From assembly GCA_947623955.1 (NCBI GenBank), contig CANQIP010000002.1, forward strand, positions 1 to 64,000: a stretch of DNA of 64,000 nt. The letters run 5' to 3'. The notes beneath the pieces were generated by a model. It worked only from the letters and a program-made list of their open reading frames with translations, did not search any database and was not told the DNA's origin. Both the position numbers and the translations under genes were made by a program. The DNA is from an uncultured Clostridia bacterium. Its GTDB lineage: Bacteria; Bacillota; Clostridia; UBA1381. Positions 1 to 64,000 of this stretch are shown here, piece after piece (the first letter of the stretch is position 1; every line of letters begins with the position of its first letter).

Positions 1-81
1 TAAGCAGATTTATCATATTACAAATATTTTACACTAATTTGCACAAAAAATATATACAAAAAGCCGATATAAATGTTCAAA

Positions 82-118
82 AAAACGTAATGACCCCCTC
101 ATGCGAGAAGGTCATTAT
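82..118 (-). terminator. Intrinsic terminator of amino acid transporter operon
   Basis: An inverted repeat AATGACC/GGTCATT (89-95 and 110-116) is followed, on the minus strand, by a T-rich run. It lies just beyond the stop of the permease gene, so the substrate-binding protein/permease operon ends here and no ATPase gene follows. Confidence 0.8.
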
Positions 119-124
119 GTATTG

Positions 125-931
125 CTAATGTATGGTTTCAACCGAGATTGAAAGCCGTTTTTCAAGCATGTTGAACAGAAGGGTGAGAATAAGCGTAATC
201 AGAAGATACACTATCGCCGCTATTATAAGCGCGTCCACTCTCATCGTTTTGTTCATATTTTGTTTCGCAGCCGTCATAAGGTCCACGAGCGAGATTGAGT
301 ACGCGAGCGCGGTGTCCTTTACGAGGACGATCGTTTCGTTCGCGATGGGCGGTATTACCGTCCTTATCATCTGCGGCACTACAATGTACACCATTGTTTG
401 TATGCCGCCGAGTCCCAACGCCTTCGACGCCTCGTACTGCCCCTTGTTCACGCCGATTATACCGCCGCGGAATATCTCCGCGAAGTATGCCGCGTAGTTA
501 AGCGTGAACGCGACGAGCGCGGCTGTGAACGCGTCCGGCACTATGCAGAACGCACCCTGCGCCGCGGCGCTTTCGCGCACCGCTATGTGCAGAAATTGCA
601 GCACCGGCACGACGGACGCGGGCAGCTGTATAAACGGCAGTCCGAAGTAGAAGAAGAAAAGCTGCAGCATCAGCGGCGTACCGCGGAACACCCAGAGATA
701 CATACTTATGAGGTACCTCACGGGCGCCTTTGCTATCTTTGCAATTCCTCTGTCCGCCGGCTTTACCGACACACCCTCTCTTATGAGCGAAACTATAAGT
801 CCCAGCGGTAGCGACAGCGCAAGCGTCCATACGAACAGCTTGAGCGTGATGATAAAGCCCCTGCCGAGCGTCGGCAAAAGCGACTCTATGTATGCCGCAA
901 AGCCGGAGACGGCTGATATAAACGCGGTCAT
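125..931 (-). CDS. Polar amino acid ABC transporter permease (HisM/GlnP family)
   Basis: 268-residue inner-membrane permease of the His/Glu/Gln/Arg/opine family. Several hydrophobic segments are visible, plus the EAA-type cytoplasmic loop (EASKALGLGGIQTMVYIVVP) that contacts the ATPase. It begins one base after the stop of the preceding substrate-binding protein, implying translational coupling. The operon terminator lies directly downstream, so no ATPase is encoded here; this half-transporter must borrow an ATPase encoded elsewhere. Exact substrate cannot be told from sequence. Confidence 0.9.
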   Translation of the reverse strand: MTAFISAVSGFAAYIESLLPTLGRGFIITLKLFVWTLALSLPLGLIVSLIREGVSVKPADRGIAKIAKAPVRYLISMYLWVFRGTPLMLQLFFFYFGLPFIQLPASVVPVLQFLHIAVRESAAAQGAFCIVPDAFTAALVAFTLNYAAYFAEIFRGGIIGVNKGQYEASKALGLGGIQTMVYIVVPQMIRTVIPPIANETIVLVKDTALAYSISLVDLMTAAKQNMNKTMRVDALIIAAIVYLLITLILTLLFNMLEKRLSISVETIH

Positions 932-932
932 T

Positions 933-1772
933 TTACTTTATAAGATCCTCGCCGAACCACTTCTTTGATATTTCGGAAGTAATGCCCTCCGCCTTACATT
1001 CGTCGAGAGCCTTGTTTATCGCTTCCATAAACGAGTAGTCGCCGAGTCTGCCGCCTACGCCGTAATCCTCCTCGTCAAAGCCCTCGTCGAGAACCTTGAA
1101 CTGGTCGGACATTCCGTGCTGTTCGAGGTAATATCTTACAAACACCTCGTCTATAACGGCAGCGTCGGCTCTGCCCGCCTGTACTTCCATAAGCACGAGC
1201 GAGTTTTCGTCGAAACGTACAAGATTGTCCTCGCCGATTGTAGCGAATGTAGCCTCGTCCTTTTTAAGAGCCTCTTCCGAAGTCGAACCGCCCTGGAGCG
1301 CAACCTTCTTGCCTGCGAGGTCAGCCTTTGTCGCTATATCGGAGTCTGCTCTTACGATGATTGACTGCTTTGTCGAGAGGTACGGGTTCGAGAAAAGAAC
1401 CTCGGTGCGTCTCTCGTCGCTTATCGAGAAACCGTTCCAGATTACGTCGATTGAACCCGAGGAAAGCTCCAAATTCTTTGAATCCCAGTTGATAGGCTGT
1501 ACTTTAAGCTCTACGCCCATCTTTTCTGCAACGGCGTTCGCAAGGTCAATGTCGAAACCGACAATCTCATTGTTGTCGTCTCTAAAGCCCATAGGCGCGA
1601 AATCCGCGTCAAGACCGAGCGTGAAATAACCCTGCTCCTGTATCTTTTGGAGCGAATCGTCGGTAACCGCCGTGTCCGAGTTGTCGCTGCCGGTATTCTG
1701 ATTTCCGCAGCCCGCGAGCAGCGATACGCTCAAAACCGCCGCAAGTCCTATTGATAAAATCTTTTTGTTCAT
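933..1772 (-). CDS. Amino acid ABC transporter substrate-binding lipoprotein
   Basis: 279 residues of the bacterial solute-binding protein family 3. An N-terminal lipoprotein signal with lipobox LLAGC anchors it at the outer face of the membrane. The ligand-binding core shows the family signature around GFDIDLANAVAEKMG, and the mature part ends in the ISKKWFGEDL motif common in polar amino acid binders. It is the first gene of a two-gene operon with the permease. Ligand identity (cystine, glutamine or another polar amino acid) is not determinable by eye. Confidence 0.92.
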   Translation of the reverse strand: MNKKILSIGLAAVLSVSLLAGCGNQNTGSDNSDTAVTDDSLQKIQEQGYFTLGLDADFAPMGFRDDNNEIVGFDIDLANAVAEKMGVELKVQPINWDSKNLELSSGSIDVIWNGFSISDERRTEVLFSNPYLSTKQSIIVRADSDIATKADLAGKKVALQGGSTSEEALKKDEATFATIGEDNLVRFDENSLVLMEVQAGRADAAVIDEVFVRYYLEQHGMSDQFKVLDEGFDEEDYGVGGRLGDYSFMEAINKALDECKAEGITSEISKKWFGEDLIK

Positions 1773-1806
1773 GTGTTTTGTCTCCTTTTTTTTAAATTAC
1801 TCAACT

Positions 1807-1835
1807 ATTATACTTCATTCTGTTAAATTAGTAAA
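1807..1835 (-). promoter_or_regulatory. Sigma-A promoter of the amino acid transporter operon
   Basis: On the minus strand TTTACT, a 17-bp spacer and TATAAT. The -10 is perfect; the -35 matches 4 of 6. It lies about 35 bp upstream of the start codon, which has an AAGGAG ribosome site. Confidence 0.7.
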
Positions 1836-1874
1836 GTGTTTTTTTCAATTTTATGAAAATTTGTTTCCAAAACA

Positions 1875-1904
1875 CAAAAAAAGACGCCGAAACGTCTTTT
1901 TTTG
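1875..1904 (-). terminator. Terminator downstream of SLH-NlpC/P60 gene
   Basis: AAAAGACG/CGTCTTTT hairpin with T tracts on both sides, so it could act in both directions. It sits between the SLH peptidase gene and the promoter of the amino acid transporter, both on the minus strand. Confidence 0.8.
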
Positions 1905-1915
1905 TTATGTTATTC

Positions 1916-3241
1916 TCAAATTACCCTTTTACCGCCTATAAATCTCGACTGATAGTAGGATGAGTCGATTGACGTGTACTTAACGACGTCGCCGGTATGG
2001 GGAGCGTGGATCATCATGCCGTCGCCCACATACATACCTACGTGCGACGCATAGTCGCCGCTGCCGAAGAACACGAGGTCGCCCGGTTCAAGCTGGTTTC
2101 TCGACACGTATGTACCCGGTCCGTGAAGTTGGTCGTCGGCAACTCTCGGTATCGAAATACCGTTCAGATTACATACATACTGTACAAAACCCGAGCAGTC
2201 AAAGCCCGAAGGACTTGTACCGCCCCATACGTAGGGTACGCCGAGATAATCGTCCGCCGTGTCGATCATATCGCCCGCTATCGGATTTTCGGCTATGTAC
2301 TCATCGTTTGCCATCGGAGCCTTTGACTTGTATCTGAAGTCCACGGGGAGGCTGTAAACCTCGCTGCCGTCCGAAAGCACCGCGCCTACCGTTATCGAGT
2401 AATCTCTGTCAACTATAAGCGACGCGCCTTCTATTACAACGCTGTTCTCGTCATATACGTCCGAAAGAAGTACCGAATCGGCGTCCGCGTCTTTAATAAT
2501 TACGTGATACGCCCACGCGCTGTCTATCGGCGTCCACGCTACCGAGAAGTCGCCCTCCTCGATTTCCGCGCCGTCCTCGGGCAGCGTTATTTCGGGAAGG
2601 TCGAGCGTGTAATCGGTGTCGCTGAACTTATTGTACAAACGGTTGATACTCGATATTGCCTGTTCTCTTGTCGTCGAACCGAGGGGCGCGAAATTCTCGC
2701 CGTCAACTCCGTTCATCAACGAGTAGTTTATCATTGTAATGACCGAAGGCTTAGCCCAAGGACTAACCTCGTCCGAGTCGGCAAACGCGTCGATTACGTA
2801 CGCATCCTCATATCCGTCCGAAAGGTTGAAGGAAACTTCACTCGCCGTAAGCGTGCTTACGAGCATGGTCGCCATTTCCTCTCTTCTTACCAATCTGTCG
2901 GGAGTAAACGTTCCGTCGCCCGTGCCGGAAACGATGCCGTAGGCGTAAGCCTGCGATACCGCTACCGAGTCGGTATCGGTAAACGGTGATACCGGCGGTT
3001 CAACCATATCTTCTCCCGTAAGCTTTTCGTAAAGATTTACAGCAAGCTCGCAAAATTCTTCACGCGTTATACTGTCATGAAGATTGTTCGATACAACCGA
3101 GTATGATACGAGGCCCGCCTCGTTAGCCTGCTGGTAATCGGATATGGCCCAGCCGCTTAAATCAGCCGCCAGAGCCGACGTGCCAAGCACTGCTGACAAA
3201 GAGACAACAGGTAAGATAATCTTTTTCGTAATACTATTCAA
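1916..3241 (-). CDS. SLH-domain protein with C-terminal NlpC/P60 peptidase
   Basis: 441-residue secreted cell-wall hydrolase. Residues 1-26 form a signal peptide ending in ALA. About residues 27-205 are SLH-type repeats (visible in GTGDGTFTPDRLVRREEMATM and FAPLGSTTREQAISSINRL) that bind secondary cell-wall polymer. A beta-sandwich-like linker follows (about 215-305), then an NlpC/P60 domain (320-441). The catalytic triad is visible: Cys349 in FDCSGF, His400 in ASHVGMY and His412. Such domains cut gamma-D-Glu-diamino acid bonds in peptidoglycan. Transcribed alone between its own promoter and terminator. Confidence 0.93.
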   Translation of the reverse strand: MNSITKKIILPVVSLSAVLGTSALAADLSGWAISDYQQANEAGLVSYSVVSNNLHDSITREEFCELAVNLYEKLTGEDMVEPPVSPFTDTDSVAVSQAYAYGIVSGTGDGTFTPDRLVRREEMATMLVSTLTASEVSFNLSDGYEDAYVIDAFADSDEVSPWAKPSVITMINYSLMNGVDGENFAPLGSTTREQAISSINRLYNKFSDTDYTLDLPEITLPEDGAEIEEGDFSVAWTPIDSAWAYHVIIKDADADSVLLSDVYDENSVVIEGASLIVDRDYSITVGAVLSDGSEVYSLPVDFRYKSKAPMANDEYIAENPIAGDMIDTADDYLGVPYVWGGTSPSGFDCSGFVQYVCNLNGISIPRVADDQLHGPGTYVSRNQLEPGDLVFFGSGDYASHVGMYVGDGMMIHAPHTGDVVKYTSIDSSYYQSRFIGGKRVI

Positions 3242-3343
3242 GATAAAATCTCTCCTTTACAATCCTATAGATGTTTTCCGCAGTTCGCATTGTGTTTGGT
3301 TATCCGTGTATTTTTCCATAGCGTTTTCCTTGACGCTGACTGT

Positions 3344-3372
3344 ATTGTAACACTTAAAAAAAACGCTGTCAA
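3344..3372 (-). promoter_or_regulatory. Sigma-A promoter of the SLH-NlpC/P60 gene
   Basis: Minus-strand TTGACA, 17-bp spacer, TACAAT, leaving a leader of roughly 100 nt before the start codon. Confidence 0.75.
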
Positions 3373-3735
3373 GCCTTTTTGACTTAAAAATGTTAAGAAT
3401 CTTAAAATTTTCGTATTATTTTTGTCATTTGAGTGTAATTTATCTGAAATATTAGCGTAATTTTACTGAAATATTACGATATTTTGTTTACCGATTTTAC
3501 ATTTTTTTACAGTTCTTGTTTACATAAAAAAGTTAACGTCCACAAAATCTTGACAAATTTTTTGAAAAAACTCAACATATTGGAAAATTTATGGTGAAAT
3601 CGGCAAAAGATATTACAAATTTATTACATTTTTTTAAGAAGTTGTGAAGGAAATGCTACGATTGGCTGTACAATGCGACTTTTGAGAGATATTTCTGAAA
3701 AATTTTTTCAAAAATATATTGACGCGTATTTAAAA
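3373..3735. other. AT-rich intergenic spacer
   Basis: Very AT-rich and without a credible gene. It contains short repeated blocks CTGAAATATTA (twice near 3442-3478) and long A/T runs. It separates the SLH-NlpC/P60 gene from the terminator of the acetylesterase operon. I see no RNA gene in it. Confidence 0.5.
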
Positions 3736-3763
3736 GCTCCGCCGCGAAATTCGCCGGCGGAGC
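3736..3763 (-). terminator. Terminator of the pectin acetylesterase/SLH operon
   Basis: GCTCCGCCG/CGGCGGAGC stem with a short T run on the minus strand, 14 bp after the stop codon of the PHP gene. Confidence 0.75.
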
Positions 3764-3776
3764 ATATAAATCGGTA

Positions 3777-4418
3777 TTACGGTAGCGGTATGCCGAGTTT
3801 TTGCAAAAGCTCGTTTGCACGCCGAACCTGCTTTTTTCGGTATTCGTCAACCGCGTGGGTGTCCGAACCCACCGATACGGGTATACCGCTTTCCTTGACG
3901 GCGCGCTGCTTTTTCTCGTTCGTAAGGAAATCATAATAATATATGTAGTTTCCCGACGTGTTAAGCTCCCAGAATATGTCGTTGTCGCGCAGCACCTTTA
4001 ATATATCCGCGCCGTAACGCTCGCCAAGCTTAAATATATCGGTGTGCGCCAGCCCGACCTTGCACTTAAACAGCCTGCGCCACTCCAGAAACTCGTAAAA
4101 ATCCATGGCGCGCTCGTCGTCGAGGCTTTCAAACAGCACATAGTCAAACACAGCCGTCGCGCCCGGCAGACTTTCGGGAGGCGCGGGACGCGTTCCTATT
4201 TCGAGACCGCACAGCACGCGTATCTTATCGGCGTACTTTAATTGACAATGACGTATATGACTGTAATATGTCGGTAGGTTTTCGCCTATCGAGAACTGGT
4301 GGTCGGTAATTCCGATAACGTCCACGCCGCAGTTTATCGCGTTTTCGATTATTTCCTCCGGCGTGTTCGAGCCGTCGTAGCTGAAAACCGTGTGATTGTG
4401 CAGGTCAACCGTGTACAT
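3777..4418 (-). CDS. PHP-domain metal-dependent phosphoesterase
   Basis: 213 residues with the polymerase/histidinol phosphatase fold. The first motif VDLHNHTVFSYDG (residues 4-16), GITDH around residue 37, a mid-protein GLEIGT motif and the C-terminal GSDTHA are the metal-binding motifs of this family. Cytoplasmic, no signal peptide. Last gene of the acetylesterase/SLH operon, 36 bp after the 33-residue microprotein. Substrate unknown; family members hydrolyse histidinol-phosphate, nucleotide or sugar phosphates. Confidence 0.85.
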   Translation of the reverse strand: MYTVDLHNHTVFSYDGSNTPEEIIENAINCGVDVIGITDHQFSIGENLPTYYSHIRHCQLKYADKIRVLCGLEIGTRPAPPESLPGATAVFDYVLFESLDDERAMDFYEFLEWRRLFKCKVGLAHTDIFKLGERYGADILKVLRDNDIFWELNTSGNYIYYYDFLTNEKKQRAVKESGIPVSVGSDTHAVDEYRKKQVRRANELLQKLGIPLP

Positions 4419-4454
4419 CGAAATCCCTCCCTTTCGTCTTAATCAAAAATCACG

Positions 4455-4556
4455 TCACAATACATTGAACATTGCCAGAACGCCCAGGCATATCGGCACA
4501 AGCATTGCGGCGGCTACCACAATACAAATAATTCTCAACGTTTTTTTACTGAACAT
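4455..4556 (-). CDS. 33-residue single-span membrane microprotein
   Basis: An ATG-to-TGA frame of 33 codons encodes MFSKKTLRIICIVVAAAM followed by further hydrophobic residues: a short basic N-terminus and one transmembrane helix. It starts 13 bp after the stop of the SLH protein gene and ends 36 bp before the PHP gene, so spacing and orientation fit an operon member. A GGGGGCGG stretch lies a few bases upstream as a possible ribosome site. Function unknown; I do not recognise a named family. Confidence 0.6.
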   Translation of the reverse strand: MFSKKTLRIICIVVAAAMLVPICLGVLAMFNVL

Positions 4557-4569
4557 ACGGCGCCGCCCC

Positions 4570-5250
4570 CTATCTGTCAATCATATTTTTAATAATCGTC
4601 GCCGCCTGCGCACGCGTCGCGGTACTGTGCGGTCCGAACGTGCCGTCGCCCATACCCGTGACCAAGCCGTTCGCGTAAGCATGCTGTACCGCTTTCACAG
4701 CCCAGGTCGAGATTGACGGCGTATCCGTAAATTCAAGATCCTCCGGAGTGGGCAGAACGTCGAGAGCGCCCTCGCCGAGACCGTACTGATACGCGGCCTG
4801 CGCGACATACGCCATTTCCTCGCGCGTTATTGCCTTTTCCGCGTCAAACGTACCGCCGTACACAGCTTTTGAACCGTCCTCGCCCGTGACGACCTCGACC
4901 GAATAATCCTCAATCATCGCCTCGGGTATAAGACCTCGGTCAAGCGCGCTCTGCACCGTGTCGGCGTACCATGCCGACTCTTTAATGTTCAGGCACTCGC
5001 CCTCGCGGTACGGTACCGTGTCTATACCCGCCGCACCGAACGCCATTCTGTAAAATTCCGCGCGCGTAACCGTGCCGTCGGGGTTGAACTTATCGGCTGA
5101 AACACCGCTGACAATACCCTTGTCCGCAAGCTCGTCTATGATGCTCTCCGCCCAGTGACCGCGCGTGTCGGTAAAGCCTGCAGCCATAACGGTCGTAACG
5201 CTTACCGCCGCCGCGAGCGCCGACGCGGTTATTATTCTTCTTATATTCAT
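4570..5250 (-). CDS. Secreted protein made of three SLH domains
   Basis: 226 residues: signal peptide (1-23, ending VMA), then three SLH modules, seen as FTDTRGHWAESIIDELADKG, FDAEKAITREEMAYVAQAAY and GMGDGTFGPHSTATRAQAATI. Nothing else is present, so it is essentially a free cell-wall-binding module. Its SLH part is closely similar in layout to the C-terminal SLH block of the adjoining acetylesterase (shared YREGECL...W and PxxM motifs), suggesting duplication. Ten bp separate it from the upstream esterase gene, indicating an operon. Confidence 0.92.
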   Translation of the reverse strand: MNIRRIITASALAAAVSVTTVMAAGFTDTRGHWAESIIDELADKGIVSGVSADKFNPDGTVTRAEFYRMAFGAAGIDTVPYREGECLNIKESAWYADTVQSALDRGLIPEAMIEDYSVEVVTGEDGSKAVYGGTFDAEKAITREEMAYVAQAAYQYGLGEGALDVLPTPEDLEFTDTPSISTWAVKAVQHAYANGLVTGMGDGTFGPHSTATRAQAATIIKNMIDR

Positions 5251-5260
5251 ATTACTTCTC

Positions 5261-7009
5261 CTACTTTAAAATTTCCGCAAGTTTTGCCGCGACCGTCACA
5301 GCCTGAGCGCGTGTGAGCGTGTCCTTCGGTCTGAACGTACCGTCGCCCATACCCTTTACAAGTCCGTACTCGACAGCCGCCTCGATCGTGTTCGCGTATT
5401 CGGCGAGTATATCGCCGTCGGTAAAGCTTGCCGTCTCACCGCCCGCCGTTTCTAGCACAATCGTTCTAGCCGCGTTCTTTGACGCGTATGACAGACAATT
5501 CATCGCTATGACAGCCATTTCCTCACGCGTAATAGCCTTGTTTCCGTCAAATTTACCGCCCGTGTAATCGTACACATCGGCTGTAACTGCGTCCTTGTCG
5601 TCCGTCGCCTCGGCGAGCGTCTTTGTAACGGTCTCGACGTCCGTCAGTCCGACCATTTGCGCGGGAATAATTCCCTTATCAGCTGCGCCCTGAACGTAGT
5701 AGCAGAACCAATCGTCCTGTTTCGCGTCGAGGCACTCGCCCTCGCGGTATGCGTGACCGACGATACCCGCTGCGTCCATAGCCATCTTCAAAAATTCCGC
5801 ACGCGTAACCTTACCGTCGGGGTTAAACTTACCCGTGCCGTCACCCTCGACAAGTCCGTCGTTATACGCCGCCGTCACATACTCCTCTGCCCAGTGACCC
5901 GAAATATCGGTAAACGTTTCGTCCGCTTTCAGATATTCCGCAAGCTCCGGCACACATTCTGGAATCATTTCCGCGACAAGGTGCGCCACTATCTTCGCGC
6001 CCTTAGCCTTCAAATGCGTATGGTCATCCGTTCCCGTCGGGTACGCCTTACTTTCAAGCGGCTCGCAGATGAAGTAGCCCGACAGCACGTCGTCCTTGTC
6101 CATACCGTTCCAAATATCGGTCATAACCCTGTTTATGTCGATAAATTTGCAGCCGAGTTCCTTCGCCAAATCTCTCGTCGGGTCGGCGTAGTCCTGACGC
6201 GACTCCATGAAGTTACCCTTCTCGTCGTCCCACCACGACGCTGCCGACGCTGTCATAAGCACCGGCGTGCCGCCGCGCTTTTCAACCTCGCCGATGTATT
6301 TTTCGGTTATAAGCTTTTTATAGTCCTCAACGCTTATGTAACGCTCCGGCTTGTTCACGTCGCCGTCGTTAATGCCGAACTGAATAAACACATAGTCGCC
6401 CGGGTGCATCTCGGTAAGGATTTTATCGAGCCTGCCGTCGTTGTTGTAGCTTTTCGCACTTCTGCCCGCCATCGAACGGTTCTCTATTTTAACCTCGTCG
6501 GTGAAAAAGTCCGCGAACATCTGACCCCAGCCCGTCTGGGGATAATTCTTTGTATAGTCGTACGTCTGAGCCGTCGAGTCGCCCGCCAAATATATGGTGG
6601 GCTTTTCAGCCGGTTCTTCACGAGATTCAAGCTGCTCTATCTTTATTTCCGTCACATTCGGCGCGTCGCCGATTACCTGAACGGTTATTTTACCGTCCTT
6701 CGGCACAACGGGCTGCTCGTCCTCCTGCGTCTTGCCCGCCTCCAGCGTGTACGCGCGGACGCGCTCGCCGCCGTTTATGTAAATATTCGCCTTCGTTTCC
6801 TTGCTGCCGCCGGTTTTGACCGTGACCTTGTAATCGCCGTCCGGCACTTCAACCTCTTTTACAACGCCGTCGTCCTTGTCGGCTTTAACCTTCGTCATAT
6901 CGAACGTTTCGCTGTACAGTTCAGACTTTTCAGCCGATACGCACGGCATCGCAAACGCTCCCGCAAGCGACGCGGCGACAATTACGGATAATAATTTTTT
7001 CAGTTTCAT
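5261..7009 (-). CDS. SLH-anchored rhamnogalacturonan acetylesterase (SGNH/CE12 type)
   Basis: 582-residue secreted enzyme expected to remove acetyl groups from pectic rhamnogalacturonan. A signal peptide (1-26, VSA) precedes a beta-rich N-terminal module (about 30-130), an SGNH hydrolase (about 137-352) and three SLH domains (366-582). SGNH blocks are visible: nucleophile Ser145 in LAGDST, the oxyanion Gly in NRSMAGRS, Asn214 in FGIND, and the Asp329-x2-His332 pair in TDDHTHL. First gene of an operon with an SLH protein, a microprotein and a PHP enzyme. The C-terminal SLH block displays the enzyme on the cell surface. Confidence 0.92.
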   Translation of the reverse strand: MKLKKLLSVIVAASLAGAFAMPCVSAEKSELYSETFDMTKVKADKDDGVVKEVEVPDGDYKVTVKTGGSKETKANIYINGGERVRAYTLEAGKTQEDEQPVVPKDGKITVQVIGDAPNVTEIKIEQLESREEPAEKPTIYLAGDSTAQTYDYTKNYPQTGWGQMFADFFTDEVKIENRSMAGRSAKSYNNDGRLDKILTEMHPGDYVFIQFGINDGDVNKPERYISVEDYKKLITEKYIGEVEKRGGTPVLMTASAASWWDDEKGNFMESRQDYADPTRDLAKELGCKFIDINRVMTDIWNGMDKDDVLSGYFICEPLESKAYPTGTDDHTHLKAKGAKIVAHLVAEMIPECVPELAEYLKADETFTDISGHWAEEYVTAAYNDGLVEGDGTGKFNPDGKVTRAEFLKMAMDAAGIVGHAYREGECLDAKQDDWFCYYVQGAADKGIIPAQMVGLTDVETVTKTLAEATDDKDAVTADVYDYTGGKFDGNKAITREEMAVIAMNCLSYASKNAARTIVLETAGGETASFTDGDILAEYANTIEAAVEYGLVKGMGDGTFRPKDTLTRAQAVTVAAKLAEILK

Positions 7010-7047
7010 TGTTCTCTGCTCCTTTATACATTTGTATACATACAGTA

Positions 7048-7076
7048 ATTATATAATATATGACGTAATATTTCAA
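7048..7076 (-). promoter_or_regulatory. Sigma-A promoter of the acetylesterase operon
   Basis: Minus-strand TTGAAA, 17-bp spacer, TATAAT, about 35 bp upstream of the esterase start codon, which has an AAGGAG ribosome site. Confidence 0.7.
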
Positions 7077-7094
7077 TAGTTAATTTTACCGACA

Positions 7095-7129
7095 CAAAAA
7101 AACTCCGGCTGTCACGGCCGGAGTTTTTG
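7095..7129 (-). terminator. Terminator of the lipoprotein gene
   Basis: ACTCCGGC/GCCGGAGT stem flanked by A and T runs, immediately beyond the stop codon of the DUF5067-like lipoprotein. Confidence 0.85.
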
Positions 7130-7130
7130 T

Positions 7131-7667
7131 TTATTCGGAAATTGAATAGTATTTTATAATGGATTGCGGAGCGTCTTGACCGCTTGTTATTTCCGTAACA
7201 TCAATTTCAACAATTTCGTCTTTACTCTTCAAACGGAAAGCCTTTTGCACCGAAATCTGATGTCCTTTGCCGATATTCTGCGAAAGCGTCATCATATCCA
7301 CTCCGTCAACGCCCGTTACGACCGTCGGAGTAAGTCTCTCGTCGTCCTGATAGCCGTCCGCATGCACAACGCCTGTAAAGTTCTGTTCCGCGTCGCCGTT
7401 GTTTTTAAGAGTGTACTCCACAACCACGACGTCCTCGCCCTCATAATTTATCAGTTTCGCGTCGCCTATCGACACCTCAACGTCGCCGATTTCCATTCGC
7501 GTCTCCTCAGCCGCCGTGTCGGAGTTTAAAAGTATACCGTCCGCCTTCGTAACATCCGTCGTATCCTTATTTTCCGAATTTCCCGTGCCGCCGCCTCCGC
7601 AGCCCGCAAGCGCGGCGGTCGTCATAAGCATTGCGAGAACCAATGCCGCTGTCTTTTTTATTTTCAT
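7131..7667 (-). CDS. Lipoprotein with DUF4352/DUF5067-like domain
   Basis: 178 residues from the ATG at 7667, chosen because AAGGAAG lies just upstream and a lipoprotein signal starts there (lipobox ALAGC). The mature part contains an immunoglobulin-like region with VVVEYTLKNNGDAEQNF and a VQKAFRLKSKDEIVEI strand typical of DUF5067/DUF4352 lipoproteins. Extracellular, membrane-tethered; function unknown. Monocistronic, with its own terminator. Confidence 0.8.
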   Translation of the reverse strand: MKIKKTAALVLAMLMTTAALAGCGGGGTGNSENKDTTDVTKADGILLNSDTAAEETRMEIGDVEVSIGDAKLINYEGEDVVVVEYTLKNNGDAEQNFTGVVHADGYQDDERLTPTVVTGVDGVDMMTLSQNIGKGHQISVQKAFRLKSKDEIVEIDVTEITSGQDAPQSIIKYYSISE

Positions 7668-7797
7668 AATACTCTTCCTTTCATTTGAAATTACACATAT
7701 ACTACCACAGCGGCAGCGGAAAATCAAGTGAAATATCAAATATTCATAAATAATTCAATTTTTCTTCAAAAATTATCTGTAAGCGAACATCAAACAA

Positions 7798-7818
7798 GGG
7801 GCGGTCATTGACCGCCCC
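7798..7818 (-). terminator. Probable terminator of the YabE-like gene
   Basis: GGGGCGGTC/GACCGCCCC stem three bp beyond the stop codon. The following T run on the minus strand is weak (TTGTTTG). Confidence 0.6.
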
Positions 7819-7821
7819 CGT

Positions 7822-8940
7822 TTACTCCAGCACATACACTATACAACTTCTTCTGCCGAAACCGTTCGTGCCCGACGGATAACACAGGTCTATTCTGTTG
7901 CCCTTTATCGCACCGCCGGTATCCTCCGCGCTTGCCACACCGTATACCCACGAGCCGTCCGGCGCGGTAACGTAAACGGTCGAGCCCAGCGGTATCACGT
8001 TCGGGTCAACCGCCGCAACGCCGTATCTTAACGGATTGCCCATCGCGCTCACCGTATAACCCGCGTTTTCGCTCGGATTATCGGTGTAAGCCGTGGCGGT
8101 CATGGTGTATTTCTTCTTATATTTATATCCGTTAATCGTGCCGCCGCCGTCGCTGACGGATGAGTCCTCCGTCTGCCGCGTCTCGCTTTGTACGTCGGGG
8201 TTCGCCGTTCCGCGCGCTATAACCTTACTTCGGGGTTCCGCCGTTATGCTCTCTCCGAGCATTATCCTCTCCGACTCCTCGCCGTTTAAATACGTAACCT
8301 TATGCTGTATCTCCTTTACGCCGTCCTCGCCCTCGTCGATGACAACCTCTCTGCCCTGCGGCAAATCCGGGTCGTCCACATACGTAACGCCGCGCTCGAT
8401 AGGCTCTGTCGTGGTTTCGTCCATATGGCTTACCGACACAAGCTCTATCGTGTCGCCGTCGGTCGTAATGCTGTCGTACATTCCGGGCGCGTACCCCGCC
8501 TCGACGAGCGCGTCCGTCGCGTCGGCTTTCGTAACGGTGGCGACGCTCTCCGTACCGCCCGCCTTTATCGTTACACGCTTGCCGCGTGTAAGGATAATAT
8601 CATCGTTATCGCACACCTGCTTGTCCGGCGACACGTTAAGGCGGTCGTCCTCGCCCACTTCAAGACCGCGTTCTTTCAAAACGTCCTCAACGCTGCCACC
8701 CGTTGTTCTGACTTTATGCGACTCATTGAGACCCGTAAATTCGTTAATCTCCGTTATGGTAATTTCCTTTGCCGAAACGCTGTAAAATATGCCGAGCGTC
8801 ACGCAAACGACGGTTATAAGAGCAACCGCCGCAATAATGCGCCGTCCCGATTTCACGCGAACCTTTTTCCGCTGCCTGAGATCCTGTCGCCTGCGTATTT
8901 CCGCAAGCATCTCATTTCTGCTTTTTTCCTTTGTAACCAT
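7822..8940 (-). CDS. yabE: YabE-like protein with DUF348, G5 and 3D domains
   Basis: 372 residues. A basic cytoplasmic tail and one membrane span (about 33-52) anchor it. DUF348-type ubiquitin-like segments (about 58-170, including GGSVEDVLKERGLEVGEDD), a G5 domain (about 195-255) and a C-terminal 3D domain (about 280-372, with TATAYTD, LGSTVYV and DTGGAIKGNRIDL) follow. This order matches Firmicute YabE, a relative of resuscitation-promoting factors that acts on peptidoglycan; the 3D domain resembles lytic transglycosylases. Divergently transcribed from the ArsR gene. Confidence 0.88.
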   Translation of the reverse strand: MVTKEKSRNEMLAEIRRRQDLRQRKKVRVKSGRRIIAAVALITVVCVTLGIFYSVSAKEITITEINEFTGLNESHKVRTTGGSVEDVLKERGLEVGEDDRLNVSPDKQVCDNDDIILTRGKRVTIKAGGTESVATVTKADATDALVEAGYAPGMYDSITTDGDTIELVSVSHMDETTTEPIERGVTYVDDPDLPQGREVVIDEGEDGVKEIQHKVTYLNGEESERIMLGESITAEPRSKVIARGTANPDVQSETRQTEDSSVSDGGGTINGYKYKKKYTMTATAYTDNPSENAGYTVSAMGNPLRYGVAAVDPNVIPLGSTVYVTAPDGSWVYGVASAEDTGGAIKGNRIDLCYPSGTNGFGRRSCIVYVLE

Positions 8941-8974
8941 AAAAAGTAAATACTCCTTTCGTTACTTATCACAC

Positions 8975-9003
8975 AGTATAATATAAAATTGTTACATTGT
9001 CAA
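8975..9003 (-). promoter_or_regulatory. Sigma-A promoter of yabE
   Basis: Minus-strand TTGACA, 17-bp spacer, TATACT. Upstream of it TTACAATTTTAT occurs twice in tandem (about 9012-9045), a possible UP element or regulator site. Confidence 0.75.
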
Positions 9004-9105
9004 TAGTTTTGTTACAATTTTATTACAAATATTACAATTTTATGATAAGTATTGTTTCTGTATGTTATATTTATATGCCGAAAATTACAAATTATTACAG
9101 CAAAT

Positions 9106-9134
9106 TTGACAAAACGGACAAAATTGTATATAAT
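9106..9134 (+). promoter_or_regulatory. Consensus sigma-A promoter of the ArsR gene
   Basis: TTGACA, 17-bp spacer, TATAAT: a perfect consensus promoter. The predicted start falls in the tandem ATGAACA repeats just downstream, so a repressor bound there would block it. Confidence 0.85.
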
Positions 9135-9138
9135 ATAT

Positions 9139-9162
9139 ATGAACACATGAACATATGAATGG
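9139..9162 (+). promoter_or_regulatory. Tandem ATGAACA operator-like repeats
   Basis: Three consecutive 8-bp units ATGAACAC, ATGAACAT and ATGAATGG lie between the -10 box and the start codon. TGAACA is the half-site of many ArsR/SmtB operators, normally arranged as an inverted repeat; here the units are direct. Autorepression by the downstream regulator is inferred. Confidence 0.55.
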
Positions 9163-9172
9163 AGTGGTAACA

Positions 9173-9517
9173 ATGGATATGTGTGAGTCCTGCCAATACA
9201 ATATGCAGGTTATAGAAAAAATAAAGAACGAAGTTCCCGACAACGAACTCACGACGAAGCTTGCCGATATGTTCAAGGTGTTCGGCGACAATACGAGAAT
9301 ACGCATTTTGTGGACGCTTTTCGATAAGGAGATGTGCGTGTACGATATTGCCGAAAAGCTCAGCATGAGCCAGTCGGCAATCAGCCACCAGCTTAAAACG
9401 CTCCGCCAGGCGCGTCTTATCAAATCCCGCCGCGACGGCAAAAACGCGTTCTACTCCATTGACGACGACCACGTAAAAAAAATTATCGAGCAAATGGTAA
9501 TACACATTGAAGAATAA
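9173..9517 (+). CDS. ArsR/SmtB-family metal-responsive repressor
   Basis: 114 residues from the ATG at 9173, preferred over the in-frame ATG at 9155 because GGAGTGG lies 5 bp upstream. The winged helix is clear (DIAEKLSMSQSAISHQLKTL, residues 58-77). The alpha-5 zinc site of SmtB/CzrA proteins is complete: Asp98-x-His100-x10-His111-x2-Glu114. Cys55 in the alpha-3 EMCVYD motif and Cys4/Cys7 at the N-terminus could form the second (alpha-3N) site. Predicted zinc or related-metal derepressed repressor. No exporter gene follows, so its target may be itself and distant loci. Confidence 0.9.
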   Translation: MDMCESCQYNMQVIEKIKNEVPDNELTTKLADMFKVFGDNTRIRILWTLFDKEMCVYDIAEKLSMSQSAISHQLKTLRQARLIKSRRDGKNAFYSIDDDHVKKIIEQMVIHIEE

Positions 9518-9615
9518 ACGTATCTATATAGGAAGATAAATTTTTATGCCGCGCTTTGCCGCATAAAAAAGACGCCGTACGGCGGTGCGAGATAAAACAG
9601 TATAGAAAGAGTACT

Positions 9616-9656
9616 CAAAAAGCGCAAAATATAATTTTATATTCTGCGTTTTTTGA
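9616..9656 (+). terminator. Hairpin downstream of the ArsR gene
   Basis: AAAAAGCGCA pairs with TGCGTTTTTT, extended by AAATATA/TATATT, and ends in a T run. Probable bidirectional terminator. The rest of 9518-9746 holds a palindrome (TTTTTATGC/GCATAAAAA at 9541-9569) without a T tail and no gene. Confidence 0.6.
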
Positions 9657-9746
9657 TTTATATAGAGGCGAGTACCACTGTGTTATGCTTGCTAAAAGCT
9701 AAAAAATTGCAAAAAATATTGTGTGTCTATATAAGATATTTTATTC

Positions 9747-9775
9747 TTGACAGATCATTGATTTTATGGTATAAT
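9747..9775 (+). promoter_or_regulatory. Consensus promoter of the barnase-barstar pair
   Basis: TTGACA, 17-bp spacer, TATAAT. Both boxes are perfect, placing transcription start about 40 bp before the GAAAGGA ribosome site of the toxin gene. Confidence 0.85.
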
Positions 9776-9824
9776 ATCTAAAAAAGATAGTTGTTTGTAA
9801 TATTACTAAAGAAAGGAATTTGAT

Positions 9825-10412
9825 ATGGAATTAGACTCAACGCTTAAAATGACAATTATAACCTTAAAAATGTTGGGTATAGACGGGTTTTCACCTGTTG
9901 TGTCGGAAAGCTATCAATGGACGAGATGGCAGACTAATTTCGGACCGTTCACATGTGCGTATTGCGCCGAAATGAGCGGACGAATATTCCACAAAAATAA
10001 TCCGCCGTATCCTATGCCGGGAGAAGTACATCCCAATTGCAATTGTACACTGATTGTGTTATTATGTATAAAGGCGGGTACCGCCACAATAGACGGTTTA
10101 AACGGTGCGGATTATTATCTTGCCCACTATAGCAGCTTGCCTGAAAATTACATAACAAAATCAGAAGCCAGACTGAAAGGATGGAAACGATATAAGGGGA
10201 ATTTAAGAGATGTAATTTTAAACGGCACTATCGGAGGTGATATTTATAAGAACAGAAATAAAAATCTGCCGGAAGCTGCGGGGCGAGTGTGGTATGAAGC
10301 TGATATAAACTATACGGGCGGCTATAGGAATACTCACAGAATACTGTATTCAAACGATGGATTATTGTTTGTGACTTACGATCACTATGAAACATTTTAC
10401 GAAATAAAATAG
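9825..10412 (+). CDS. Barnase-type ribonuclease fused to a phage MuF-like domain
   Basis: 195 residues with no signal peptide. Residues 36-80 carry Cys44-x2-Cys47 and His69-Pro-Asn-Cys72-x-Cys74, the zinc-knuckle signature at the end of phage minor-head (Mu gpF/SPP1 gp7) proteins. Residues 105-195 are a barnase: LPENYITKSEA, GGDIYKNR and EADINYTGGYRNTHRILYS match barnase closely. All catalytic residues are retained by motif position: Lys124, Arg154, Glu158 (general base), Arg168, Arg172 and His187 (general acid). It is followed 9 bp later by barstar. The two genes are visibly more AT-rich than their neighbours, suggesting transfer, perhaps as a phage remnant. Confidence 0.92.
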   Translation: MELDSTLKMTIITLKMLGIDGFSPVVSESYQWTRWQTNFGPFTCAYCAEMSGRIFHKNNPPYPMPGEVHPNCNCTLIVLLCIKAGTATIDGLNGADYYLAHYSSLPENYITKSEARLKGWKRYKGNLRDVILNGTIGGDIYKNRNKNLPEAAGRVWYEADINYTGGYRNTHRILYSNDGLLFVTYDHYETFYEIK

Positions 10413-10421
10413 GAGGGAACT

Positions 10422-10709
10422 ATGACGAATTATACGGTAAATTTAAGAAATGTAAAAACCTTGTATTCATTATATCAAGAATTAAAAGACGGTCTTCGTT
10501 TTCCTGAATATTGCGGAAGGAATATGGACGCTATTTGGGATTGTATTACATGGGATATTGAAATTCCCGCGACTATTTATATTGAAGGCATAAATTGCCT
10601 GCCCAAAGATTTAAAAAAACAAAAAGATATATTGATAGAATTGCTGACCGATGCGGTTGAATGGTACAAGAAAATAGGCATGGAGTTAAATGTCATTTAT
10701 GATGATTAA
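10422..10709 (+). CDS. Barstar-family ribonuclease inhibitor
   Basis: 95 residues. The barnase-binding helix is intact: Tyr30, Gly32, Asn34, Asp36, Trp39 and Asp40 in PEYCGRNMDAIWDC align with barstar Tyr29, Gly31, Asn33, Asp35, Trp38 and Asp39. Asp40 would fill the RNase active site. Cytoplasmic immunity protein for the upstream toxin, co-transcribed with its own GGAGGG ribosome site. Length matches the family (about 90). Confidence 0.93.
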   Translation: MTNYTVNLRNVKTLYSLYQELKDGLRFPEYCGRNMDAIWDCITWDIEIPATIYIEGINCLPKDLKKQKDILIELLTDAVEWYKKIGMELNVIYDD

Positions 10710-10715
10710 AGTATA

Positions 10716-10796
10716 AAACGGAGCAGAAACTGCTCCGTTTATGACAATAAAATTACTGTTTTATCTCACGCCACCGTAAGGCGTCTTTTCTTTTTA
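10716..10796 (+). terminator. Double terminator after barstar
   Basis: Two hairpins: AAACGGAGCAG/CTGCTCCGTTT (10716-10740), then ACGCC/GGCGT (10768-10784) followed by CTTTTCTTTTTA. The second ends within the last codons of the convergent mgsA gene, isolating the toxin unit. Confidence 0.8.
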
Positions 10797-11198
10797 ATTT
10801 TTCGGATTGACTATATCGCGCCAATCGAGGTCTCCGCGTTCAAGTCCGTGTATAAGAACCTCGGCGGTCGCACTGTTTGTCGCTATCGGTATGTTGTGCA
10901 TATCGCAGAGCCTCAAAAGCGAGAATACGTCGGGCTCGTAGCCCTCCGCGCTCAGCGGGTCGCGGAAAAACAGCACAAGGTCTATTTCGTTGTACGCCAC
11001 TCTCGCGCCAATCTGCTGGTCGCCGCCCTGCGGTCCGGGAAGAAAGCGGTAGATGTTCAGCCCGGTACTCTCGCTTACGAGTTTACCCGTCGTACCCGTC
11101 GCAAATAGCGAGTGGCGCGACAATATACCCGAATATGCTATACAGAACTGTATCATAAGCTCCTTCTTCTTGTCGTGTGCAATGAGTGCAATATTCAT
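10794..11198 (-). CDS. mgsA: Methylglyoxal synthase
   Basis: 134 residues, the usual family length. Converts dihydroxyacetone phosphate to methylglyoxal and phosphate. [12 protein letters not shown] at the N-terminus, ATGTTGKL (phosphate binding), [13 protein letters not shown] with the catalytic Asp, and [24 protein letters not shown] are all typical. Follows minD by about 30 bp, a neighbourhood common in Firmicutes. Confidence 0.95.
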
Positions 11199-11228
11199 GA
11201 GATTTACCGTCCTTTCACCGTCTGTGTC

Positions 11229-12020
11229 TTACTGCCTTCTCCTTTGAAATAACCGTCTTAAAAATCCCTTTTTCTCGTCAAAATCCATAACGGGTACTTC
11301 CTCGCCGTCTATACGCGCGGCAATATTCTTAAACGCCGTACCTGCGCGGGAATATGTATTCGTAACCGCTATCTCACCCTTCAGCGCGGATATTGCAAGC
11401 TCCTCGTCGTCGGGTATAAGCCCTGCCACCGGCACCTGCAGCCTGTCCACGCACTCGTCCACATTTATCATAATTCCGCGCTCGATCATATCGGGACGTA
11501 TGCGGTTTATTATGACCTTTATATCCGTAACGCCCATATCTTCAAGCACGGACACGGTTCTGTCCGCGTCGCGCAAAGCGGTAAGCTCGGGCATCGTGAC
11601 GATAAGCGCGGCGTCAGCCGCCGGCGCGGCGTACAGAAATCCGCCCTCTATCCCTGCGGGAACGTCAACTATACAGTATTCAAACCGCGCTCTTATCTGT
11701 TCCCACACATTTTTTACCGCCTCGTCGCTCAAAAACGATATGCCGCGTGTCTGCGGCGCGGGAATAAAATAGAGATTTTCAAATTTCCTGTCCTTTATAA
11801 CCGCGTCGTCGAGACTGCAGCCGCCGTCGATAACGTCTGAAATATCGTATACAATATCGCTCTCCAGACCGAGAACAATGTCCAGATTACGAAGTCCCAT
11901 ATCCATATCCACCACCGCAGTAAGATGTCCTCTTAAAGCGAGCGCCGCACCGAGGTTCGCGGTCGTGGTTGTTTTACCCGTGCCGCCCTTGCCGGACGCC
12001 GTTATGATGATTTTTCCCAT
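11229..12020 (-). CDS. minD: Septum site-determining ATPase MinD
   Basis: 263 residues from the ATG at 12020 (MGKIIITASGKGGTGKTT). An in-frame ATG 30 bp upstream lies almost at the predicted transcription start and would add an atypical extension. The deviant Walker A GKGGTGKTT has Thr where most MinD have Val. DMDMGLRNLDIVLG and DVPAGIE are the other nucleotide motifs. MinD activates MinC at the membrane to prevent polar septa. No minE follows; mgsA does. Confidence 0.93.
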   Translation of the reverse strand: MGKIIITASGKGGTGKTTTTANLGAALALRGHLTAVVDMDMGLRNLDIVLGLESDIVYDISDVIDGGCSLDDAVIKDRKFENLYFIPAPQTRGISFLSDEAVKNVWEQIRARFEYCIVDVPAGIEGGFLYAAPAADAALIVTMPELTALRDADRTVSVLEDMGVTDIKVIINRIRPDMIERGIMINVDECVDRLQVPVAGLIPDDEELAISALKGEIAVTNTYSRAGTAFKNIAARIDGEEVPVMDFDEKKGFLRRLFQRRRQ

Positions 12021-12058
12021 AGCCTGTCTTATTCCTTTCAACTGCGGCATATATACAG

Positions 12059-12087
12059 ATTATACCACGGTTTCCTGTGTTTGTCCA
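12059..12087 (-). promoter_or_regulatory. Internal promoter for minD-mgsA
   Basis: Minus-strand TGGACA, 17-bp spacer, TATAAT in the 134-bp gap between minC and minD, so minD-mgsA can be expressed separately from the upstream shape genes. Confidence 0.65.
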
Positions 12088-12154
12088 TATTTTTACGAAA
12101 AATTATACAAATATTTTTAATATATCTATACAAAAATTGTATATGTTGAGTATG

Positions 12155-12868
12155 CTATTCCGTCTTGCGTATATCAAAATCCTCGGTCACTATTCTGTCG
12201 TCACGGAGATACGCCTTTTTCATACCGCCGCGGAAATCGTTTTTATCGTAATAGCTGTGAGTACCCGATACGCGTATATCCGACGGAGCCATGTCGAGCG
12301 CGATAACGTATGCGGCTTTGTTGCCCATGCAGCCCGCCTCGACCTGTCCGAGCAGCCTGCCCAGCACGATCACGTTACCGACCGCCGCTACCTTACCGTC
12401 CTCCTCGACGTCGCCGACAAGCACGAGATGCCCGTCGGACTCTACCTTCCTGCCGCCGCGCACCACACCCTCGTAAAATCTGGCGCGGCTCGACTTGAAA
12501 TTCGTCGTAACGACCTCGCGTATCTCGCGGAACTGCGCGTCGTCGTCGGACGCTGTTTCCTCTTTTAAATTCTCCGGCAGTTCGAGCGTCTTTTCCGCGA
12601 AGTCCTCCTCCGTTCTGCGGCGTTCACCGTAATTTATCGTGCTTTCCGGCAGCATAGCCTTAACTATCGCCTCAAGACGCATCTTGTCGCTTTCGGTAAG
12701 CTGACGTCCGGCAAAATATATGTTGCAGTGACCGTCGCCGAAAAATCTGCGGAATTGGCGCAGCTTGTCATAGAGAGAATTTGTTATATCCGAAACGGAA
12801 CTGTTCTCGTCGAGATAAATCTTAACGCCGTCACCCGTTCCCTTCAGCTTTATAATTTCCTTTTCCAT
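12155..12868 (-). CDS. minC: Septum site-determining protein MinC
   Basis: 237 residues. The variable N-terminal FtsZ-inhibiting domain (1-105) includes VSDITNSLYDKLRQFRRFFGD and RQLTESD. An acidic linker leads to the C-terminal right-handed beta-helix dimerisation/MinD-binding domain (about 120-225) with GGRKVESDGHLVLVGDVEEDG, NVIVLGRLLGQVEAGCMGN. The ribosome site GGGGGC lies upstream of ATG. Twenty bp after mrdA in the same operon. Confidence 0.93.
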   Translation of the reverse strand: MEKEIIKLKGTGDGVKIYLDENSSVSDITNSLYDKLRQFRRFFGDGHCNIYFAGRQLTESDKMRLEAIVKAMLPESTINYGERRRTEEDFAEKTLELPENLKEETASDDDAQFREIREVVTTNFKSSRARFYEGVVRGGRKVESDGHLVLVGDVEEDGKVAAVGNVIVLGRLLGQVEAGCMGNKAAYVIALDMAPSDIRVSGTHSYYDKNDFRGGMKKAYLRDDRIVTEDFDIRKTE

Positions 12869-12888
12869 GACAATGCCCCCTTTGTTTA

Positions 12889-14976
12889 TTATTCTTCGTA
12901 ATCTGTTGTCTGCGGCGTCTGTGTCGGCGCACTCGTCGGCTGCAGCTTAAAATACGCGTCGAAAATATCCTTCGCGACAAGCGCGGCGTTTGTGCCTCTT
13001 ACGCCGTGTTCGAGTACGACCGCAACGGCTATTTCGGGATTGTCAAACGGCGCGTACGCGATAAACACCGCGTTATTTGAGCCGTCGCCGACCTGCGCCG
13101 TACCCGTTTTACCTCCGACCTGTATGCCGTAATTTGCGAATACCTCCGCCGCGCTGCCCTCGTCGGCAACCTTCTTCATACCCTGCTTTACGGCGTTTAT
13201 ATCCTCCGGTTTCATGTCGATTTGATCCACGATTTCGGGATTAAACTCCTTCACGATCGAACCGTCCACCGACGAGCGTATACTCTTTACAAGATTTACT
13301 TTAAGCCTCGTGCCGCCCGACGCTATCGTCGCGGCGTAATTCGCAAGCTGCACCGGCGTAAACAGACTGTACGACTGACCGATAGCCGCCTGCAGCGTGT
13401 CGCCGTCGTACCAGTCCTGACTTGTCACGTTCGTAACGACCTGTTTCTTGTATTCGGGGCTTGCCATATGACCCGACGTTTCCTCCGGCAGTTCTATACC
13501 CGTATGCTCGCCGAGACCGAATTTCTTCGCGTACTCGCCCAGCACCGTTATATTCAGCCGCCTTCCCACCTCGTAGAAGAAGTAGTTGCAGGAATTTTCA
13601 AGTGCCGCCGTGACATTCTGTCTGCCGTGCGTCAGCCTGTACTCGTTCCATATCCAGCAGGCGGGCTGGTAGTCGTTGTAAACTCTGTAAACACCCTCGT
13701 CGACAATTATCTCATTCGTGGTAATATTGCCCGTTTCAAGTCCCGCTATCGCGGTAAGCGGCTTAAACGTCGAACCCGGGCTGTACGTGCCGCACACGGC
13801 TCTGTTAAACATCGGACGCGCCTCGTTTTCCACAAGCGAGCCGTAGTCCTCGTCAAACCGCGACATATCATACGTCGGATACGACGCTATCGCGAGCGTG
13901 TCGCCCGTTTTAATATCGAGCACCACCGCCGCGCCCGCGTCGCAGTCCGCGCCGTCCTTAGGCTTTACTCCACTCGCGGCGCGTATCGCCTGTATGTTAT
14001 TCGCGAGCGACTCCTCCGCAACCTTCTGCAAATCGGAGTCTATGGTAAGAACAATGTAATCACCCGGTACAGGCTCGGTGTCGTTCAAAATCGTTATATC
14101 CTTGCCATTGACCTCTTTTGTCGTACCCTTCGTACCGTCCGTGCCGCGCAGGTACTTTTCGCCCCAAAGCTCTATGCCCTGCTTGCCTATTATATCGTTG
14201 TAGCCGTACCCCAAATCCTTGTTTTCCTCGTACTCCTTCGCGCTTATCTTACCCGTCCTGCCGAGTATGTGCGTCGCAAGCCCCGGCATATCGTAATTTC
14301 GTATATAGTCGTTTATAACCGATATACCCTTAAACTCGTCCTGCCTCTCCTTTATCTGCATTACCGCCTCGACGGGTATATCCTCGGCTATCGTGAAAAG
14401 CACCGTCTGCGACAGACCACTCACCTCTGCGCAGTAACGTATACCCACAATTCTGCGCTGCTCGTCCTCGCTGAATTCACCGCCTATGTTGTAGCGGCGT
14501 TTTAAAAGCTGCACGACGTCGCTCGCGCTCATTGTCTCGTTAATGCCCATAGACGCGTTCGACGAAAACCACGCAGTGCGCTCGTCGTCTGCCGAGCCGT
14601 CCTCGTTTTCGTCCTCAAACTCAAACCTATACGGCGCGAAGCTTATCGGCAGATTGTCGAAGTACTCGCAGTTGTTCGCGTAAAGAACGTCGATAAGCTT
14701 TTTTATTATACCGTTAAGCTCATCGTCCTTCAAATCCGTTTTCTGCATCACAACGGAGTACCCGACCTTGTTTGAAACAAGGCGCGTACCGTATCTGTCC
14801 AAAATCTCCCCGCGCGGAGCTTTCGCGATTATGTTAGTTGTAAGACGCTCGTTCGCGACCGTAACGTACTGGTCGCCCTTCACAAGCTGCAAGTCAAACA
14901 ACTTCCACATCACCGCACAGAACATGAGAACCATTATCGTGCTTATAACGTAAAATCTCGCTTTACTGTTAGGCAT
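12889..14976 (-). CDS. mrdA: Penicillin-binding protein 2 (elongasome transpeptidase)
   Basis: 695 residues. One N-terminal membrane helix (about 8-28), a dimerisation/pedestal domain beginning APRGEILDRYG, and a C-terminal transpeptidase. Active-site motifs are Ser402-Thr-Phe-Lys405, Ser462-Cys-Asn464 and Lys623-Thr-Gly. Cross-links peptidoglycan during cell elongation together with MreCD. Ends in a Pro/Thr-rich tail (PTSAPTQTPQTT). One bp downstream of mreD, hence coupled. Confidence 0.95.
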   Translation of the reverse strand: MPNSKARFYVISTIMVLMFCAVMWKLFDLQLVKGDQYVTVANERLTTNIIAKAPRGEILDRYGTRLVSNKVGYSVVMQKTDLKDDELNGIIKKLIDVLYANNCEYFDNLPISFAPYRFEFEDENEDGSADDERTAWFSSNASMGINETMSASDVVQLLKRRYNIGGEFSEDEQRRIVGIRYCAEVSGLSQTVLFTIAEDIPVEAVMQIKERQDEFKGISVINDYIRNYDMPGLATHILGRTGKISAKEYEENKDLGYGYNDIIGKQGIELWGEKYLRGTDGTKGTTKEVNGKDITILNDTEPVPGDYIVLTIDSDLQKVAEESLANNIQAIRAASGVKPKDGADCDAGAAVVLDIKTGDTLAIASYPTYDMSRFDEDYGSLVENEARPMFNRAVCGTYSPGSTFKPLTAIAGLETGNITTNEIIVDEGVYRVYNDYQPACWIWNEYRLTHGRQNVTAALENSCNYFFYEVGRRLNITVLGEYAKKFGLGEHTGIELPEETSGHMASPEYKKQVVTNVTSQDWYDGDTLQAAIGQSYSLFTPVQLANYAATIASGGTRLKVNLVKSIRSSVDGSIVKEFNPEIVDQIDMKPEDINAVKQGMKKVADEGSAAEVFANYGIQVGGKTGTAQVGDGSNNAVFIAYAPFDNPEIAVAVVLEHGVRGTNAALVAKDIFDAYFKLQPTSAPTQTPQTTDYEE

Positions 14977-14977
14977 C

Positions 14978-15493
14978 TTACACCAAATCTCCTATTAACA
15001 GCTTTTTCTTATCTTCTTTATACATTGTGCGTTTCAAAAGCGGATAAATGAGTATTACGAACGCCGTGTTCACCGCCGCGAACGGCAGCACGGAATAAAG
15101 CAGCGTATCTACTGTAATATTCCCCGCGTCGATAAATCGGAATACGGTTTCCATAACTCCCGATATGATAAACGTCAGCGCGAAAGCCTTTACCGCCTTG
15201 CTTATATAAAGCGGCTTTGCCTTAACCGCGAAAACGACCATACCCGCGTAGAAAATATAAAGCGCCGTCACTATATAGCTGCGTCCGGTAAACGCTCCTG
15301 CGATAAACGCGCATATTCCGCTTACCGCGGCAGCGGTAACACCGTCCTCCTCCATCAGCGCGGCGCATACCGTAAACGGCAGCACAATGAACGGCACGGC
15401 GTTAAAGACGTGTATTCCCGAAAGAACCACCGTCTGCACAAGAAATATACAGAATATCCACACGCCGAATTTAAAGTTTCGCATATCCGTCAC
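14978..15493 (-). CDS. mreD: Rod shape-determining protein MreD
   Basis: 171-residue membrane protein with about five hydrophobic segments and little soluble sequence, the usual MreD size. Identification rests mainly on its place between mreC (4 bp upstream) and mrdA (1 bp downstream), since MreD sequences diverge strongly. Confidence 0.88.
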   Translation of the reverse strand: MTDMRNFKFGVWIFCIFLVQTVVLSGIHVFNAVPFIVLPFTVCAALMEEDGVTAAAVSGICAFIAGAFTGRSYIVTALYIFYAGMVVFAVKAKPLYISKAVKAFALTFIISGVMETVFRFIDAGNITVDTLLYSVLPFAAVNTAFVILIYPLLKRTMYKEDKKKLLIGDLV

Positions 15494-15497
15494 CCAA

Positions 15498-16325
15498 TCA
15501 ATTCATTCCGTTTATCACAAGCACGCCGTACAGCCGCGAAAAATCAACCGACGGCTCAATAACCGCGTAATTGAGATTACCCATCGCGTCCGCGTTTACC
15601 TCTCTCACCGAACCCACCGTAAGACCGTCGGGGTACACCCCTCCGGCTGCCGTCGTTTCGAGAAGGTCGCCCACGATAAGGTTGGAGTCCTTATCTATAA
15701 ACGTCATCCTGCACACGCTGCTGCGGTACATCTCCCTGTCGCCCTCAACGACGGCGACATCGCCCGTTCTCGATATTTTAACGCCGAGCGCGTTATCGGG
15801 GCCTATAATCGTCGAAACGAGCGACCAGTTCGGGCCCGTTTCCACGACCTTGCCCACCACGCCGTCAGGCGTTATGACCGCGTTGCCGACGTTTATGCCC
15901 GAGAGCGAGCCTTTGCTTATTTCTATCATGTCGTACCAGTTGTTCGGCGAGTACGCTATAACGGTCGCCGCGACGGTCGTGTACTCGCTTATATTTTGCT
16001 TAAGCTCCAAAAGCTCCTTCAGAGTTTCGTTTTCTTCTCTGTAGTTCGTAATGTCGCGGTTCTGTTTTTTAAGCTCGTTAATCTCCGCGACAAGACGCTC
16101 GTTCTCTTCCTTATACGCTCCCGACTCAGCCAAAAAATCGCCTGTGCTTTTTACGCTGTTCGCTATATACGCAAACCCACTCTGAAACGGAGCGAAAACA
16201 CTTCTTATCGCGTTTGAAACGGGATTTGAACCGCCGAAATGCGCTATCGCGACGCACAAAAGCACGATTGCCGTGACTATCGCCGCGATCCTTACGCTTT
16301 TTTTCTTTAATAGTGATGATAACAT
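15498..16325 (-). CDS. mreC: Rod shape-determining protein MreC
   Basis: 275 residues from the ATG at 16325, which has GGGGGC 8 bp upstream; the in-frame ATG at 16340 has no ribosome site. One membrane span (about 10-28), a coiled coil (about 55-100, KEENERLVAEINELKKQNRD) and the beta-barrel MreC domain with VIAYSPNNWYDMIEISKGS, AVITPDGVVGKV. Extracytoplasmic scaffold linking MreB to PBP2. Confidence 0.94.
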   Translation of the reverse strand: MLSSLLKKKSVRIAAIVTAIVLLCVAIAHFGGSNPVSNAIRSVFAPFQSGFAYIANSVKSTGDFLAESGAYKEENERLVAEINELKKQNRDITNYREENETLKELLELKQNISEYTTVAATVIAYSPNNWYDMIEISKGSLSGINVGNAVITPDGVVGKVVETGPNWSLVSTIIGPDNALGVKISRTGDVAVVEGDREMYRSSVCRMTFIDKDSNLIVGDLLETTAAGGVYPDGLTVGSVREVNADAMGNLNYAVIEPSVDFSRLYGVLVINGMN

Positions 16326-16356
16326 TATTAAAGCCCCCATAAATAAGACTTGTGTA

Positions 16357-17358
16357 TTACTTCGCTTTGTCCGTAAGCTCCTTGATGTTTTCGAGCGACC
16401 TGCCCGTTCCTATCACAACGCAGTCAAGCGGGTATTCCGCGACATGCGTCGGGATTTTCGTGACCTCCGTTATAAGCTTGTCCAATCCCTTTATCAGCGC
16501 GCCGCCGCCCGTGAGCGTTATGCCGCGCTCCATAACGTCCGCCGCAAGTTCCGGCGGCGTGTTTTCGAGCGTCAGTTTTATAGCCTCGATCATCTCGTTT
16601 ATGTTCTCGCTTATTGCCTCTCTTATCTCGCTTTCCTTTATCTGCACCGTTTTCGGCAGTCCCGTGGACACGTCTCGTCCGCGCACCTCGCACGTAGCCT
16701 CCTCGTCGTCCTCGTAAGCCGACCCTATCGTCAGCTTTATGTCCTCTGCCATTTTGTCGCCTATGTTTATCTGATGTTCTTTTTTGAGATAGTTTACTAT
16801 CGCGCTGTCGAGCGCGTTACCCGCTATTCTTATCGAGCGCGACGACACCGTTCCGCCGAGCGAAATAACGGCCACCTCCGTCGTTCCGCCGCCTATATCG
16901 ACAACCATCGAGCCCGTCGCCTCGTTTACCGGCAGCGACGCGCCTATCGCGGCAGCCATCGGTTCGTCTATGAGAGCCACCGACTTCGCGCCCGCCTGTA
17001 TAACGGCCTCCTCGACCGCGCGGCGTTCAACCTCCGTTACGCCCGAAGGGATACAAACGATTACTCTGGGCTTAAAGATATTGCTGACGTTCGCCTCTTT
17101 TATAAACGCTCTTATCATAGCCTGTGTGATGTCGAAGTCGGCGATTACGCCGTCCTTTATCGGACGCACCGCAACGATATTCTCCGGCGTTCTGCCTATC
17201 ATTTCGTTAGCCGCGTTTCCGACGGCAAGCACCTTGCCCTCGTACTTGTCTATCGCAACAACCGACGGCTCGCGCACGACGATACCCTTTCCCTGCACGT
17301 ATACGAGTGTGTTCGCCGTTCCGAGATCAATTCCTATATCTTTGGTTAAAAATCCCAT
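16357..17358 (-). CDS. mreB: Rod shape-determining actin homologue MreB
   Basis: 333 residues. Actin-fold nucleotide motifs are clear: DIGIDLGTANTLVY (phosphate 1), MVVDIGGGTTEVAVISLG (phosphate 2) and GITLTGGGALIKGLDKL (adenosine). Forms membrane filaments guiding the elongation machinery. Preceded by GGAGA and followed by mreC after about 30 bp. Confidence 0.97.
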   Translation of the reverse strand: MGFLTKDIGIDLGTANTLVYVQGKGIVVREPSVVAIDKYEGKVLAVGNAANEMIGRTPENIVAVRPIKDGVIADFDITQAMIRAFIKEANVSNIFKPRVIVCIPSGVTEVERRAVEEAVIQAGAKSVALIDEPMAAAIGASLPVNEATGSMVVDIGGGTTEVAVISLGGTVSSRSIRIAGNALDSAIVNYLKKEHQINIGDKMAEDIKLTIGSAYEDDEEATCEVRGRDVSTGLPKTVQIKESEIREAISENINEMIEAIKLTLENTPPELAADVMERGITLTGGGALIKGLDKLITEVTKIPTHVAEYPLDCVVIGTGRSLENIKELTDKAK

Positions 17359-17371
17359 TTTATTTTCTCCT

Positions 17372-17962
17372 TTATAAAACAGTTACATTAAATTCGTTTT
17401 CCAAAAGCTCCGCCAGCGCCGCGACCGGCAGCCCGACGACGTTGAAGTAATCGCCCTCTATTTTGTCTATGAGCAGCGACCCCTTTCCCTGTATGCCGTA
17501 CGCACCCGCCTTGTCCATCGGCTCCTTGGTCTTGACGTACTTTTTTATCTTGTCGTCCGTCAGATCCTTGAAGGTAACGGACGTGCATACCGCTTTGCAC
17601 ACCGATTTCGCGTCGCTCATGCGCATTACGCAAATACCCGTGTACACCTCGTGCGTCCTTCCCGACAGCGCGGCGAGCATAGCCTCCGCGTTCGCCTTGT
17701 CCTTCGGCTTGCCGAGTATCTTGCCGTCAAGCGTCACGACCGTGTCGGCGGCTATGATGTGCGCTTTTTTGTTTTTTAAGACCTGTTTCGCCGTCGCGCT
17801 CGCCTTCAAAAGCGCAAGTTCCTGAACGTACAGCTTTATCGGCAAATCTTTCGGCACGACGCTTTCGTCCGCGTCCGACACGACCACCTCAAAATCGAGC
17901 CCCGTAATATTCATAAGTTCCCTGCGTCTCGGCGACGCGGACGCCAGTATAAAATCAGCCAT
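17372..17962 (-). CDS. maf: Maf-family nucleotide pyrophosphatase
   Basis: 196 residues from the ATG at 17962, preceded by AAAGGAAAAGGA; an in-frame GTG at 17980 overlaps the U32 stop and lacks a ribosome site. Motifs ILASASPRRRELM (residues 5-17), AADTVVTLDGKILGKPKD and the LSGRTHEVYTG stretch define Maf, a house-cleaning dTTP/UTP pyrophosphatase linked to septum control. Between the U32 gene and mreB in the shape operon. Confidence 0.93.
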   Translation of the reverse strand: MADFILASASPRRRELMNITGLDFEVVVSDADESVVPKDLPIKLYVQELALLKASATAKQVLKNKKAHIIAADTVVTLDGKILGKPKDKANAEAMLAALSGRTHEVYTGICVMRMSDAKSVCKAVCTSVTFKDLTDDKIKKYVKTKEPMDKAGAYGIQGKGSLLIDKIEGDYFNVVGLPVAALAELLENEFNVTVL

Positions 17963-17976
17963 TCCTTTTCCTTTCG

Positions 17977-19917
17977 TCACGTAACGCCGCGGTAGAAGTG
18001 ACCCCTCGTGAAGGTGTTTTCCGGCGGAGCGTCAAGCTTTTCCCCGTCCGCGAACGCGCGTTTGTACTCATCTATTATTTTAACACATTGTGAGAAATTT
18101 TCAACAGTAAATAACAATCTCACACAATTTATTTTCAATCTTTTTATATCCTCCGCTTTATCAGCCATGTAAATCGGCACGGAATTTAACAGAACCGCCT
18201 TGCACTTTCCCCTCTCGCCTTCGCAGATAATCGGCATAACGCGCCTTTTTCTGTCGCGCAGACTGTATACCTGTTTCCCGTTCTGACATTTTCCCTGCGC
18301 GTTTACGGGGCAGTTTTTCATCACCATAAGCGGCATTCTACCGTAAGCGATTACCTCGGTCTCCGCGTTTGTGTACCGTAAAAGTTCCTCGATTTCACGC
18401 AGATTAAGTTCCGGCGACAGCGTGACAACGCCGTTTTTTGAAAGGTAATCGACCGTGAGCGAGTTGCAGACGTTTAGTGTCCCCGAAAACGGTCTGAACC
18501 TCTCAACCTTTATGCCCGCCTCCTCCGCTGCCCGCCGCTGCTCGTCGGTCGTGACGTACGCGGCAAGCTCGATTTTAGCGGGTGTTTCGCGCTCGCATGA
18601 CGGCACGGCGTAATCGTTCACGCGCCCCTTTTCACGCTTTACCCTCACGTCCGCGAGCATTTCCGCCGCCTTACGCCTAACTGCGTTTATCTCCTTGATT
18701 GGCAGCGTAACGCCCTTGTCAGCCGTTACCGATATGTCACGGCATAAAAACGGCGTCGAACCGAGTTTTAAAAGCTGCGCTTTCAGCCTGTCCGCACCAA
18801 GCGGCGCGTTTACTGCTTTTTCGGATTTTAGTGTCCCCACTGCGCGTACTCTCCTGCCCTCGCCGTCGGAAAAATTCACTTCAAGCGGCGAGCCGAGTTT
18901 TAGTGTCCCCGTTATGTCAACGCCTATCTTCCTTACATTCGCATTTTCGGCGCACCGTTCCTCAATGTCACGCGTATATTTAGTGTCCCCCGTACCCGAC
19001 GGCGACGCGTAACTCATCATGTCCGCGCCAAGCTTATTTTTGAAATAACCGTCCGTAAAGCCCGACCTTGAAAACGCGTCGGTGAGAATTTGCATATCCT
19101 CTTTCGTAACTTTAGTGTCCCCATGCTCTTCAAGCAAATCGAGATACTTCCTGTACACGCCGACGACAGCCGACACGTACTCCGCGCGTTTTAACCGCCC
19201 CTCGATTTTTAGCGACGTAACTCCCATACGTTTTAGTGTCCCCAATTCGTCTATGAGAGCCATATCCTTCGGCGATAGCAAATAACCGTTTTTTAAACTT
19301 TTGTGTCCCTCGCAAAGCTCGTAAGGGAGGCGGCACGGCTGCGCGCACGAACCTCTGTTGCCACTCCTGCCGCCGAGTATGCTCGACATAAGGCACTTAC
19401 CGCTGTAGCATTGGCATATTGCGCCGTGTACGAACACCTCTATCTCAATCGGCGACATGCGGCATATATTCTCTATCTCACCTCGGCTCAATTCCCTCGC
19501 AAGCACAACGCGCGAAAATCCGAGACGCGCAAGTTCCTTTACCTCGTCAGCCGTCGTCACGGACATCTGCGTGCTGGCGTGGAGCGTGAGGTCGGGGCAG
19601 GTATTCTTTATAATCTCCGCCGCGCCCAAATCCTGCACGATAAGCGCGTCCACACGCGCGTCGTTAAGCTCCTTAACGAACGTTTGCAGCTCTCCGATTT
19701 CGCGCTGCTTTACGAGTGTGTTGACCGTCACATGCACCTTAACGCCGTACAGGTGGCAGTAATCGGTCTGTTCTTTTATTTCGTCGGCGGTAAAATTCTG
19801 CGCCGCACGCCTTGCCCCGAAACTTTTTCCGCCTATATACACCGCGTCCGCGCCCGACTGCACCGCGGCGCGCACAGCCGCCCCGTTTCCCGCCGGCGCG
19901 AGTAATTCTATAGCCAT
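17977..19917 (-). CDS. U32-family (collagenase-like/RlhA-type) protein with DUF3656
   Basis: 646 residues. The U32 core spans about 1-290: ELLAPAGNGAAVRAAVQSGADAVY, VFVHGAICQCYSGKCLMSS, GNRGSCAQPCRLPY and SLKIEGRLKRAEYV, with the conserved cysteines that mark a probable Fe-S site. A DUF3656-like region and a second U32-like half follow. Relatives act in tRNA/rRNA hydroxylation (TrhP, RlhA) rather than proteolysis. TAATG overlap with zapA shows coupling. Peculiar: six exact copies of GGGGACACTAAA lie in its coding strand, read as GTLK, GTLN or GDTK. Confidence 0.9.
   Translation of the reverse strand: MAIELLAPAGNGAAVRAAVQSGADAVYIGGKSFGARRAAQNFTADEIKEQTDYCHLYGVKVHVTVNTLVKQREIGELQTFVKELNDARVDALIVQDLGAAEIIKNTCPDLTLHASTQMSVTTADEVKELARLGFSRVVLARELSRGEIENICRMSPIEIEVFVHGAICQCYSGKCLMSSILGGRSGNRGSCAQPCRLPYELCEGHKSLKNGYLLSPKDMALIDELGTLKRMGVTSLKIEGRLKRAEYVSAVVGVYRKYLDLLEEHGDTKVTKEDMQILTDAFSRSGFTDGYFKNKLGADMMSYASPSGTGDTKYTRDIEERCAENANVRKIGVDITGTLKLGSPLEVNFSDGEGRRVRAVGTLKSEKAVNAPLGADRLKAQLLKLGSTPFLCRDISVTADKGVTLPIKEINAVRRKAAEMLADVRVKREKGRVNDYAVPSCERETPAKIELAAYVTTDEQRRAAEEAGIKVERFRPFSGTLNVCNSLTVDYLSKNGVVTLSPELNLREIEELLRYTNAETEVIAYGRMPLMVMKNCPVNAQGKCQNGKQVYSLRDRKRRVMPIICEGERGKCKAVLLNSVPIYMADKAEDIKRLKINCVRLLFTVENFSQCVKIIDEYKRAFADGEKLDAPPENTFTRGHFYRGVT
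18473..19243 (-). repeat. Six copies of GGGGACACTAAA inside the U32 gene
   Basis: Exact copies of the 12-mer (coding strand GGGGACACTAAA) start at plus-strand positions 18473, 18827, 18899, 18979, 19111 and 19232; a degenerate seventh lies near 19299. All have the same orientation and are read in two frames, GTLK/GTLN (GGG ACA CTA AA) and GDTK (GGG GAC ACT AAA). See the intergenic copies at 32249 and 38410 and those in the M14 gene. Confidence 0.9.
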
Positions 19918-20420
19918 TACTGCTTGTCTATCAAATCGAGAAAGTCCTGCTCGCGCTTTCTGTCGCGCTCTTCAAGCTCTGCGATTTTTTCCTTTAAACT
20001 CTTTACCTGTCCTTCGAGGAATTTAATTTTATTGTTCGCGCTGCTCAGTTTTTCGTTCGCGTCGCTCACCTCGGCACGCATGGCGGCCTCGTCAATCGAA
20101 ACTTGTCCGCTTTTAACCATGTCAAGCTCTTCCTGCGCACTTTCCGCCTCGCGTTCAAGCCTGCCGTTTTTCTCTTTAAGCTCGGCAGTCTTTTCTTTCA
20201 GGGCGTCGTTGTTTTCAAGCTGCTTATAGTACTCGTCACAGATGTTGAGCGCGGCGAGAACAAGCGGACGCTCGCCCATTATGTTCTGTCCTCCCCGCAA
20301 AACGTTTTCCACCTTCTCGTTCACGTGCGCGCACAGCTTTTCGAGGTATTCGGTCGTCTCCTCGGCAACGACCGTGTAACTGCGCGAATTTATTGTGAAG
20401 GTTATCTTATTTACGGACAT
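19917..20420 (-). CDS. zapA: Cell division protein ZapA with long coiled-coil tail
   Basis: 167 residues. The N-terminal ZapA domain (1-75) shows KITFTINSRSYTVVAEETTEYLEKL and GGQNIMGERPLVLAALNICDEYY. It is followed by an extended coiled coil (about 75-165, heptads rich in E, K, L) that is longer than in typical ZapA (about 90-100 residues). Promotes FtsZ filament bundling. AAGGAGG lies 8 bp before the ATG. First gene of the shape/division cluster. Confidence 0.9.
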   Translation of the reverse strand: MSVNKITFTINSRSYTVVAEETTEYLEKLCAHVNEKVENVLRGGQNIMGERPLVLAALNICDEYYKQLENNDALKEKTAELKEKNGRLEREAESAQEELDMVKSGQVSIDEAAMRAEVSDANEKLSSANNKIKFLEGQVKSLKEKIAELEERDRKREQDFLDLIDKQ

Positions 20421-20531
20421 TTGCAGACCTCCTTGTCCAAAATATGCCTATTATATATATTATTATACAATAAAACGCACGAAAAAAACAGTACTTTTTT
20501 ATTTTGTTGTCAAAATGTTTTGAAAACGCAA

Positions 20532-20555
20532 AAAAGAGCGCCTAAGCGCTCTTTT
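20532..20555 (-). terminator. Terminator of the oligosaccharide-binding protein gene
   Basis: AAAAGAGCGC/GCGCTCTTTT stem, loop CTAA, T runs on both sides; 18 bp beyond the stop of the solute-binding protein and upstream of zapA. Confidence 0.88.
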
Positions 20556-20573
20556 AATTTTTGTTTTTAAGCA

Positions 20574-22211
20574 TTAGTCGCGGCTGTAGCTTATACCGTC
20601 CACAATCTTAACGCCTCTCTGGTTTGCGTCGTCGATCATACTCTGCTTTGTCTCCTGAGCAACCGTATCAACATCGAATGAACTGTTAATTTCATCAACA
20701 ACGTCGTAACCGCCCATGTCGAGCCATCTCTGGATTTCAGTCTTGTAAGCGTCGAGACTGATCTGACCTACGCAGTACTTAGCCTTCGCGTTAGCCATAA
20801 TATCGTCAAGCGTCGTGCCTCTTCTGGTCTGCGTCGGCGATACGTAAGGCTCAGCCGGGTTAGCAACCGCCCAAAGCTTGTTATCGGCGTAAACCGCATC
20901 AACCTTCTCGGCAACAACAGCAGCCGAATCGTTGTACTTCGTCTTAAAGCCGTTCTCGAACGATACTATACCCATTGAAAGCTGGTTAAGGTCGTTAATC
21001 TGAGCCTGAAGCGCACTATCGTCAACCTTCTCCGCATAGCTGCCGTCAACCACATTGTAGTGAACGCCTTCAATACCGTAGTTCATCATGTTTACAGCTT
21101 CAAGGTCGTTCAGGTGATCCATTACGCCAAGCATGAAGTTGCGCTGCTCTTCCGTCGGAAGCGCGGGCGTCGGCAGTACATAGAAACTGTCGTAACCGGT
21201 TGTCGGCAGTGTTCTCTTGGGCGACTCGGCGTCCTTCTTAACATAACCGAATACATCAACTACCGCGTTTTCCTGACCCTCAACTTCCACGATATTCTGA
21301 GCGAGTCTTCTTGAACGGTCGGCAACGTCAATGATTATGCCTGCTTTTCCGTTGAGGAAGTCCTCGTTCCATTTGCCGTCCGGAAGCGAAGCCATGTTCT
21401 GGTTTATGTAGCCCTTGCTGTACCAGTCGTGAATCATGTCCATAGCCTCGATATACTGGTCAAACATGAACGACGGAGCAAGCTTGCCTGTCGCGGGGTC
21501 AATGCCCCAAGCGTTCGGCGCGCCGTTCCACAATGCGAGGTTATCAAGCGGACCCTGGAGGTATGTAGAAATAATCATACCGTATGTATCATCCACACCG
21601 TTGCCGTCCGGATCCTCCTCCGTGAAACGTCTCATAACTCTGTCGAGATCCTCAAGCGTCTCGGGGATAGGCTCGCCAAGCTTGTCGAGCCAGTCTTTTC
21701 TGATTGATATACCGGCACGTCCGAGCTCTCTGGATCTGTAAATGCCGTAGTTGTCACCGTCAATCGAGATGTTTCTGTTTATAAGTTCGCTCGACTGCTT
21801 AAGGTTTTCATACGGGCTATCGGGCGCAAACGCGTCCGTAATATTCCAGAATATACCCTTTCTCGCGGCAACGATAACGCTCGAATTTCTCGTACTTACG
21901 AGCATTGCGTGCGGGTAAACGCCCGAACCCATTGTCGTAACGGTCTTTTCGTTGTATGTGGCGCTCGGCGCCCACTTCAGATTAAGCGTCAAGCTGTTTA
22001 CGCCCATCTTCTCTGCGAGGTAATTTTCAAGCTCCTGTACAACGGGGCTGCCCTGTCCCGCGGACGTCGCGTTAAATGCTTTGCAGAGAATATCTATCGT
22101 CGGGTTTTCACCGTCTATGGGCTGTGTCTGCTTGCCGCAGCCCGCAAGCGCGCCGATAAGCATCAGCGACGCGACGGATGCGCAGACAACTCTTTTCAAA
22201 GTTTTTGTCAT
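20574..22211 (-). CDS. Oligosaccharide ABC transporter substrate-binding lipoprotein (LplA type)
   Basis: 545 residues, lipobox ALAGC at the N-terminus. Large family-1 solute-binding protein of the LplA/YtcQ kind, with IRKDWLDKLGEPIPETLEDL and an EF-like loop DPDGNGVDDTYG around residue 215. Such proteins bind pectic or other plant oligosaccharides. Third gene of a permease-permease-binder operon; the multi-use ATPase (MsmX type) is characteristically encoded elsewhere. Next to a GH105 gene, so unsaturated rhamnogalacturonan oligomers are the inferred ligand. Confidence 0.9.
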   Translation of the reverse strand: MTKTLKRVVCASVASLMLIGALAGCGKQTQPIDGENPTIDILCKAFNATSAGQGSPVVQELENYLAEKMGVNSLTLNLKWAPSATYNEKTVTTMGSGVYPHAMLVSTRNSSVIVAARKGIFWNITDAFAPDSPYENLKQSSELINRNISIDGDNYGIYRSRELGRAGISIRKDWLDKLGEPIPETLEDLDRVMRRFTEEDPDGNGVDDTYGMIISTYLQGPLDNLALWNGAPNAWGIDPATGKLAPSFMFDQYIEAMDMIHDWYSKGYINQNMASLPDGKWNEDFLNGKAGIIIDVADRSRRLAQNIVEVEGQENAVVDVFGYVKKDAESPKRTLPTTGYDSFYVLPTPALPTEEQRNFMLGVMDHLNDLEAVNMMNYGIEGVHYNVVDGSYAEKVDDSALQAQINDLNQLSMGIVSFENGFKTKYNDSAAVVAEKVDAVYADNKLWAVANPAEPYVSPTQTRRGTTLDDIMANAKAKYCVGQISLDAYKTEIQRWLDMGGYDVVDEINSSFDVDTVAQETKQSMIDDANQRGVKIVDGISYSRD

Positions 22212-22261
22212 ATTTTAATTCCTCCCTACATAAAAGTCTAATTCCGATTTCACCGACGGGA

Positions 22262-23140
22262 TTAACCCTTAACGGCGCCGACCATCGTACCTGCCGCAAA
22301 GTGCTTTTGCAGGAACGGATATACGCAGAGGATAGGAATTGTACCTATAACGATAACCGCCATCTTCAGCGTATCCGACGGGGGAAGCTCACCCTCCGTC
22401 ATTTCCTCAGCGTTCTGCATTACAAGGCTGCGGAGCACCAGGGTGAACGGATACTTCTTCTGATCGTCTATGTAGATGAGCGATGCCATGTAGTCGTTCC
22501 AGTGACCAACGCCGTAGAACAGGCTGAAGGTCGCAATTACAGGCATCGAAAGCGGAAGCGCTATCTTAAAGAATATTCCTATCTCGGAACATCCGTCTAT
22601 CGCAGCGGCTTCTTCAAGCTCAATCGGGAGACCCATAAAGAAGTTTCTTACAATCAGCATGTTGTACGCACTGATCGCACCCGGAAGAATAAGCGCCGCA
22701 AAAGTGTCATACATTCCCAAGGCTCTTACAACAAGGAAGGTAGGAATCATACCGCCGCTGAATACCATGGTGAACATTACCATTTTAAGTATCGGGCCCT
22801 TACCTACAAGATCTTTTCTCGAAAGTCCGTATGCCATTGTCGTTGTGAACAACATGTTTACGAGCGTACCTACGAGCGTTACGCCGATTGAAACGCCAAG
22901 CGAACGGAATACCGTCGGTCCCATGTCATTCATATCAAATACCTTTTTATACGCCGCGAGCGTAGGCTGCTCCGGCCAAAGGAACAACGGTCTTGTCTGA
23001 ATTTCGGACTCCTTAGCAAAGGATGCCGCAATTACATAGATGAAGGGAATGACCATGAGCAATGCAAGAATGGTCATTACGGCGTATATAACAATATCTC
23101 CGATGAAGTCGCCGAGACTTCTTCTTTTTATACTTATCAT
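22262..23140 (-). CDS. Carbohydrate ABC transporter permease (LplC/YtcP, MalG family)
   Basis: 292 residues with six hydrophobic segments and the EAA loop LEEAAAIDGCSEIGIFFKIALP. The C-terminus KHFAAGTMVGAVKG is characteristic of the LplC/YtcP group. Pairs with the upstream MalF-type permease; 20 bp separate them. Confidence 0.92.
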   Translation of the reverse strand: MISIKRRSLGDFIGDIVIYAVMTILALLMVIPFIYVIAASFAKESEIQTRPLFLWPEQPTLAAYKKVFDMNDMGPTVFRSLGVSIGVTLVGTLVNMLFTTTMAYGLSRKDLVGKGPILKMVMFTMVFSGGMIPTFLVVRALGMYDTFAALILPGAISAYNMLIVRNFFMGLPIELEEAAAIDGCSEIGIFFKIALPLSMPVIATFSLFYGVGHWNDYMASLIYIDDQKKYPFTLVLRSLVMQNAEEMTEGELPPSDTLKMAVIVIGTIPILCVYPFLQKHFAAGTMVGAVKG

Positions 23141-23160
23141 ACTCTCTCGTCCTCCCTTCT

Positions 23161-24156
23161 TTAATAAAGACCTTCCTGACCGGCATGCTTAGCGATAGCG
23201 TTTGCCGACTGGATGAAGATAATACTGATAATTGACTTGAACAATGATACCGCCGTCGTATAACCGTATTCACCGCCTTGCATACCTTGGAAGTATACGT
23301 ATGTGTCGAAGGTCTGGATAGAGTCCGCGTTACCGCTGTTCTTTAACAGGATGAGCTGTTCGTAACCTGTGTTAAGAACGCTTCCCATTCTGAGGATTAA
23401 CATTGTGACAATCGTGCCCGTGATTGCCGGAAGTGTTATGTAGATGAGCTGCTGCCAACGGTTCGCGCCGTCAACTATAGCCGCCTCATACTGTTCTACG
23501 TCAACACCCGCCAAAGCCGCAAGGAAGATGATCGTTCCCCAACCTGTTTCCTTCCAAACATTCTGGAGAAGGACAACCCAATATATTGCAATCTTGTCCT
23601 GCATTATATCGACTCCGTTGCCGCCGTTTAAGGTTTTAACGATTTCGTAGATAGCGCCGCCCGATTCCTTTGCCGCAGGCGCTCTCAAAAGTACGTATGT
23701 AATCGAGAATACGACTACCATAGATACGAAGTGAGGTACGTATACAAGCGTCTGGATAGCCTTCTTGTACCACTGAACCTTCATTTCGTTCAAAAGCAGC
23801 GCCATTATGATCGGGAGTGGGAAGAAGAATATAATATTCATTCCCGAGATTATCAGCGTGTTTCTCAGGAGCATCCAGAAGGATGAGTCCGTAAGGAACA
23901 GTCTGAAGTTCTCAAATCCTACCCAATCCTTTCCGAACTCGGAAAATCCCGGTCCGAAGAACTGGCTCGGCGCATAGTAATCTTTAAATGCGATAAGTAC
24001 GCCGTACATAGGTACGATTTTAAAGATTATGAAATACAAAAATCCGGGCAAGAGTAACAGATATATCCATCTGTCGCGCTTTATCTGCGCCCGTCTTCTC
24101 ACCTTTTGATGTGCTTTCTCCTCGGGAGTAAGCACAATTTTTTGAGCTTTAGCCAT
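23161..24156 (-). CDS. Carbohydrate ABC transporter permease (LplB/YteP, MalF family)
   Basis: 331 residues. A basic cytoplasmic N-terminus precedes YLLLLPGFLYFIIFKIVPMYG, the hallmark of LplB/YteP permeases; the EAA loop is YEAAIVDGANRWQQLIYITLP. First gene of the operon, with GGGAGG upstream of the ATG. Confidence 0.92.
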   Translation of the reverse strand: MAKAQKIVLTPEEKAHQKVRRRAQIKRDRWIYLLLLPGFLYFIIFKIVPMYGVLIAFKDYYAPSQFFGPGFSEFGKDWVGFENFRLFLTDSSFWMLLRNTLIISGMNIIFFFPLPIIMALLLNEMKVQWYKKAIQTLVYVPHFVSMVVVFSITYVLLRAPAAKESGGAIYEIVKTLNGGNGVDIMQDKIAIYWVVLLQNVWKETGWGTIIFLAALAGVDVEQYEAAIVDGANRWQQLIYITLPAITGTIVTMLILRMGSVLNTGYEQLILLKNSGNADSIQTFDTYVYFQGMQGGEYGYTTAVSLFKSIISIIFIQSANAIAKHAGQEGLY

Positions 24157-24259
24157 AGCATACCCTCCCTAAATTTTGTGTGTTTACAACATTTGCGCAA
24201 TCTGCGGAAATCGGGCAATTTGTCCGCAATTTGCACAAAGGTATAAATTCAATAAATAT

Positions 24260-24288
24260 ATTATAGCTCATTTCGGTAAAGATTGCAA
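24260..24288 (-). promoter_or_regulatory. Promoter of the oligosaccharide transporter operon
   Basis: Minus-strand TTGCAA, 17-bp spacer, TATAAT, giving a leader of about 95 nt. The remainder of 24289-24450 is AT-rich with no gene seen. Confidence 0.65.
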
Positions 24289-24454
24289 TAGTTTTTGTGA
24301 AAAAAATGCAATTTTTTTTAAAAAATTTTGTTGTTTTGTATAAATTCACTACCGCGAGCCTTAACATATTTAAAGTGACGTAACTCATGTTACCATAAAA
24401 TAGGCTAAAAAGTCCATAAAAAAACCGGAGGTGTATTGTTAAATTTAACGATAA

Positions 24455-24484
24455 AAAACGGCGGTCTTACAGACCGCCGTTTTT
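24455..24484 (-). terminator. Terminator of the GH105 gene
   Basis: AAAACGGCGGTCT/AGACCGCCGTTTT stem of 13 bp with T runs on both sides, 23 bp beyond the GH105 stop codon. Confidence 0.9.
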
Positions 24485-24506
24485 CTTTGTTTAATTTAAC
24501 CAAAGC

Positions 24507-26654
24507 TTATTTTTTGAGGAAATCTCCGAGCCTTATAACCTCTATTCCCGCGAGCATTACTATGCCCGTGCCGTGCGTGTCGTTCAAATTCCAGCCCAAT
24601 TCATACTTATAATAATCGGGTATGAACGAGAACTCCGAGCCGCGGCACACGCCGTAAACGTTTCCGCCTCTGTCGACGCTCGTCTTTGAGATAGCCTCCC
24701 AGCCCTTATAAATAGCCTTCACGTACTTTTCGGGGTTTTTGAGCCAGCCGAAACGTATACCGCGCGAGAACGCGTAAATGAACATCGACGTGCACGACGT
24801 TTCGGGATAGCTGTCCCAATCGGTTATTACCTGGTGCCACATGCCGTCCTCATCCTGCAGTTTGAGATAACCCTCGCAGAGCGTGTTCAAAAATTCTATG
24901 AGGTCATTACGTTTCGGGTGATCCTCCGGCAGCTTTTCGAGCAGCTCCGTCATCGAGAATACGACCCAGCCGTTGCCGCGTCCCCACGGAACATTCGTCT
25001 TTGTGTCGTACTTGAAGTCGTAAACGTGCGACATAATGCTCTGCTCCGGCATAAACAGACGTTTCTTGAAACCGAAGAACTGGTTTGCCGCGTCGTCAAT
25101 GTACTTTTGGTCGCCTGTAAACTCGTAATAACGCGTCAGGAACGGAACGCTCATATAGAGGTCGTCCGCCCACATCGTAAGATTATGGAAGTGGTGCATC
25201 ATATCCTTACGCCAGAACGTGCCGTCCTCAAGTCTGTCCTGATGATTGAAGATGTAATCGCCGACGTAATCCGCAACGACCTTCACGTCCTTCAAACCGA
25301 GATACTTATGCACCTCCAGCATCGTTGACGCGAACGAGCCGCAGTCGTCGAGGCTGTCTATCGACGTGAGCAGATTGTGTATCGACGTCGCGCCGCCGTA
25401 CTGCTCCTTATCCCACATCGCGTACTCGAACGTGTCGATACAAAGCTGCACATGCTCTCTTATGTAATTTTTGATGTCCTCCGAACCGATAAGCATAGCC
25501 GTGTGCAAAAGTCCGTACATCGTAACGCCCAAGGGATAATTCCACCTTCCGTACAGCGTGTTTTCGTTATACGGTCTCACGAACGTGTCGGGCTCGTCGA
25601 GCCGCCAGTACGTTTTCGGCTCGCCCACAACATGGAGCATATCCGACGCCTTATCGAACGGGAAATCATAGTCCGCGTCAAACGCGCCTATGTACATCCA
25701 AATATCGTCCGTACCCTTAACGCGTGCCGCGTTTCTGAGCTCACCCGTCGGACATTCGAGCGCAAAGCCCCAGTCGCCGCCGCACACGCACTTTACGTGC
25801 AGATCGTACTCGCCCAGCGGCGCGTCAACCTCGAACGTCTCCCTGCCGCCGCTTGTTTTGAACACTTCTTTCTTATTTAAATAAACGACCGTCTCGCCGA
25901 GCGTGTCGAGCGTGATCTTGTGCTTTGTGTCCTTGATGTCGTCGAAAAACACCTTCGCGTAGCCGACCGCGTACTTGCCCTCGGGAGTACCGAACATACG
26001 CGTAAGGCAGCCCTTTTTCTTCTCGTCGTCCGACCATTCGGTTTCGGGATAGAGCTTTTTGTCGAAATCCTTTTCGCTCATACCCACCTCGAACTGCGGT
26101 TCATAGTCGTCGGGAACAAGCTCGGTGAATACAAATCCCTCTCTGCCCATGCGCTCCTTTGTCGGCATGATAGTGTAGAAATCCCACTTGCCTATCCACG
26201 TGCCGAACTGCGAGCCGAAACCCGCCGTCGTTTTCTTGAACTTGATGCGGATGTCGTTCCAGCCCTTATGCACGTCAAAGAAAATGCGCGTCGCCGTTTC
26301 GGAATATCTCTCCTTGAAAATATCCGACTTGTACACCTGCTCGCCGTTCACGTACATCTCCATCGGTCCGAAGCAGTTGATGTCAAAACCGAAATTCGCG
26401 TCGCCGTCGCTGTACGTCGTCGCGAACGCCCACACGCAGTCCTTGCTTTTTGCCTCGGGATAAATCTTGTTGAAATCCACAAGGTAGCGGTAATCGGTCG
26501 TGCGGACGATACCGTTGTTCGTATACGCGCGGTAATAAAGTCCGTGCTTTAAATTCTGTCCCATGTAGCGGTACGCGAGCGAGGACAATATCGCCTTCGG
26601 ATCGGTGCCCTCGTAAGCGTTTATGCTCACGGAATCGTCAAAATAATAGCCCAT
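24507..26654 (-). CDS. GH88/GH105-family unsaturated glucuronyl/galacturonyl hydrolase with N-terminal module
   Basis: 715 residues, about twice the usual GH105 length. Residues 1-330 form an extra beta-rich part (FATTYSDGDANFGFDINCFGPMEMYVNGEQVY; a second segment with EVFKTSGGRETFEV), resembling carbohydrate-binding modules. Residues 345-715 are the (alpha/alpha)6 barrel: WADDLYMSVPFLTRYYEFTGD carries the likely catalytic Asp, then WGRGNGWVVFSMTELLEKLP, QDEDGMWHQVITDWDSYPETSCTSMF and NDTHGTGIVMLAGIE. No signal peptide: cytoplasmic release of 4,5-unsaturated uronic acid from imported pectic oligomers is inferred. Confidence 0.9.
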   Translation of the reverse strand: MGYYFDDSVSINAYEGTDPKAILSSLAYRYMGQNLKHGLYYRAYTNNGIVRTTDYRYLVDFNKIYPEAKSKDCVWAFATTYSDGDANFGFDINCFGPMEMYVNGEQVYKSDIFKERYSETATRIFFDVHKGWNDIRIKFKKTTAGFGSQFGTWIGKWDFYTIMPTKERMGREGFVFTELVPDDYEPQFEVGMSEKDFDKKLYPETEWSDDEKKKGCLTRMFGTPEGKYAVGYAKVFFDDIKDTKHKITLDTLGETVVYLNKKEVFKTSGGRETFEVDAPLGEYDLHVKCVCGGDWGFALECPTGELRNAARVKGTDDIWMYIGAFDADYDFPFDKASDMLHVVGEPKTYWRLDEPDTFVRPYNENTLYGRWNYPLGVTMYGLLHTAMLIGSEDIKNYIREHVQLCIDTFEYAMWDKEQYGGATSIHNLLTSIDSLDDCGSFASTMLEVHKYLGLKDVKVVADYVGDYIFNHQDRLEDGTFWRKDMMHHFHNLTMWADDLYMSVPFLTRYYEFTGDQKYIDDAANQFFGFKKRLFMPEQSIMSHVYDFKYDTKTNVPWGRGNGWVVFSMTELLEKLPEDHPKRNDLIEFLNTLCEGYLKLQDEDGMWHQVITDWDSYPETSCTSMFIYAFSRGIRFGWLKNPEKYVKAIYKGWEAISKTSVDRGGNVYGVCRGSEFSFIPDYYKYELGWNLNDTHGTGIVMLAGIEVIRLGDFLKK

Positions 26655-26692
26655 TGTTCTGTCTCCTTTGCATAAAATTAGTCATTGGTTTA

Positions 26693-26721
26693 ATTATACA
26701 TTATTCGCGCCCGAATGTCAA
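26693..26721 (-). promoter_or_regulatory. Consensus sigma-A promoter of the GH105 gene
   Basis: Minus-strand TTGACA, 17-bp spacer, TATAAT, both perfect. Divergent from the ilvB promoter 70 bp away. Confidence 0.85.
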
Positions 26722-26792
26722 TTATATTTGGTAATTGTGTTCATATTTTTTACCGCGTCCGTTCAAATTTGCATACAGGTATTAAAAAGCTG

Positions 26793-26821
26793 TTGACAAT
26801 TACGTCACAGACTGATAAAAT
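26793..26821 (+). promoter_or_regulatory. Sigma-A promoter of ilvBNC
   Basis: TTGACA, 17-bp spacer, TAAAAT. Leaves a leader of about 180 nt before ilvB. Confidence 0.8.
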
Positions 26822-26827
26822 AGCTAT

Positions 26828-26998
26828 ATGCGGTCTGAAACGGCAGGCACGCATATGCGCGGCAAACCCGCGCGGACAGCATATGCTGTCGGCAGCACCA
26901 TCGAAAAAATTTCGGTTTTCCACAAGACTAACCAAATGAGATGGTTTTACGGCGCAGGAAAAACAAACGCGCCGAGGACACTATATTTATAATGAAAA
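26828..26998 (+). promoter_or_regulatory. Structured ilvB leader with a small upstream frame
   Basis: The leader holds several inverted repeats: GCGCGG/CCGCGC (26858-26874), GACAGCAT/ATGCTGTC (26875-26890) and GGCGC/GCGCC (26951-26973). A frame from ATG 26855 or the in-frame ATG 26936 runs to TAA at 26990-26992, six bases before the AGGAGG of ilvB; the shorter peptide would be MRWFYGAGKTNAPRTLYL. No T-box motif is visible. Regulation by translation of this frame or by RNA structure is only an inference. Confidence 0.4.
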
Positions 26999-27010
26999 GG
27001 AGGAATTTTT

Positions 27011-28687
27011 TTGAGAATGACCGGTGCTGAAATGGTTGTTAAAACCTTGGAGAAGAACGGCGTCGAGGTTGTGTTCGGTTATCCGGGCGCTGCCAACTGT
27101 CCCATAATAGACAAGCTGTCTCTTTCCTCCGTAAAACATATTTTGACACGAAACGAGCAGGGCGCGGCGCACATGGCGTCGGGCTATGCGAGGGTCACGA
27201 AAAGAGCGGGCGTATGCACCGCCACGTCGGGTCCGGGCGCGACGAACCTCATAACGGGTATCGCCACGGCTTACATGGACTCCGTTCCGATGGTGGCGCT
27301 TACGGGTCAGGTAGCGACGCCGCTTATAGGCAAGGACGCGTTTCAGGAGGTAGACATTACCGGCGCGACGCTGCCCTTCACAAAGCACAGCTACCTTATT
27401 AAAGACGGGCTCGATATACCGAGAGTCGTAAACGAGGCGTTCCACATCGCGGAGACGGGCAGACCGGGGCCGGTGCTTATCGACTTCCCGATGGACTTGT
27501 TAAAGGCGGAGTACGATTACCCCGACGAGGACGATAACGTCAGCATACGCGGCTACAAGATTACAGGCAAGGCTAACGAGTCGCAGGTAAAGAAGGTCGC
27601 GGAGGCGATAAAATCATCCAAAAAGCCCGTAATACTCGCGGGCGGCGGCATCGTTATATCCGACGCGGTAAACGAGCTGCGCAAATTCGTAAAAGAAACG
27701 GACATACCCGTCGTTTCGACAATGATGGGCATAGGCGTACTTCCCGGCGACCACCATTCCTATTACGGCATGATAGGCTCGCACGGCGTAAAGCGCGCCA
27801 ATATGATTTTCAACCGCGCGGACACCGTTATCGTAATGGGTTCGCGTCTCGGCGACAGAACGGTCGCGCACATCAAGGGTCTTGAGGATGGCAATAAGCT
27901 CATACATATTGACATCGACCCCGCGGAAATAGGCAAGAACGTCCAGCCGTACATTCCCGTTGTCGGCGATATAAAGGACGTGCTCGAACAGCTTACGCCG
28001 CTGATGAGTGGCTACAAAGCCGAAAAGGAATGGGTGCGCGAGACTGAGGAATTGCGCGCGCGGTTCACTCACGAGCCGTTTAGCGAGGACAACGGTTTCG
28101 TAAACCCGAAGTACTTTATGACGGTGCTTTCCGAAAAGACACATTCGGACGCGTACGTTTCGACCGAGGTCGGTCAGAACCAGATCTGGACGGCGAACAA
28201 CTACAACTTCAAAACGCCCCGCGCGTTCCTTACGTCGGGCGGTTTCGGCACGATGGGCTACGGACTTCCCGCCGCGATAGGCGCGTCCGTGGCGGCGAAG
28301 GGTGAAAAGCCCGTAATCGCCGTAATGGGCGACGGCTCGTTCCAGATGGATTTGCCGGAAATGGGTACGATGGCTTACTGGGATATACCCGTAAAAATGG
28401 TACTCTTCAAAAACGGCAGACTCGGCATGGTGCACGAGCATCAGTTCCTTTTGTACAAAGCCAACTATCAGGCGGTCAATATAGAAGGCACTCCCGACTT
28501 TGAAATGCTCGCGAAGGCTTATGGCTTTAACACCTCGACCGTCAAGGAAAACAGCGGGGTCGGCAAAGCGATAGACAAAATGCTCGCGGACGACAAATCG
28601 TATCTGCTCGTCGTGGAGGTCAACCCCTTCGAGCCTACGGGCGACGTGCTTAACGAGGCTCCACTCCCCCGAAAGGAGGATAACTGA
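27011..28687 (+). CDS. ilvB: Acetolactate synthase large subunit
   Basis: 558 residues with a TTG start: AGGAGGA ends 6 bp before TTG at 27011, while the next ATG (27017) would be 12 bp away. Three ThDP-enzyme domains are seen: MTGAEMVVKTLEKNGVEVVFGYPGA with the catalytic Glu in NEQGAAHMA, a central FAD-type domain, and the ThDP motif GDGSFQMDLPEM...FKNGRLGM. Condenses two pyruvates, or pyruvate and 2-oxobutyrate, in branched-chain amino acid synthesis. The substrate loop GAANCPIIDKL differs from the usual GGAVLPIYD. One base separates it from ilvN. Confidence 0.95.
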   Translation: MRMTGAEMVVKTLEKNGVEVVFGYPGAANCPIIDKLSLSSVKHILTRNEQGAAHMASGYARVTKRAGVCTATSGPGATNLITGIATAYMDSVPMVALTGQVATPLIGKDAFQEVDITGATLPFTKHSYLIKDGLDIPRVVNEAFHIAETGRPGPVLIDFPMDLLKAEYDYPDEDDNVSIRGYKITGKANESQVKKVAEAIKSSKKPVILAGGGIVISDAVNELRKFVKETDIPVVSTMMGIGVLPGDHHSYYGMIGSHGVKRANMIFNRADTVIVMGSRLGDRTVAHIKGLEDGNKLIHIDIDPAEIGKNVQPYIPVVGDIKDVLEQLTPLMSGYKAEKEWVRETEELRARFTHEPFSEDNGFVNPKYFMTVLSEKTHSDAYVSTEVGQNQIWTANNYNFKTPRAFLTSGGFGTMGYGLPAAIGASVAAKGEKPVIAVMGDGSFQMDLPEMGTMAYWDIPVKMVLFKNGRLGMVHEHQFLLYKANYQAVNIEGTPDFEMLAKAYGFNTSTVKENSGVGKAIDKMLADDKSYLLVVEVNPFEPTGDVLNEAPLPRKEDN

Positions 28688-28688
28688 C

Positions 28689-29189
28689 ATGGAAAGATAT
28701 ACATTATCCGTGCTTGTCGAGAATAACCCCGGCGTACTTTCAAGAGTTGTCGGACTGTTTTCGAGACGCGGCTTTAACATTCACTCGCTGTCGGTCGGCA
28801 CGACGAACGACCCGCACGTGTCGCGAATTACGATAGAGGTAAACGGCGACGCGCTGACGGTAGAGCAGGTTTCAAAGCAGCTTTCAAAAATCATGGAGGT
28901 CATTAAAATAAAAACGCTCCGTGACAGCGAAATAGTAAAGCGCGGTCTCGCGCTTGTAAAAATCAAGGTTACTCCCAAGACGAGAAGTGAAGTAATCGAG
29001 ATTACAAATGTGTTCAGAGCGAATATAGTCGATATAAGCCCGAACACGCTGACCGTCGAGATAACGGGTCACGAAAGGAAGGTAAACGCTTTCCTCGACC
29101 TCGTTGACGCTTACGGCATAGAGGAACTTTCGAGAACGGGCATGACTGCGCTTGAACGAGGCGCGAATATACTCAAACTCGACAAGTAA
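28689..29189 (+). CDS. ilvN: Acetolactate synthase regulatory small subunit
   Basis: 166 residues. N-terminal ACT domain (YTLSVLVENNPGVLSRVVGLFSRRGFNIHSLSVGTT) binds feedback valine; a C-terminal domain ends GIEELSRTGMTALERG. Coupled to ilvB with a GAAAGGAGG ribosome site inside the end of that gene. Confidence 0.95.
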   Translation: MERYTLSVLVENNPGVLSRVVGLFSRRGFNIHSLSVGTTNDPHVSRITIEVNGDALTVEQVSKQLSKIMEVIKIKTLRDSEIVKRGLALVKIKVTPKTRSEVIEITNVFRANIVDISPNTLTVEITGHERKVNAFLDLVDAYGIEELSRTGMTALERGANILKLDK

Positions 29190-29229
29190 TTTACAAAGCA
29201 AAAAATATTTTATATAAAGAAAGAGGTAA

Positions 29230-30264
<1,035 letters not shown>

Positions 30265-30274
30265 TCAGCACATA

Positions 30275-30306
30275 AAAAGAGCGTATCGGTCGATACGCTC
30301 TTTTTT
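30275..30306 (+). terminator. Bidirectional terminator between ilvC and the metal chaperone
   Basis: AAAAGAGCGTATCG/CGATACGCTCTTTT stem followed by further T residues, between convergent genes. Confidence 0.9.
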
Positions 30307-30323
30307 ATTGCTTATCGGGTTTT

Positions 30324-30578
30324 TTATTTGCCGAATTTGCCGAAAAGACCTTTTTTGTACGGCTCGGACGTAACGCCCGTAACCTTGTAGCCCGCCTCGG
30401 CGATAACGTCGGTAAGCTTTGCGCCGTCAATTTCGTTTTCGGAAACGATAACCGTCTCGCCCTTTTTTGCGGACGAGGTCACGTCCTTAACGTCGAACGC
30501 CGCGCGAACCGCCTCGTTCGTGTGAGCCTCGCAGTGGGCGCACATCATACCTTCAACCTTTGCGATTGTCTTAACCAT
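30324..30578 (-). CDS. Heavy-metal-associated (CopZ-like) domain protein
   Basis: 84 residues. The HMA fold carries GMMCAHCEAHTNEAV, a Met-x-Cys-x2-Cys metal site near residue 12, and ENEIDGAKLTDVIAEAGYKV, the usual C-terminal half. A lysine/glycine-rich tail extends past the domain (YKKGLFGKFGK). Copper or other soft-metal chaperone is likely. Separated by 3 bp from the DUF1858 gene upstream. Confidence 0.85.
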   Translation of the reverse strand: MVKTIAKVEGMMCAHCEAHTNEAVRAAFDVKDVTSSAKKGETVIVSENEIDGAKLTDVIAEAGYKVTGVTSEPYKKGLFGKFGK

Positions 30579-30581
30579 GAT

Positions 30582-30791
30582 TTACTCCTCCTTTTTTGAC
30601 GCGAGGTACTCCGTAATCTGCGCGAGAACGGCGTTGCAGTCCAAACCGTGGACAACGCACGCCTCCTCCAGCGTCTCGCCTATAGACGAGGGGCAGCCCA
30701 CGCAGTGCATACCCGACTGCATCAGTATATACGCAATTCCGCCGTCATAATCAAGCATTTCGCCCATTGTTGTATCCTTTGTTATCTCCAT
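30582..30791 (-). CDS. DUF1858-domain protein
   Basis: 69 residues. ITKDTTMGEMLDYDGGIAYILMQSGMHCVGCPSSIGETLEEA matches the DUF1858 family, with its invariant Cys-x2-Cys pair (HCVGCP). These small proteins are often linked to hybrid-cluster or ScdA-type redox systems. Co-transcribed with the HMA protein; exact role unknown. Confidence 0.88.
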   Translation of the reverse strand: MEITKDTTMGEMLDYDGGIAYILMQSGMHCVGCPSSIGETLEEACVVHGLDCNAVLAQITEYLASKKEE

Positions 30792-30872
30792 AACTCATTC
30801 CTCCGTTTTGATTATTTCCGCATTATATATTACCACGTTTGAACGGAAAAATCAAGCATGACGGCAAAAAAA

Positions 30873-30905
30873 CGCAAAGGGATATTATGGGTATCCCTTC
30901 GCGTT
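30873..30905 (-). terminator. Terminator of the phage-like coiled-coil gene
   Basis: AACGC-AAAGGGATA pairs with TATCCCTT-CGCGTT around a TTATGGG loop, with a T run on the minus strand. Confidence 0.8.
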
Positions 30906-30911
30906 AAGCTG

Positions 30912-31643
30912 TCAGGCGTACACTCCGCCGTCGATTGTCGATGAAGTCGGTATCGCGTCGTCGAAACCGCCGAAATCAACTACGGTCTGCTCCGTATCAT
31001 CATCGTCGTCTCCGCCGTCGAGCGACGCGCCCTCGTACATTTCTCCGTACAGACCGCCGTCGTACACGCACGCGCCGCCGAGCGCGTAAAGCTCGCCGAT
31101 TTTTCTTGAAATGTCGGCGCATACGCCGTCGAGATAATTCAGAAACTCCTCGTTCTCAATCTTCTCGTCAGCAGACCTGTTCCACCGATACACGTTCTCC
31201 GCGGTAATATCCCCCAAAACCTCGGAGTTCGCGTGGGTGTGAGACGTGTCTTTGAGCAGCGATATTTCGCCGTCAAGCCTTGTGTCCCCGGACGAGCGCG
31301 CCGACGCCTCGGCGTTTATTCGGTTTAAAAAGTCCGCCTTCGCGGCGCGGATTTGCTCCGTGAGATCATCGTCCGCGCCGGCGCGCAGCCGCGCCTCGTC
31401 CGAAATTTCCGACATGAGCCTTTCTTCAAGCGCGCTGTCCGCCTGTTTCCTCTGAGCCGTTTCCTCCCCCTGACGGTTCAGAAGTTCCCGCTTGTCCGCC
31501 TCACGCGCCGCGCTCTCGTCCGTCAAACGGTCGTCAAGCGCGTTGTGGGCGTCCTGCAGGAGCGTAAAATGCTGCGCCACAATGCGCCACCACTTGCTGA
31601 GTAAGGTAGTGGGCTTGAAGGCGCTGAAATCGAGTTGAACCAA
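30912..31643 (-). CDS. Phage-tail-like coiled-coil protein
   Basis: 243 residues from a TTG at 31643, which has AAGGGGTG 5 bp upstream; the in-frame GTG at 31652 would lie inside that ribosome site. The centre (about 35-150) is a repetitive coiled coil with DxRLxxExxxRxxxD units. It is followed by HTHANSEVLGDITAENVYRWNR, the HxHxNxxVLxxIT...W motif common in tail and appendage proteins of Clostridia phages. The tail is rich in Asp and Gly (GGDDDDDTEQTV). No other phage genes surround it. Isolated phage remnant or domesticated appendage; function unknown. Confidence 0.65.
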   Translation of the reverse strand: MVQLDFSAFKPTTLLSKWWRIVAQHFTLLQDAHNALDDRLTDESAAREADKRELLNRQGEETAQRKQADSALEERLMSEISDEARLRAGADDDLTEQIRAAKADFLNRINAEASARSSGDTRLDGEISLLKDTSHTHANSEVLGDITAENVYRWNRSADEKIENEEFLNYLDGVCADISRKIGELYALGGACVYDGGLYGEMYEGASLDGGDDDDDTEQTVVDFGGFDDAIPTSSTIDGGVYA

Positions 31644-31765
31644 ACAGTTCACCCCTTTCCGCTGTTTTGATACAAAAGCCGCGACATACTCTCGTTACTG
31701 TATTTTTCGGATAAGCTCCGTGCGCTTTTAACGGTACGACATGACTTTTTGTATCTTTTATAGAT

Positions 31766-31794
31766 ATTATACCACATTTTGTATCTTTTGTCAA
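31766..31794 (-). promoter_or_regulatory. Sigma-A promoter overlapped by direct repeats
   Basis: Minus-strand TTGACA, 17-bp spacer, TATAAT. Two copies of TTTTGTATCTTTT (plus strand 31747-31759 and 31777-31789), 30 bp apart, cover the spacer and the region just downstream of the start site, an arrangement expected of a repressor operator. It drives the phage-like coiled-coil gene. Confidence 0.65.
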
Positions 31795-31874
31795 TACTTT
31801 TTTGAATGTCGGTTTCTTTTTGGGCAACCTATGCACCCCTTGTCAAAGGGGAACCCTGCGTTGGTGTTCCGTTA

Positions 31875-31990
31875 GCCTCCCTTGTTAATGGGAGGGGGAC
31901 CGCCGTAGGCGGTGGAGGGATTCATTATAAAAACGAAAAAGGAATCCCCCAGTCACACTACGTGTGACAGCCCCCTTTGGCAAGGGGGCC
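31875..31990. repeat. MITE-like palindromic repeat, family B
   Basis: Begins GCCTCCCTTGTTAATGGGAGGG, contains GACCGCCG/CGGCGGT-like and GTCACAC/GTGTGAC hairpins, and ends CCCCCTTTGGCAAGGGGGCC. The copy at 44099-44274 is in the other orientation. No coding capacity. Confidence 0.75.
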
Positions 31991-31997
31991 TTACTTC

Positions 31998-32020
31998 GGG
32001 CGAACACGGTTCGCCCCTAC
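31998..32020. repeat. REP-like GTAGGGGCGAAC palindrome, family D
   Basis: GGGCGAACACGGTTCGCCCCTAC. Near-identical units occur at 41722-41744, 41767-41792 (variant core) and 55335-55357, always between larger repeats. Confidence 0.7.
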
Positions 32021-32024
32021 GAGA

Positions 32025-32195
32025 GCCTCTCCTTGAGGAGAGGTGGCATCGCGTAGCGATGACGGAGAGGTGGCAACAAATTTAAATAACCACCTCTCAG
32101 TCGCCTCCGGCGACAGCTCCCCTCAAGTGAACCACACGCTCTGCGTGTGGTAGGCGTGTTGCGGAGCAACAAACGCCGTAGTAAAGGGGAGCCAT
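32025..32195. repeat. MITE-like repeat, family A, interrupted copy
   Basis: GCCTCTCCTTGAGGAGAGGTGG start, GCATCGCG/CGATGAC and GTCGCCTCCGGCGAC hairpins, and AGGGGAGCC end. The terminal palindrome CTCCCCTCAA...AAAGGGGAG is split by the 56-bp element at 32127-32182. Confidence 0.75.
32127..32182. repeat. 56-bp two-hairpin element nested in a family A repeat
   Basis: Starts GTGAACCACACGC, forms CCACACGC/GCGTGTGG and GGCGTGTTGC/GCAACAAACGCC hairpins, and ends ACGCCGTAGT. A copy of the same length sits at 44115-44170 inside a different repeat family. Confidence 0.75.
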
Positions 32196-32248
32196 ATGTA
32201 GGGGACGGCGCCTCGACGTCCCGTTTGCACAGCTCCACACACAAAAAC

Positions 32249-32274
32249 GGGGACACTAAAATTTTAGTGTCCCC
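32249..32274. repeat. Head-to-head pair of the GGGGACACTAAA 12-mer
   Basis: A perfect 26-bp palindrome made of two 12-mers (32249-32260 and 32263-32274), followed by a degenerate half TTTTCGTGTCCCC at 32281-32293. It lies 35 bp beyond the CDF gene stop and could act as its terminator. Confidence 0.85.
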
Positions 32275-32308
32275 TATCAGTTTTCGTGTCCCCATTTTAC
32301 TGTCCACG

Positions 32309-33484
32309 CTACTTCGCGATTTCCGCGAACGAGCGGTCAATTTTAACTTCGCACTGTGCGTCGGGATACCTCACCTTGACTATACTATTTATATGCTCCT
32401 CAATCTCTTTATCACTCTCCGCCATATCCTTCGGCACGGCGCAGTCGAGCCGCACAGTATTGCCGTTCATGCCGAGGTCGTGGACGGTAATTCTTTCATC
32501 AATCTTTTTCATCTCGCCGCAAATCCACTCGCGAAGGCTGCCCATTTCCGAATTTTTCGACGGTATCGGATCGTAATGCACCACCATATGCAGACCGTCC
32601 TTTTCCAGAAAATCGCGCTCCATTTTATCTATTATCTCGTGCATCGCAAGCGGGTCGCCGTCGGCGGGCATCTCCACATGCACGCTCGCGAACTGTCTGC
32701 CCGGACCGTAATCATGCACCATGAGGTCGTGCGTGCCGATAACGCCCTCGTACCGCATTATCCTCTCCTTTATATTCGCGACGGTTTTAGGGTCGGGCGC
32801 TCTGCCCAGCACGGGGTCGAGCGTGTCCTTCGCGGCGAGTATACCACTCACAATTACGAACACCGACACGGCAACGCCTATCCAGCCGTCGAGCGTTACG
32901 CCCCACAGCTTTGAAACAGCCGCGCCCGCAAGTACGGCTAGCGAGCTTATTACGTCATTGCGGCTGTCGGCTGACGTCGCGATAAGCGTTTCGGAATTTA
33001 TTGTTCTGCCTATACACCTGTAAAAAAACATCATCCACAGCTTGACGAGTATCGAACAAATAAGTATCACAAACGTCAGCGCGGAAAAGCTTACGGCTGC
33101 GGGGTGTATGATTTTGCCCACGCCCTCACGTAAAAGCTCCACGCCGATAACTATAATCATCACCGCGACGATGATACCCGCAAGGTACTCGTACCGTCCG
33201 TGACCGTAGGGATGCTCGCTGTCAGCCGGACGCTGCGACAGCTTAAAGCCGAAAAAACTCATTACGCACGTTGACGCGTCGGAAAGGTTGTTCACCGCGT
33301 CGGCGATTACCGACACCGAGCCGGCGAGTATGCCCGCAAGCAGCTTGAACGCGAAAAGAAGGACATTGCAAACAATGCCCGCAATACCCGCGAGCAGCCC
33401 GTAAGAGCCGCGCACGCGCGTATCCGAAACGTCGCCGTAATTTTTCACGAACCGTTTTATGAGAAATGAAGTCAACATTGTCAC
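32309..33484 (-). CDS. Cation diffusion facilitator, probable Mn(II) exporter
   Basis: 391 residues. Six transmembrane segments occupy about 28-205, followed by a cytoplasmic dimerisation domain (about 210-300) and an extra C-terminal ferredoxin-like part. The metal site reads Asn65-x3-Asp69 in TM2 (ADAVNNLSDAS) and Asp173-x3-Asp177 in TM5 (ADSRNDVIS): the NDDD set described for Mn-CDFs such as pneumococcal MntE, rather than the HDHD set of zinc exporters. HPYGHGRYEYLAG is the standard TM3 motif. Followed by repeats; no partner gene. Confidence 0.9.
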   Translation of the reverse strand: MTMLTSFLIKRFVKNYGDVSDTRVRGSYGLLAGIAGIVCNVLLFAFKLLAGILAGSVSVIADAVNNLSDASTCVMSFFGFKLSQRPADSEHPYGHGRYEYLAGIIVAVMIIVIGVELLREGVGKIIHPAAVSFSALTFVILICSILVKLWMMFFYRCIGRTINSETLIATSADSRNDVISSLAVLAGAAVSKLWGVTLDGWIGVAVSVFVIVSGILAAKDTLDPVLGRAPDPKTVANIKERIMRYEGVIGTHDLMVHDYGPGRQFASVHVEMPADGDPLAMHEIIDKMERDFLEKDGLHMVVHYDPIPSKNSEMGSLREWICGEMKKIDERITVHDLGMNGNTVRLDCAVPKDMAESDKEIEEHINSIVKVRYPDAQCEVKIDRSFAEIAK

Positions 33485-33617
33485 CCCGCGATATTATTAT
33501 ACTTCCGCGTATTGTAAGTATACCACATTGCGCGCGGCGCGTACAGACAATATTGTTTGCCGAAAAGCAATATCCGTTAAACGCCGCAAACCCGTATCAT
33601 TTATGCAAGTCCTCTCC

Positions 33618-33648
33618 GAATATATCGCCGCGGCGCGTCATATACATT
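33618..33648 (+). promoter_or_regulatory. Sigma-E-like promoter of spoIIID
   Basis: GAATATAT, 13-bp spacer, CATATACATT, close to the mother-cell sigma-E consensus (GAATA / CATACA-T). No sigma-A promoter is seen at this place. In Bacillus spoIIID is a sigma-E gene, so site and target agree. Confidence 0.65.
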
Positions 33649-33670
33649 CTACAGAAAGGTCGGTGGGATA

Positions 33671-33934
33671 ATGAAGAATTATATTGAAACGCGCGCGGTG
33701 GAAACGGCGCAGTACATCATAGAGAATAACGCGACTGTGCGCAGGGCGGCAAAGGTTTTTAACATAAGCAAATCCACGGTACATAAAGACGTTCACGAAC
33801 GGCTCGCGAAAATCAATCCCGCGCTGTATAAGGAGGCACAGCGCGTGCTCGAACAGAATAAGGCTGAGCGCCATATACGGGGAGGTATGGCGACGCGTGA
33901 AAAATACCGCGGGGAAAAGACAAGGAGGGGGTAA
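33671..33934 (+). CDS. spoIIID: Sporulation transcriptional regulator SpoIIID
   Basis: 87 residues. Helix-turn-helix ENNATVRRAAKVFNISKSTVHKDVHERL (about 19-46) followed by INPALYKEAQRVLEQNKAERHIRGGMATREKY, the DNA-contacting basic tail, match SpoIIID. Controls the switch from sigma-E to sigma-K gene expression in the mother cell. Its presence indicates an endospore programme. Monocistronic. Confidence 0.95.
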   Translation: MKNYIETRAVETAQYIIENNATVRRAAKVFNISKSTVHKDVHERLAKINPALYKEAQRVLEQNKAERHIRGGMATREKYRGEKTRRG

Positions 33935-33963
33935 AAGGGCAACCGTCAGCGCCCATGCGTATG

Positions 33964-34069
33964 GCTCCCCTATTAGGGGAGCTGTCACACGTAGTGTGAC
34001 TGAGGGGTTTACTCGCCATATCCAAACCCCTCCGACGCCTGCGGCGCCACCTCCCCTAGTAGGGGAGGC
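33964..34069. repeat. MITE-like repeat, family A/B relative
   Basis: GGCTCCCCTATTAGGGGAGCTG...AGTGTGACTGAGGGGTTT and AAACCCCTCCGACGCCTGCGGCG...CCTCCCCTAGTAGGGGAGGC. Terminal palindromes of about 20 bp with one internal hairpin each; the orientation is opposite to the copies near 46 kb. Confidence 0.7.
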
Positions 34070-34093
34070 TTATGTTTATGGTCTTACACACAA

Positions 34094-34119
34094 AAAATCC
34101 ACCTGTGCAGGTGGATTTT
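34094..34119 (-). terminator. Terminator of the yebC-membrane protein operon
   Basis: AAAATCCACCT/AGGTGGATTTT stem with a GTGC loop, 6 bp beyond the stop codon. Confidence 0.85.
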
Positions 34120-34125
34120 AATTAT

Positions 34126-34428
34126 TTACGCAAACATTGCAATGGTTAGTACCGCGGCGACGGCAATAAACACCACATGCGCCCAGAATATGACGACCGC
34201 CTTATTTTCCGTTTCGTTTTCAAAGCACTGCTTGATTATCTTCACAAGCACGAGAGCCGCGCCGCAAATTACGAGCGGAGCGAAGAAAAATCCGAGCAGT
34301 CCGCCGCCGGCGTTCGTATGCGCGAGAATAAATTTAAGAACGACCGCGTAATACGCGCATCCGGCGACGAGGGCGAATATCAAAAGCCCCCATGTATTTT
34401 TCAGAAGTCCGATTACTTTATTCCTCAT
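34126..34428 (-). CDS. Small three-span membrane protein
   Basis: 100 residues with hydrophobic segments at about 12-33, 46-65 and 76-99 and a charged loop [10 protein letters not shown]. Its start overlaps the end of yebC by 11 bp, so it is translated with it. I do not recognise the family; function unknown. Confidence 0.7.
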
Positions 34429-35149
34429 CAGGCATCTCCCAGTTATGATAAACGTCCTGTACGTCGTCGTTATCCTCCAGCATATCGAGCAGCTTTGTCA
34501 TCGACGCGATCTGTCCCTCGTCGGTAAGCTGCGTCATTGTCTGCGGAACCATGCTGACCTCAGCTGACGAAATCGTGTACTTTTCCGCGAGCGCGTCGCG
34601 AACAGCGCCCATTTCGTTCGGGTCGGTGGTGATTTCGGCGATTTCGCCGTCAACCTCCAAATCCTCCGCGCCCGCCTCCAGCGCGTCCATCGTCACAGTT
34701 TCCTCGTCCAGATCCTCGTCCTCTATGACTATAACGCCCTTACGGTCGAACATAAAGCTTACGCAGCCGGTCTGACCCATGTTGCCGCCGTTCTTGTCGA
34801 ACGCGTGGCGCACGTCTGCAGCCGTTCTGTTGCGGTTGTCGGTAAGCGCGTTGACGATTACCGCCACGCCCGCGGGACCGTAGCCCTCGTAGGTGATGCT
34901 CTCGTAATTCGCGGTGTCATTGTCGCCCGCTGCTTTCTTTATCGTGCGGTTGATGTTGTCGTTCGGCATGTTGTTCGAGCGCGCCTTCGCGATTGCGTCC
35001 TTGAGGCTCGAGTTGTTGTCCGGGTCGGGGCCGCCCGCCTTTACGGCAACAATGATTTCACGCGCTATTTTAGTGAATATCTTCGCTCTCTGCGCGTCGT
35101 TCGCGCCCTTTTTACGCTTTATCGTACTCCATTTTGAATGTCCTGACAT
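34418..35149 (-). CDS. YebC/PmpR-family protein
   Basis: 243 residues, the family length. [28 protein letters not shown] and [28 protein letters not shown] are the invariant N-terminal motifs. Family members act as DNA-binding regulators or help ribosomes translate difficult motifs. Located 150 bp from the divergent ribulokinase gene. Confidence 0.96.
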
Positions 35150-35243
35150 GTTAATTCTCCTTTAAATTTTGTTCATACATGGTTATTTTATCATATCGCG
35201 GCGCATTTTTCAAGTGTTTGTGAAGAAATGTTTTTCCCCGCTA

Positions 35244-35272
35244 TTTACAAAACAAAACACAAATGGTATAAT
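35244..35272 (+). promoter_or_regulatory. Promoter of the ribulokinase-araD operon
   Basis: TTTACA, 17-bp spacer, TATAAT, 33 bp before the kinase start codon. No clear AraR or CRE box was seen. Confidence 0.75.
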
Positions 35273-35304
35273 ATAGAAAAACACGCGAATACAAGGAGGA
35301 AGTC

Positions 35305-36894
35305 ATGGAAAGGATAAAGGGTGAGATATTAAACGGCAAAACGGCGCTCGGTATCGAGTTCGGCTCGACGCGTATAAAAGCCGTACTCGTTGACAGCACG
35401 AACGCGCCTGTCGCGCAGGGCGACCACGAGTGGGAGAACCGTCTCGAAAACGGCGTGTGGACGTACACGCTCGAAGATATACTTACGGGCTTACAGGACT
35501 GCTACGCACACCTCAAAGAAGATGTAAAGTCGCGCTACGGCGTAACGCTCACAAAGGTCGGCGCAATCGGAGTAAGCGCGATGATGCACGGCTACATGGC
35601 GTTTGACGCGGACAAAAATCTGCTCGTTCCGTTCCGCACATGGCGCAACTCCATGACGGCGGACGCGGCGGAAGAGCTCAGCGCGCTGTTCGGTTTCAAC
35701 ATTCCGCAGCGGTGGAGCATAGCGCACCTGTACCAGGCGATTTTGAACGGCGAGGAACACGTCGGACAGATAAAGTACCAGACGACGCTCGCCGGCTACG
35801 TTCATTGGCTGCTCACGGGCGAGTTCGCGCTCGGCGTCGGAGAGGCGTCGGGTATGTTCCCGATTGACAGCAAGACGAAGGATTACAACGAGGTCATGCT
35901 CGAAAAATTCGACAATCTCCCGAAGGTCAAGGCGGCGGGGATTTCCGTGAGAAACATATTCCCGAAGGTGCTTTCGGCGGGCGAAAACGCCGGAACGCTT
36001 ACCGCCGAGGGTGCAAAGTTGCTCGATCCGTCGGGCGACCTCGAAAGCGGTATACCGATGTGTCCGCCCGAGGGCGACGCGGGTACGGGCATGGTCGCGA
36101 CGAACAGCATCACGAAACGCACCGGCAACGTGTCGGCGGGTACGTCGGTGTTCGCGATGGTGGTACTCGACGAGCCGCTTAAAAACGCGTACCCCGAAAT
36201 CGACGTTGTGACTACGCCGTCGGGCGACGACGTGGCGATGGTACACGTAAACACCTGCACGTCCGATCTTAACGCGTGGGTGAATATTTTCCGTGAGTTC
36301 GCGGCGCTGACCGGCACTGATATAAGCATGGGCGAATTGTACGACAAGCTGTACACAAAAGCGCTCGAAGGTGATAAGGACTGCGGCGGACTGCTCGCGT
36401 ACAACTATTTTTCGGGCGAGAACATCACCGATATTCCCGAAGGCAGACCGCTTTTCGTAAGGCTGCCCGACGCGAAATTCAATCTCGCGAACATGATGAG
36501 GACGCATTTGTACGCGTCGATGGCTACGCTGAAACTCGGTATGGATATTCTCGCGAAGGAGAATGTGAAGATAGATAAAATGTTCGGTCACGGCGGTCTG
36601 TTTAAGACGAAGGATGTGGGTCAGAGCTTTATGGCTGCGGCGATGAACTGCCCCGTGTCGCTTATGGAAACAGCCGGAGAGGGCGGCGCGTGGGGTATCG
36701 CGCTGCTCGCGTCGTACATGATAAACGGCGGCGGCAAGACGCTCACCGACTTTTTGAACGATAACGTGTTCGCGGGCGGAAACGTTTACACCCTTGAACC
36801 GAACGCGGACGACGTTAAGGGCTTTAACGCGTACGCGGAAAGATACAGAAACGGTCTTGCTATCGAAAAAGCAGCCGTTGAAAATTTAAAGTAA
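35305..36894 (+). CDS. FGGY-family carbohydrate kinase, probable L-ribulokinase
   Basis: 529 residues. Actin-like ATPase motifs [14 protein letters not shown] (residues 17-30) and [12 protein letters not shown], with [25 protein letters not shown] in the C-terminal lobe. The N-terminal lobe has [14 protein letters not shown] for sugar contact. It lies 12 bp before araD, so phosphorylation of L-ribulose to L-ribulose 5-phosphate is inferred; sequence type is the non-AraB FGGY kinase common in Clostridia. AAGGAGG precedes the ATG. Confidence 0.88.
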
Positions 36895-36906
36895 GGAGAT
36901 TTTATT

Positions 36907-37599
36907 ATGCTGGAGGAACTTAAAAAGCGCGTTTACGAGGCGAATATGCTGCTCCCCAAACACGGGCTTGTGACGTTCACGTGGGGCAACGTCAGCGAAA
37001 TCGACCGAGAGACGGGATATTTCGCGATAAAGCCGTCGGGCGTTGAGTACGACAAGCTTTCGCCGGACGACATGGTTATAATGGATCTTGACGGCAACAA
37101 AATAGAAGGACGGTACAACCCGTCGTCCGACACGGCGACGCATATCGAGCTTTACAAGGCGTTTAAAAACATAGGCGGTATTGTTCACACGCACTCGCCG
37201 TGGGCGACAAGCTGGGCGCAGGCGGGGCGCGACATTCCCTGCTACGGAACGACGCACGCCGATTACATTTACGGCTCCGTGCCGTGCGTGCGCAATCTCA
37301 CGAAAGAGGAGATCGACGCGGGCTACGAGAAAAATACGGGCGTGCTGATAGTCGATTACTTTAAGGATAAGGATTACGAGGCTGTTCCTGCTGTGCTGTG
37401 CAAGAACCACGGCCCGTTTACGTGGGGCAAGGACGGTCACGAGGCGGTGCATAACGCCGTCGTGCTTGAAGAGGTCGCGAAAATGGCGGTGCATACCGAG
37501 GCGATAAACCCCGACGTAAAGCCCGCGCCGCAAATTCTCCAAGACAAACACTACTACCGCAAGCACGGCGCGAACGCGTACTACGGTCAGGGAAAGTAA
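36907..37599 (+). CDS. araD: L-ribulose-5-phosphate 4-epimerase
   Basis: 230 residues, class II aldolase fold. [13 protein letters not shown] and [17 protein letters not shown] bind the phosphate; the zinc histidines are in [15 protein letters not shown] and the catalytic Asp/Tyr region in [37 protein letters not shown] is the second signature. Converts L-ribulose 5-phosphate to D-xylulose 5-phosphate in L-arabinose breakdown. araA is not in this window. Confidence 0.95.
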
Positions 37600-37616
37600 A
37601 GAAAGGACATAAAAAA

Positions 37617-38390
37617 ATGATTAAAGCTGTATATTCAAGAACACTGATGATATTAAAGAGAATACCCGTAAAGCTGTGGGGGCTTTCGCTCCTTAACGGG
37701 CTTTTGGTGTCGCTGCTGTCGGCTTTCAGCGTAAATCTGCCGTTGGTGACGCTGCCGATAAGCGCCGCGCTTGAGGCGGGTATGATACTGATTTACTACA
37801 TGACGTACTCGACCGGCGACGTGCCCGACTCAAAGCCGATGTTCGCGGCGTTTAAGGATTTCAAGACGTTCAAGCACGTTGCGGGCGGTATGTGCTGGAT
37901 GTATTTGTGGATATTCCTCTGGGGACTTATCCCCGTCGCGGGAGTTGTGCTGGCGGTATACAAAGCGATACAGTACGCGTTCACTCCGTACATTCTGCTC
38001 GAAGAGCCTGAGGTCGGCGCGCTCGACGCGCTCAAAAAGTCCAAAGAGGACACAAAGGGTCTGAAACTTGGCATATTCGCGGGAAGAACGCTGCCGGCAA
38101 TAGCGTGCGTCGTCGTGATTTTGATTTTCGCGGCTGTGGGCGCGCTCGTAAGAGTGCTGACCATACCGTTCGCGATTATCACGGTGCTTTTGACGATTAT
38201 ATTCTCACTGTTTGCGCCGCTGTTTTTCGGACTGGTCGAGGCGGGATTTTACGAGTACGGCAAAAAGCCCGCCGCGAAAAAAGCGGCTGAAACCGCGGCG
38301 TCGCATCTCCCTCCCGTTACCTGCCCCGCGTGCGGCACGGTTAACGTGGGCGGCGAGAAGTTCTGCTCAAAGTGCGGCGGCAAGCTGTGA
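37617..38390 (+). CDS. Multi-span membrane protein with C-terminal zinc ribbon
   Basis: 257 residues. Hydrophobic segments occur at about 22-50, 92-122 and two or three from 158 to 215; the layout resembles YesL/DUF624-type proteins. The C-terminus is a zinc ribbon, CPACGTVNVGGEKFCSKCG (Cys-x2-Cys...Cys-x2-Cys). It starts 17 bp after araD, so co-expression with arabinose genes is likely. Function unknown; YesL relatives accompany carbohydrate loci. Confidence 0.75.
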   Translation: MIKAVYSRTLMILKRIPVKLWGLSLLNGLLVSLLSAFSVNLPLVTLPISAALEAGMILIYYMTYSTGDVPDSKPMFAAFKDFKTFKHVAGGMCWMYLWIFLWGLIPVAGVVLAVYKAIQYAFTPYILLEEPEVGALDALKKSKEDTKGLKLGIFAGRTLPAIACVVVILIFAAVGALVRVLTIPFAIITVLLTIIFSLFAPLFFGLVEAGFYEYGKKPAAKKAAETAASHLPPVTCPACGTVNVGGEKFCSKCGGKL

Positions 38391-38409
38391 TATTTTAAGG
38401 CATATTAAA

Positions 38410-38448
38410 GGGGACACTAAAGTTTTAGTGTCCCCTATTTTAGTGTCT
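38410..38448. repeat. Second head-to-head pair of the 12-mer, with a third partial copy
   Basis: GGGGACACTAAA (38410-38421) and TTTAGTGTCCCC (38424-38435) separated by GT, followed by the partial TTTTAGTGTCTTC. Lies between convergent genes and can form a terminator hairpin in either direction. Confidence 0.85.
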
Positions 38449-38452
38449 TCGT

Positions 38453-38998
38453 TTACGCGTTTTTCATGTCGATATACTTCTTTATAACCTCGATACACTG
38501 CTCCGTACTCATGCCGGCGGTGTTAAGGCACACGTCGTAATTCGTAAGTTCCGACCACCTGTGACCCGTGTTATGCTCGTAGTAGTTGCCTCGCGTTTTG
38601 TTCATGGATCGGATAAGCTCCTTCGCGTCGTCGGGGTTAAGCTCGTACAGCCGCGACACGCGTTTCATGCAGTTTTTTATCGGCGCGTGAAGGTACACGC
38701 GCACCACGCCGTCCATATCTTTAAGCACGTAGTCGGCGCATCTTCCGACTATCACGCAGCTTTCGCGTTCCGCAATTTCGCGTATAAGCTTTGACTGCTC
38801 CTCAAACAGTTTCGCCGACTCTTCAAGAGATGTGTCCTGTATGCTCTCGTCGTCCACCTCGTACGTCTCGTCGCCACGCAGCATTTCGAGTATTTCCCTG
38901 CCGTAATACTTCACGCCGAGAGATTTCGCAAGCTCCTTGCCGATTTCCTTACCGCCGCTGCCGTAGCTGCGGGCGATCGTTACAACTGTTTTTTTCAT
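38453..38998 (-). CDS. Cytidylate kinase-like protein
   Basis: 181 residues from the ATG at 38998 (GAAGGG upstream); a GTG three codons earlier is less likely. P-loop-like SYGSGGKEIGKELAKSLG, then CVIVGRCADYVLKD and the basic KTRGNYYEHNTGHRWSELTNYDVCLNT characterise the cytidylate_kin2/AAK-like family. Probable nucleotide or small-molecule kinase; substrate not certain. Confidence 0.88.
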   Translation of the reverse strand: MKKTVVTIARSYGSGGKEIGKELAKSLGVKYYGREILEMLRGDETYEVDDESIQDTSLEESAKLFEEQSKLIREIAERESCVIVGRCADYVLKDMDGVVRVYLHAPIKNCMKRVSRLYELNPDDAKELIRSMNKTRGNYYEHNTGHRWSELTNYDVCLNTAGMSTEQCIEVIKKYIDMKNA

Positions 38999-39062
38999 GT
39001 AAACCACATCCCTTCGTCGGTGATATAAATTATATATACCACATTTTACGTCGTTTGAAACA

Positions 39063-40598
39063 TTAAAAATTACCGAACACGAACGCGCCGCTATCCGTGA
39101 GCTCGTCCGCGCTTATGCCGTCGGAAACGTTCGCGCCGCCCCTCAGAGCCGCGCTCGTCTCGCTCTTGTCGCAGAGCGACCAGTTCGCCCAGCTTATGCC
39201 GCGCTCGTTCATGAAGTCGATCCACCTTTGCGCCTCGTCAAGGAACACGCCGCCGTTACCGTCAGCCGCGCTCGTTCCCCACTCCGTCACGAACACGGGC
39301 AGTCCGCAGTCCGATATGCGCTGTCTGAGCCAGTCGGTGTGCGTTCCGGCGTAGAAGTGGCACGTATACATTATGTTTTCGCCCGCAAGCGGATCCTTCG
39401 CCGCCTCGTGCAAGTCCTGGCTCCATGTCGGGCTGCCGACGAGTATAATGCCGTTCGTGTTTTGGCGTATCACGGTAATTATTTTTTCCGCGTATGGCTT
39501 AACATTACCGCCCCACGTAACGCCGCCGTTCGGCTCGTTGCAGATTTCGTAAAGCACGTTCGGACTGTCCGCGTAACGTGCCGACATTTCCGCGAAAAAT
39601 TCGGCTGCCGCGTCGGCGTTCGCGAGTGGGTCGCCGTCGGACAGAATGTGCCAGTCGATTATGACGTACATATCCTGCCGTATCGCCGCGTCAACGGCGT
39701 TTACGAGCGTGTTTTTGACCGATTTGTCGGAAAGGTAGCCGCCCTCACCGGTGTACATCGCGCAGCGGAACAAATTCGCGCCGTAGTCGGCTGTCGCCTT
39801 TATCGCGTCCTCGGTAACAAAATTCGGGAACCATTGTAAGCCGTGCGACGACATACCGTGCAGCACGACATTTTCGCCGCGCTCGTTCACAAGGCGCGTA
39901 CCGTCAACATGGAGCGCGCCGTTCTCGCTCACTCCGCCTTTGCGAGCCGTCACGGGCGCGGTCGGCGCGGCGGTGGGTTCTGGAGTGTAAGGCTGCAGAT
40001 TGCCTTTTTTATTCGCGGCGCGCATTATTATGGCGCACGCCTCGGCGCGTGTGATCGGTGATTTCGGGTTCAGGTTGCCCTTATCGTCGCCGTACACAAT
40101 GCCGTTTGAAACCGCCGCAATCACCGCGTCGTAGTACCTTCCGTCAAGCGCGGAAAAATCGGGCGCTTTCGCCGCGTCGTTGTAGTCGCCCTTCGCGTCG
40201 GGCATAAACGCCTTCATTATAATCTTCACCGCAAGCTGACGCGTTATCGCGTCGTCGTACGTTTCGCCTGTGGGCGGTATCTCGTCCCAATCGTAAAAGC
40301 CCTTGTCGAGCGCAGCCTGCATCATCGGCGCAGCCCAGTGGTTCGACTGCGCGGACGTTGACGCGGTAAGGCTCGCAATCCTGCCCGTCACGCTCACAAG
40401 CTCCGCTTTCGTTATAATGCCCGACGGGCGGAACGTGCCGTCCCCGTAGCCCGACAGGTAACCTTGATTTGTCATGTCGGTCACGTTTTCGTAAAACCAG
40501 TCGCCCTCGTTTACGTCCGAAAAACCCGCCGCGCCCGCGCAGGCACACGTAAGCGTCATAAACACGGCTGATAAAATCATGCAGATAAATTTTTTCAT
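39063..40598 (-). CDS. SLH-anchored glycoside hydrolase family 5 (cellulase-like)
   Basis: 511 residues. Signal peptide (1-23), three SLH domains (about 24-195, GYGDGTFRPSGIITKAELVSVTG and GDDKGNLNPKSPITRAEACAIIMRA), a Pro/Thr linker (YTPEPTAAPTAP) and a GH5 catalytic domain (about 220-511). The GH5_2 pattern is visible: LHGMSSHGLQWFP, VIIDWHILSDGDP, the acid/base Glu in YEICNEPNGG, the HFYAGTH motif and the nucleophile Glu in VTEWGTSAADG. Surface endo-beta-1,4-glucanase expected. Confidence 0.93.
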   Translation of the reverse strand: MKKFICMILSAVFMTLTCACAGAAGFSDVNEGDWFYENVTDMTNQGYLSGYGDGTFRPSGIITKAELVSVTGRIASLTASTSAQSNHWAAPMMQAALDKGFYDWDEIPPTGETYDDAITRQLAVKIIMKAFMPDAKGDYNDAAKAPDFSALDGRYYDAVIAAVSNGIVYGDDKGNLNPKSPITRAEACAIIMRAANKKGNLQPYTPEPTAAPTAPVTARKGGVSENGALHVDGTRLVNERGENVVLHGMSSHGLQWFPNFVTEDAIKATADYGANLFRCAMYTGEGGYLSDKSVKNTLVNAVDAAIRQDMYVIIDWHILSDGDPLANADAAAEFFAEMSARYADSPNVLYEICNEPNGGVTWGGNVKPYAEKIITVIRQNTNGIILVGSPTWSQDLHEAAKDPLAGENIMYTCHFYAGTHTDWLRQRISDCGLPVFVTEWGTSAADGNGGVFLDEAQRWIDFMNERGISWANWSLCDKSETSAALRGGANVSDGISADELTDSGAFVFGNF

Positions 40599-40717
40599 GT
40601 AATCCTCTCCTTATATTTACATTCTATCATACTTTTCGGAAAATTTCCATAGCGATATAAATTTATTTGCGTATAGCACGGGAAAACGCGGCATAAAATA
40701 AATAAGGCATCATAACG

Positions 40718-40745
40718 GGGGACACTAAAATAGGGGGACACTAAA
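40718..40745 (+). promoter_or_regulatory. Tandem 12-mers forming the ribosome site of the M14 gene
   Basis: Two direct copies of GGGGACACTAAA (40718-40729, 40734-40745) end one base into the start codon context: AGGGGG, 8 bases, then ATG at 40746. The second copy therefore provides the Shine-Dalgarno-like AGGGGG and the spacing. Confidence 0.7.
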
Positions 40746-41570
40746 ATGGAATACAGTTATTCGCGTCTTTTGGGGGACACTAAAGTTATCTCGGAAAAAT
40801 ACGAAAACGCGGCAGTTTTTAAAATAGGCGAAAGCGTCATGGGGAGAGAGATACTGTGCGTTAAGATAGGCGGGGGACACAAAAAAGTACTTGCCGCAGG
40901 AGCGTTCCACGCGCTTGAATATATTACCGCGGCGTTCCTTGCGAAATTCGCCGAGGAATACGCACGCGCGGCAGAGCGCGGTGAAATGTTCTTCGGGCGT
41001 GACGCGTGTCTTTTGAGTAAAAACGCGTCGCTTTTTATTGTCCCCATGGTGAACCCCGACGGCGTGGAAATCGTTCTGCGCGGCGGGGACACTAAATCGG
41101 TGTGGCAAGCGAACGCGAGGGGTGTGGACATAAATCACAATTTTGACGCGGACTGGCAAAGCGTGAAGGATGCGCCTTCGCCGTCGCTCTACGGCGGCGA
41201 AAAGCCGATGAGCGAGCCGGAAACGAAGGCTCTGTGCGGATTTATAAGGCGCGAGAGGTTCGATATGCTTTTGTGCTTTCACAGTCAGGGAGAGGAGATT
41301 TACTATGACTTTAACGGAAAAACGGCGCCCCGTTCAAGAGAAATCGCGGACGAGATGGCGCGGGAGAGTGGATACAAGGTCGGTGTTCCCGAAGGCAGCG
41401 CGTGTTTCGGCGGGTGTAAGGACTGGTTCATAAACGAGTTCGGGCGTGAAGGGTTCACGATTGAGATGGGCAGGGGCGTAAATCCGCTGCCCGTGAGTAT
41501 GCTCGGTGAGGTTTACGAGCCGAATGCAAGGATCGTTCTGTGCGGTATGGAATGGGCGGTGAGGAGGTAG
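40746..41570 (+). CDS. M14-family zinc carboxypeptidase
   Basis: 274 residues, no signal peptide. Zinc ligands His and Glu in AGAFHALEY, the third His in LLCFHSQGEEIYY, the substrate Arg in NARGVDINHNFD and the catalytic Glu in FTIEMGRG. The family includes gamma-D-glutamyl-diaminopimelate peptidases that recycle wall peptides. Copies of GGGGACACTAAA occur at 40773 (giving GDTKVIS) and 41085 (GDTKSVW), plus a degenerate one near 40873. The latter two coding copies lie in surface segments. Divergent from the GH5 gene. Confidence 0.88.
   Translation: MEYSYSRLLGDTKVISEKYENAAVFKIGESVMGREILCVKIGGGHKKVLAAGAFHALEYITAAFLAKFAEEYARAAERGEMFFGRDACLLSKNASLFIVPMVNPDGVEIVLRGGDTKSVWQANARGVDINHNFDADWQSVKDAPSPSLYGGEKPMSEPETKALCGFIRRERFDMLLCFHSQGEEIYYDFNGKTAPRSREIADEMARESGYKVGVPEGSACFGGCKDWFINEFGREGFTIEMGRGVNPLPVSMLGEVYEPNARIVLCGMEWAVRR
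40773..41096 (+). repeat. GGGGACACTAAA copies inside the M14 gene
   Basis: Exact copies at 40773-40784 and 41085-41096 on the coding strand, both read as GDTK. A degenerate copy (GGGGGACACAAAAA) begins near 40872 and TTTATTGTCCCC, one mismatch from the reverse complement, occurs at 41033-41044. Confidence 0.88.
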
Positions 41571-41602
41571 GGTGCGTCGTGAGCCTCCCCTACAAATAAT
41601 AT

Positions 41603-41717
41603 GACCCCCTCTATGAGGGGGTCGAAATCTTTGATTTCGGGGGGTGTAATGTTATTTGACGCACAACACACCCCCCTAAACTTGCAAGCAAGTTTAGACC
41701 CCCTCATAGAGGGGGTC
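41603..41717. repeat. MITE-like element with 21-bp palindromic ends, family E
   Basis: Ends are GACCCCCTCTATGAGGGGGTC and its inverted copy; inside lie GAAATC/GATTTC and TAAACTTGC/GCAAGTTTA hairpins and a unique core near 41645-41672. A fragment (ACCCCCTCTGCGAGGGGGGT type) recurs at 44282-44303. Length about 115 bp, no coding capacity. Confidence 0.75.
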
Positions 41718-41721
41718 ATGC

Positions 41722-41792
41722 GGGCGAACATGGTTCGCCCCTACACCCATCATTCTAATTGTACCCGTAGGGGCGACCCTCGCGGTCGCCCG
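41722..41792. repeat. Two family D REP-like palindromes in inverted order
   Basis: GGGCGAACATGGTTCGCCCCTAC at 41722-41744 and GTAGGGGCGACC...GGTCGCCCG at 41767-41792, facing each other around a short unique spacer. Confidence 0.7.
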
Positions 41793-41801
41793 CGCATGAG
41801 A

Positions 41802-41826
41802 AAACCCCCTCGGAGAGGGGGTTTTT
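41802..41826 (-). terminator. Terminator of the aldo/keto reductase gene
   Basis: AAACCCCCTC/GAGGGGGTTT stem with GGA loop, 9 bp beyond the stop codon. Confidence 0.8.
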
Positions 41827-41834
41827 ACTATGTT

Positions 41835-42821
41835 TTACTTCAAAATCTTATCAATCGCGTCGAGTTCGTCCCGGGTGAAATCGAGGTTGGAGATTGCGGC
41901 GGCGTTTTCTATTATCTGCGCGGGGCGTGACGCGCCGAGCAGCACGCTCGTCAGTCTTCCTCCGCGCAAGTTCCACGCACAAGCCATTTGCGCGAGCGAC
42001 TGTCCGCGGTTCTCGGCGATAGCGTTTAGGCTTACAACCTTTTCGATTTTCTCGGCTGTGATGCCGTCCTTCGTGAGGAACGGCGACGCTTTCGCGGCGC
42101 GGGAGTCGGCGGGGATACCGTGTATGTACTTATTTGTGAGCAATCCTTGCGCAAGCGGGCAGAACGAGATCGAACCCATGCCCTCCTCGTCGAGCACGTC
42201 GAGAAGTCCGTCCTCAACCCAGCGTTCGAACATATTGTAGCGCGGCTGGTGAATAACAAGCGGCGTGCCGAGACTCTTCATAATCTCAGCCATTTGTTTC
42301 GTCTGTTTCGCGCTGTAATTTGAAACGCCGACGTACAGCGCCTTGCCGCTGCGCACGATTTGGTCGAGAGCGCGAGCCGTTTCCTCCATGGGCGTTTCGG
42401 GGTCGGGGCGGTGGTGGTAGAAAATGTCCACGTAGTCGAGACCGAGACGTTTCAGGCTTTGGTCAAGGCTCGCTATAAGGTACTTGCGCGAGCCGTGGTC
42501 GCCGTAGGGGCCTGCCCACATGCCGTAGCCCGCCTTCGTCGATACAATGATCTCGTCGCGGTAGGGCTTAAATTCGTTCTTCATCACCTTGCCGAAATTT
42601 TCCTCCGCGCTGCCGGGGTAAGGCCCGTAATTGTTCGCAAGGTCAAAGTGCGTTATGCCGAGGTCAAACGCAGTCGTGAGCATGGCGACCATGTTGTCGT
42701 AATTGTCGGCGCTGCCGAAGTTGTGCCAAAGCCCCAGCGAGAACGCGCTAAGTTTAAGTCCGCTGTTTCCGCAGCGGTTGTATTTCATCGTGTCGTATCT
42801 TTTTTCGTCTGCTGTGTACAT
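41835..42821 (-). CDS. Aldo/keto reductase (YghZ/GpR type)
   Basis: 328 residues. The catalytic tetrad is visible: Asp and Tyr in THFDLANNYGP, Lys in VSTKAGYGMW and His in YVDIFYHHRPD. The WAGPYGDHGSRKYL insertion marks the E. coli YghZ group (L-glyceraldehyde 3-phosphate reductases, methylglyoxal detoxification). NADPH binding lies in ILLGASRPAQI-type C-terminal sequence. Monocistronic with GGGAGA ribosome site. Confidence 0.93.
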   Translation of the reverse strand: MYTADEKRYDTMKYNRCGNSGLKLSAFSLGLWHNFGSADNYDNMVAMLTTAFDLGITHFDLANNYGPYPGSAEENFGKVMKNEFKPYRDEIIVSTKAGYGMWAGPYGDHGSRKYLIASLDQSLKRLGLDYVDIFYHHRPDPETPMEETARALDQIVRSGKALYVGVSNYSAKQTKQMAEIMKSLGTPLVIHQPRYNMFERWVEDGLLDVLDEEGMGSISFCPLAQGLLTNKYIHGIPADSRAAKASPFLTKDGITAEKIEKVVSLNAIAENRGQSLAQMACAWNLRGGRLTSVLLGASRPAQIIENAAAISNLDFTRDELDAIDKILK

Positions 42822-42904
42822 GTTTTGTCTCCCTTTCTTTGTGTTTTGTTTATGGATTTATTATACAATTTTTTTCGGAGGGTGTCAATCGGTTTTTAAG
42901 CATA

Positions 42905-42930
42905 AAAAAACCACCGGTGAACCGGTGGTC
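42905..42930 (-). terminator. Terminator of the stalk-domain protein gene
   Basis: ACCACCGGT/ACCGGTGGT stem preceded by seven A (a T run on the minus strand), 17 bp beyond the stop codon. Confidence 0.88.
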
Positions 42931-42946
42931 TTCACAAGTTTTGTCA

Positions 42947-43651
42947 TTATTGTGAGTATCTGAAGTCTTTTATTTTTATGTTGGGTTCTACAAACACACG
43001 GTTTGGATTGGCATCATGATTGGCTGAAAATTCAACTCTGATCTGTAAAACTCCCGCGACAGAAATTTCAAACGGTATGGGGTTTGTTGTATTGCGCATG
43101 GCGGGAGACTGATACAGAACTCTGTCGTCCTGATCGTAAATGGTTACTTTTCCTTCCGCTTCGTTCAGAGGTGTGTCACTCATATCAATAGTACCCGCTA
43201 CTTTTTTCGCAAGTCCGTTTAGGTTATATGTAATAGATGCTTTTACTTCGTCGCTGCCTTTATAGACATCATAATAAACCGTTTTTGTTTCACTGTCTAA
43301 ATAGATGCCGTCACCGTCTAATTTGTCATATCCCGTTGTTGCAAAATATACATCTTCATTCATGGAACCGTCATCATTTATGTAAATTGTTAAATTATCA
43401 CCGTCCCATGATACCTGTTTGCCCATCGCCTCTCCGATATAGCGAAGAGGAACATATGTGCGTCCGTTATAGATAAACGGCTTGCTGTCGTCGGGTGTTT
43501 CCGACTTGTCCTGTCCGTCGATTATAATACGGTAATTGTCATAAATAACGCCGATTGCCTGCTCAACAGGCTGTGCGCATACCGTCAGTATTGCGCTTGC
43601 CGCAACAGCAGCCGCAACTCCGATTAAAAATCCTTTTACTCCCTGTTTCAT
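42947..43651 (-). CDS. Secreted protein with copper-amine-oxidase-N-like stalk domain
   Basis: 234 residues from the ATG at 43651, supported by AAAGGA and by a signal peptide starting there (MKQGVKGFLIGVAAAVAA). Residues about 30-90 form a stalk/CuAO-N domain (FIYNGRTYVPLRYIGEAMGKQVSWDGDNLTIYI). The C-terminal part is a beta-sandwich resembling NPCBM-like modules (NGLAKKVAGTIDMSD, RNTTNPIPFEISVAG, LQIRVEFSA). Cell-surface, function unknown; such domains often accompany carbohydrate or cell-wall enzymes. Confidence 0.82.
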   Translation of the reverse strand: MKQGVKGFLIGVAAAVAASAILTVCAQPVEQAIGVIYDNYRIIIDGQDKSETPDDSKPFIYNGRTYVPLRYIGEAMGKQVSWDGDNLTIYINDDGSMNEDVYFATTGYDKLDGDGIYLDSETKTVYYDVYKGSDEVKASITYNLNGLAKKVAGTIDMSDTPLNEAEGKVTIYDQDDRVLYQSPAMRNTTNPIPFEISVAGVLQIRVEFSANHDANPNRVFVEPNIKIKDFRYSQ

Positions 43652-43909
43652 TTTTGTCGTCCTTTCAAATAAATTTGTTTTTGCTTTTGTCCGCTCTGAT
43701 AAATAATTGTTTTGCTGCAGTTCCCCTTTCGATATTTTATATATTTTATTTCGATAAATCAAATACTTTACGCCGCCCCCTTCCCGATTTATCGGAATAA
43801 TTGTTTGACGCAAATAAAAAATGCGTGACCTCACTTAACGCAAAGCCACGCAATAAAAAACGCGGTCTTTGACATTAAATGTTGTCACACATTTACCCTC
43901 AAAAATATA
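43652..43909. other. AT-rich gap upstream of the stalk-domain gene
   Basis: No gene, tRNA or known riboswitch was recognised. The sequence is AT-rich and should hold the promoter of the stalk-domain gene, but no convincing -35/-10 pair was found. Confidence 0.4.
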
Positions 43910-43981
43910 ATTTTACCAATAATGGAATATAGTCAAAGTAACCTACGCTTTTTTTATAGCGTAAGCCATTATCGGTAAAAT
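43910..43981. repeat. Nested inverted repeat (large hairpin)
   Basis: ATTTTACCAATAATGG (43910-43925) pairs with CCATTATCGGTAAAAT (43966-43981), one mismatch in 16. Inside, TACGCT (43944-43949) pairs with AGCGTA (43958-43963). The loop contains a T run. Could be a small RNA, a terminator-like hairpin or a miniature transposable element. Confidence 0.6.
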
Positions 43982-44098
43982 ATTAAATTAAGTAAATATG
44001 TGACTTTTATATTATATCACTTTTCTGGAAAATTGTAAAGGATAAAATAAAAAGGCGGCACGCTGCCGCCGGAGGACGAACATGGTTTGCCTGAAGTA

Positions 44099-44276
44099 AG
44101 GCCCCCTTGTCAAAGTGAACCACACGCCACGCGTGTGGTAGGCGTGTTGCGAAACAACAAACGCCGTTGCAAGGGGGCTGTCACGCGCAGCGTGACTGGG
44201 GGATTCCCTTTCTGTTTACCTATTGAATCCCTCCACCGCCTTCGGCGGTCCCCCTCCCTTTGACAAGGGAGGCAAA
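44099..44276. repeat. MITE-like repeat, family B, with nested 56-bp element
   Basis: Opposite orientation to 31875-31990: GGCCCCCTTGTCAA start, CTGTCACGC/GCGTGAC hairpin, ACCGCCTTCGGCGGT hairpin, CCCTCCCTTTGACAAGGGAGG end. The first terminal palindrome is split by the 56-bp element (44115-44170). Confidence 0.75.
44115..44170. repeat. 56-bp two-hairpin element nested in a family B repeat
   Basis: Same length and same order as 32127-32182, differing at a few positions confined mainly to the hairpin loops and the last three bases. CCACACGC/GCGTGTGG is fully paired in both. Confidence 0.75.
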
Positions 44277-44312
44277 CGCAAACCCCCTCTGCGAGGGGGG
44301 TCATACATAAAT

Positions 44313-45116
44313 TTACATCCTTCTTTTTCGTGTTGCCAATGCAACCACGGCAAGGAAAATCACGCCTATCAGCACTATCGTGCCGCCGGGACTGAGGTCG
44401 GCGTAGTACGACACAAACAGCCCGCCTATCGTGAACGCCTCCGCGAGTAAAATTGAAATCACAATCGTCTGTTTATAGCTTTTCGCGAGCATCATCGCCG
44501 CCGCGACCGGTATCACGAGCAGCGACGAAATCATCAGCGCGCCGACTATGCGCGACGCGACCGAGACCGTTACGGCGGTGAGCGCCATTATTACAAGGTT
44601 TACGGCGCGTGTCGGCACTCCGGCGAGCTTTGCCGCCTCCTCGTCGAATGTTACAAAGAACAGTTCCTTTCGCAAAATCAGCGACACCGCAGCCACGGCT
44701 ACTCCGAGCGCGGCGGTGAGCCACAAATCGAAGTCGGAAATCGCGATCACCGAGCCGAACATAAAGCTGTCAAGGCTCGACGCGCTGCCGGTGAACCGCG
44801 ACAGCACGGCGGCAAGTCCTATACCCGCCGACATCACGACGACCGTCGCAATTTCGCCGTAGCCTTTAAAGGCGCGGCGCAGCGTTTCTATTCCGAGTAC
44901 GGCGAATATTGAAAACAGTATCGCGCCGAGTATCGGGTTTATTCCAATCATCAGTCCGAACGCTATGCCCGCGAGCGCGGAGTGCGAGGTCGCGTCGCCT
45001 ATCGCGCTCAATCGTTTTAACACGAGCGTCGTGCCTATGCACGGCGACACGAGCGCGATTATCCCCGCCGCCAGAAACGCGCGGAGCATAAAACCCTGTG
45101 AAAATATGTCAGGCAT
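44313..45116 (-). CDS. Zinc/manganese ABC transporter permease (ABC-3 family)
   Basis: 267 residues from the ATG at 45116 (GGAGGAAG upstream), overlapping the ATPase stop by 8 bp. Eight or nine hydrophobic segments; family motifs SPCIGTTLVLKRLSAIGDATSHSALAGIAFGL and DEEAAKLAGVPTRAVNLVIMALTAVTVSVASRIVGALMISSLLVIPVA. Imports Zn(II) or Mn(II) with the adjoining ATPase. The binding protein is not adjacent but is probably the gene at 55.5 kb. Confidence 0.92.
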   Translation of the reverse strand: MPDIFSQGFMLRAFLAAGIIALVSPCIGTTLVLKRLSAIGDATSHSALAGIAFGLMIGINPILGAILFSIFAVLGIETLRRAFKGYGEIATVVVMSAGIGLAAVLSRFTGSASSLDSFMFGSVIAISDFDLWLTAALGVAVAAVSLILRKELFFVTFDEEAAKLAGVPTRAVNLVIMALTAVTVSVASRIVGALMISSLLVIPVAAAMMLAKSYKQTIVISILLAEAFTIGGLFVSYYADLSPGGTIVLIGVIFLAVVALATRKRRM

Positions 45117-45846
45117 GGTGGTGCTTCCTCCTTCCCGCGAATATGTCGTTGACCTCGTCAAGCGTCAGGTCGGTTTTCTTTACAAACTCGCCGTTGCCGT
45201 GTTCGCAGAAAATCAGCAGCACGCTCGAAATTTTGAAAAGCGCGGGCGTGTCGTGGTTCGTCATTACTATCGTCATACCGCGGCTGTTGAGGTCGGTTAT
45301 TATGTCTGTTATCGCTGCCGCGTTCGCTGCGTCAACGCCGCTTGTCGGCTCGTCCATTAAAAGCAGCTCCGGCTCGGCGACAAGTGCGCGGGCGATAAAC
45401 ACGCGCTGCTGCTGTCCGCCGGAAAGCTTGCCTATCGGTTTATTTAGATAGCCGTCCATACCGACGCGGCTCAAAACCTCGCGCACGCGTTCGCGGTCGG
45501 CGCGTGTGTAGCGGCTGAATAATTTTTTTTGCGAGTACAAATTCGCGGCGACGACCTCCTCGACCGTCGCGGGGAAATTCTTCGCGAACGCGTTTGATTT
45601 CTGCGACACGTAGCCAATCTTGTGCGCGTCCTTAAACGAGCTTATGTCCTCGCCGAAAAGCGTGATCGCGCCCTTCGGACACGGGAGCAGGTTTAAGATG
45701 AGTTTTATAAGCGTGCTCTTGCCCGCGCCGTTCGCGCCGATTATGCCGAGAAAATCGCCCTTGTTAAGCGTAAAGGACACGTCGCGCAGCACCGGCGCGT
45801 CGGGGTATTCAAAATTGAGGTTTTCAACGCGTAATATCTCGTCCAT
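45109..45846 (-). CDS. Zinc/manganese ABC transporter ATP-binding protein
   Basis: 245 residues from the ATG at 45846, preceded by AAAGGA; an earlier in-frame start would add 25 atypical residues. Walker A GANGAGKST, Q-loop VSQKSNAF, signature LSGGQQQR, Walker B LLLMDEPTSG and H-loop TNHD are intact. Terminates in a His cluster (RKHHHA) that may bind metal. Coupled to the permease by stop/start overlap. Confidence 0.94.
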   Translation of the reverse strand: MDEILRVENLNFEYPDAPVLRDVSFTLNKGDFLGIIGANGAGKSTLIKLILNLLPCPKGAITLFGEDISSFKDAHKIGYVSQKSNAFAKNFPATVEEVVAANLYSQKKLFSRYTRADRERVREVLSRVGMDGYLNKPIGKLSGGQQQRVFIARALVAEPELLLMDEPTSGVDAANAAAITDIITDLNSRGMTIVMTNHDTPALFKISSVLLIFCEHGNGEFVKKTDLTLDEVNDIFAGRRKHHHA

Positions 45847-45937
45847 GGCTCGTCCTTTCGGTTCCGCTGTCGCGGTAACGGATTTTTCCTTTATTTTACA
45901 CTGATACGGGGGTTTTGTCAATATGGTTTACCCGTAA

Positions 45938-46049
45938 GCCTCCCCTCGAGGGGAGGTGGCATTGCGCAGCAATGACGGAGAGGTGGCAATGGATTTAGAA
46001 AAGCCACCCCTCAGTCACCTTCGGTGACAGCTCCCCTAATAGGGGAGCC
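45938..46049. repeat. MITE-like repeat, family A, copy 2
   Basis: GCCTCCCCTCGAGGGGAGG and GCTCCCCTAATAGGGGAGCC termini, GCATTGCGCAGCAATGAC and GTCACCTTCGGTGAC internal hairpins, GAGAGGTGG...CCACCCCTC inner pairing. About 112 bp. Confidence 0.8.
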
Positions 46050-46074
46050 ATACAGAAAACGCCGCACATCGTTA

Positions 46075-46186
46075 GCCTCCCCTATTAGGGGAGGTGGCAT
46101 TGCGTAGCAATGACGGAGAGGTGGTAATGGATTTTGAAAAGCCACCTCTCAGTCGCCTTCGGCGACAGCTCCCCTCAAGGGGAGCC
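46075..46186. repeat. MITE-like repeat, family A, copy 3
   Basis: Same length and orientation as the preceding copy, 25 bp away, with compensated changes in the stems (GTCGCCTTCGGCGAC). Supports spread or duplication of an intact 112-bp unit. Confidence 0.8.
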
Positions 46187-46253
46187 TTTCTTGCGTGGCG
46201 ACGTTTTTTTCGGAAAATGTCGAAGAATGACGATTATTGTAAAACTGTTTTTC

Positions 46254-46282
46254 TTTACAAATTCGACTTTTTATGATACAAT
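46254..46282 (+). promoter_or_regulatory. Promoter of the microprotein leader RNA
   Basis: TTTACA, 17-bp spacer, TACAAT. The predicted start (about 46289) is the first base of a long hairpin. Confidence 0.7.
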
Positions 46283-46287
46283 TTATA

Positions 46288-46455
46288 TGCTAAATTCTAT
46301 AACTTAATAAGGTAGAACAAACTTATTTGCGTTATGCAAAAAATGCGGTCATTACAATGAGGTTTGTCTAGCTTATTGTTGTAGAATTTAGCAGTTCCGA
46401 CCGCGTTTTTATGCGCGGTCTTAGAGATAGGGCTGCGCTTTTTTATTTTTTATAA
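46288..46455 (+). ncRNA. Candidate attenuator or structured leader RNA
   Basis: A long imperfect hairpin closes with TGCTAAATTCTATAAC (46288-46303) and GTTGTAGAATTTAGCA (46378-46393). It is followed by two mutually exclusive stems: GACCGCG/CGCGGTC (46399-46405 with 46414-46420) and GCGCGGTC/GGCTGCGC (46413-46420 with 46431-46438), the latter followed by a T-rich run, so it looks like an intrinsic terminator. Downstream is the ribosome site of a 42-residue protein. I do not recognise a named riboswitch class. Confidence 0.6.
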
Positions 46456-46469
46456 AGGGGGTGAAGGAA

Positions 46470-46598
46470 ATGCCGCAGTACGAGGAGATGTACTACAAGC
46501 TTTTTAACGCCGTGACCGATGCGATCGAGGCGCTTAAAACAGCACAAAAAGAGGTTGAGGATATGTACATAAAAAACAAGGAAGAAAAAAGCGAGTGA
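46470..46598 (+). CDS. 42-residue conserved-looking microprotein
   Basis: ATG-to-TGA frame encoding MPQYEEMYYKLFNAVTDAIE and 22 further residues ending in KNKEEKSE: an amphipathic, highly charged helical peptide. The ribosome site AAGGGGGTGAAGG precedes it, a structured leader and promoter lie upstream, and a terminator downstream. It resembles small helical proteins often annotated as hypothetical in Clostridia and their mobile elements; I cannot name a function. Confidence 0.75.
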   Translation: MPQYEEMYYKLFNAVTDAIEALKTAQKEVEDMYIKNKEEKSE

Positions 46599-46629
46599 AC
46601 AATTAAATTATCCACTCGCGAAAATCTAC

Positions 46630-46654
46630 CCCCGCAGCAAAGCCGCGGGGTTTT
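46630..46654 (+). terminator. Terminator of the microprotein gene
   Basis: CCCCGC/GCGGGG stem around AGCAAAGCC, followed by TTTTGCTT; 32 bp after the microprotein stop and just before the convergent icd stop. Confidence 0.75.
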
Positions 46655-46667
46655 GCTTACTATAATT

Positions 46668-47879
46668 TTACAACAGCTTTTTCAGTCTGTCGTCCACGGC
46701 GTGGAGAAACGCCTCGGTGTCGACCTTCTGTTTATTTTCAAGCGACGAGAGCAAATACAAATCGCCGGTCATTACGCCGTCCTCAATCGTCTGTATCGTC
46801 GCTTTTTCAAGGCAGTCGGCGAAGTTTACAAGCTCGGGCAGGTCGTCAAGCTCGCCGCGCTTACGGAGCGCGCCCGTCCACGCGAACAGCGTTGCGACGG
46901 AGTTTGTCGAGGTCTTTTCGCCCTTCAGGTGCTTGTAATAGTGACGCTGCACCGTGCCGTGAGCCGCCTCGTACTCGTAAATACCGTCGGGCGAAACGAG
47001 TACCGACGTCATCATCGCGAGCGAGCCGTAAGCCGTCGCGACCATATCCGACATAACGTCGCCGTCGTAGTTCTTGCACGCCCAGATGTAGCCGCCGTTC
47101 GAGCGCACAACACGCGCCACCGCGTCGTCTATGAGCGTGTAGAAATACTCTATTCCCGCCGCGTCGAATTTTTCCTTGTACTCCGCGTCAAAAATCTCTT
47201 GGAATATGTCCTTGAAACGGTGGTCGTATTTTTTGGAAATCGTGTCCTTCGTCGCGAACCAAATATCCTTCTTCATATCGAGCGCGTAGTTAAAGCACGC
47301 TCTCGCAAAACTCGCGATCGACTTGTCGCGGTTGTGAACGCCCTGAATGATACCGTCCTCGTCGGCGAAATCGTATATAAGCTCGCGCGTCTCGTTGCCG
47401 TCCTTATCGGTCGTCACAAGCTCCGCCTTACTTCCCGCCTTGACCTGCATTTCGACGTTCTTGTAAATATCGCCGTAAGCGTGACGCGCAATCGTGATGG
47501 GCTGCGTCCACGTCGGGATGTACGGCGTTATGCCCTTTACGAGTATCGGCGTGCGGAAAACCGTGCCGTCGAGCATCGCTCTTATCGTGCCGTTCGGCGA
47601 CTTCCACATTTCCTTTAAGTCGTACTCGTCCATTCTCGCGGCGTTCGGAGTTATGGTCGCGCACTTTACCGCGACGCCGTATTTCTTCGTCGCGTTCGCG
47701 CTGTCAACGGTAACTTGGTCGTTCGTCGCGTTGCGGTGCTCAAGACCGAGGTCGTAATACTCGGTTTTGAGGTCGATGTAAGGCGTAAGGAGTATATCCT
47801 TGATCATCTTCCATATTATTCTCGTCATTTCGTCGCCGTCCATTTCGACAAGCGGCGTTTTCATCTGGATTTTTGCCAT
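46668..47879 (-). CDS. icd: NADP-dependent isocitrate dehydrogenase (eukaryotic-like type II)
   Basis: 403 residues. [18 protein letters not shown] at the N-terminus and the substrate Ser/Arg region [22 protein letters not shown] are typical of the NADP-type II enzyme, not the E. coli type. Metal aspartates lie in [12 protein letters not shown] and [10 protein letters not shown], and [31 protein letters not shown] holds coenzyme residues. Oxidative decarboxylation of isocitrate to 2-oxoglutarate. Monocistronic with AAAGGAA ribosome site. Confidence 0.96.
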
Positions 47880-47900
47880 TATATTTATGTTCCTTTCCTT

Positions 47901-50732
47901 TTAGTTTTCCTTGTTTAAAAGCGTCTCAAATTCCGCCTCGGTAATCGGTTTCGAATAATAGTAGCCCTGCGCCATGTCGCAGCCTGCCGCGCGCAGAATA
48001 TCGCGCTGACCCTCAGTCTCAACACCCTCGCACAGGGTGGTTACATCAATGCGTTTCGCCATAGCGATTATTTCCTCGATAATATTGACGCTGCGCTTTG
48101 ACGTTTCTATGTCGTCTATGAACACCTTATCTATTTTCAGCGTGTCGATAGGCATTATACGCAAAAGATTAAGCGACGAATAGCCGCTGCCGAAGTCGTC
48201 CATGGACACCGAGTAGCCGCGGCGGTGAAGGTCGTACACCAAATCGTTCGCGCTGTTGTCACCCTCGGAGAATATGCTTTCCGTTATCTCCATATCAATG
48301 TATTTCTTCGGGATTTTGTAACGCTTTACCAAATCGTCAAGCTTATCGGCAAAGCGCGGGTCGCTCAAATGGCAGCGCGACACGTTCATCGAAACGGTCA
48401 CTACCGGCTCGTTGTTTAATAGCCGCTTTTTCAGCATACGCAACGCCTGCTCGTACACGGCGAAGTCGACCTTGTTTATAAAGCCGTTGCGCTCAAACAG
48501 AGGCACGAATATGCCCGGCGAGATAAGGCCCTTATCCTTATGGTTCCACCTTACGAGCGCCTCCGCGCCGACTATTTTATTTGTTTTGAGGTCGTATTTG
48601 GGCTGATAGTACGCTATAAATTCGCCACTCCGCAGCGACGCTATCATGTCTACCTCCAGTTCGCTCTCGATTTCAAGCTTTGAGTACATTCTGTCGGTAA
48701 AGTAGCACAGGTAGTTTCTTCCTACTATATGCACGTCCTCTTTGGCTATATTCGCTCTGTCCACATATATTGACAGCGGCGTATCGGAGTCGTAATGCGT
48801 AATCGGGCAGATACCCGCCTTTATGTGAAGTCGGTATGTCGACGCGTCCTGCACGTGTATATCGGCGTTTTCAAGTTCGTCGATGAGCAGTCTGTTGTTG
48901 TCGTTGTCCTCGACAATAACAAGGAAGTTGTCGCCCACCAGTCTGCCGAAAATTCCTTTGTCGCGGAAAAGTCTTTTCAGTTCGTTCGCCATGGACACGA
49001 GCATCTTGTCGCCCACGTCCGTGCCGAAACGGTCGTTTACAAGCTTGAAGTTTATCGCGTCCACCGACACAAGCAGATACTTCCTGTCGGCGTTTTTGGT
49101 AAGCAGCTTGTGCGCAGCCGTCATAAGGTACTTGTTGTTGTACACGCCGGTAAGCGTGTCTATACGCGCCATTCTCCTGAAATGTCTCATTCTCAGGCAC
49201 AGGAACAGTATTATAAGCGCTACGGTGATAAGGATTATCAGCACCCATACGCGGTTGGCGTATATCATATCGCGGAAATTCGGTATATATGTGTGGCTTA
49301 ACGTATACGCCTTGCTTTCAAGCTCCGCGCTGTCAACGGACGTATTGTGAATTATACCGTTGAGCATGCTTATAAGGCTTGTGTCGCACGTCAGACGCGA
49401 TATGCCGAGCCTTACAGGAATGCTCAACTCAAAATTGTGCATAATCGAAAGTTTCGGGTGCGCGATAAGGCTCATTTTGGTTTGAAGTTCCGGCGCGGAA
49501 ATAAGAGCCGCGCTGATTTCTCCGCGCTCCGCATCGTCAAGCATGGAGTTAATGGAGCCGTAAGTTTTAACCACCCAGCGCGGATAATTCTCGTTCAGAT
49601 ACTTCTTTATCCACAAATTGCTGTCCGCTATGCCCACCTGTACATCGCTTTCCGCCTCAACCTCGCCCCGCGCCACGGGATAAAATATGATTGACGTGTA
49701 CGGTATGGTCGCCTCGGTTACGCCCTGCTCCGAGCCGGAAACGTTCAGCACCGCGTCAGCCTTGCCGAGCATCATATCCTCTTTGAGACGATTTTCGTCA
49801 TTCATGTCGTTCGGGATATACTCTATTTCCATGCCGGCATTGGCCGCTATTTTATTGATAATGTCTATGTATATACCCTCGTATGCGTTGTCGGACTTGT
49901 TGTAAAACACCAGCGGGTAGTTGTCGGGTACGAACACCCTCAGCTTGCCCTTGCTGCGCGCAGCATTATAATCGGTTTCGGTCATGGCCACCATATCGCT
50001 GTACGGCATACGGAAACAATCGGTGTAATAGCGCGAAAGGTAGAACGGGCGCGAGTCGGAAAGGCGGTCGAGCAGACCGTTGAGCAGCGACAGCGTTTTT
50101 GTGTCGCCCTTTCTTACGGCGCAGTAGTAGTTGACCTGTCCGCACCTTGCAATCGCTCTCATTCCCTCGGGCGACGACGTCGCGGGCATGAGCATTGCGT
50201 CCGCGCTGCCCTGTTCCATGGCGCGTTTCATGTCGTCGCCGCTGTGGCAGTACACGAGCGTGTATGTAAAGTTATTCGCCTGCGCGAACGACGCGAGTAT
50301 ATTTTCAAAATTCGCGTTGTGAACCGCGGCTATTCTGATATTGTTGAAATGCTCGTAGTCCTTGTAATACAGTTCCTTATCGTTGTTTACGAACAGCGAT
50401 AAAAAGCCCACGCCGACAGCGCGGTCGGTAAAGTCCACGCTCGCGTTAAGCGCGTCGTCGGGAGAAATCATCGCAACAAAATCAAGCGTGCCGTCGGCAA
50501 GCCTTTTAAGACCACTCTCGGTGGAATACTCGTCAGCCGCAAATCCCGTGTCGTCCGCAAGGTCAAAAAGACCCTTCAGGCACGCGCGGGCGTAAGTGTC
50601 AATATCGACTTCGGGCGTATTGTAATCATCTATTATTCCTGTTTTATACACGTTGCTTTCAGCGTATGCGGGCAGTGACGCTGCCATCAGCGCGATCAGC
50701 GCCGAAATGAACGCAATGAATACTTTTTTCAT
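47901..50732 (-). CDS. Dual solute-binding-domain GGDEF-EAL cyclic-di-GMP protein
   Basis: 943 residues from the ATG at 50732, where AAAGGA and a signal peptide (MKKVFIAFISALIALMAAS) begin. Order: two periplasmic-type SBP_bac_3 sensor domains (about 25-245 and 262-470), one membrane span (about 495-513), GGDEF domain (about 524-670) and EAL domain (about 690-943). The cyclase motif is degenerate (RLVGDNF instead of RxGGDEF). The EAL residues are intact: EALVRW, SMNVS, EITES, MDDFGSGYSS, LKIDK, GVETE and QGYYYSKP. Predicted c-di-GMP phosphodiesterase controlled by an external small ligand. Confidence 0.93.
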   Translation of the reverse strand: MKKVFIAFISALIALMAASLPAYAESNVYKTGIIDDYNTPEVDIDTYARACLKGLFDLADDTGFAADEYSTESGLKRLADGTLDFVAMISPDDALNASVDFTDRAVGVGFLSLFVNNDKELYYKDYEHFNNIRIAAVHNANFENILASFAQANNFTYTLVYCHSGDDMKRAMEQGSADAMLMPATSSPEGMRAIARCGQVNYYCAVRKGDTKTLSLLNGLLDRLSDSRPFYLSRYYTDCFRMPYSDMVAMTETDYNAARSKGKLRVFVPDNYPLVFYNKSDNAYEGIYIDIINKIAANAGMEIEYIPNDMNDENRLKEDMMLGKADAVLNVSGSEQGVTEATIPYTSIIFYPVARGEVEAESDVQVGIADSNLWIKKYLNENYPRWVVKTYGSINSMLDDAERGEISAALISAPELQTKMSLIAHPKLSIMHNFELSIPVRLGISRLTCDTSLISMLNGIIHNTSVDSAELESKAYTLSHTYIPNFRDMIYANRVWVLIILITVALIILFLCLRMRHFRRMARIDTLTGVYNNKYLMTAAHKLLTKNADRKYLLVSVDAINFKLVNDRFGTDVGDKMLVSMANELKRLFRDKGIFGRLVGDNFLVIVEDNDNNRLLIDELENADIHVQDASTYRLHIKAGICPITHYDSDTPLSIYVDRANIAKEDVHIVGRNYLCYFTDRMYSKLEIESELEVDMIASLRSGEFIAYYQPKYDLKTNKIVGAEALVRWNHKDKGLISPGIFVPLFERNGFINKVDFAVYEQALRMLKKRLLNNEPVVTVSMNVSRCHLSDPRFADKLDDLVKRYKIPKKYIDMEITESIFSEGDNSANDLVYDLHRRGYSVSMDDFGSGYSSLNLLRIMPIDTLKIDKVFIDDIETSKRSVNIIEEIIAMAKRIDVTTLCEGVETEGQRDILRAAGCDMAQGYYYSKPITEAEFETLLNKEN

Positions 50733-50861
50733 ATTGTTAATTCCTTTTTCGCGTATAATCGCAAGGTTTTTTTCATAGGTATTTTTATTATACATCAATT
50801 TCCAAAAATATTCAACAGTAAAATTCAAAAAAATGCCGTTAAAATCGGAAAAATAAAAAAA

Positions 50862-50882
50862 CACCGCCTCGGTGAGGCGGTG
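50862..50882 (-). terminator. Terminator downstream of htrA
   Basis: CACCGCCTC/GAGGCGGTG with a T run on the minus strand, 200 nt after the htrA stop. Between them (50883-51081) there is no gene but a perfect CCCTTGCCTTT/AAAGGCAAGGG hairpin (50991-51016). Confidence 0.75.
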
Positions 50883-51081
50883 CAAAACAAATACATATTG
50901 GGGGAGTAAATGTTTTATAAGGGGGGTATTCACAACATATGCTGTTGTTATATAGAAACAGACGGTTTCGCGTCCGGTTTCTTCGGGGGGACCCTTGCCT
51001 TTGGGGAAAGGCAAGGGCATCTGAAAAAAAGGATGGTATCCGGCTGCCGTGGCAGCCTTCAAGCTTTATCTTGTTGGCTTT

Positions 51082-52332
51082 TTATTGGTTCTGCGACTTA
51101 TCCTCGGACAGACGAACCTGTATTTCCATCGTCTCTCCATCGCGCAGTATCTTGAAGGTCAGGTAGTCGCCCGCCTTCTTCTTGTCGCGGATGGCGTTGA
51201 CCTCCTCGGTCGAGGATACCTTCTGACCGTCCACTTCGAGTATCATGTCGTAGGTTTTAAGTCCCGCGTCCGCGGCTCCGCTGCCTTCGACAACGTTCTC
51301 TATAAACAAGCCGTAGCCCGTGTCTCTGATATTTATTCCCACGAGAGGTCTGCCCGTTACGTAGCCCGACGATACGAGGTCGTCTATTATCGGTTTCGCC
51401 TCGGACATCGCAATCGCAAAGCCCATACCCTCGATACCTGTCGAGGACAGTTTTACGGAGTTTATGCCTATAACCTCGCCGTACTGGTTGATGAGCGCGC
51501 CGCCGCTGTTGCCGCTGTTAATCGCCGCGTCCGTCTGGATGAGGTTATACGTTCTGTTATCCAAAGTCATCGTTCTGTTTACCGCGCTCACGATACCTGC
51601 GGTAACGCTGCCCGAAAATTCCTGTCCCATCGGGTTGCCTATCGCGACGGCAAGTTCGCCTACCTTAACGTCGGCGGAGGAATTGAGCGTCGCGGCAGTC
51701 AGCTTTGTGCTGCCCGGGTCTATTTTGAGTACCGCGAGGTCTGTCTTTTCGTCCGAGCCGACGAGTTTCGCGGTAAATTCCTCTCCCGTGTTAAGGATTA
51801 CCGATATTTCCGTCGCGCCGTTTATTACGTGCCAGTTGGTGACAATATAGCCGTCGGACTGGAATATGATGCCCGAGCCGCTGCCCTGCTGCACCGTCTG
51901 ACCGTCCTGCGACGGGTCGCTGTAGGAATAGTACCGTCCGGTGAACGGGTCGTAGAAACGCTGCAGCGAAACGGTAGTTTTATTTATTACGCCGACAACG
52001 CTCGGTCCGACCTTCTCGGCTATTTCGGGAATGGTCATTGTTTTTTTGCCGTTTGTGTTGTTCGCGAGGAGCGCGGCCTCGGCAACTGTTTGTGAGCTGT
52101 CGTCAAGCGTCGCTGTAACGCTTTGTCCGCCCTGCGCGGCAAGGTTCTGCACAACGGGCTGCTGATTTTTAATATAGTAGTAAGCGCCGCCGCCGACAAG
52201 TCCGGCGGTAACAACGCTCGCCATAAGTGCGCTGCAAATTGCACTCAGCCATATGCGGGGCTTTTTCTCCCTCTTAGGCTTTTGACTGTAAATAATCATG
52301 TCGGTTGATTCTGTGTGCGGATAGTGTTTCAT
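51082..52332 (-). CDS. HtrA/DegP-like membrane-anchored serine protease
   Basis: 416 residues. Cytoplasmic basic tail, one membrane helix (about 27-52), a trypsin-like domain and a C-terminal PDZ domain (about 325-405). Catalytic triad His168 in VTNWHVI, Asp198 in KTDLAVL and Ser276 in NSGNSGGAL. Degrades or refolds damaged exported proteins. No CssRS-type regulator is adjacent. Confidence 0.94.
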   Translation of the reverse strand: MKHYPHTESTDMIIYSQKPKREKKPRIWLSAICSALMASVVTAGLVGGGAYYYIKNQQPVVQNLAAQGGQSVTATLDDSSQTVAEAALLANNTNGKKTMTIPEIAEKVGPSVVGVINKTTVSLQRFYDPFTGRYYSYSDPSQDGQTVQQGSGSGIIFQSDGYIVTNWHVINGATEISVILNTGEEFTAKLVGSDEKTDLAVLKIDPGSTKLTAATLNSSADVKVGELAVAIGNPMGQEFSGSVTAGIVSAVNRTMTLDNRTYNLIQTDAAINSGNSGGALINQYGEVIGINSVKLSSTGIEGMGFAIAMSEAKPIIDDLVSSGYVTGRPLVGINIRDTGYGLFIENVVEGSGAADAGLKTYDMILEVDGQKVSSTEEVNAIRDKKKAGDYLTFKILRDGETMEIQVRLSEDKSQNQ

Positions 52333-52490
52333 ATCATGTCATCTCCCATAATATTTTATCGGTTATATATAAATTTCATACCATGCGCTATTTTTTTACT
52401 GCAAATATATATTAAAACACACTTTTGACACTGGTATGAATTGATTGTAAACAGAAATTACATATTTTATGAACAAATTATGAACAAGAC

Positions 52491-52519
52491 TTGACAAACA
52501 TTTATAATAGGAATATACT
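52491..52519 (+). promoter_or_regulatory. Sigma-A promoter of polA
   Basis: TTGACA, 17-bp spacer, TATACT, about 40 bp upstream of the polA ATG. Confidence 0.8.
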
Positions 52520-52561
52520 AAACGCAAACAGTTTCCGTTTCCGAATTTGAAAGGAATTTAT

Positions 52562-55180
52562 ATGAAAAAATTATTGATTTTGGACTCAAACAGTATACTG
52601 AACCGCGCGTTTTACGGCGTGCGATACTTATCTGCAAAAGACGGCACGCCGACTAACGCGGTGTACGGCTTTCTTAATATTCTGATTAAACTCATAACCG
52701 AGCAGCAGCCCGACTGCGTATGCGCGGCGTTCGACCTTAAAGCCCCGACGTTCCGTCATTTGCGTTACGACGGCTACAAGGCTCAGCGTAAGCCGATGCC
52801 TGATGATTTGGCGACGCAGATGCCGATTGCGAAGGATATACTGCGCGCGATGAACGTCACAATTCTCGAAAAAGAAGGTTACGAGGCGGACGACATTATA
52901 GGCACGGTGGCGCGTATTTGCGAGGAAAGCGGCGTAGAGTGCCTTATCGCCACGGGCGACAAGGACGATTTGCAGCTTGTGAGCGATAAAACGAAGGTTA
53001 TTCTGACCGTCTCAAAGCAGGGCTACAACGAGACGACCGTGTACGACGAGACTGCCGTTAAGGAGCGTTACCACGTCACGCCGACGGAGTTTATCGACGT
53101 TAAGGCGCTTATGGGCGACGCGTCGGACAATATTCCCGGTGTTAAGGGTATAGGCGAAAAGACGGCGATGAGTCTTATAGAAAGATTTCATTCGGTAGAG
53201 TATATATATGAAAATATTGACAATATAGGTCTAAAGGGCGCGGCGCTGCAGAAGATGAAGGACGGCAGGGATATGGCGTTTTTATCGAAGGAACTTGCGA
53301 CGATTGTGCGCGACGTGCCGATCGAACTCGATTTTGACGCGTGCGCGTGGAACGGTTACGGTAACGGCGCGGAACTTTACAATATCCTGCACGGTCTGGA
53401 TCTCAACAGCGTCATAAAGAAAATGAGCCTCACTCCACAAAGCGGCGCGGTCGTGACGGAGGAAGAGGATATTTTTGACGGTATGACGTTTGAGGTTATT
53501 GACGGCGCATCGTCGGTCGGCATTATCGGCAATGCGGCTGCGGTCGTGCTTGAAACGGACGGCGCGTGCGTTACGGCTATGGCTGCGGCGGCGGGTAAAA
53601 AGGCGTTCGTTATCGTGGGCGCGGATATTACGGACAAGGTCAAGCCGTTTCTGGAGAATGAAAATATAAAAAAAATCACGTTCGATATAAAAGAGGCTAT
53701 GGTTAGCCTTCACGGACGCGTGCGGATAAACGGTATCGCGGACGATACGGCGATAGGCGCGTATCTTGTAGACCCCGCGCGGAACAGGTATACAATAGAG
53801 TCGCTCGCCGAGGAATATTTCGGCACGGAGATAGAAAAGCCCGAGGCAAAGCAGCTGTCGCTGCTTGACGAGGACGACGCGGGACGCGAGGAGTATCTCG
53901 CGAAATGCGCCGTCGCGCTCGGCGCGCTCAACGAGCGTATCGCGAAGAAGATGGAGGAAAACGGTCAGACAAAGCTTTACAGAGATGTGGAGCTGCCGCT
54001 TGTCGAGGTACTCGCGCATCTTGAAATAAACGGTTTCCTCGTGGACGATAAGCAGCTGCGCGAGTTCGCCGCGTCGCTCGGCGCGCAGATCGACACGGTT
54101 ACAGCCATGATTTATGAAACGGCGGGCGAGACGTTCAATATAAATTCACCGAAACAACTCGGCGTTATACTGTATGAAAAGCTTGGTCTAAAGCCGGTGA
54201 AAAAGACGAGAACGGGCTACTCCACCAACGCGGACGCGCTCGAAAAGCTACACCACCCGATTATAGACATGATTTTGGAGTACCGCAGCCTGACAAAGCT
54301 GAAAAGCACGTACTGCGACGGTCTGGCGGCGGTCGTAAACCCCGAAACGCACCGTATACATTCGGTGTTCACGCAGACGGTGACGGTCACGGGCAGGCTT
54401 TCGTCGACCGAGCCGAATTTGCAGAATATCCCGACAAGGACGGCTCTCGGACGCGAGATACGCAAAATGTTTATCGCGAAGGACGGTTATGTGCTTGTGG
54501 ACGCGGACTACTCGCAGATAGAGCTTAGAGTGCTCGCACATATAGCGAACGACGAAACGATGATAAACGCGTTCAAAAATGGCGAGGACATTCACGCCGT
54601 TACAGCGTCGCAGGTGCTTGGTATACCTCTTGACGCAGTAACGAAGGAGCAGCGTTCGAGCGCGAAGGCGGTAAATTTCGGTATTGTGTACGGTATCGGC
54701 GAGTTCTCGCTCGCGCAGGATCTGCATATAAGCGTAAAAGAGGCGAAGGCGTATATAGACGGCTATCTCGAAAAGTACCACGGCGTGCGCAATTACATGA
54801 CGGAGATCAAGGAACGCGCGAAAAAGGACGGGTACGTTAAGACGATGATGAACCGCATACGGTATATTCCGGAGCTAAAGTCGCCGAATTACAATGTGCG
54901 CCAGTTCGGCGAGCGTGTCGCACTCAATACCCCCATTCAGGGCAGCGCGGCGGATATTATAAAGCTTGCGATGGTGCGCGTGGACAGGCGGCTCATAAGC
55001 GAGGGGTTAAGGTCGCGACTGATACTTCAGGTGCATGACGAACTTATCGTCGAGGCGCATAAGGACGAGGTGGACGAGGTTAAGCGTATATTGCTCGAAG
55101 AAATGCAGGGCGCTGCGGATATGCAAGTGCCGCTTAAGGCGGATATTTCCGTGGGGCATAGCTGGTATGATGCGAAATAA
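52562..55180 (+). CDS. polA: DNA polymerase I
   Basis: 872 residues from the ATG at 52562 (GAAAGGA upstream; an in-frame TTG 15 bp earlier lies within that site). The 5'-3' exonuclease domain (1-290) has MGDASDNIPGVKGIGEKTA. The middle 3'-5' exonuclease region lacks the DEDD acidic residues (VLETDGACVTAMA where FDTET is expected), as in Bacillus enzymes, so proofreading is probably absent. The polymerase domain shows DADYSQIELRVLAH, SSAKAVNFGIVYG and LQVHDELIVEA. Confidence 0.97.
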   Translation: MKKLLILDSNSILNRAFYGVRYLSAKDGTPTNAVYGFLNILIKLITEQQPDCVCAAFDLKAPTFRHLRYDGYKAQRKPMPDDLATQMPIAKDILRAMNVTILEKEGYEADDIIGTVARICEESGVECLIATGDKDDLQLVSDKTKVILTVSKQGYNETTVYDETAVKERYHVTPTEFIDVKALMGDASDNIPGVKGIGEKTAMSLIERFHSVEYIYENIDNIGLKGAALQKMKDGRDMAFLSKELATIVRDVPIELDFDACAWNGYGNGAELYNILHGLDLNSVIKKMSLTPQSGAVVTEEEDIFDGMTFEVIDGASSVGIIGNAAAVVLETDGACVTAMAAAAGKKAFVIVGADITDKVKPFLENENIKKITFDIKEAMVSLHGRVRINGIADDTAIGAYLVDPARNRYTIESLAEEYFGTEIEKPEAKQLSLLDEDDAGREEYLAKCAVALGALNERIAKKMEENGQTKLYRDVELPLVEVLAHLEINGFLVDDKQLREFAASLGAQIDTVTAMIYETAGETFNINSPKQLGVILYEKLGLKPVKKTRTGYSTNADALEKLHHPIIDMILEYRSLTKLKSTYCDGLAAVVNPETHRIHSVFTQTVTVTGRLSSTEPNLQNIPTRTALGREIRKMFIAKDGYVLVDADYSQIELRVLAHIANDETMINAFKNGEDIHAVTASQVLGIPLDAVTKEQRSSAKAVNFGIVYGIGEFSLAQDLHISVKEAKAYIDGYLEKYHGVRNYMTEIKERAKKDGYVKTMMNRIRYIPELKSPNYNVRQFGERVALNTPIQGSAADIIKLAMVRVDRRLISEGLRSRLILQVHDELIVEAHKDEVDEVKRILLEEMQGAADMQVPLKADISVGHSWYDAK

Positions 55181-55219
55181 ATTATGATTGGGCGGTGTGT
55201 AGTGTGGCACACATCGTGA

Positions 55220-55330
55220 GCCTCTCCTTGAGGAGAGGTGGCATCGCGAAGCGATGACGGAGAGGTGGCAACGGATTTTTAAAACCACCTCTCAGTCGCC
55301 TACGGCGACAGCTCCCCTCAAGGGGAGCCA
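55220..55330. repeat. MITE-like repeat, family A, copy 4
   Basis: GCCTCTCCTTGAGGAGAGG start, GCATCGCG/GCGATGAC and GTCGCCTACGGCGAC hairpins, CTCCCCTCAAGGGGAGCC end. Intact terminal palindrome, unlike the interrupted copy at 32025-32195. Confidence 0.8.
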
Positions 55331-55334
55331 TACG

Positions 55335-55357
55335 TAGGGGCGAACCGTGTTCGCCCG
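55335..55357. repeat. Family D REP-like palindrome
   Basis: GTAGGGGCGAACCGTGTTCGCCC between two larger repeats. Confidence 0.7.
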
Positions 55358-55362
55358 TAAAA

Positions 55363-55475
55363 ACCCCTCAGTCACTTCGTGACAGCTCCCCTAGTAGGGG
55401 AGCCATACGGCGTGCGCCGCATATCGCAAGCCTCCCCTACTAGGGGAGGTGACGCCGAAGGCGTCGGAGGGGTTT
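55363..55475. repeat. MITE-like repeat with half-elements in inverted order
   Basis: AACCCCTCAGTCACTTCGTGAC...CTCCCCTAGTAGGGGAGCC precedes GCCTCCCCTACTAGGGGAGGTGACGCC...GGAGGGGTTT. The two halves of the family are swapped relative to 33964-34069, as if two elements overlapped or recombined. Confidence 0.7.
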
Positions 55476-55536
55476 GTGCGCCGATTTACGATACGCCGTT
55501 AAATCACAATTTACCGTACAAGGAAAGGATATAACC

Positions 55537-56379
55537 ATGAAAAAAATACTCTTATTAACGACCGCGCTAATAATGCTCGCGTCATGCGGGGGTCAAACGG
55601 CGGAGGACAACGGTAAAATCGACGTTTACGCGTCGTTCTACCCCGTGTACGACTTTGCGCGGACGATAGGCGGCGACGACATCAACCTAAATGCCGTCGT
55701 GCGTTCCGGCGCGGAGCCGCACGGGTTTGAGCCAACGGCAGCCGACATTGCGAAAATAAGCAATGCGGACGTGTTCCTCTACCATGGCAACGGCACGGAC
55801 GCGTGGGCTGAAAAAATCGCGGAAACGCTCCCCGACAGCGTTATGAAGGTGCGGCTGTCGGACGCTGACGTAATCGCCAAGGGTGACGCGCACACGTGGC
55901 TCAGTCTGCAAAACGCGGAGGGTGAGCTTGATGCGGTGTGCAAGGCTCTTTCGGCAGCCGACAAAAACGATGAAAACGACGCGAAGTATTCTGACCGTCT
56001 GAACGATTACACGGCAAAGCTCGACGCACTCAAAGAGGAGTACGAGGCGGCAAAGCTTACGGCAGTGCCGCTCGCAGCGGCGCATGACGCTTACCGCGCG
56101 CTGTGCTATGAAACGGCTATGAATTATCTGCCGATAGACTCGGTTACAGGCGGCGACCCGTCGCCCGCGCAGCTTGCCGAGGTGGTAAAGAGTATAAAGG
56201 ATAAGGACGCGAAGTACGTTTTCTACGACCCTATCGACGGCGACAAACTGGCAAACAGCGCGGCGCGTGAGGCGGGCATTGAGACTGCCGAGCTTTACGC
56301 GTTTGAGGGCGACAACGAAAACCGCGACTACGAAACGGTCATGCGCTTTAACCTCGAACAGCTTAAAAAATCCAAATAA
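55537..56379 (+). CDS. Zinc/manganese ABC transporter substrate-binding lipoprotein
   Basis: 280 residues from the ATG at 55537 (AAGGAAAGG upstream). Lipobox MLASC. Cluster A-I binding protein: the metal histidines are in GAEPHGFEPTAADIAKI, DAHTWLS and AAHDAYRAL, the fourth ligand probably acidic near FEGDNE. A charged D/H-rich loop of the ZnuA type is largely missing. It is the likely partner of the permease/ATPase at 44.3-45.8 kb, 10 kb away on the other strand. Confidence 0.88.
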   Translation: MKKILLLTTALIMLASCGGQTAEDNGKIDVYASFYPVYDFARTIGGDDINLNAVVRSGAEPHGFEPTAADIAKISNADVFLYHGNGTDAWAEKIAETLPDSVMKVRLSDADVIAKGDAHTWLSLQNAEGELDAVCKALSAADKNDENDAKYSDRLNDYTAKLDALKEEYEAAKLTAVPLAAAHDAYRALCYETAMNYLPIDSVTGGDPSPAQLAEVVKSIKDKDAKYVFYDPIDGDKLANSAAREAGIETAELYAFEGDNENRDYETVMRFNLEQLKKSK

Positions 56380-56389
56380 ATTACATACA

Positions 56390-56421
56390 AAAAAACTCCG
56401 GCTTTATGCCGGAGTTTTTTT
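56390..56421. terminator. Bidirectional terminator between the metal-binding protein gene and rplQ
   Basis: ACTCCGGC/GCCGGAGT stem flanked by A and T runs, between convergent genes. Confidence 0.9.
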
Positions 56422-56425
56422 ATTA

Positions 56426-56770
56426 TTAGTCTACAAGCTCTAAGAGCGCCATGGGAGCGCTGTCGCCGCGGCGGGGTCCGAGCTTGTAAATTCTCGTGTA
56501 ACCGCCGTTTCTGTCAGCGTACTTGGGAGCAATTTCAGAGAAAACCTTTGTTACAACGTCCTCACTGGTGATGAACTCCAAAGCCTGACGGCGCGAGTGC
56601 AATGTATTCTTCTTACCGAGAGTAATCATCTTTTCAGCCAAACTCTGTGTTTCCTTGGCTCTCGTCTCGGTGGTTTCGATCCTACCGTTTTCGAGGAAAC
56701 TCGTTACGAGATTTCGTAACATAGCCTTTCTCTGGTCGGTAGGTCTGCCTAACTTTCTTGTTCCCGGCAT
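56426..56770 (-). CDS. rplQ: Ribosomal protein L17
   Basis: 114 residues. [40 protein letters not shown] is the L17 signature; [25 protein letters not shown] closes it. Last gene of the alpha-operon, 28 bp after rpoA. Confidence 0.97.
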
Positions 56771-56798
56771 AATTGTACCTCCTAATCAGTATCGGTTG

Positions 56799-57749
56799 TT
56801 AATCTTCCTCTTTCTTTAAGTAAAGACCTAAACCGTTCAATTTGTTTATGACTTCTTCAAGCGACTTTCTTCCGAGGTTTCTTACCTTCATCATGTCCTC
56901 CTCGGACTTGTTCGTAAGATCCTCGACCGTGTTGATACCTGCGCGCTTTAAGCAGTTGTACGAACGAACAGAAAGGTCGAGCTCCTCGATAGTCATTTCG
57001 AGAACCTTCTCCTTCTTGTTCTCCTCCTTCTCAACGATGATTTCGGCGTTCTTTGCATCGTCCGAAAGGTCAACGAAGAGCGAGAGAAGGTCGTTCATAA
57101 TCTTCGCGGCGAGCGATACAGCCTCGTCGGGCTTGATCGTACCGTTCGTCCACACCTCAACCGCCAATTCTTCTCTATCCGTGTATTGACCGACACGAGT
57201 ATTTTCAACCGTGTAGTTTACCTTTGTTACAGGAGTATAGATAGAATCCACGGGAATTACTCCGATAACTGGCTGCATGTCCTGCTTGTTTCTGTCCGCG
57301 CCGACATAGCCCCTGCCCTTTGAAAGAGTGATTTCCATGTAAAGATTTGCGTCATCGTTCAGCGTCGCGATGTGAAGGTCGGGATTGAATATCTCGACGT
57401 CATCGTCGCGCTTTATATCGCCCGCCTTTATTTCCTGCGCGCCCTTTGCCTCGATGTATACGGTTTTGGGAAGGTCGCCGTGTATTTTAAGGGCGAGTTT
57501 CTTTATGTTCAGAATAAGCTCCGTAACATCTTCCGTAACACCGGGGACGGTGGAAAACTCATGCTGCACGCCGTCAATCTTAACCGAGGTCGCAGCTGAG
57601 CCGGGCAATGAGGAAAGTAATATTCTCCGAAGAGAATTGCCGAGCGTCGTGCCGTAGCCGCGTTCAAGAGGCGATACCACGAATTTGCCGTATCTGCCGT
57701 CGTCGCTCATTTCAACGCATTCTATATTAGGCTTTTCCATTTCTATCAT
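56799..57749 (-). CDS. rpoA: RNA polymerase alpha subunit
   Basis: 316 residues. N-terminal assembly domain ([33 protein letters not shown]) and C-terminal DNA/UP-element-binding domain ([44 protein letters not shown]). GGAGGG precedes the ATG. Confidence 0.98.
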
Positions 57750-57852
57750 TTAAGAACCCTCCTAATTTCAAATTTACATATTATATCCACTTACCGAGGG
57801 TACCGTTCCGCCCGTTCGCATTGCGCGAAGAAGGCGAAACAGTAATATGCTA

Positions 57853-58446
57853 TTACTTAGAATAAAGCTCGACAATACGCTGCTCTTCAACCTCATAGTC
57901 GATGTCGTCTCTCTCGGCGAGAGTTATAACCTTGCCTGTGAGAGTGTCCTTGTCCATCGAAAGCCACTTGGGGATTACTCTGTTGGCGTTGGTTTCAACG
58001 ATTTCCTTTATTCTCGCAGAGTTCTTGCTTTTCTCCTTTACGGCGATCACGTCGCCCGCCTTGACAAGGTACGAAGGAATATCAACCTTCTTGCCGTTTA
58101 CCGTGATGTGAGCGTGGTTAACGATCTGTCTTGCCTCGCGTCTCGTGTTCGCCAAACCTAATCTGTATACTACGTTGTCAAGTCTTGACTCCAGAATTTG
58201 AAGGAGCATTTCACCTGTTATGCCCTGTCTCTTTGTCGCCATTACATAGTACTTGCGGAACTGCTTTTCAAGCACACCGTATATAAACTTAACCTTCTGC
58301 TTTTCATTGAGCTGCAAGCCGTACTCGGACTGCTTTCTTCTCGTCTGCTTCGGGTTTCTGTTAGACTTCTTGTCTATACCCATTGTCGGCGGATTTATAC
58401 CCAATGTTCTGCATCTCTTTAAAACGGGTTGTTTATTAACTGCCAT
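57853..58446 (-). CDS. rpsD: Ribosomal protein S4
   Basis: 197 residues from the ATG at 58446, which has GGAGGA upstream; the frame stays open further but overlaps rpsK. Zinc cysteines are not present at the N-terminus (C-minus form). The S4 RNA-binding domain includes SRLDNVVYRLGLANTRREARQIVNHAHITVNGK. Confidence 0.97.
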   Translation of the reverse strand: MAVNKQPVLKRCRTLGINPPTMGIDKKSNRNPKQTRRKQSEYGLQLNEKQKVKFIYGVLEKQFRKYYVMATKRQGITGEMLLQILESRLDNVVYRLGLANTRREARQIVNHAHITVNGKKVDIPSYLVKAGDVIAVKEKSKNSARIKEIVETNANRVIPKWLSMDKDTLTGKVITLAERDDIDYEVEEQRIVELYSK

Positions 58447-58478
58447 TTTATTGTTTCCTCCTTCTACAATAATACCAA

Positions 58479-58877
58479 TCAGACTCTTCTGCGTTTCGGA
58501 GGTCTGCATCCGTTATGAGGAATGGGCGTTACGTCCTTGATCATCGTAACGTCGAGACCTGTCGCCTGCAGTGCTCTTATAGCCGCCTCGCGTCCCGCAC
58601 CGGGGCCCTTTACGTATACCTCAACTGTTTTCATGCCGTGCTCCATAGCAGCCTTTGCCGCTGTTTCGGCAGCGGTCTGCGCCGCGAACGGAGTACTCTT
58701 TCTCGAGCCGCGGAAACCTAAACCGCCTGCGCTCGCCCACGATATTGCGTTGCCCGCCGTATCGGTGATTGTGATTATTGTATTGTTAAAGGTTGAACTG
58801 ATATGAGCAGCGCCCTTTTCAACATTCTTTCTGTCACGACGTCTTGTTCTTGTCGTTCTCTTTGCTACCTTAGCCAT
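58479..58877 (-). CDS. rpsK: Ribosomal protein S11
   Basis: 132 residues. [44 protein letters not shown] and the C-terminal [15 protein letters not shown] are characteristic. Confidence 0.98.
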
Positions 58878-58898
58878 TCGGTTAGTCCCTCCTTTATA

Positions 58899-59267
58899 TT
58901 ATTTCTTCTTGCCCGCGATCGTCCTTGCCGGACCCTTGCGGGTTCTCGCATTGTTCTTCGTGTTCTGTCCTCTTACCGGCAGACCCTTTCTGTGACGGAT
59001 ACCTCTGTAGCATCCGATTTCCATAAGGCGCTTAATGTCGAGCGCTACCTGACGGCGGAGATCACCCTCAACCGTGTACTCGGCGTCTATAACCTCACGG
59101 AGCTTACTTACGTCTGTTTCCGTTAAATCCTTAACTCTCGTGTCGGGATTTATGCCTGTCTTATCAAGGATTTTCTGAGAACTCTTAAGACCAATACCGT
59201 ATATATAGGTAAGACCAACTTCAACTCTCTTTTCTCTTGGTAAGTCAACACCTGCTATTCTTGCCAT
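58899..59267 (-). CDS. rpsM: Ribosomal protein S13
   Basis: 122 residues. [26 protein letters not shown] and [29 protein letters not shown] are diagnostic. A 150-bp gap without a gene separates it from rpmJ. Confidence 0.98.
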
Positions 59268-59418
59268 ACTTTTCTACACCTCCATAAAAGATATCATCAA
59301 AAAATTTTTAGTGTTGCTATTAAAACCCGTTCAAGCTGTTTTGTTTCCCCTTGGCAAGTCGGTTCCGCAAAACCAGCCGCGCCTGAACAAGTCATAAACA
59401 AATTTGTGTGTATATGCG

Positions 59419-59532
59419 TTAACCTTGTTTTTGCTTGTGCTTAGGGTTTTCGCATATAATCATTATCTTGCCTTTTCTCTTAATTATCTTGCATTTTTCG
59501 CAAATCGGTTTAACCGACGGACGTACTTTCAT
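59419..59532 (-). CDS. rpmJ: Ribosomal protein L36
   Basis: 37 residues, [20 protein letters not shown] followed by 17 more ending KHKQKQG. The zinc-binding form: Cys11, Cys14, Cys27 and His32. GGAGG precedes the ATG. Too short for most gene callers' length thresholds but in the canonical position between infA and rpsM. Confidence 0.97.
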
Positions 59533-59546
59533 TTCCGTATACCTCC

Positions 59547-59765
59547 CTATTTACTTCTCCAGGTGATACGTCCTCTTGTGAGGTCATACGGGCTCATTTC
59601 GAGCGTAACCTTGTCACCCGGTAAAATCTTTATAAAGTTCATTCTGAGCTTGCCCGAAATGTGCGCCAGCACCTGATGTCCGTTTTCAAGCTCTACCTTA
59701 AACATTGCGTTAGGCAGGTTCTCAACAACCGTGCCTTCCAGTTCCAATACATCTTCCTTAGCCAA
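59547..59765 (-). CDS. infA: Translation initiation factor IF-1
   Basis: 72 residues, the exact family length, if translation begins at the TTG at 59765 (GGAGG 7 bp upstream); no ATG fits. [52 protein letters not shown] is standard IF-1 (OB fold). Between the KOW-protein gene and rpmJ. Confidence 0.95.
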
Positions 59766-59781
59766 GTTATATCCTCCTACC

Positions 59782-60045
59782 TTAACTCTCGTCATACTCC
59801 GACAGCGCTTTACGCACCTCCGAATTTGTAACCTTGCCCGCCGTTTCAAGCTTGTTCTTTATAAACCCCGAAACGGTGCTGCTCGGCTGAAGGTGTTTCA
59901 GCTTTTTCTTTTTCGGGCGGTCTACCTTCCTCAGCTCCCCGTTCGCGAGGTAAGCGTAATCGCCCTCGCGCGAGATAACTATGAATAAATCGCCCTTATC
60001 CCGTCCGGCTATGGAACGGACTACCATTCCCGCAGAAACCTCCAT
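59782..60045 (-). CDS. KOW-domain RNA-binding protein
   Basis: 87 residues. N-terminal KOW motif ([50 protein letters not shown]), similar to L14e-type proteins found between map and infA in Clostridia, then a short helical tail. Ribosome-associated role inferred from position. Confidence 0.85.
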
Positions 60046-60055
60046 ACCATCACCC

Positions 60056-60802
60056 CTATAACGTCAATATTTCGTAACCGTCTTTGGTAATCAGTACGGT
60101 ATTTTCGTAATGCGCCGCCAGACTTCCGTCATCGGTGACAACCGTCCAGTCGTTGTCGAGCAAGGCAACCTCGTGGCTGCCGGCGGTTATCATCGGCTCT
60201 ATCGCGAGCGTCATACCCGCAGCAAGCTTTACGCCGTGACCCGCTTTGCCGAAATTCGGCACGTTCGGATCCTCGTGCAGCGACTGACCTATTCCGTGAC
60301 CCACAAGGTCGCGCACCACGCCGTAGCCGTAGCTTTCGGCGTATTCCTGTATCGCGTGCGACACGTCGCCGAGCCTTGCTCCGTGTTTCAGGAATTTCAA
60401 TCCCTCAAAAAAGCTTTGCTTGGTAACGTCTATAAGCTGCTGCGCCTCCGGTGAAATCTTACCGACCCCGAAAGTCCTTGCCATGTCGCTGTGCCAGCCG
60501 TCAAGCACCGCGCCCATGTCGATGCTTATAATGTCGCCTTCCTGAAGAACGACGTGCTTTGACGGTATTCCGTGGACGACCTCGTCGTTCACCGACGCGC
60601 ATATGCTGCCCGGGAAACCGTTGTAGTTGAGGAAATTCGGTCTCGCGCCCTTCGACACGATATAGTCATGCGCTATCTTGTCGAGGTACGCGGTCGAAAC
60701 GCCCGGCTTTACAGCCTTTTCTATGAGGTCAACCGCGCCCTTCGCAATCTTTGCCGATAAGCGCATTTTTTCAACCTGTTTGGCTGATTTTATGGTAATC
60801 AT
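60056..60802 (-). CDS. map: Methionine aminopeptidase
   Basis: 248 residues. Metal ligands: Asp in DMGAVLDGWHSDMARTF (two), His in GHGIGQSLHEDPN, Glu in LAIEPMI and Glu in LAAHYENTVLIT. The substrate His is in NDEVVHGIPS. Removes initiator methionine from nascent proteins. Confidence 0.98.
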   Translation of the reverse strand: MITIKSAKQVEKMRLSAKIAKGAVDLIEKAVKPGVSTAYLDKIAHDYIVSKGARPNFLNYNGFPGSICASVNDEVVHGIPSKHVVLQEGDIISIDMGAVLDGWHSDMARTFGVGKISPEAQQLIDVTKQSFFEGLKFLKHGARLGDVSHAIQEYAESYGYGVVRDLVGHGIGQSLHEDPNVPNFGKAGHGVKLAAGMTLAIEPMITAGSHEVALLDNDWTVVTDDGSLAAHYENTVLITKDGYEILTL

Positions 60803-60819
60803 ACCGACCGTCCCCTCAC

Positions 60820-61455
60820 TTATTCGATACCGAGAGCCGCGAAGACGTTCTTTGTCGTGTCCTCGACCTTATCGGCTCCCGACGCCGTTACAAGAAGTCC
60901 GGCTTTCGCGTAGTAGTCCTTTATCGGCTCCGTCTGTTCGTGGTAAACGTTCAGACGGTTCTTTATCGTTTCGGGGTTGTCGTCGGCGCGGCGGATAAGC
61001 TCGCCGCCGCACTTGTCGCACTTGCCCTCCACAGCGGGCTTATTGAAAAGCACACTGTACGGGGCGCCGCACTTTGAACACTCGCGTCTTGACGAAAGTC
61101 TCTCGACTATAACGTCGTCATCAACTTCAAGCGATAAAACCTTGTCGATTTTAACGCCCGACGCCGTGAGCGCCTCCGCCTGCGCGGTCGTGCGCGGAAA
61201 TCCGTCAAGGATAAAGCCCTTCTCGCAGTCGGGCTTTGCAAGTCTGTCCTTGACGATTGCCACGATTACGTCGTCGGGAACAAGCTTGCCCTCGTTGATA
61301 TAGCCCTCCGCAAGCTTGCCGACTTCCGTCTGTTCCTTGATAGCGTTTCTCAGCATAACTCCGGTTGAGATTGTGTCAATTCCCAGACGTTTCGATAAAA
61401 TCTCGCCCTGAGTGCCTTTGCCTGCTCCCGGAGGTCCCATCAGTACCAAATTCAT
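60820..61455 (-). CDS. adk: Adenylate kinase, zinc-binding type
   Basis: 211 residues. P-loop GPPGAGKGTQ, GFPRTTAQAEAL, and a LID with four cysteines (CSKCGAPYSVLFNKPAVEGKCDKC) that binds zinc as in Gram-positive Adk. Interconverts AMP, ADP and ATP. Confidence 0.98.
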   Translation of the reverse strand: MNLVLMGPPGAGKGTQGEILSKRLGIDTISTGVMLRNAIKEQTEVGKLAEGYINEGKLVPDDVIVAIVKDRLAKPDCEKGFILDGFPRTTAQAEALTASGVKIDKVLSLEVDDDVIVERLSSRRECSKCGAPYSVLFNKPAVEGKCDKCGGELIRRADDNPETIKNRLNVYHEQTEPIKDYYAKAGLLVTASGADKVEDTTKNVFAALGIE

Positions 61456-61489
61456 AACCTGTTCCCGCCTTTCTACAGTTTATTGTTTC

Positions 61490-62827
61490 TTATTCAAGAA
61501 AGCCCTTATAGTGTCTCATAGTCATTTGTGACTCTATCTGTCTTACCGTTTCAAGCGCAACGCCCTCCATAATCAGGAGCGAAGTACCGCCTATCTGCAG
61601 GCTACGCATATTCGGGAATATCGCGCCCACGATTACCGGCAGTATCGCGACAATCGCGAGGAAGAACGCGCCGATAAGGTTAAGTCTCGATGAAATCTTA
61701 CCTATATACTCGCTCGTCGGTCTGCCCGGTCTGATACCGGGGATATAACCGCCACTCTTCTTCATGTTGTTCGCAATCTCAATCGGATTGAACTGGATCG
61801 ACGAATAGAAGTAGGTAAAGAAGAGTATCAGGAGCGCGTACAGTATCGCGTATACCAAACTCGTCCACCATTCCGACGCAAAGCCCGCGCTCAGGCAGCC
61901 GAGTACATAATATCCCAGTCCCGATGAGGGCAGGTTGCCGCCGCTTACAAGTCTTACTATCGTCGCGGGGAACGCCATGATCGACGACGCGAAGATGATA
62001 GGCATAACGCCGCCGGCAGCTACCTTGATAGGAATGTTCGTGCTCTGTCCGCCGTACATCTTACGTCCGACAACGCGCTTTGCGTACTGAACGGGTATTC
62101 TGCGCTCCGCGTCCGAGAAGAATACAACGAACGCTATCGCGGCTATCGCTACGACGATTATCGCCGCAACCGTTATAACGCCGCTTGTCGAAATGCCGCC
62201 GCCTATATTCTGGATATATACGCTGTAAGCAGCCGACGGAATTCTCGAAACGATACCGGCGAAGATGATAAGCGATACGCCGTTGCCGAGACCCTTTTCC
62301 GTTATAAGCTCGCCGAGCCAGATGATAAACGCCGTACCTGCCGTGAATGTGAGCACTATCGTGAAGAACGTGAGCACACCCGCGTTCTGGATAACGGTCG
62401 TGCCGCTGTTTACGCCCATGTTCCAGAGCGTCACATACAGTCCCGCGCCCTGCACAAACGCGAGCGCGATACCGAGGTATCTCGTGATTTTGTTTATCTT
62501 CTTTCTGCCCTCTACGCCTTCCTTTGCGAGACGTTCGAGCGACGGTATCGCCACCGTCAAAAGCTGAACGATAATCGACGCGTTAATGTACGGTGACACA
62601 CCCATTGCCATAACGGTCGCGTTCGAGAACGCGCCGCCCGTGAATATATCGAACAGGCTGAACAGGTCTGTGCCGCCCGCGCCGAGAAAGCTCTGCATTG
62701 CCTGCGGTTCAAGAAACGGCACGGGGATATGCGCGCCAAATCTGAATACGACAAGCATCATAAGTGTGAATAAAATTCTGCGTCTTAAGTCAGGGATTTT
62801 CCATGCGTTTCTGAGTGTCTGTAACAC
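61490..62827 (-). CDS. secY: Preprotein translocase subunit SecY
   Basis: 445 residues with ten membrane spans. Family motifs GVSPYINASIIVQLL, FTYFYSSIQFNPIEIANNMKKSGGYIPGIRPGRPTSEYI and the C-terminal MRHYKGFLE. One bp separates it from rplO. Confidence 0.98.
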   Translation of the reverse strand: MLQTLRNAWKIPDLRRRILFTLMMLVVFRFGAHIPVPFLEPQAMQSFLGAGGTDLFSLFDIFTGGAFSNATVMAMGVSPYINASIIVQLLTVAIPSLERLAKEGVEGRKKINKITRYLGIALAFVQGAGLYVTLWNMGVNSGTTVIQNAGVLTFFTIVLTFTAGTAFIIWLGELITEKGLGNGVSLIIFAGIVSRIPSAAYSVYIQNIGGGISTSGVITVAAIIVVAIAAIAFVVFFSDAERRIPVQYAKRVVGRKMYGGQSTNIPIKVAAGGVMPIIFASSIMAFPATIVRLVSGGNLPSSGLGYYVLGCLSAGFASEWWTSLVYAILYALLILFFTYFYSSIQFNPIEIANNMKKSGGYIPGIRPGRPTSEYIGKISSRLNLIGAFFLAIVAILPVIVGAIFPNMRSLQIGGTSLLIMEGVALETVRQIESQMTMRHYKGFLE

Positions 62828-62828
62828 T

Positions 62829-63269
62829 TTACATCACCTCTGCCTTTCCGCCCGCCTTTTCTATTTTTTCCTTCGCGGACGCGCTCATCTTTGCCACCTT
62901 AACGGTAAGTTTCTTTGTGAGCTCGCCTCTGCCGAGGATTTTAACGCCGTCGAGGGTCTTGCTGATGATACCGTTCTCTTTGAGTACCTCAGCAGTTACC
63001 TCCGTACCGTCGTCGAGCTTGTTAAGCTCCTCGACGTTTACGGCTACATACTGCTTAGCAAATATATTCTTAAAGCCGCGCTTCGGAAGTCGTCTGTAAA
63101 GGGGCATCTGTCCGCCTTCAAAGCCCGGTCTTACACCGCCGCCGCTGCGGGCGTTCTGACCCTTGTGACCCTTACCCGAAGTCTTGCCTGTGCCGCTGCC
63201 GATACCTCTGCCCACTCTCTTGGGAGCGAACTTTGAGCCCTCGGCGGGCTTGAGTTCGTTTAAGTTCAT
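62829..63269 (-). CDS. rplO: Ribosomal protein L15
   Basis: 146 residues. [66 protein letters not shown] is the L15 signature. Confidence 0.98.
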
Positions 63270-63289
63270 TATTGCCGCACCTCCTTGTA

Positions 63290-63469
63290 TTAAACTTCTT
63301 CAACTGTTACAAGGTGCGAAACCTTGTTTACCATACCTCTTATCTGAGGTGTGTCGTTATGTTCAACAACACTTCTTATCTTCTTAAGTCCGAGAGCCTC
63401 AACCGTCGCGATTTGATCCTTTTTTCTGCCGATTGTGCTTCTGACTAAAGTAATCTTAAGCTTAGCCAT
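63290..63469 (-). CDS. rpmD: Ribosomal protein L30
   Basis: 59 residues, [20 protein letters not shown] at the start and [20 protein letters not shown] near the end. GGAGGG precedes the ATG; it lies between rpsE and rplO in the usual order. Confidence 0.97.
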
Positions 63470-63483
63470 TATGCGCGCCCTCC

Positions 63484-63987
63484 TTAACCTCTGATTTCTT
63501 CGGGGTTCTTGCCGCGAAGTCTCGCGACCTCGTTAAGCTCTTTAAGCTCCGCAAGTCCCTGAACCGTAGCGCTGACTACGTTTCTCTTGTTGTTCGAGCG
63601 TAAGCTCTTTGCGCGGATGTCCTTAATTCCCGCAAGCTCCAGTACGGCACGCGCCGCGCCGCCCGCGATAACTCCGGTACCCTGTGAGGCAGGCTTTAAG
63701 AGAACCTTGCCCGCGCCGTGTATACCTATAACCTCGTGAGGTATCGTCGTACCTACAAGAGGAACAGTTATCATATTCTTCTTGGCGCTGTCGATACCCT
63801 TTCTTATAGCGTCGGGGATTTCGGCAGCCTTGCCCTGTCCGTAGCCTACGTGACCGTTTCTGTCGCCGACAACGACAAGCGCGGTAAATCTCATAGTACG
63901 TCCGCCCTTAACGGTCTTGGCAACACGGTTCAAAGCCACAACATTTTCTTCAAGCTCTACAGCTTCCGTATCAAATATTTCAGCCAC
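63484..63987 (-). CDS. rpsE: Ribosomal protein S5
   Basis: 167 residues with a GTG start at 63987 (AGGA about 8 bp upstream, near the window edge). The double-stranded RNA-binding fold shows [45 protein letters not shown] and [32 protein letters not shown]. Confidence 0.97.
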
Positions 63988-64000
63988 TTAAATAGTCCTC

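Follow-up and report, generated by a model that had tools for sequence, protein, structure and literature searches.

A dispersed 12-nucleotide sequence of one Clostridia family, probably the site of a former mobile-element enzyme without its cutting residues

In this work we describe a 12-nucleotide sequence, GGGGACACTAAA, recurring in a 64,000-nucleotide stretch of DNA from an uncultured Clostridia bacterium (contig CANQIP010000002.1 of assembly GCA_947623955.1), hereafter called the window. Exact search returned fourteen copies, each at the coordinate given in the initial annotation, and the clustering described there was found as well: six copies lie within a U32 peptidase-family gene, two directly before and two inside an M14 zinc carboxypeptidase gene, all on the coding strand. 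The copies at 32249/32263 and 38410/38424 are indeed head-to-head, forming inverted pairs with arms 2 bp apart. The features of the window are as follows.

17977..19917, minus strand: U32 peptidase-family gene (PF01136 and PF12392), six copies inside
18473..18484, minus strand: 12-mer in the U32 coding sequence, sense, frame 2 (GTLN)
18827..18838, minus strand: 12-mer in the U32 coding sequence, sense, frame 2 (GTLK), exact in 9/15 orthologues
18899..18910, minus strand: 12-mer in the U32 coding sequence, sense, frame 2 (GTLK), exact in 11/15 orthologues
18979..18990, minus strand: 12-mer in the U32 coding sequence, sense, frame 0 (GDTK), exact in 5/15 orthologues
19111..19122, minus strand: 12-mer in the U32 coding sequence, sense, frame 0 (GDTK), exact in 5/15 orthologues
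19232..19243, minus strand: 12-mer in the U32 coding sequence, sense, frame 2 (GTLK), exact in 8/15 orthologues
32249..32260, plus strand: 12-mer, first arm of an inverted pair, exact match
32263..32274, minus strand: 12-mer, second arm of the pair, sense, 34 bp past the stop codon of the gene called on the minus strand at 32309-33448
32282..32293, minus strand: one-mismatch copy GGGGACACGAAA; the corresponding copy in G008 is exact
38410..38421, plus strand: 12-mer between convergent genes, one half of an inverted pair, sense, past the stop of the plus-strand gene 37617-38390
38424..38435, minus strand: 12-mer, partner arm between the convergent genes, sense, past the stop of the minus-strand gene 38453-39007
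40718..40729, plus strand: 12-mer upstream of the M14 gene, sense
40734..40745, plus strand: 12-mer directly against the M14 ATG, sense
40746..41570, plus strand: M14 zinc carboxypeptidase gene, two copies directly before it and two inside
40773..40784, plus strand: 12-mer in the M14 coding sequence, sense, frame 0 (GDTK)
40873..40884, plus strand: one-mismatch copy GGGGACACAAAA in the M14 coding sequence, sense
41085..41096, plus strand: 12-mer in the M14 coding sequence, sense, frame 0 (GDTK)

With one mismatch allowed, the window holds 17 matches against 0.22 expected from 100 shuffles. The earlier claim of an occurrence beyond chance was borne out by the count over the whole genome (G000, 2.13 Mb), in which the exact 12-mer is present 106 times and the reversed control word is absent. 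The copies are bunched, with heavy clusters in few genes and long gaps between them, at a density of 106 per 2.1 Mb. Within 334 kb of G000, a sample consisting mostly of loci picked because copies were present, 100 exact, 29 one-mismatch and 19 two-mismatch copies were counted, while in the same sequence the exact, one-mismatch and two-mismatch hits of three control words numbered 0, 0-5 and 12-42. The 12-mer is enriched in one family of gut Clostridia only, and all 16 genomes of the genus carry it, so an assembly artefact, one of the alternatives raised initially, is very unlikely.

In the U32 gene, four of the six sites show no gap within the 12 columns of the word in any of the 15 orthologues, with codon gaps nearby at two of these four; at alignment column 816 the site has no gaps in G004 and the close species and meets a shorter loop in nine others, and around column 1661 the alignment is not reliable. 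The proposal that the copies overlay existing residues instead of being inserted thus stands for four sites and is ambiguous at the other two, and the exclusion of simple transposition agrees with the alignable copies not being insertions. The 12-mers stay exact between species only about 63% identical in the U32 protein, and variable fourfold sites number 0 of 18 inside them vs 130 of 238 outside. Between G007 and G011, 23 of 24 aligned copies are exact, with a flank identity of 0.91. The U32 alignment, this exactness and the frozen fourfold sites support selection for a sequence motif, as had been suggested. Template overwriting or gene conversion, suggested together with it, did not find such support, for long shared flanks were seen neither in the U32 orthologue alignment nor in the comparison of G007 and G011 copies, and the adjoining bases display mild preferences only (position 13 is A for 96 of 147 coding copies). 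Writing by a reverse transcriptase or group II intron was rejected as well, with no RVT_1 match in G000, G008, G010, G011, G003 or G014.

A family of fossil repeats, that is REP- or TIR-like copies left by a once active TIRYT or RAYT and now decaying, would fit the inverted pairs at gene ends, the homology to RAYTs of the protein described below and the resemblance of the 12-mer to the word GGGGWSAS given in PMC3733652, but it is highly improbable in view of the missing insertion signature at the four gap-free U32 sites (the other two being ambiguous), the spectrum of 100 exact vs 29 one-mismatch copies, which is not one of decay, the frozen U32 synonymous sites, and the position of the 12-mer within the same gene, which differs between species. 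The 12-mer itself has neither a GTAG-type tag nor an internal hairpin, and 39 of 100 G000 copies were called in coding sequence, unlike a REP element, which has a GTAG-type tag and a palindrome within and lies outside genes.

Copies within coding sequences are mainly sense (170 vs 12 antisense), while protein tolerance alone predicts a ratio of 1.1-2.7 to 1. A contiguous 473 kb holds 88 copies: 66 are sense and none antisense in coding sequence, 11 lie within 60 bp 5' of genes (8.5-fold), 9 within 60 bp 3' of genes (6.7-fold), and 2 elsewhere. Two antisense exceptions fall in genes that we read as trpC and trpA, each at an offset shared by G000 and G003. In G000, 26 genes have copies within them or immediately upstream, and a scan of 20 of these revealed no common functional theme. 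Metabolic genes with sites include those of cobalamin, hydrogenase maturation, tryptophan and U32, partly read from peptides.

DNA uptake sequences (DUS/USS) overlay coding sequence, form inverted pairs at terminators and are sharply exact; they have no fixed orientation to genes and are spread widely and evenly. We regard a sequence of this kind, kept by biased transformation, as scarcely credible here: the short exact word, its coding overlay, the inverted pairs at gene ends and the large excess of exact copies over near matches are shared, whereas the strong sense bias (66 to 0 in coding sequence), the heavy clustering in few genes with long gaps, the low density and the location of a 12-mer in the promoter of a protein gene are not.

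The initial annotation had considered a REP element spread by a RAYT-type transposase. Pfam alone did not lead to such a partner, as PF01797 matches did not track the 12-mer, and the G000 Y1_Tnp protein over the cut-off (C2:84565) was rejected, having GTAGGGGCGAAC-type, GTAG-type REP-like units and no 12-mer near. A HUH-less relative has the 12-mer upstream. Its homologues occur in all 16 genus genomes; in G000 the gene is single-copy, encodes 172 aa and lies outside the window (C4:85031-85546, minus strand). The protein keeps an N-terminal Y1-like domain and has lost the HUH pair and the catalytic tyrosine, and in the genus of the window a lysine-rich tail ending LPSWLL or LPTWLL replaces the C-terminal half of the relatives. 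Six of 14 family members match Pfam Y1_Tnp and six of 14 NCBIfam REP_Tyr_transpos; the G000 protein alone matches neither of these, nor any Pfam family at E 0.1, and no solved transposase was matched in a profile search with the protein family. HxH is kept in 2 of 51 aligned members and the full H,H,Y triad in 1 of 51, while genuine relatives keep the triad in 6 of 6; such relatives with H,H,Y exist within the same bacterial family (G002, G021, G078, G083). A 12-mer with up to two mismatches is located upstream of 14 of 15 protein genes and within 200 bp downstream of none of the 15, so this word does not bound the gene on both sides. Near the genuine relatives, no GGGGWSAS-like word was present within 250 bp in G002 and G021 or at the G078 locus, and the G056 locus has near-fits only (GGGGTGAT, GGGGTCAT). 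A RAYT/TIRYT relative is the likely partner, as guessed at first, but spread of the 12-mer by a working transposase is unsupported, because the protein is without catalytic residues and the alignable U32 copies are not insertions.

In 36 of 47 genomes the promoter of the protein gene carries a reversed 12-mer, at 13-14 bp from a -10-like box in 29 genomes and at 24-25 bp in 7, a fixed site in the own promoter such as characterizes an autoregulated regulator; in the remaining 11 promoters the spacings scanned gave no site paired with a -10. The site occurs across genera, including many with few exact dispersed copies. For other copies a promoter role of this sort was rejected, a -10 at scanned spacings being found in 6 of 194 vs 48 of 3298 in the background, and one of the six is the candidate protein's own promoter. 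As the two spacing classes differ by one helical turn, the promoter sequences suggest DNA binding. A divergent neighbour, which we read as a P-type ATPase gene, likewise has the promoter copy in sense orientation in all 15 genus members shown and in most other genomes with the site, so that the site could belong to it instead.

The main rival, which we consider unlikely, is that the protein recognizes the 12-mer in RNA, or in the non-template strand where the transcription bubble exposes it, and works co- or post-transcriptionally, for instance on mRNA stability, termination or translation. The wide occurrence of the divergent neighbour speaks for this explanation and somewhat against DNA binding; in addition, the sense orientation prevails among copies in leaders, coding sequences and 3' ends, and TnpA-REP proteins are described in the text of PMC8266576 as binding single-stranded DNA strand-specifically. 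It is opposed by the constant distance of the promoter site from the -10 box, with two classes differing by one helical turn, by the persistence of the promoter site in G017 and G086, where the divergent neighbour looks different, by the antisense copies at equal offsets in two species, and by folded-mRNA accessibility, which overall is no higher than with flanks of shuffled codons (83 of 147 sites were above these, p = 0.40).

The co-occurrence of protein and 12-mer was compiled by hand for 89 genomes. At least seven exact copies were present in 26 of 27 genomes with the short form outside genus g15 and in 1 of 37 genomes with neither form, but in none of the 10 g15 genomes with a short form and none of the 15 genomes with a long form. 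Genus g15 has the short form in 10 sampled genomes, yet 0-5 exact copies; G062 has 17 copies and no homologue found (MAG 88% complete); and G002, G009 and G013 have the protein with just 8-13 copies. The variant GGGACAYWAAAA exceeds its control in several few-copy family genomes (14 vs 5 in G017, 12 vs 1 in G028), but not in G019 (8 vs 8), G021 (3 vs 8) or outside the family. Counts of GGGACACAAAA against control are 38 vs 4 in four g3 genomes, 51 vs 19 in eleven g15 genomes, 48 vs 3 in four g1 genomes and 8 vs 12 in five other-family genomes. The association reflects in part shared ancestry, and this, together with g15 and G062 breaking the pattern, is what the regulatory site of some other factor would explain, the dead transposase being merely a target co-occurring by descent. 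Such a factor is improbable: the site stands in the protein's promoter across genera, also where exact copies are few, and repeats resembling the 12-mer are published for the protein's family in PMC3733652.

Judged from sequence, the 12-mer is probably the site of a former mobile-element enzyme without cutting residues. The link between motif and protein is well supported, and we infer both physical binding of the 12-mer by the protein and an effect on RNA polymerase. Our preferred reading, held with slightly less than even confidence, is that GGGGACACTAAA is the DNA site recognized by a domesticated and catalytically dead relative of RAYT/TIRYT (Y1, HUH) transposases, which occurs throughout the family and acts as a polar transcription regulator; the observations under it are distribution, orientation, exactness, U32 overlay, Y1 homology, loss of catalytic residues and promoter sites. 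The protein would bind in the -35 region of its own promoter or immediately upstream of it, and self-regulation would therefore be implied. Most dispersed sites (5' leaders, genes, just past stops) have the GGGG end turned toward the oncoming RNA polymerase, as has the site at the own promoter, and the DNA-bound protein may block polymerase directionally or assist termination at 3' ends and act as an attenuator in leaders and within genes. Sites would be created by point mutation and retained by purifying selection, without transposition. More tentatively, a dead Y1 transposase may have become a polar, sequence-specific controller of elongation or termination, with 12-bp sites genome-wide, almost always on the sense strand, that point mutation created in leaders, coding sequences and 3' ends.

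If true, this would be a network of directional roadblocks in bacteria that derives from a mobile element, an unusual tamed transposase with transcription-oriented sites, in which an HUH-family transposase relative without chemistry keeps its apparent ancestral recognition word and the dispersed sites constrain amino-acid and synonymous codon choice in metabolic genes. It offers a concrete protein-site pair open to testing. In a literature search the 12-mer itself was not found in any of the paper texts searched, and no HUH-less RAYT/TIRYT regulator was described in the titles and abstract openings of the papers listed.

Among known systems, TldR and other dead-transposase regulators are nuclease-dead mobile-element proteins acting as regulators, the TldRs being RNA-guided, and Reb1 and TTF-I are polar terminators, DNA-bound proteins which act directionally on RNA polymerase. 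The candidate protein is unrelated to them and would resemble the first as a dead mobile-element protein turned regulator and the others in its proposed polar action on polymerase. Unlike DUS/USS, the 12-mer is transcription-oriented, clustered, sparse and tied to a gene with a 12-mer in its promoter. In RAYT-REP systems (PMC2817692; PMC8266576) the tabulated REPs are palindromic and most have a GTAG or GTGG tag, while our 12-mer is without its own hairpin or such a tag and is often in coding sequence; the pairing of a Y1-derived protein with a dispersed short sequence is common to both. In published alignments RAYTs and TIRYTs keep HUH and the catalytic tyrosine (PMC3733652), whereas here almost every member has lost them, the short form is without the C-terminal region, no 12-mer was found on the downstream side of the gene, and those U32 copies that can be aligned are not insertions. 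With TIRYTs, or subclass 2.1 TnpA-REP transposases, the protein shares a homologous Y1 domain, and GGGGACAC fits the GGGGWSAS reported as common to TIRYT-flanking repeats (PMC3733652; PMC6006769).

All 14 exact copies of the 12-mer GGGGACACTAAA that the initial annotation had claimed in the window were found where it placed them, and the window holds 17 matches at no more than one mismatch vs 0.22 expected. The word also proved abundant genome-wide, with 106 exact copies in the window's own genome (G000; assembly of 2.13 Mb in 56 contigs, 87.6% complete) and 0 for the reversed control. It was present in 16 of the 16 genomes searched in this genus, G000 included (8-151 copies each), and within the same family sampled genomes of genera g4, g6 and g11 carry 7-45 copies, those of g10 2-53 and those of the remaining genera 0-5 exact copies. 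Among other families of the order, one of 24 genomes has the word, in a single copy, and a class-level survey of 391 genomes revealed it in 16 of the 376 outside the family, with 1-2 copies each. Four named close relatives of the U32 peptidase-family gene belong to MAGs named uncultured Clostridia bacterium from 'Lapin' isolates, which we take to mean rabbit.

The word is kept with unusual exactness. In 334 kb of G000, mainly loci picked because copies were present, we counted 100 exact, 29 one-mismatch (first base A in 12) and 19 two-mismatch words, while three control words gave 0 exact, 0-5 one-mismatch and 12-42 two-mismatch. Of 24 copies aligned between genomes G007 and G011, 23 are exact; flank identity is 0.91, which to the 12th power predicts about one third. 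In U32 of five close species, variable fourfold third positions number 0/18 inside the word vs 130/238 outside (p = 1.5e-6), and variable positions of all kinds 1/72 vs 462/1866.

The proposal that the word overlays existing alignment columns rather than inserting residues was followed at this detail in the U32 gene alone, with 15 orthologues, and stood for four of the six G000 sites, which show no gap within the word's 12 columns in any orthologue; one further site sits in a loop, shorter in 9 of the 15, and one is not alignable. Some sites are common to species about 63% identical in protein, others are private, and relatives lacking the word have either bases unrelated to it, with as few as 4-7 of 12 agreeing where no gap is present, or near-misses, of which some are synonymous. 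We read these copies as substitution under selection, not insertion. Six sense copies were also observed in hypE-like and hypD genes (locus L032, G000:C25); one coincides with a GDTKV that is native to HypE proteins, so a conserved peptide can carry the word.

With coding copies assigned by codon-usage gene calls and orthologues counted separately, 170 are sense and 12 antisense (154 and 7 in the first locus set, 10 and 3 in another, 6 and 2 in genome G025). Among 88 copies in 473 kb of contiguous sequence from four species, 66 are sense and 0 antisense within genes, 11 are sense and up to 60 bp upstream, 9 sense and up to 60 bp downstream, and 2 other. Frame 1 has a stop, which leaves just two frames open in each orientation; from BLOSUM tolerance, a sense excess of no more than 1.1-2.7 would be expected. 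Since U32 (minus strand) and the M14 zinc carboxypeptidase gene (plus strand) both carry sense copies, orientation tracks transcription, not replication. The antisense copies are real: those in two genes, presumably trpC and trpA, recur in G000 and G003 at equal offsets (327 and 452). Sense copies occur as well in phage head/tail-like genes at L050 (G014) and L194 (G009). Copies are dense, in several species, in what we take to be a cobalamin operon (L149-L150, L153-L154, L037-L039, L042), where G011 flanks are 0.74 and 0.71 identical to genus g4 (4 copies each) and 0.68 and 0.66 to own-genus G003 and G014 (13 copies each), a weak hint of transfer.

Two further genes are relevant here:
G000 C4:85031-85546, minus strand, probable partner gene: 172-aa relative of RAYT/TIRYT transposases, N-terminus MARQAREVSKSGNYYVSLRGN, with copies of the 12-mer directly upstream
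L036:526-1101 (G000:C2), minus strand, additional RAYT-like frame: 192 aa, retains NHIH

The second contains, within its reading frame, two GTAGGGGCGAAC...GTTCGCCC REP-like units in opposite orientations. Copies of a longer repeat that includes CCCCTAGTAGGGGAGCTGTC and ACCCCTCAGTCA are abundant in the window, other G000 sequence and G008:C3; its 12-mer AGGGGAGCTGTC has at least 25 copies in G000 and at least 10 in G008, in the part of each genome examined.

G000 has a single copy of the partner gene, and matches to it were found in 36 of 61 genomes. Within the family its homologues have a short form of about 149-204 aa (234 in G027) with a PSWLL-like ending and a long form of about 242-277 aa with an LSVWLL-like one; the WLL-like C-terminus, preserved across both, is possibly a protein-docking tail. 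Among 89 genomes, at least 7 exact copies of the word were found in 26 of the 27 that have a short form and lie outside genus g15, in none of the 10 short-form genomes of g15, in none of the 15 with a long form and in 1 of the 37 that lack both; g15 was set apart post hoc, once the data were known, and with it included the counts are 26/37 short-form genomes vs 1/52 others. These counts are not independent because the genomes share ancestry. Words resembling GGGACACAAAA occur in the partner-gene promoters of g15 and g3, and GGGACACAAAA itself shows enrichment in g3 (38 vs 4 control) and, more weakly, in g15 (51 vs 19), which suggests related dialects of the 12-mer.

Upstream of the partner gene, a T-run followed by (G)TGTCCC, i.e. 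the word reversed, was detected in 36 of 47 genomes (two being one base off in TGTCCC); no site was obtained in the other 11, of which G019 and G061 have an upstream near-match missed by the -10 filter. The distance to a -10-like box is 13-14 bp in 29 genomes and 24-25 bp in 7, and as the scan took the best -10 within 10-28 bp, the evidence is this uniformity of spacing, not -10 presence alone. In the shorter class the reversed word occupies the -35 position, and in the longer TTGNAA follows it in 5 of 7. The two spacings lie about one helical turn apart, which we read as pointing to binding of double-stranded DNA, in phase with the polymerase. Beyond the site lies a divergent gene, from its peptides presumably a P-type ATPase, in all 15 of the genus members shown and in most of the other genomes, and the site might therefore serve this neighbour instead of the partner gene; in G017 and G086 the site is present and the divergent neighbour looks different. 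A gene which we take from its peptides to be polysaccharide-deacetylase-like is often conserved downstream.

The GGGG end of the word faces RNA polymerase at the partner promoter and at most dispersed sites, which leads us to favour a DNA-bound, polar regulator. That the partner binds the word and affects transcription we infer: it would control itself at its own promoter, and at dispersed sites the bound protein could act as a directional roadblock, attenuate transcription or help termination. Action through RNA binding, the main rival reading, is the less likely of the two; mRNA accessibility of the 12-mer lent it no support.

Two models each recognise six of 14 members of the partner family: Pfam Y1_Tnp (best 4e-8) and NCBIfam REP_Tyr_transpos (best 5.5e-7). 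Queried by itself, the G000 172-aa protein matches neither model, and the family search matched no solved transposase structures. Of 51 family members, 2 keep the HxH pair and one, G029, has all three catalytic residues (H,H,Y); genuine relatives have H,H,Y in 6 of 6. No clear GGGGWSAS word was seen near the genuine relatives in these genomes. In published accounts, GGGGWSAS is common to TIRYT-flanking repeats (PMC3733652), and those subclass 2.1 transposases that have an HTH at the C-terminus are probably TIRYTs (PMC6006769).

Follow-up and report, generated by a model that had tools for sequence, protein, structure and literature searches.

The window, by which we mean the entire 64,000-nucleotide stretch of uncultured Clostridia DNA that was analysed, contains a leader RNA with a promoter of its own upstream of a gene for a 42-residue microprotein, which converges on icd (Table 1). 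An earlier note on this DNA had read the promoter as TTTACA-N17-TACAAT and had placed a long hairpin at the 5' end of the transcript; both features are found, the promoter with an additional TG before its -10 element. Transcription is expected, from the promoter sequence, to start at about 46288, at the base of the hairpin (46288-46393), and the transcript spanning 46288-46420 folds at -56.3 kcal/mol (z -9.9), with none of 200 shuffled sequences as stable. Further downstream, the terminator at 46413-46438 forms 11 bp (-16.3 kcal/mol) followed by six T. The segment 46413-46420 can pair either within this terminator or upstream with 46399-46406 (8 bp, -14.1 kcal/mol), in agreement with the choice between antiterminator and terminator proposed in the note.

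The conserved start of the microprotein is ATG 46470 and not the upstream GTG 46461, and AlphaFold predicts a single helix covering residues 4-41 (pLDDT 92). The helical 42-residue ORF described earlier is indeed in place, as is a ribosome binding site. The claim that the gene has its own terminator needs qualifying: the hairpin behind it lies between two convergent genes, and its T run on the plus strand is no longer than four. Searches of Pfam, NCBIfam and PHROGs gave nothing usable for the microprotein, and it was not found in phage and plasmid collections. Its own genome encodes three copies (two paralogues besides the window gene), and matches occur in 14 of the 61 genomes of the order. 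The leader precedes the paralogues at three places in the own genome and also in many relatives, and nearly all homologues carry the same leader layout in differing sequence. Leaderless homologues occur in several settings, one of them beside conjugation genes (TrbL and a T4SS coupling protein; L035, L045 and L046); some of these proteins are lengthened by inserts of roughly seven residues that resemble coiled-coil heptads.

Table 1. Features of the two RNA copies in the window and of the adjoining genes
Feature	Position	Strand	Basis or remark
Promoter TTTACA-17-TACAAT, TG before -10 (extended -10)	46254-46282	+	Layout common to most homologous units
Base stem, 5' arm, TGCTAAATTCTATAAC	46288-46303	+	Base-stem scoring across units
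Upper 5' arm of hairpin, hypervariable, including P' side of tip	46304-46338	+	Orthologue identity
P, apical strand AAAAATGCGGTC, predicted pseudoknot partner of D	46339-46350	+	Complementarity and permutation tests
Upper 3' arm of hairpin, variable, still paired	46351-46377	+	Orthologue identity
Base stem, 3' arm, GTTGTAGAATTTAGCA	46378-46393	+	Base-stem scoring across units
D, GACCGCGTTTTT, predicted partner of P (pseudoknot) or T (antiterminator)	46399-46410	+	
T, terminator 5' arm, alternative partner of D	46413-46423	+	
T', terminator 3' arm, plus T run	46428-46444	+	Terminator helix covaries in 31 homologues
Ribosome binding site AAAGGGGGTG	46454-46463	+	Sequence
42-residue microprotein, start ATG 46470, stop 46596-46598	46470-46598	+	42 codons
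GC hairpin with TTTT, separating the microprotein gene from convergent icd	46630-46650	+	Sequence
Second RNA copy	43816-44004	-	R1 53.5 bits, E 9e-11 in window; fold z -9.0
Second copy, base stem, P and D	44004../..43884; about 43952-43932; 43873-43856	-	Sequence
Second copy, terminator T and T', then T run	43852-43840; 43834-43822	-	Sequence
Second copy, promoter	44039-44011	-	Sequence
Secreted Cu_amine_oxidN1/NPCBM-domain protein behind second copy	42947-43651	-	

A covariance model of the RNA tail only, R1, built from 31 microprotein leaders, recovered matches in 54 of the 61 genomes of the order, with up to 33 per genome and 18 in the window's own genome; a second copy lies on the minus strand of the window (Table 1). 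The matches outnumber the microprotein genes by far, and the copies within one genome differ from each other. Copy number varies even within a genus, G013 and G015 carrying many copies and G009, 97% complete, none. Across the class, R1 matched in at least 94 of 391 genomes and at least 54 of 222 genera (E<=1e-5), counts that are lower bounds, with 13 candidates scored per genome. In a sample of the phylum, drawn for the most part from outside the class but partly from within it, none of the 397 other genomes matched at E<=1e-6, a result that speaks for the specificity of the model. In viral contigs, nine matches to DNA patterns appeared, none of which was confirmed by the covariance model. One of the DNA patterns for the RNA matched named records; these are metagenome-assembled genomes of uncultured Clostridia with isolate names 'Lapin', presumably denoting a rabbit source. 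That a widespread structured RNA family exists in Clostridia is, in our view, close to certain, and it is apparently undescribed. Rfam 15 gave no match in the window at the gathering score, in keeping with the earlier note, which had recognised no riboswitch class; at E<=10, the best hit to the plus-strand leader was L20_leader, with 20.2 bits against the 58.7 needed, and at E<=0.5 the 20 homologous loci examined gave only scattered sub-threshold matches to unrelated families. No description of the motif was found in the literature, where the 224 motifs of Weinberg and colleagues were compared only via Rfam.

The central element of the RNA is one that the earlier note lacked, a predicted pseudoknot between P, in the tip of the long hairpin, and D, between that hairpin and the terminator. 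In the window copy the two strands are complementary over 12 bp with one G-U pair, and with this complementarity D acquires two rival partners, P and T, one of them in a pseudoknot. The RNA can accordingly be written as four helices that compete in a chain: P':P (the local tip hairpin), P:D (the pseudoknot), D:T (the antiterminator) and T:T' (the terminator). P:D reaches -17.3 kcal/mol as a duplex, with the pseudoknot cost excluded, and is thus comparable in strength with the D:T and T:T' helices given above, which fits what a switch needs; opening of the tip costs about 4.3, and the P' tip hairpin is weak in this copy. Among 133 non-identical homologous units, P could be located in nearly all, about 40-100 nt upstream of the U run of D, with a consensus of about AAAAAYGCRNGCUYU.

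These 133 units, with 76 non-redundant ones as a second set for P:D, served for the pairing tests, in which kinship among copies was ignored. P:D scored 26.85 in cis against 20.55 (sd 0.31) with D permuted, and none of 10,000 permutations reached the cis value; the 76 non-redundant units gave the same outcome. Since the whole upstream region was searched for each D, the choice of P confers no advantage. Likewise, D:T scored 22.1 in cis but 15.4 with partners from other units (0 of 10,000 permutations), and P':P 16.5 against 12.4 (sd 0.24; 0 of 5,000 permutations), with P positioned by its match to D and not to P'; the tip hairpin P':P is formed in 114 of 128 units. The base stem scores at least 24 in 118 of the 133 units, as opposed to 6 of 133 after shuffling, and the terminator helix covaries among the 31 homologues. 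Counts of pair types show many two-sided changes, although the alignments were themselves found by pairing and the counts are hence illustrative only. The elements and the four rival helices recur and coevolve across the family. In the pseudoknot, most positions beyond the A/U run vary freely, and conserved unpaired nucleotides are few besides this run (in P:D) and an AACA linker, so that no ligand pocket is apparent. A general mark of attenuators that use an intrinsic terminator is found here, namely conserved antiterminator and terminator helices that covary, have one arm in common and lie upstream of a gene, and the covariation of P:D, D:T and P':P lends strong support to the attenuator-like switching proposed in the earlier note. 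Among the findings that would have refuted that note, by its own account, is the lack of the microprotein at homologous loci. This is what most copies show, yet the RNA is real and does covary.

The long hairpin itself evolves unevenly, as a comparison of one orthologous site adjoining icd in six species illustrates. There, the promoter, base stem, P region, tail and ORF retain a mean identity of 91-98%, in contrast to 57% for the 5' arm and 70% for the 3' arm between the base stem and P; arm lengths range from 29 to 57 nt (5') and from 28 to 39 nt (3'). Despite this turnover the orthologous hairpins still fold, with 67-76% of their bases paired. Any one of three processes could produce this pattern: drift under pairing constraint only, template switching, and diversifying selection. 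The designation of the hairpin as a "sensor" is unproven, and its arms are its least conserved part. Separately, a dispersed palindromic repeat with the core CTCAGTCRCCTTCGGYGACAGCTCCCCT lies at 45939-46190, 32095-32123 and 55290-55318, with four copies in the window against none expected by chance, and similar sequence occurs near many loci of the genus.

Of 143 units with flanking sequence, 80 (about 57%) are followed by an ORF, 59 (about 40%) by none evident, and 4 lie at contig ends. An ORF was counted if it had at least 37 aa, an RBS-like motif and a start within 170 nt of the terminator; these gene calls are heuristic, with a small number of the 80 appearing spurious and a small number of true genes possibly overlooked. 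Recurrent downstream genes encode BspA-type LRR, CHAP, Cu_amine_oxidN1, S-layer-like and lipoprotein-like secreted proteins and DUF6809, together with the microprotein family and a conserved 77-aa family. The view of the RNA as part of "a unit for a microprotein" was therefore too narrow, most homologous RNAs preceding other genes or no evident gene. The family of about 77 residues (..SDFEAIEEIV.IFEKY.ID.G.RHDF) stands behind the RNA at L195, L062, L066, G024:C10 and G049:C30 and has no Pfam or NCBIfam match. On contig C1 of the own genome, the gene behind two RNA units in tandem (L094/L101) encodes a small protein that contains cysteine and has a weak MazE/AbrB-like match. Units often stand alone or in tandem; in genome G013, an RBS and then a 6-7 codon ORF, M(K)(R/Q)LKIP, lie behind several stand-alone units (L136, L141, L144 and others), and behind others comes a repeated stretch, GGAGGGCAGAGAACGTAAGTATGTCGGCTTACATTACAATTGAATATAGA. 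D:T and P:D are as strong in stand-alone units as in gene-linked ones. We considered stand-alone units as decaying leaders and rejected this, their pairing being no weaker; it is above all this equality of pairing without a gene that a purely cis-acting attenuator fails to explain.

We favour, with moderate confidence, the reading of the window leader as one copy of a new class of transcription attenuator that acts in cis, and we infer action on transcription and in cis for the switch as such. Each copy has its own promoter, from which the transcript is expected to start at the base of the long hairpin with P in its tip, and D, a U run and the intrinsic terminator T:T' follow 3' of the hairpin. 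Pairing of P with D would free T:T' and end transcription (OFF), whereas pairing of D with T would block the terminator and let RNA polymerase reach the gene (ON). By holding P in the local tip hairpin, P' would favour the open state, so that P':P and D:T together would constitute ON. Leader-peptide (ribosome-mediated) attenuation was rejected on the sequence: the expected start of the transcript already coincides with the base of the hairpin, and, by inspection, the 8-codon ATG frame that covers P (46335) lacks an RBS and has no counterpart in the paralogous leaders.

The stand-alone units, with pairing constraints equal to those of the others, also bear on a reading that we judge rather unlikely, namely a family of trans-acting small RNAs in which the terminated transcript of about 110-240 nt is the product, read-through into the gene is secondary, and P or D pairs with other RNAs, perhaps with the strands of other copies. 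Each unit does have its own promoter and terminator, many occur alone or in tandem, a base-paired 5' end would stabilise a free RNA, and cross-pairing between units is slightly higher within a genome than between genomes (15.3 against 14.1). Yet within single genomes P:D scores much higher in cis than in trans (19.9, with at most 17.3 on permutation, P being placed by its own D), the same direction as in the full set; moreover, D:T is a typical antiterminator with no obvious use in a finished small RNA, and about 57% of units stand before an RBS-bearing ORF, with target classes that recur. Stand-alone and gene-linked copies might also form one RNA network, in which terminated copies exchange strands in trans at P or D and the arms are under diversifying pressure; we regard this as distinctly unlikely, and if true, it would mean dozens of individually tuned RNA switches per genome for surface proteins and microproteins.

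Two further readings were weighed. A ligand riboswitch, in which the pseudoknot or tip would bind a small molecule such as a surface or biofilm signal, would accord with the switch architecture, the conserved A/U run and AACA linker, and a regulon rich in surface proteins like that described for the SLH riboswitch candidate (PMC6429828). The freedom of the pseudoknot to vary beyond the A/U run, the scarcity of conserved unpaired bases and the lack of a match to any Rfam riboswitch nevertheless make it very unlikely. The many copies, tandem and stand-alone, with their hypervariable palindromic arms and the resemblance of P to T and of D to T', also recall a non-regulatory repeat, a dispersed cassette of promoter, hairpin and terminator in which template switching in replication keeps the inverted repeats alike. 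This we consider extremely improbable: promoter, base stem, P, D, T and T' remain 91-98% conserved across the six species while the arms turn over, copies differ within a genome, and they are placed recurrently just ahead of genes with an RBS.

With about 33 copies at most per genome, presence in about a quarter of the sampled class genomes and no Rfam entry, the RNA would, as a cis-acting attenuator, rank among the commonest undescribed cis-regulatory RNAs of bacteria. A single switch mechanism, directly open to testing through the many natural variants of the RNA, would then link the expression of surface proteins in uncultured Clostridia with a family of unannotated microproteins.

Among known systems, the attenuators of trp-type amino-acid operons resemble this RNA in that their helices exclude one another in succession, the last choice being between antiterminator and terminator; unlike them, the RNA described here has no RBS-bearing leader peptide, its genes are not biosynthetic, and its first strand occupies the apex of a long hairpin and would form a pseudoknot. 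In the antisense-RNA attenuators of pT181-type plasmids, a strand of a hairpin decides between a pre-emptor helix and the terminator. A hairpin strand would be similarly decisive here, and RNA-RNA control is conceivable, but the copies are chromosomal, many and dispersed, and pair best in cis; promoter-like sites on the minus strand of the window leader are weak (9/12), and no antisense promoter was identified there. The cyclic di-GMP riboswitches of Clostridia are transcriptional switches ahead of surface-protein genes, from which the present RNA differs in its architecture and in matching no Rfam riboswitch model. The SLH riboswitch candidate, in the description given for it, comprises 80 examples from Synergistaceae, Clostridia and Negativicutes and in some Clostridia precedes genes for surface-layer proteins and for unknown ones (Stav et al. 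2019, PMC6429828). SLH-like proteins likewise follow several copies of our RNA; compared with that candidate by description only, the RNA reported here is far commoner and stands mostly ahead of other genes.
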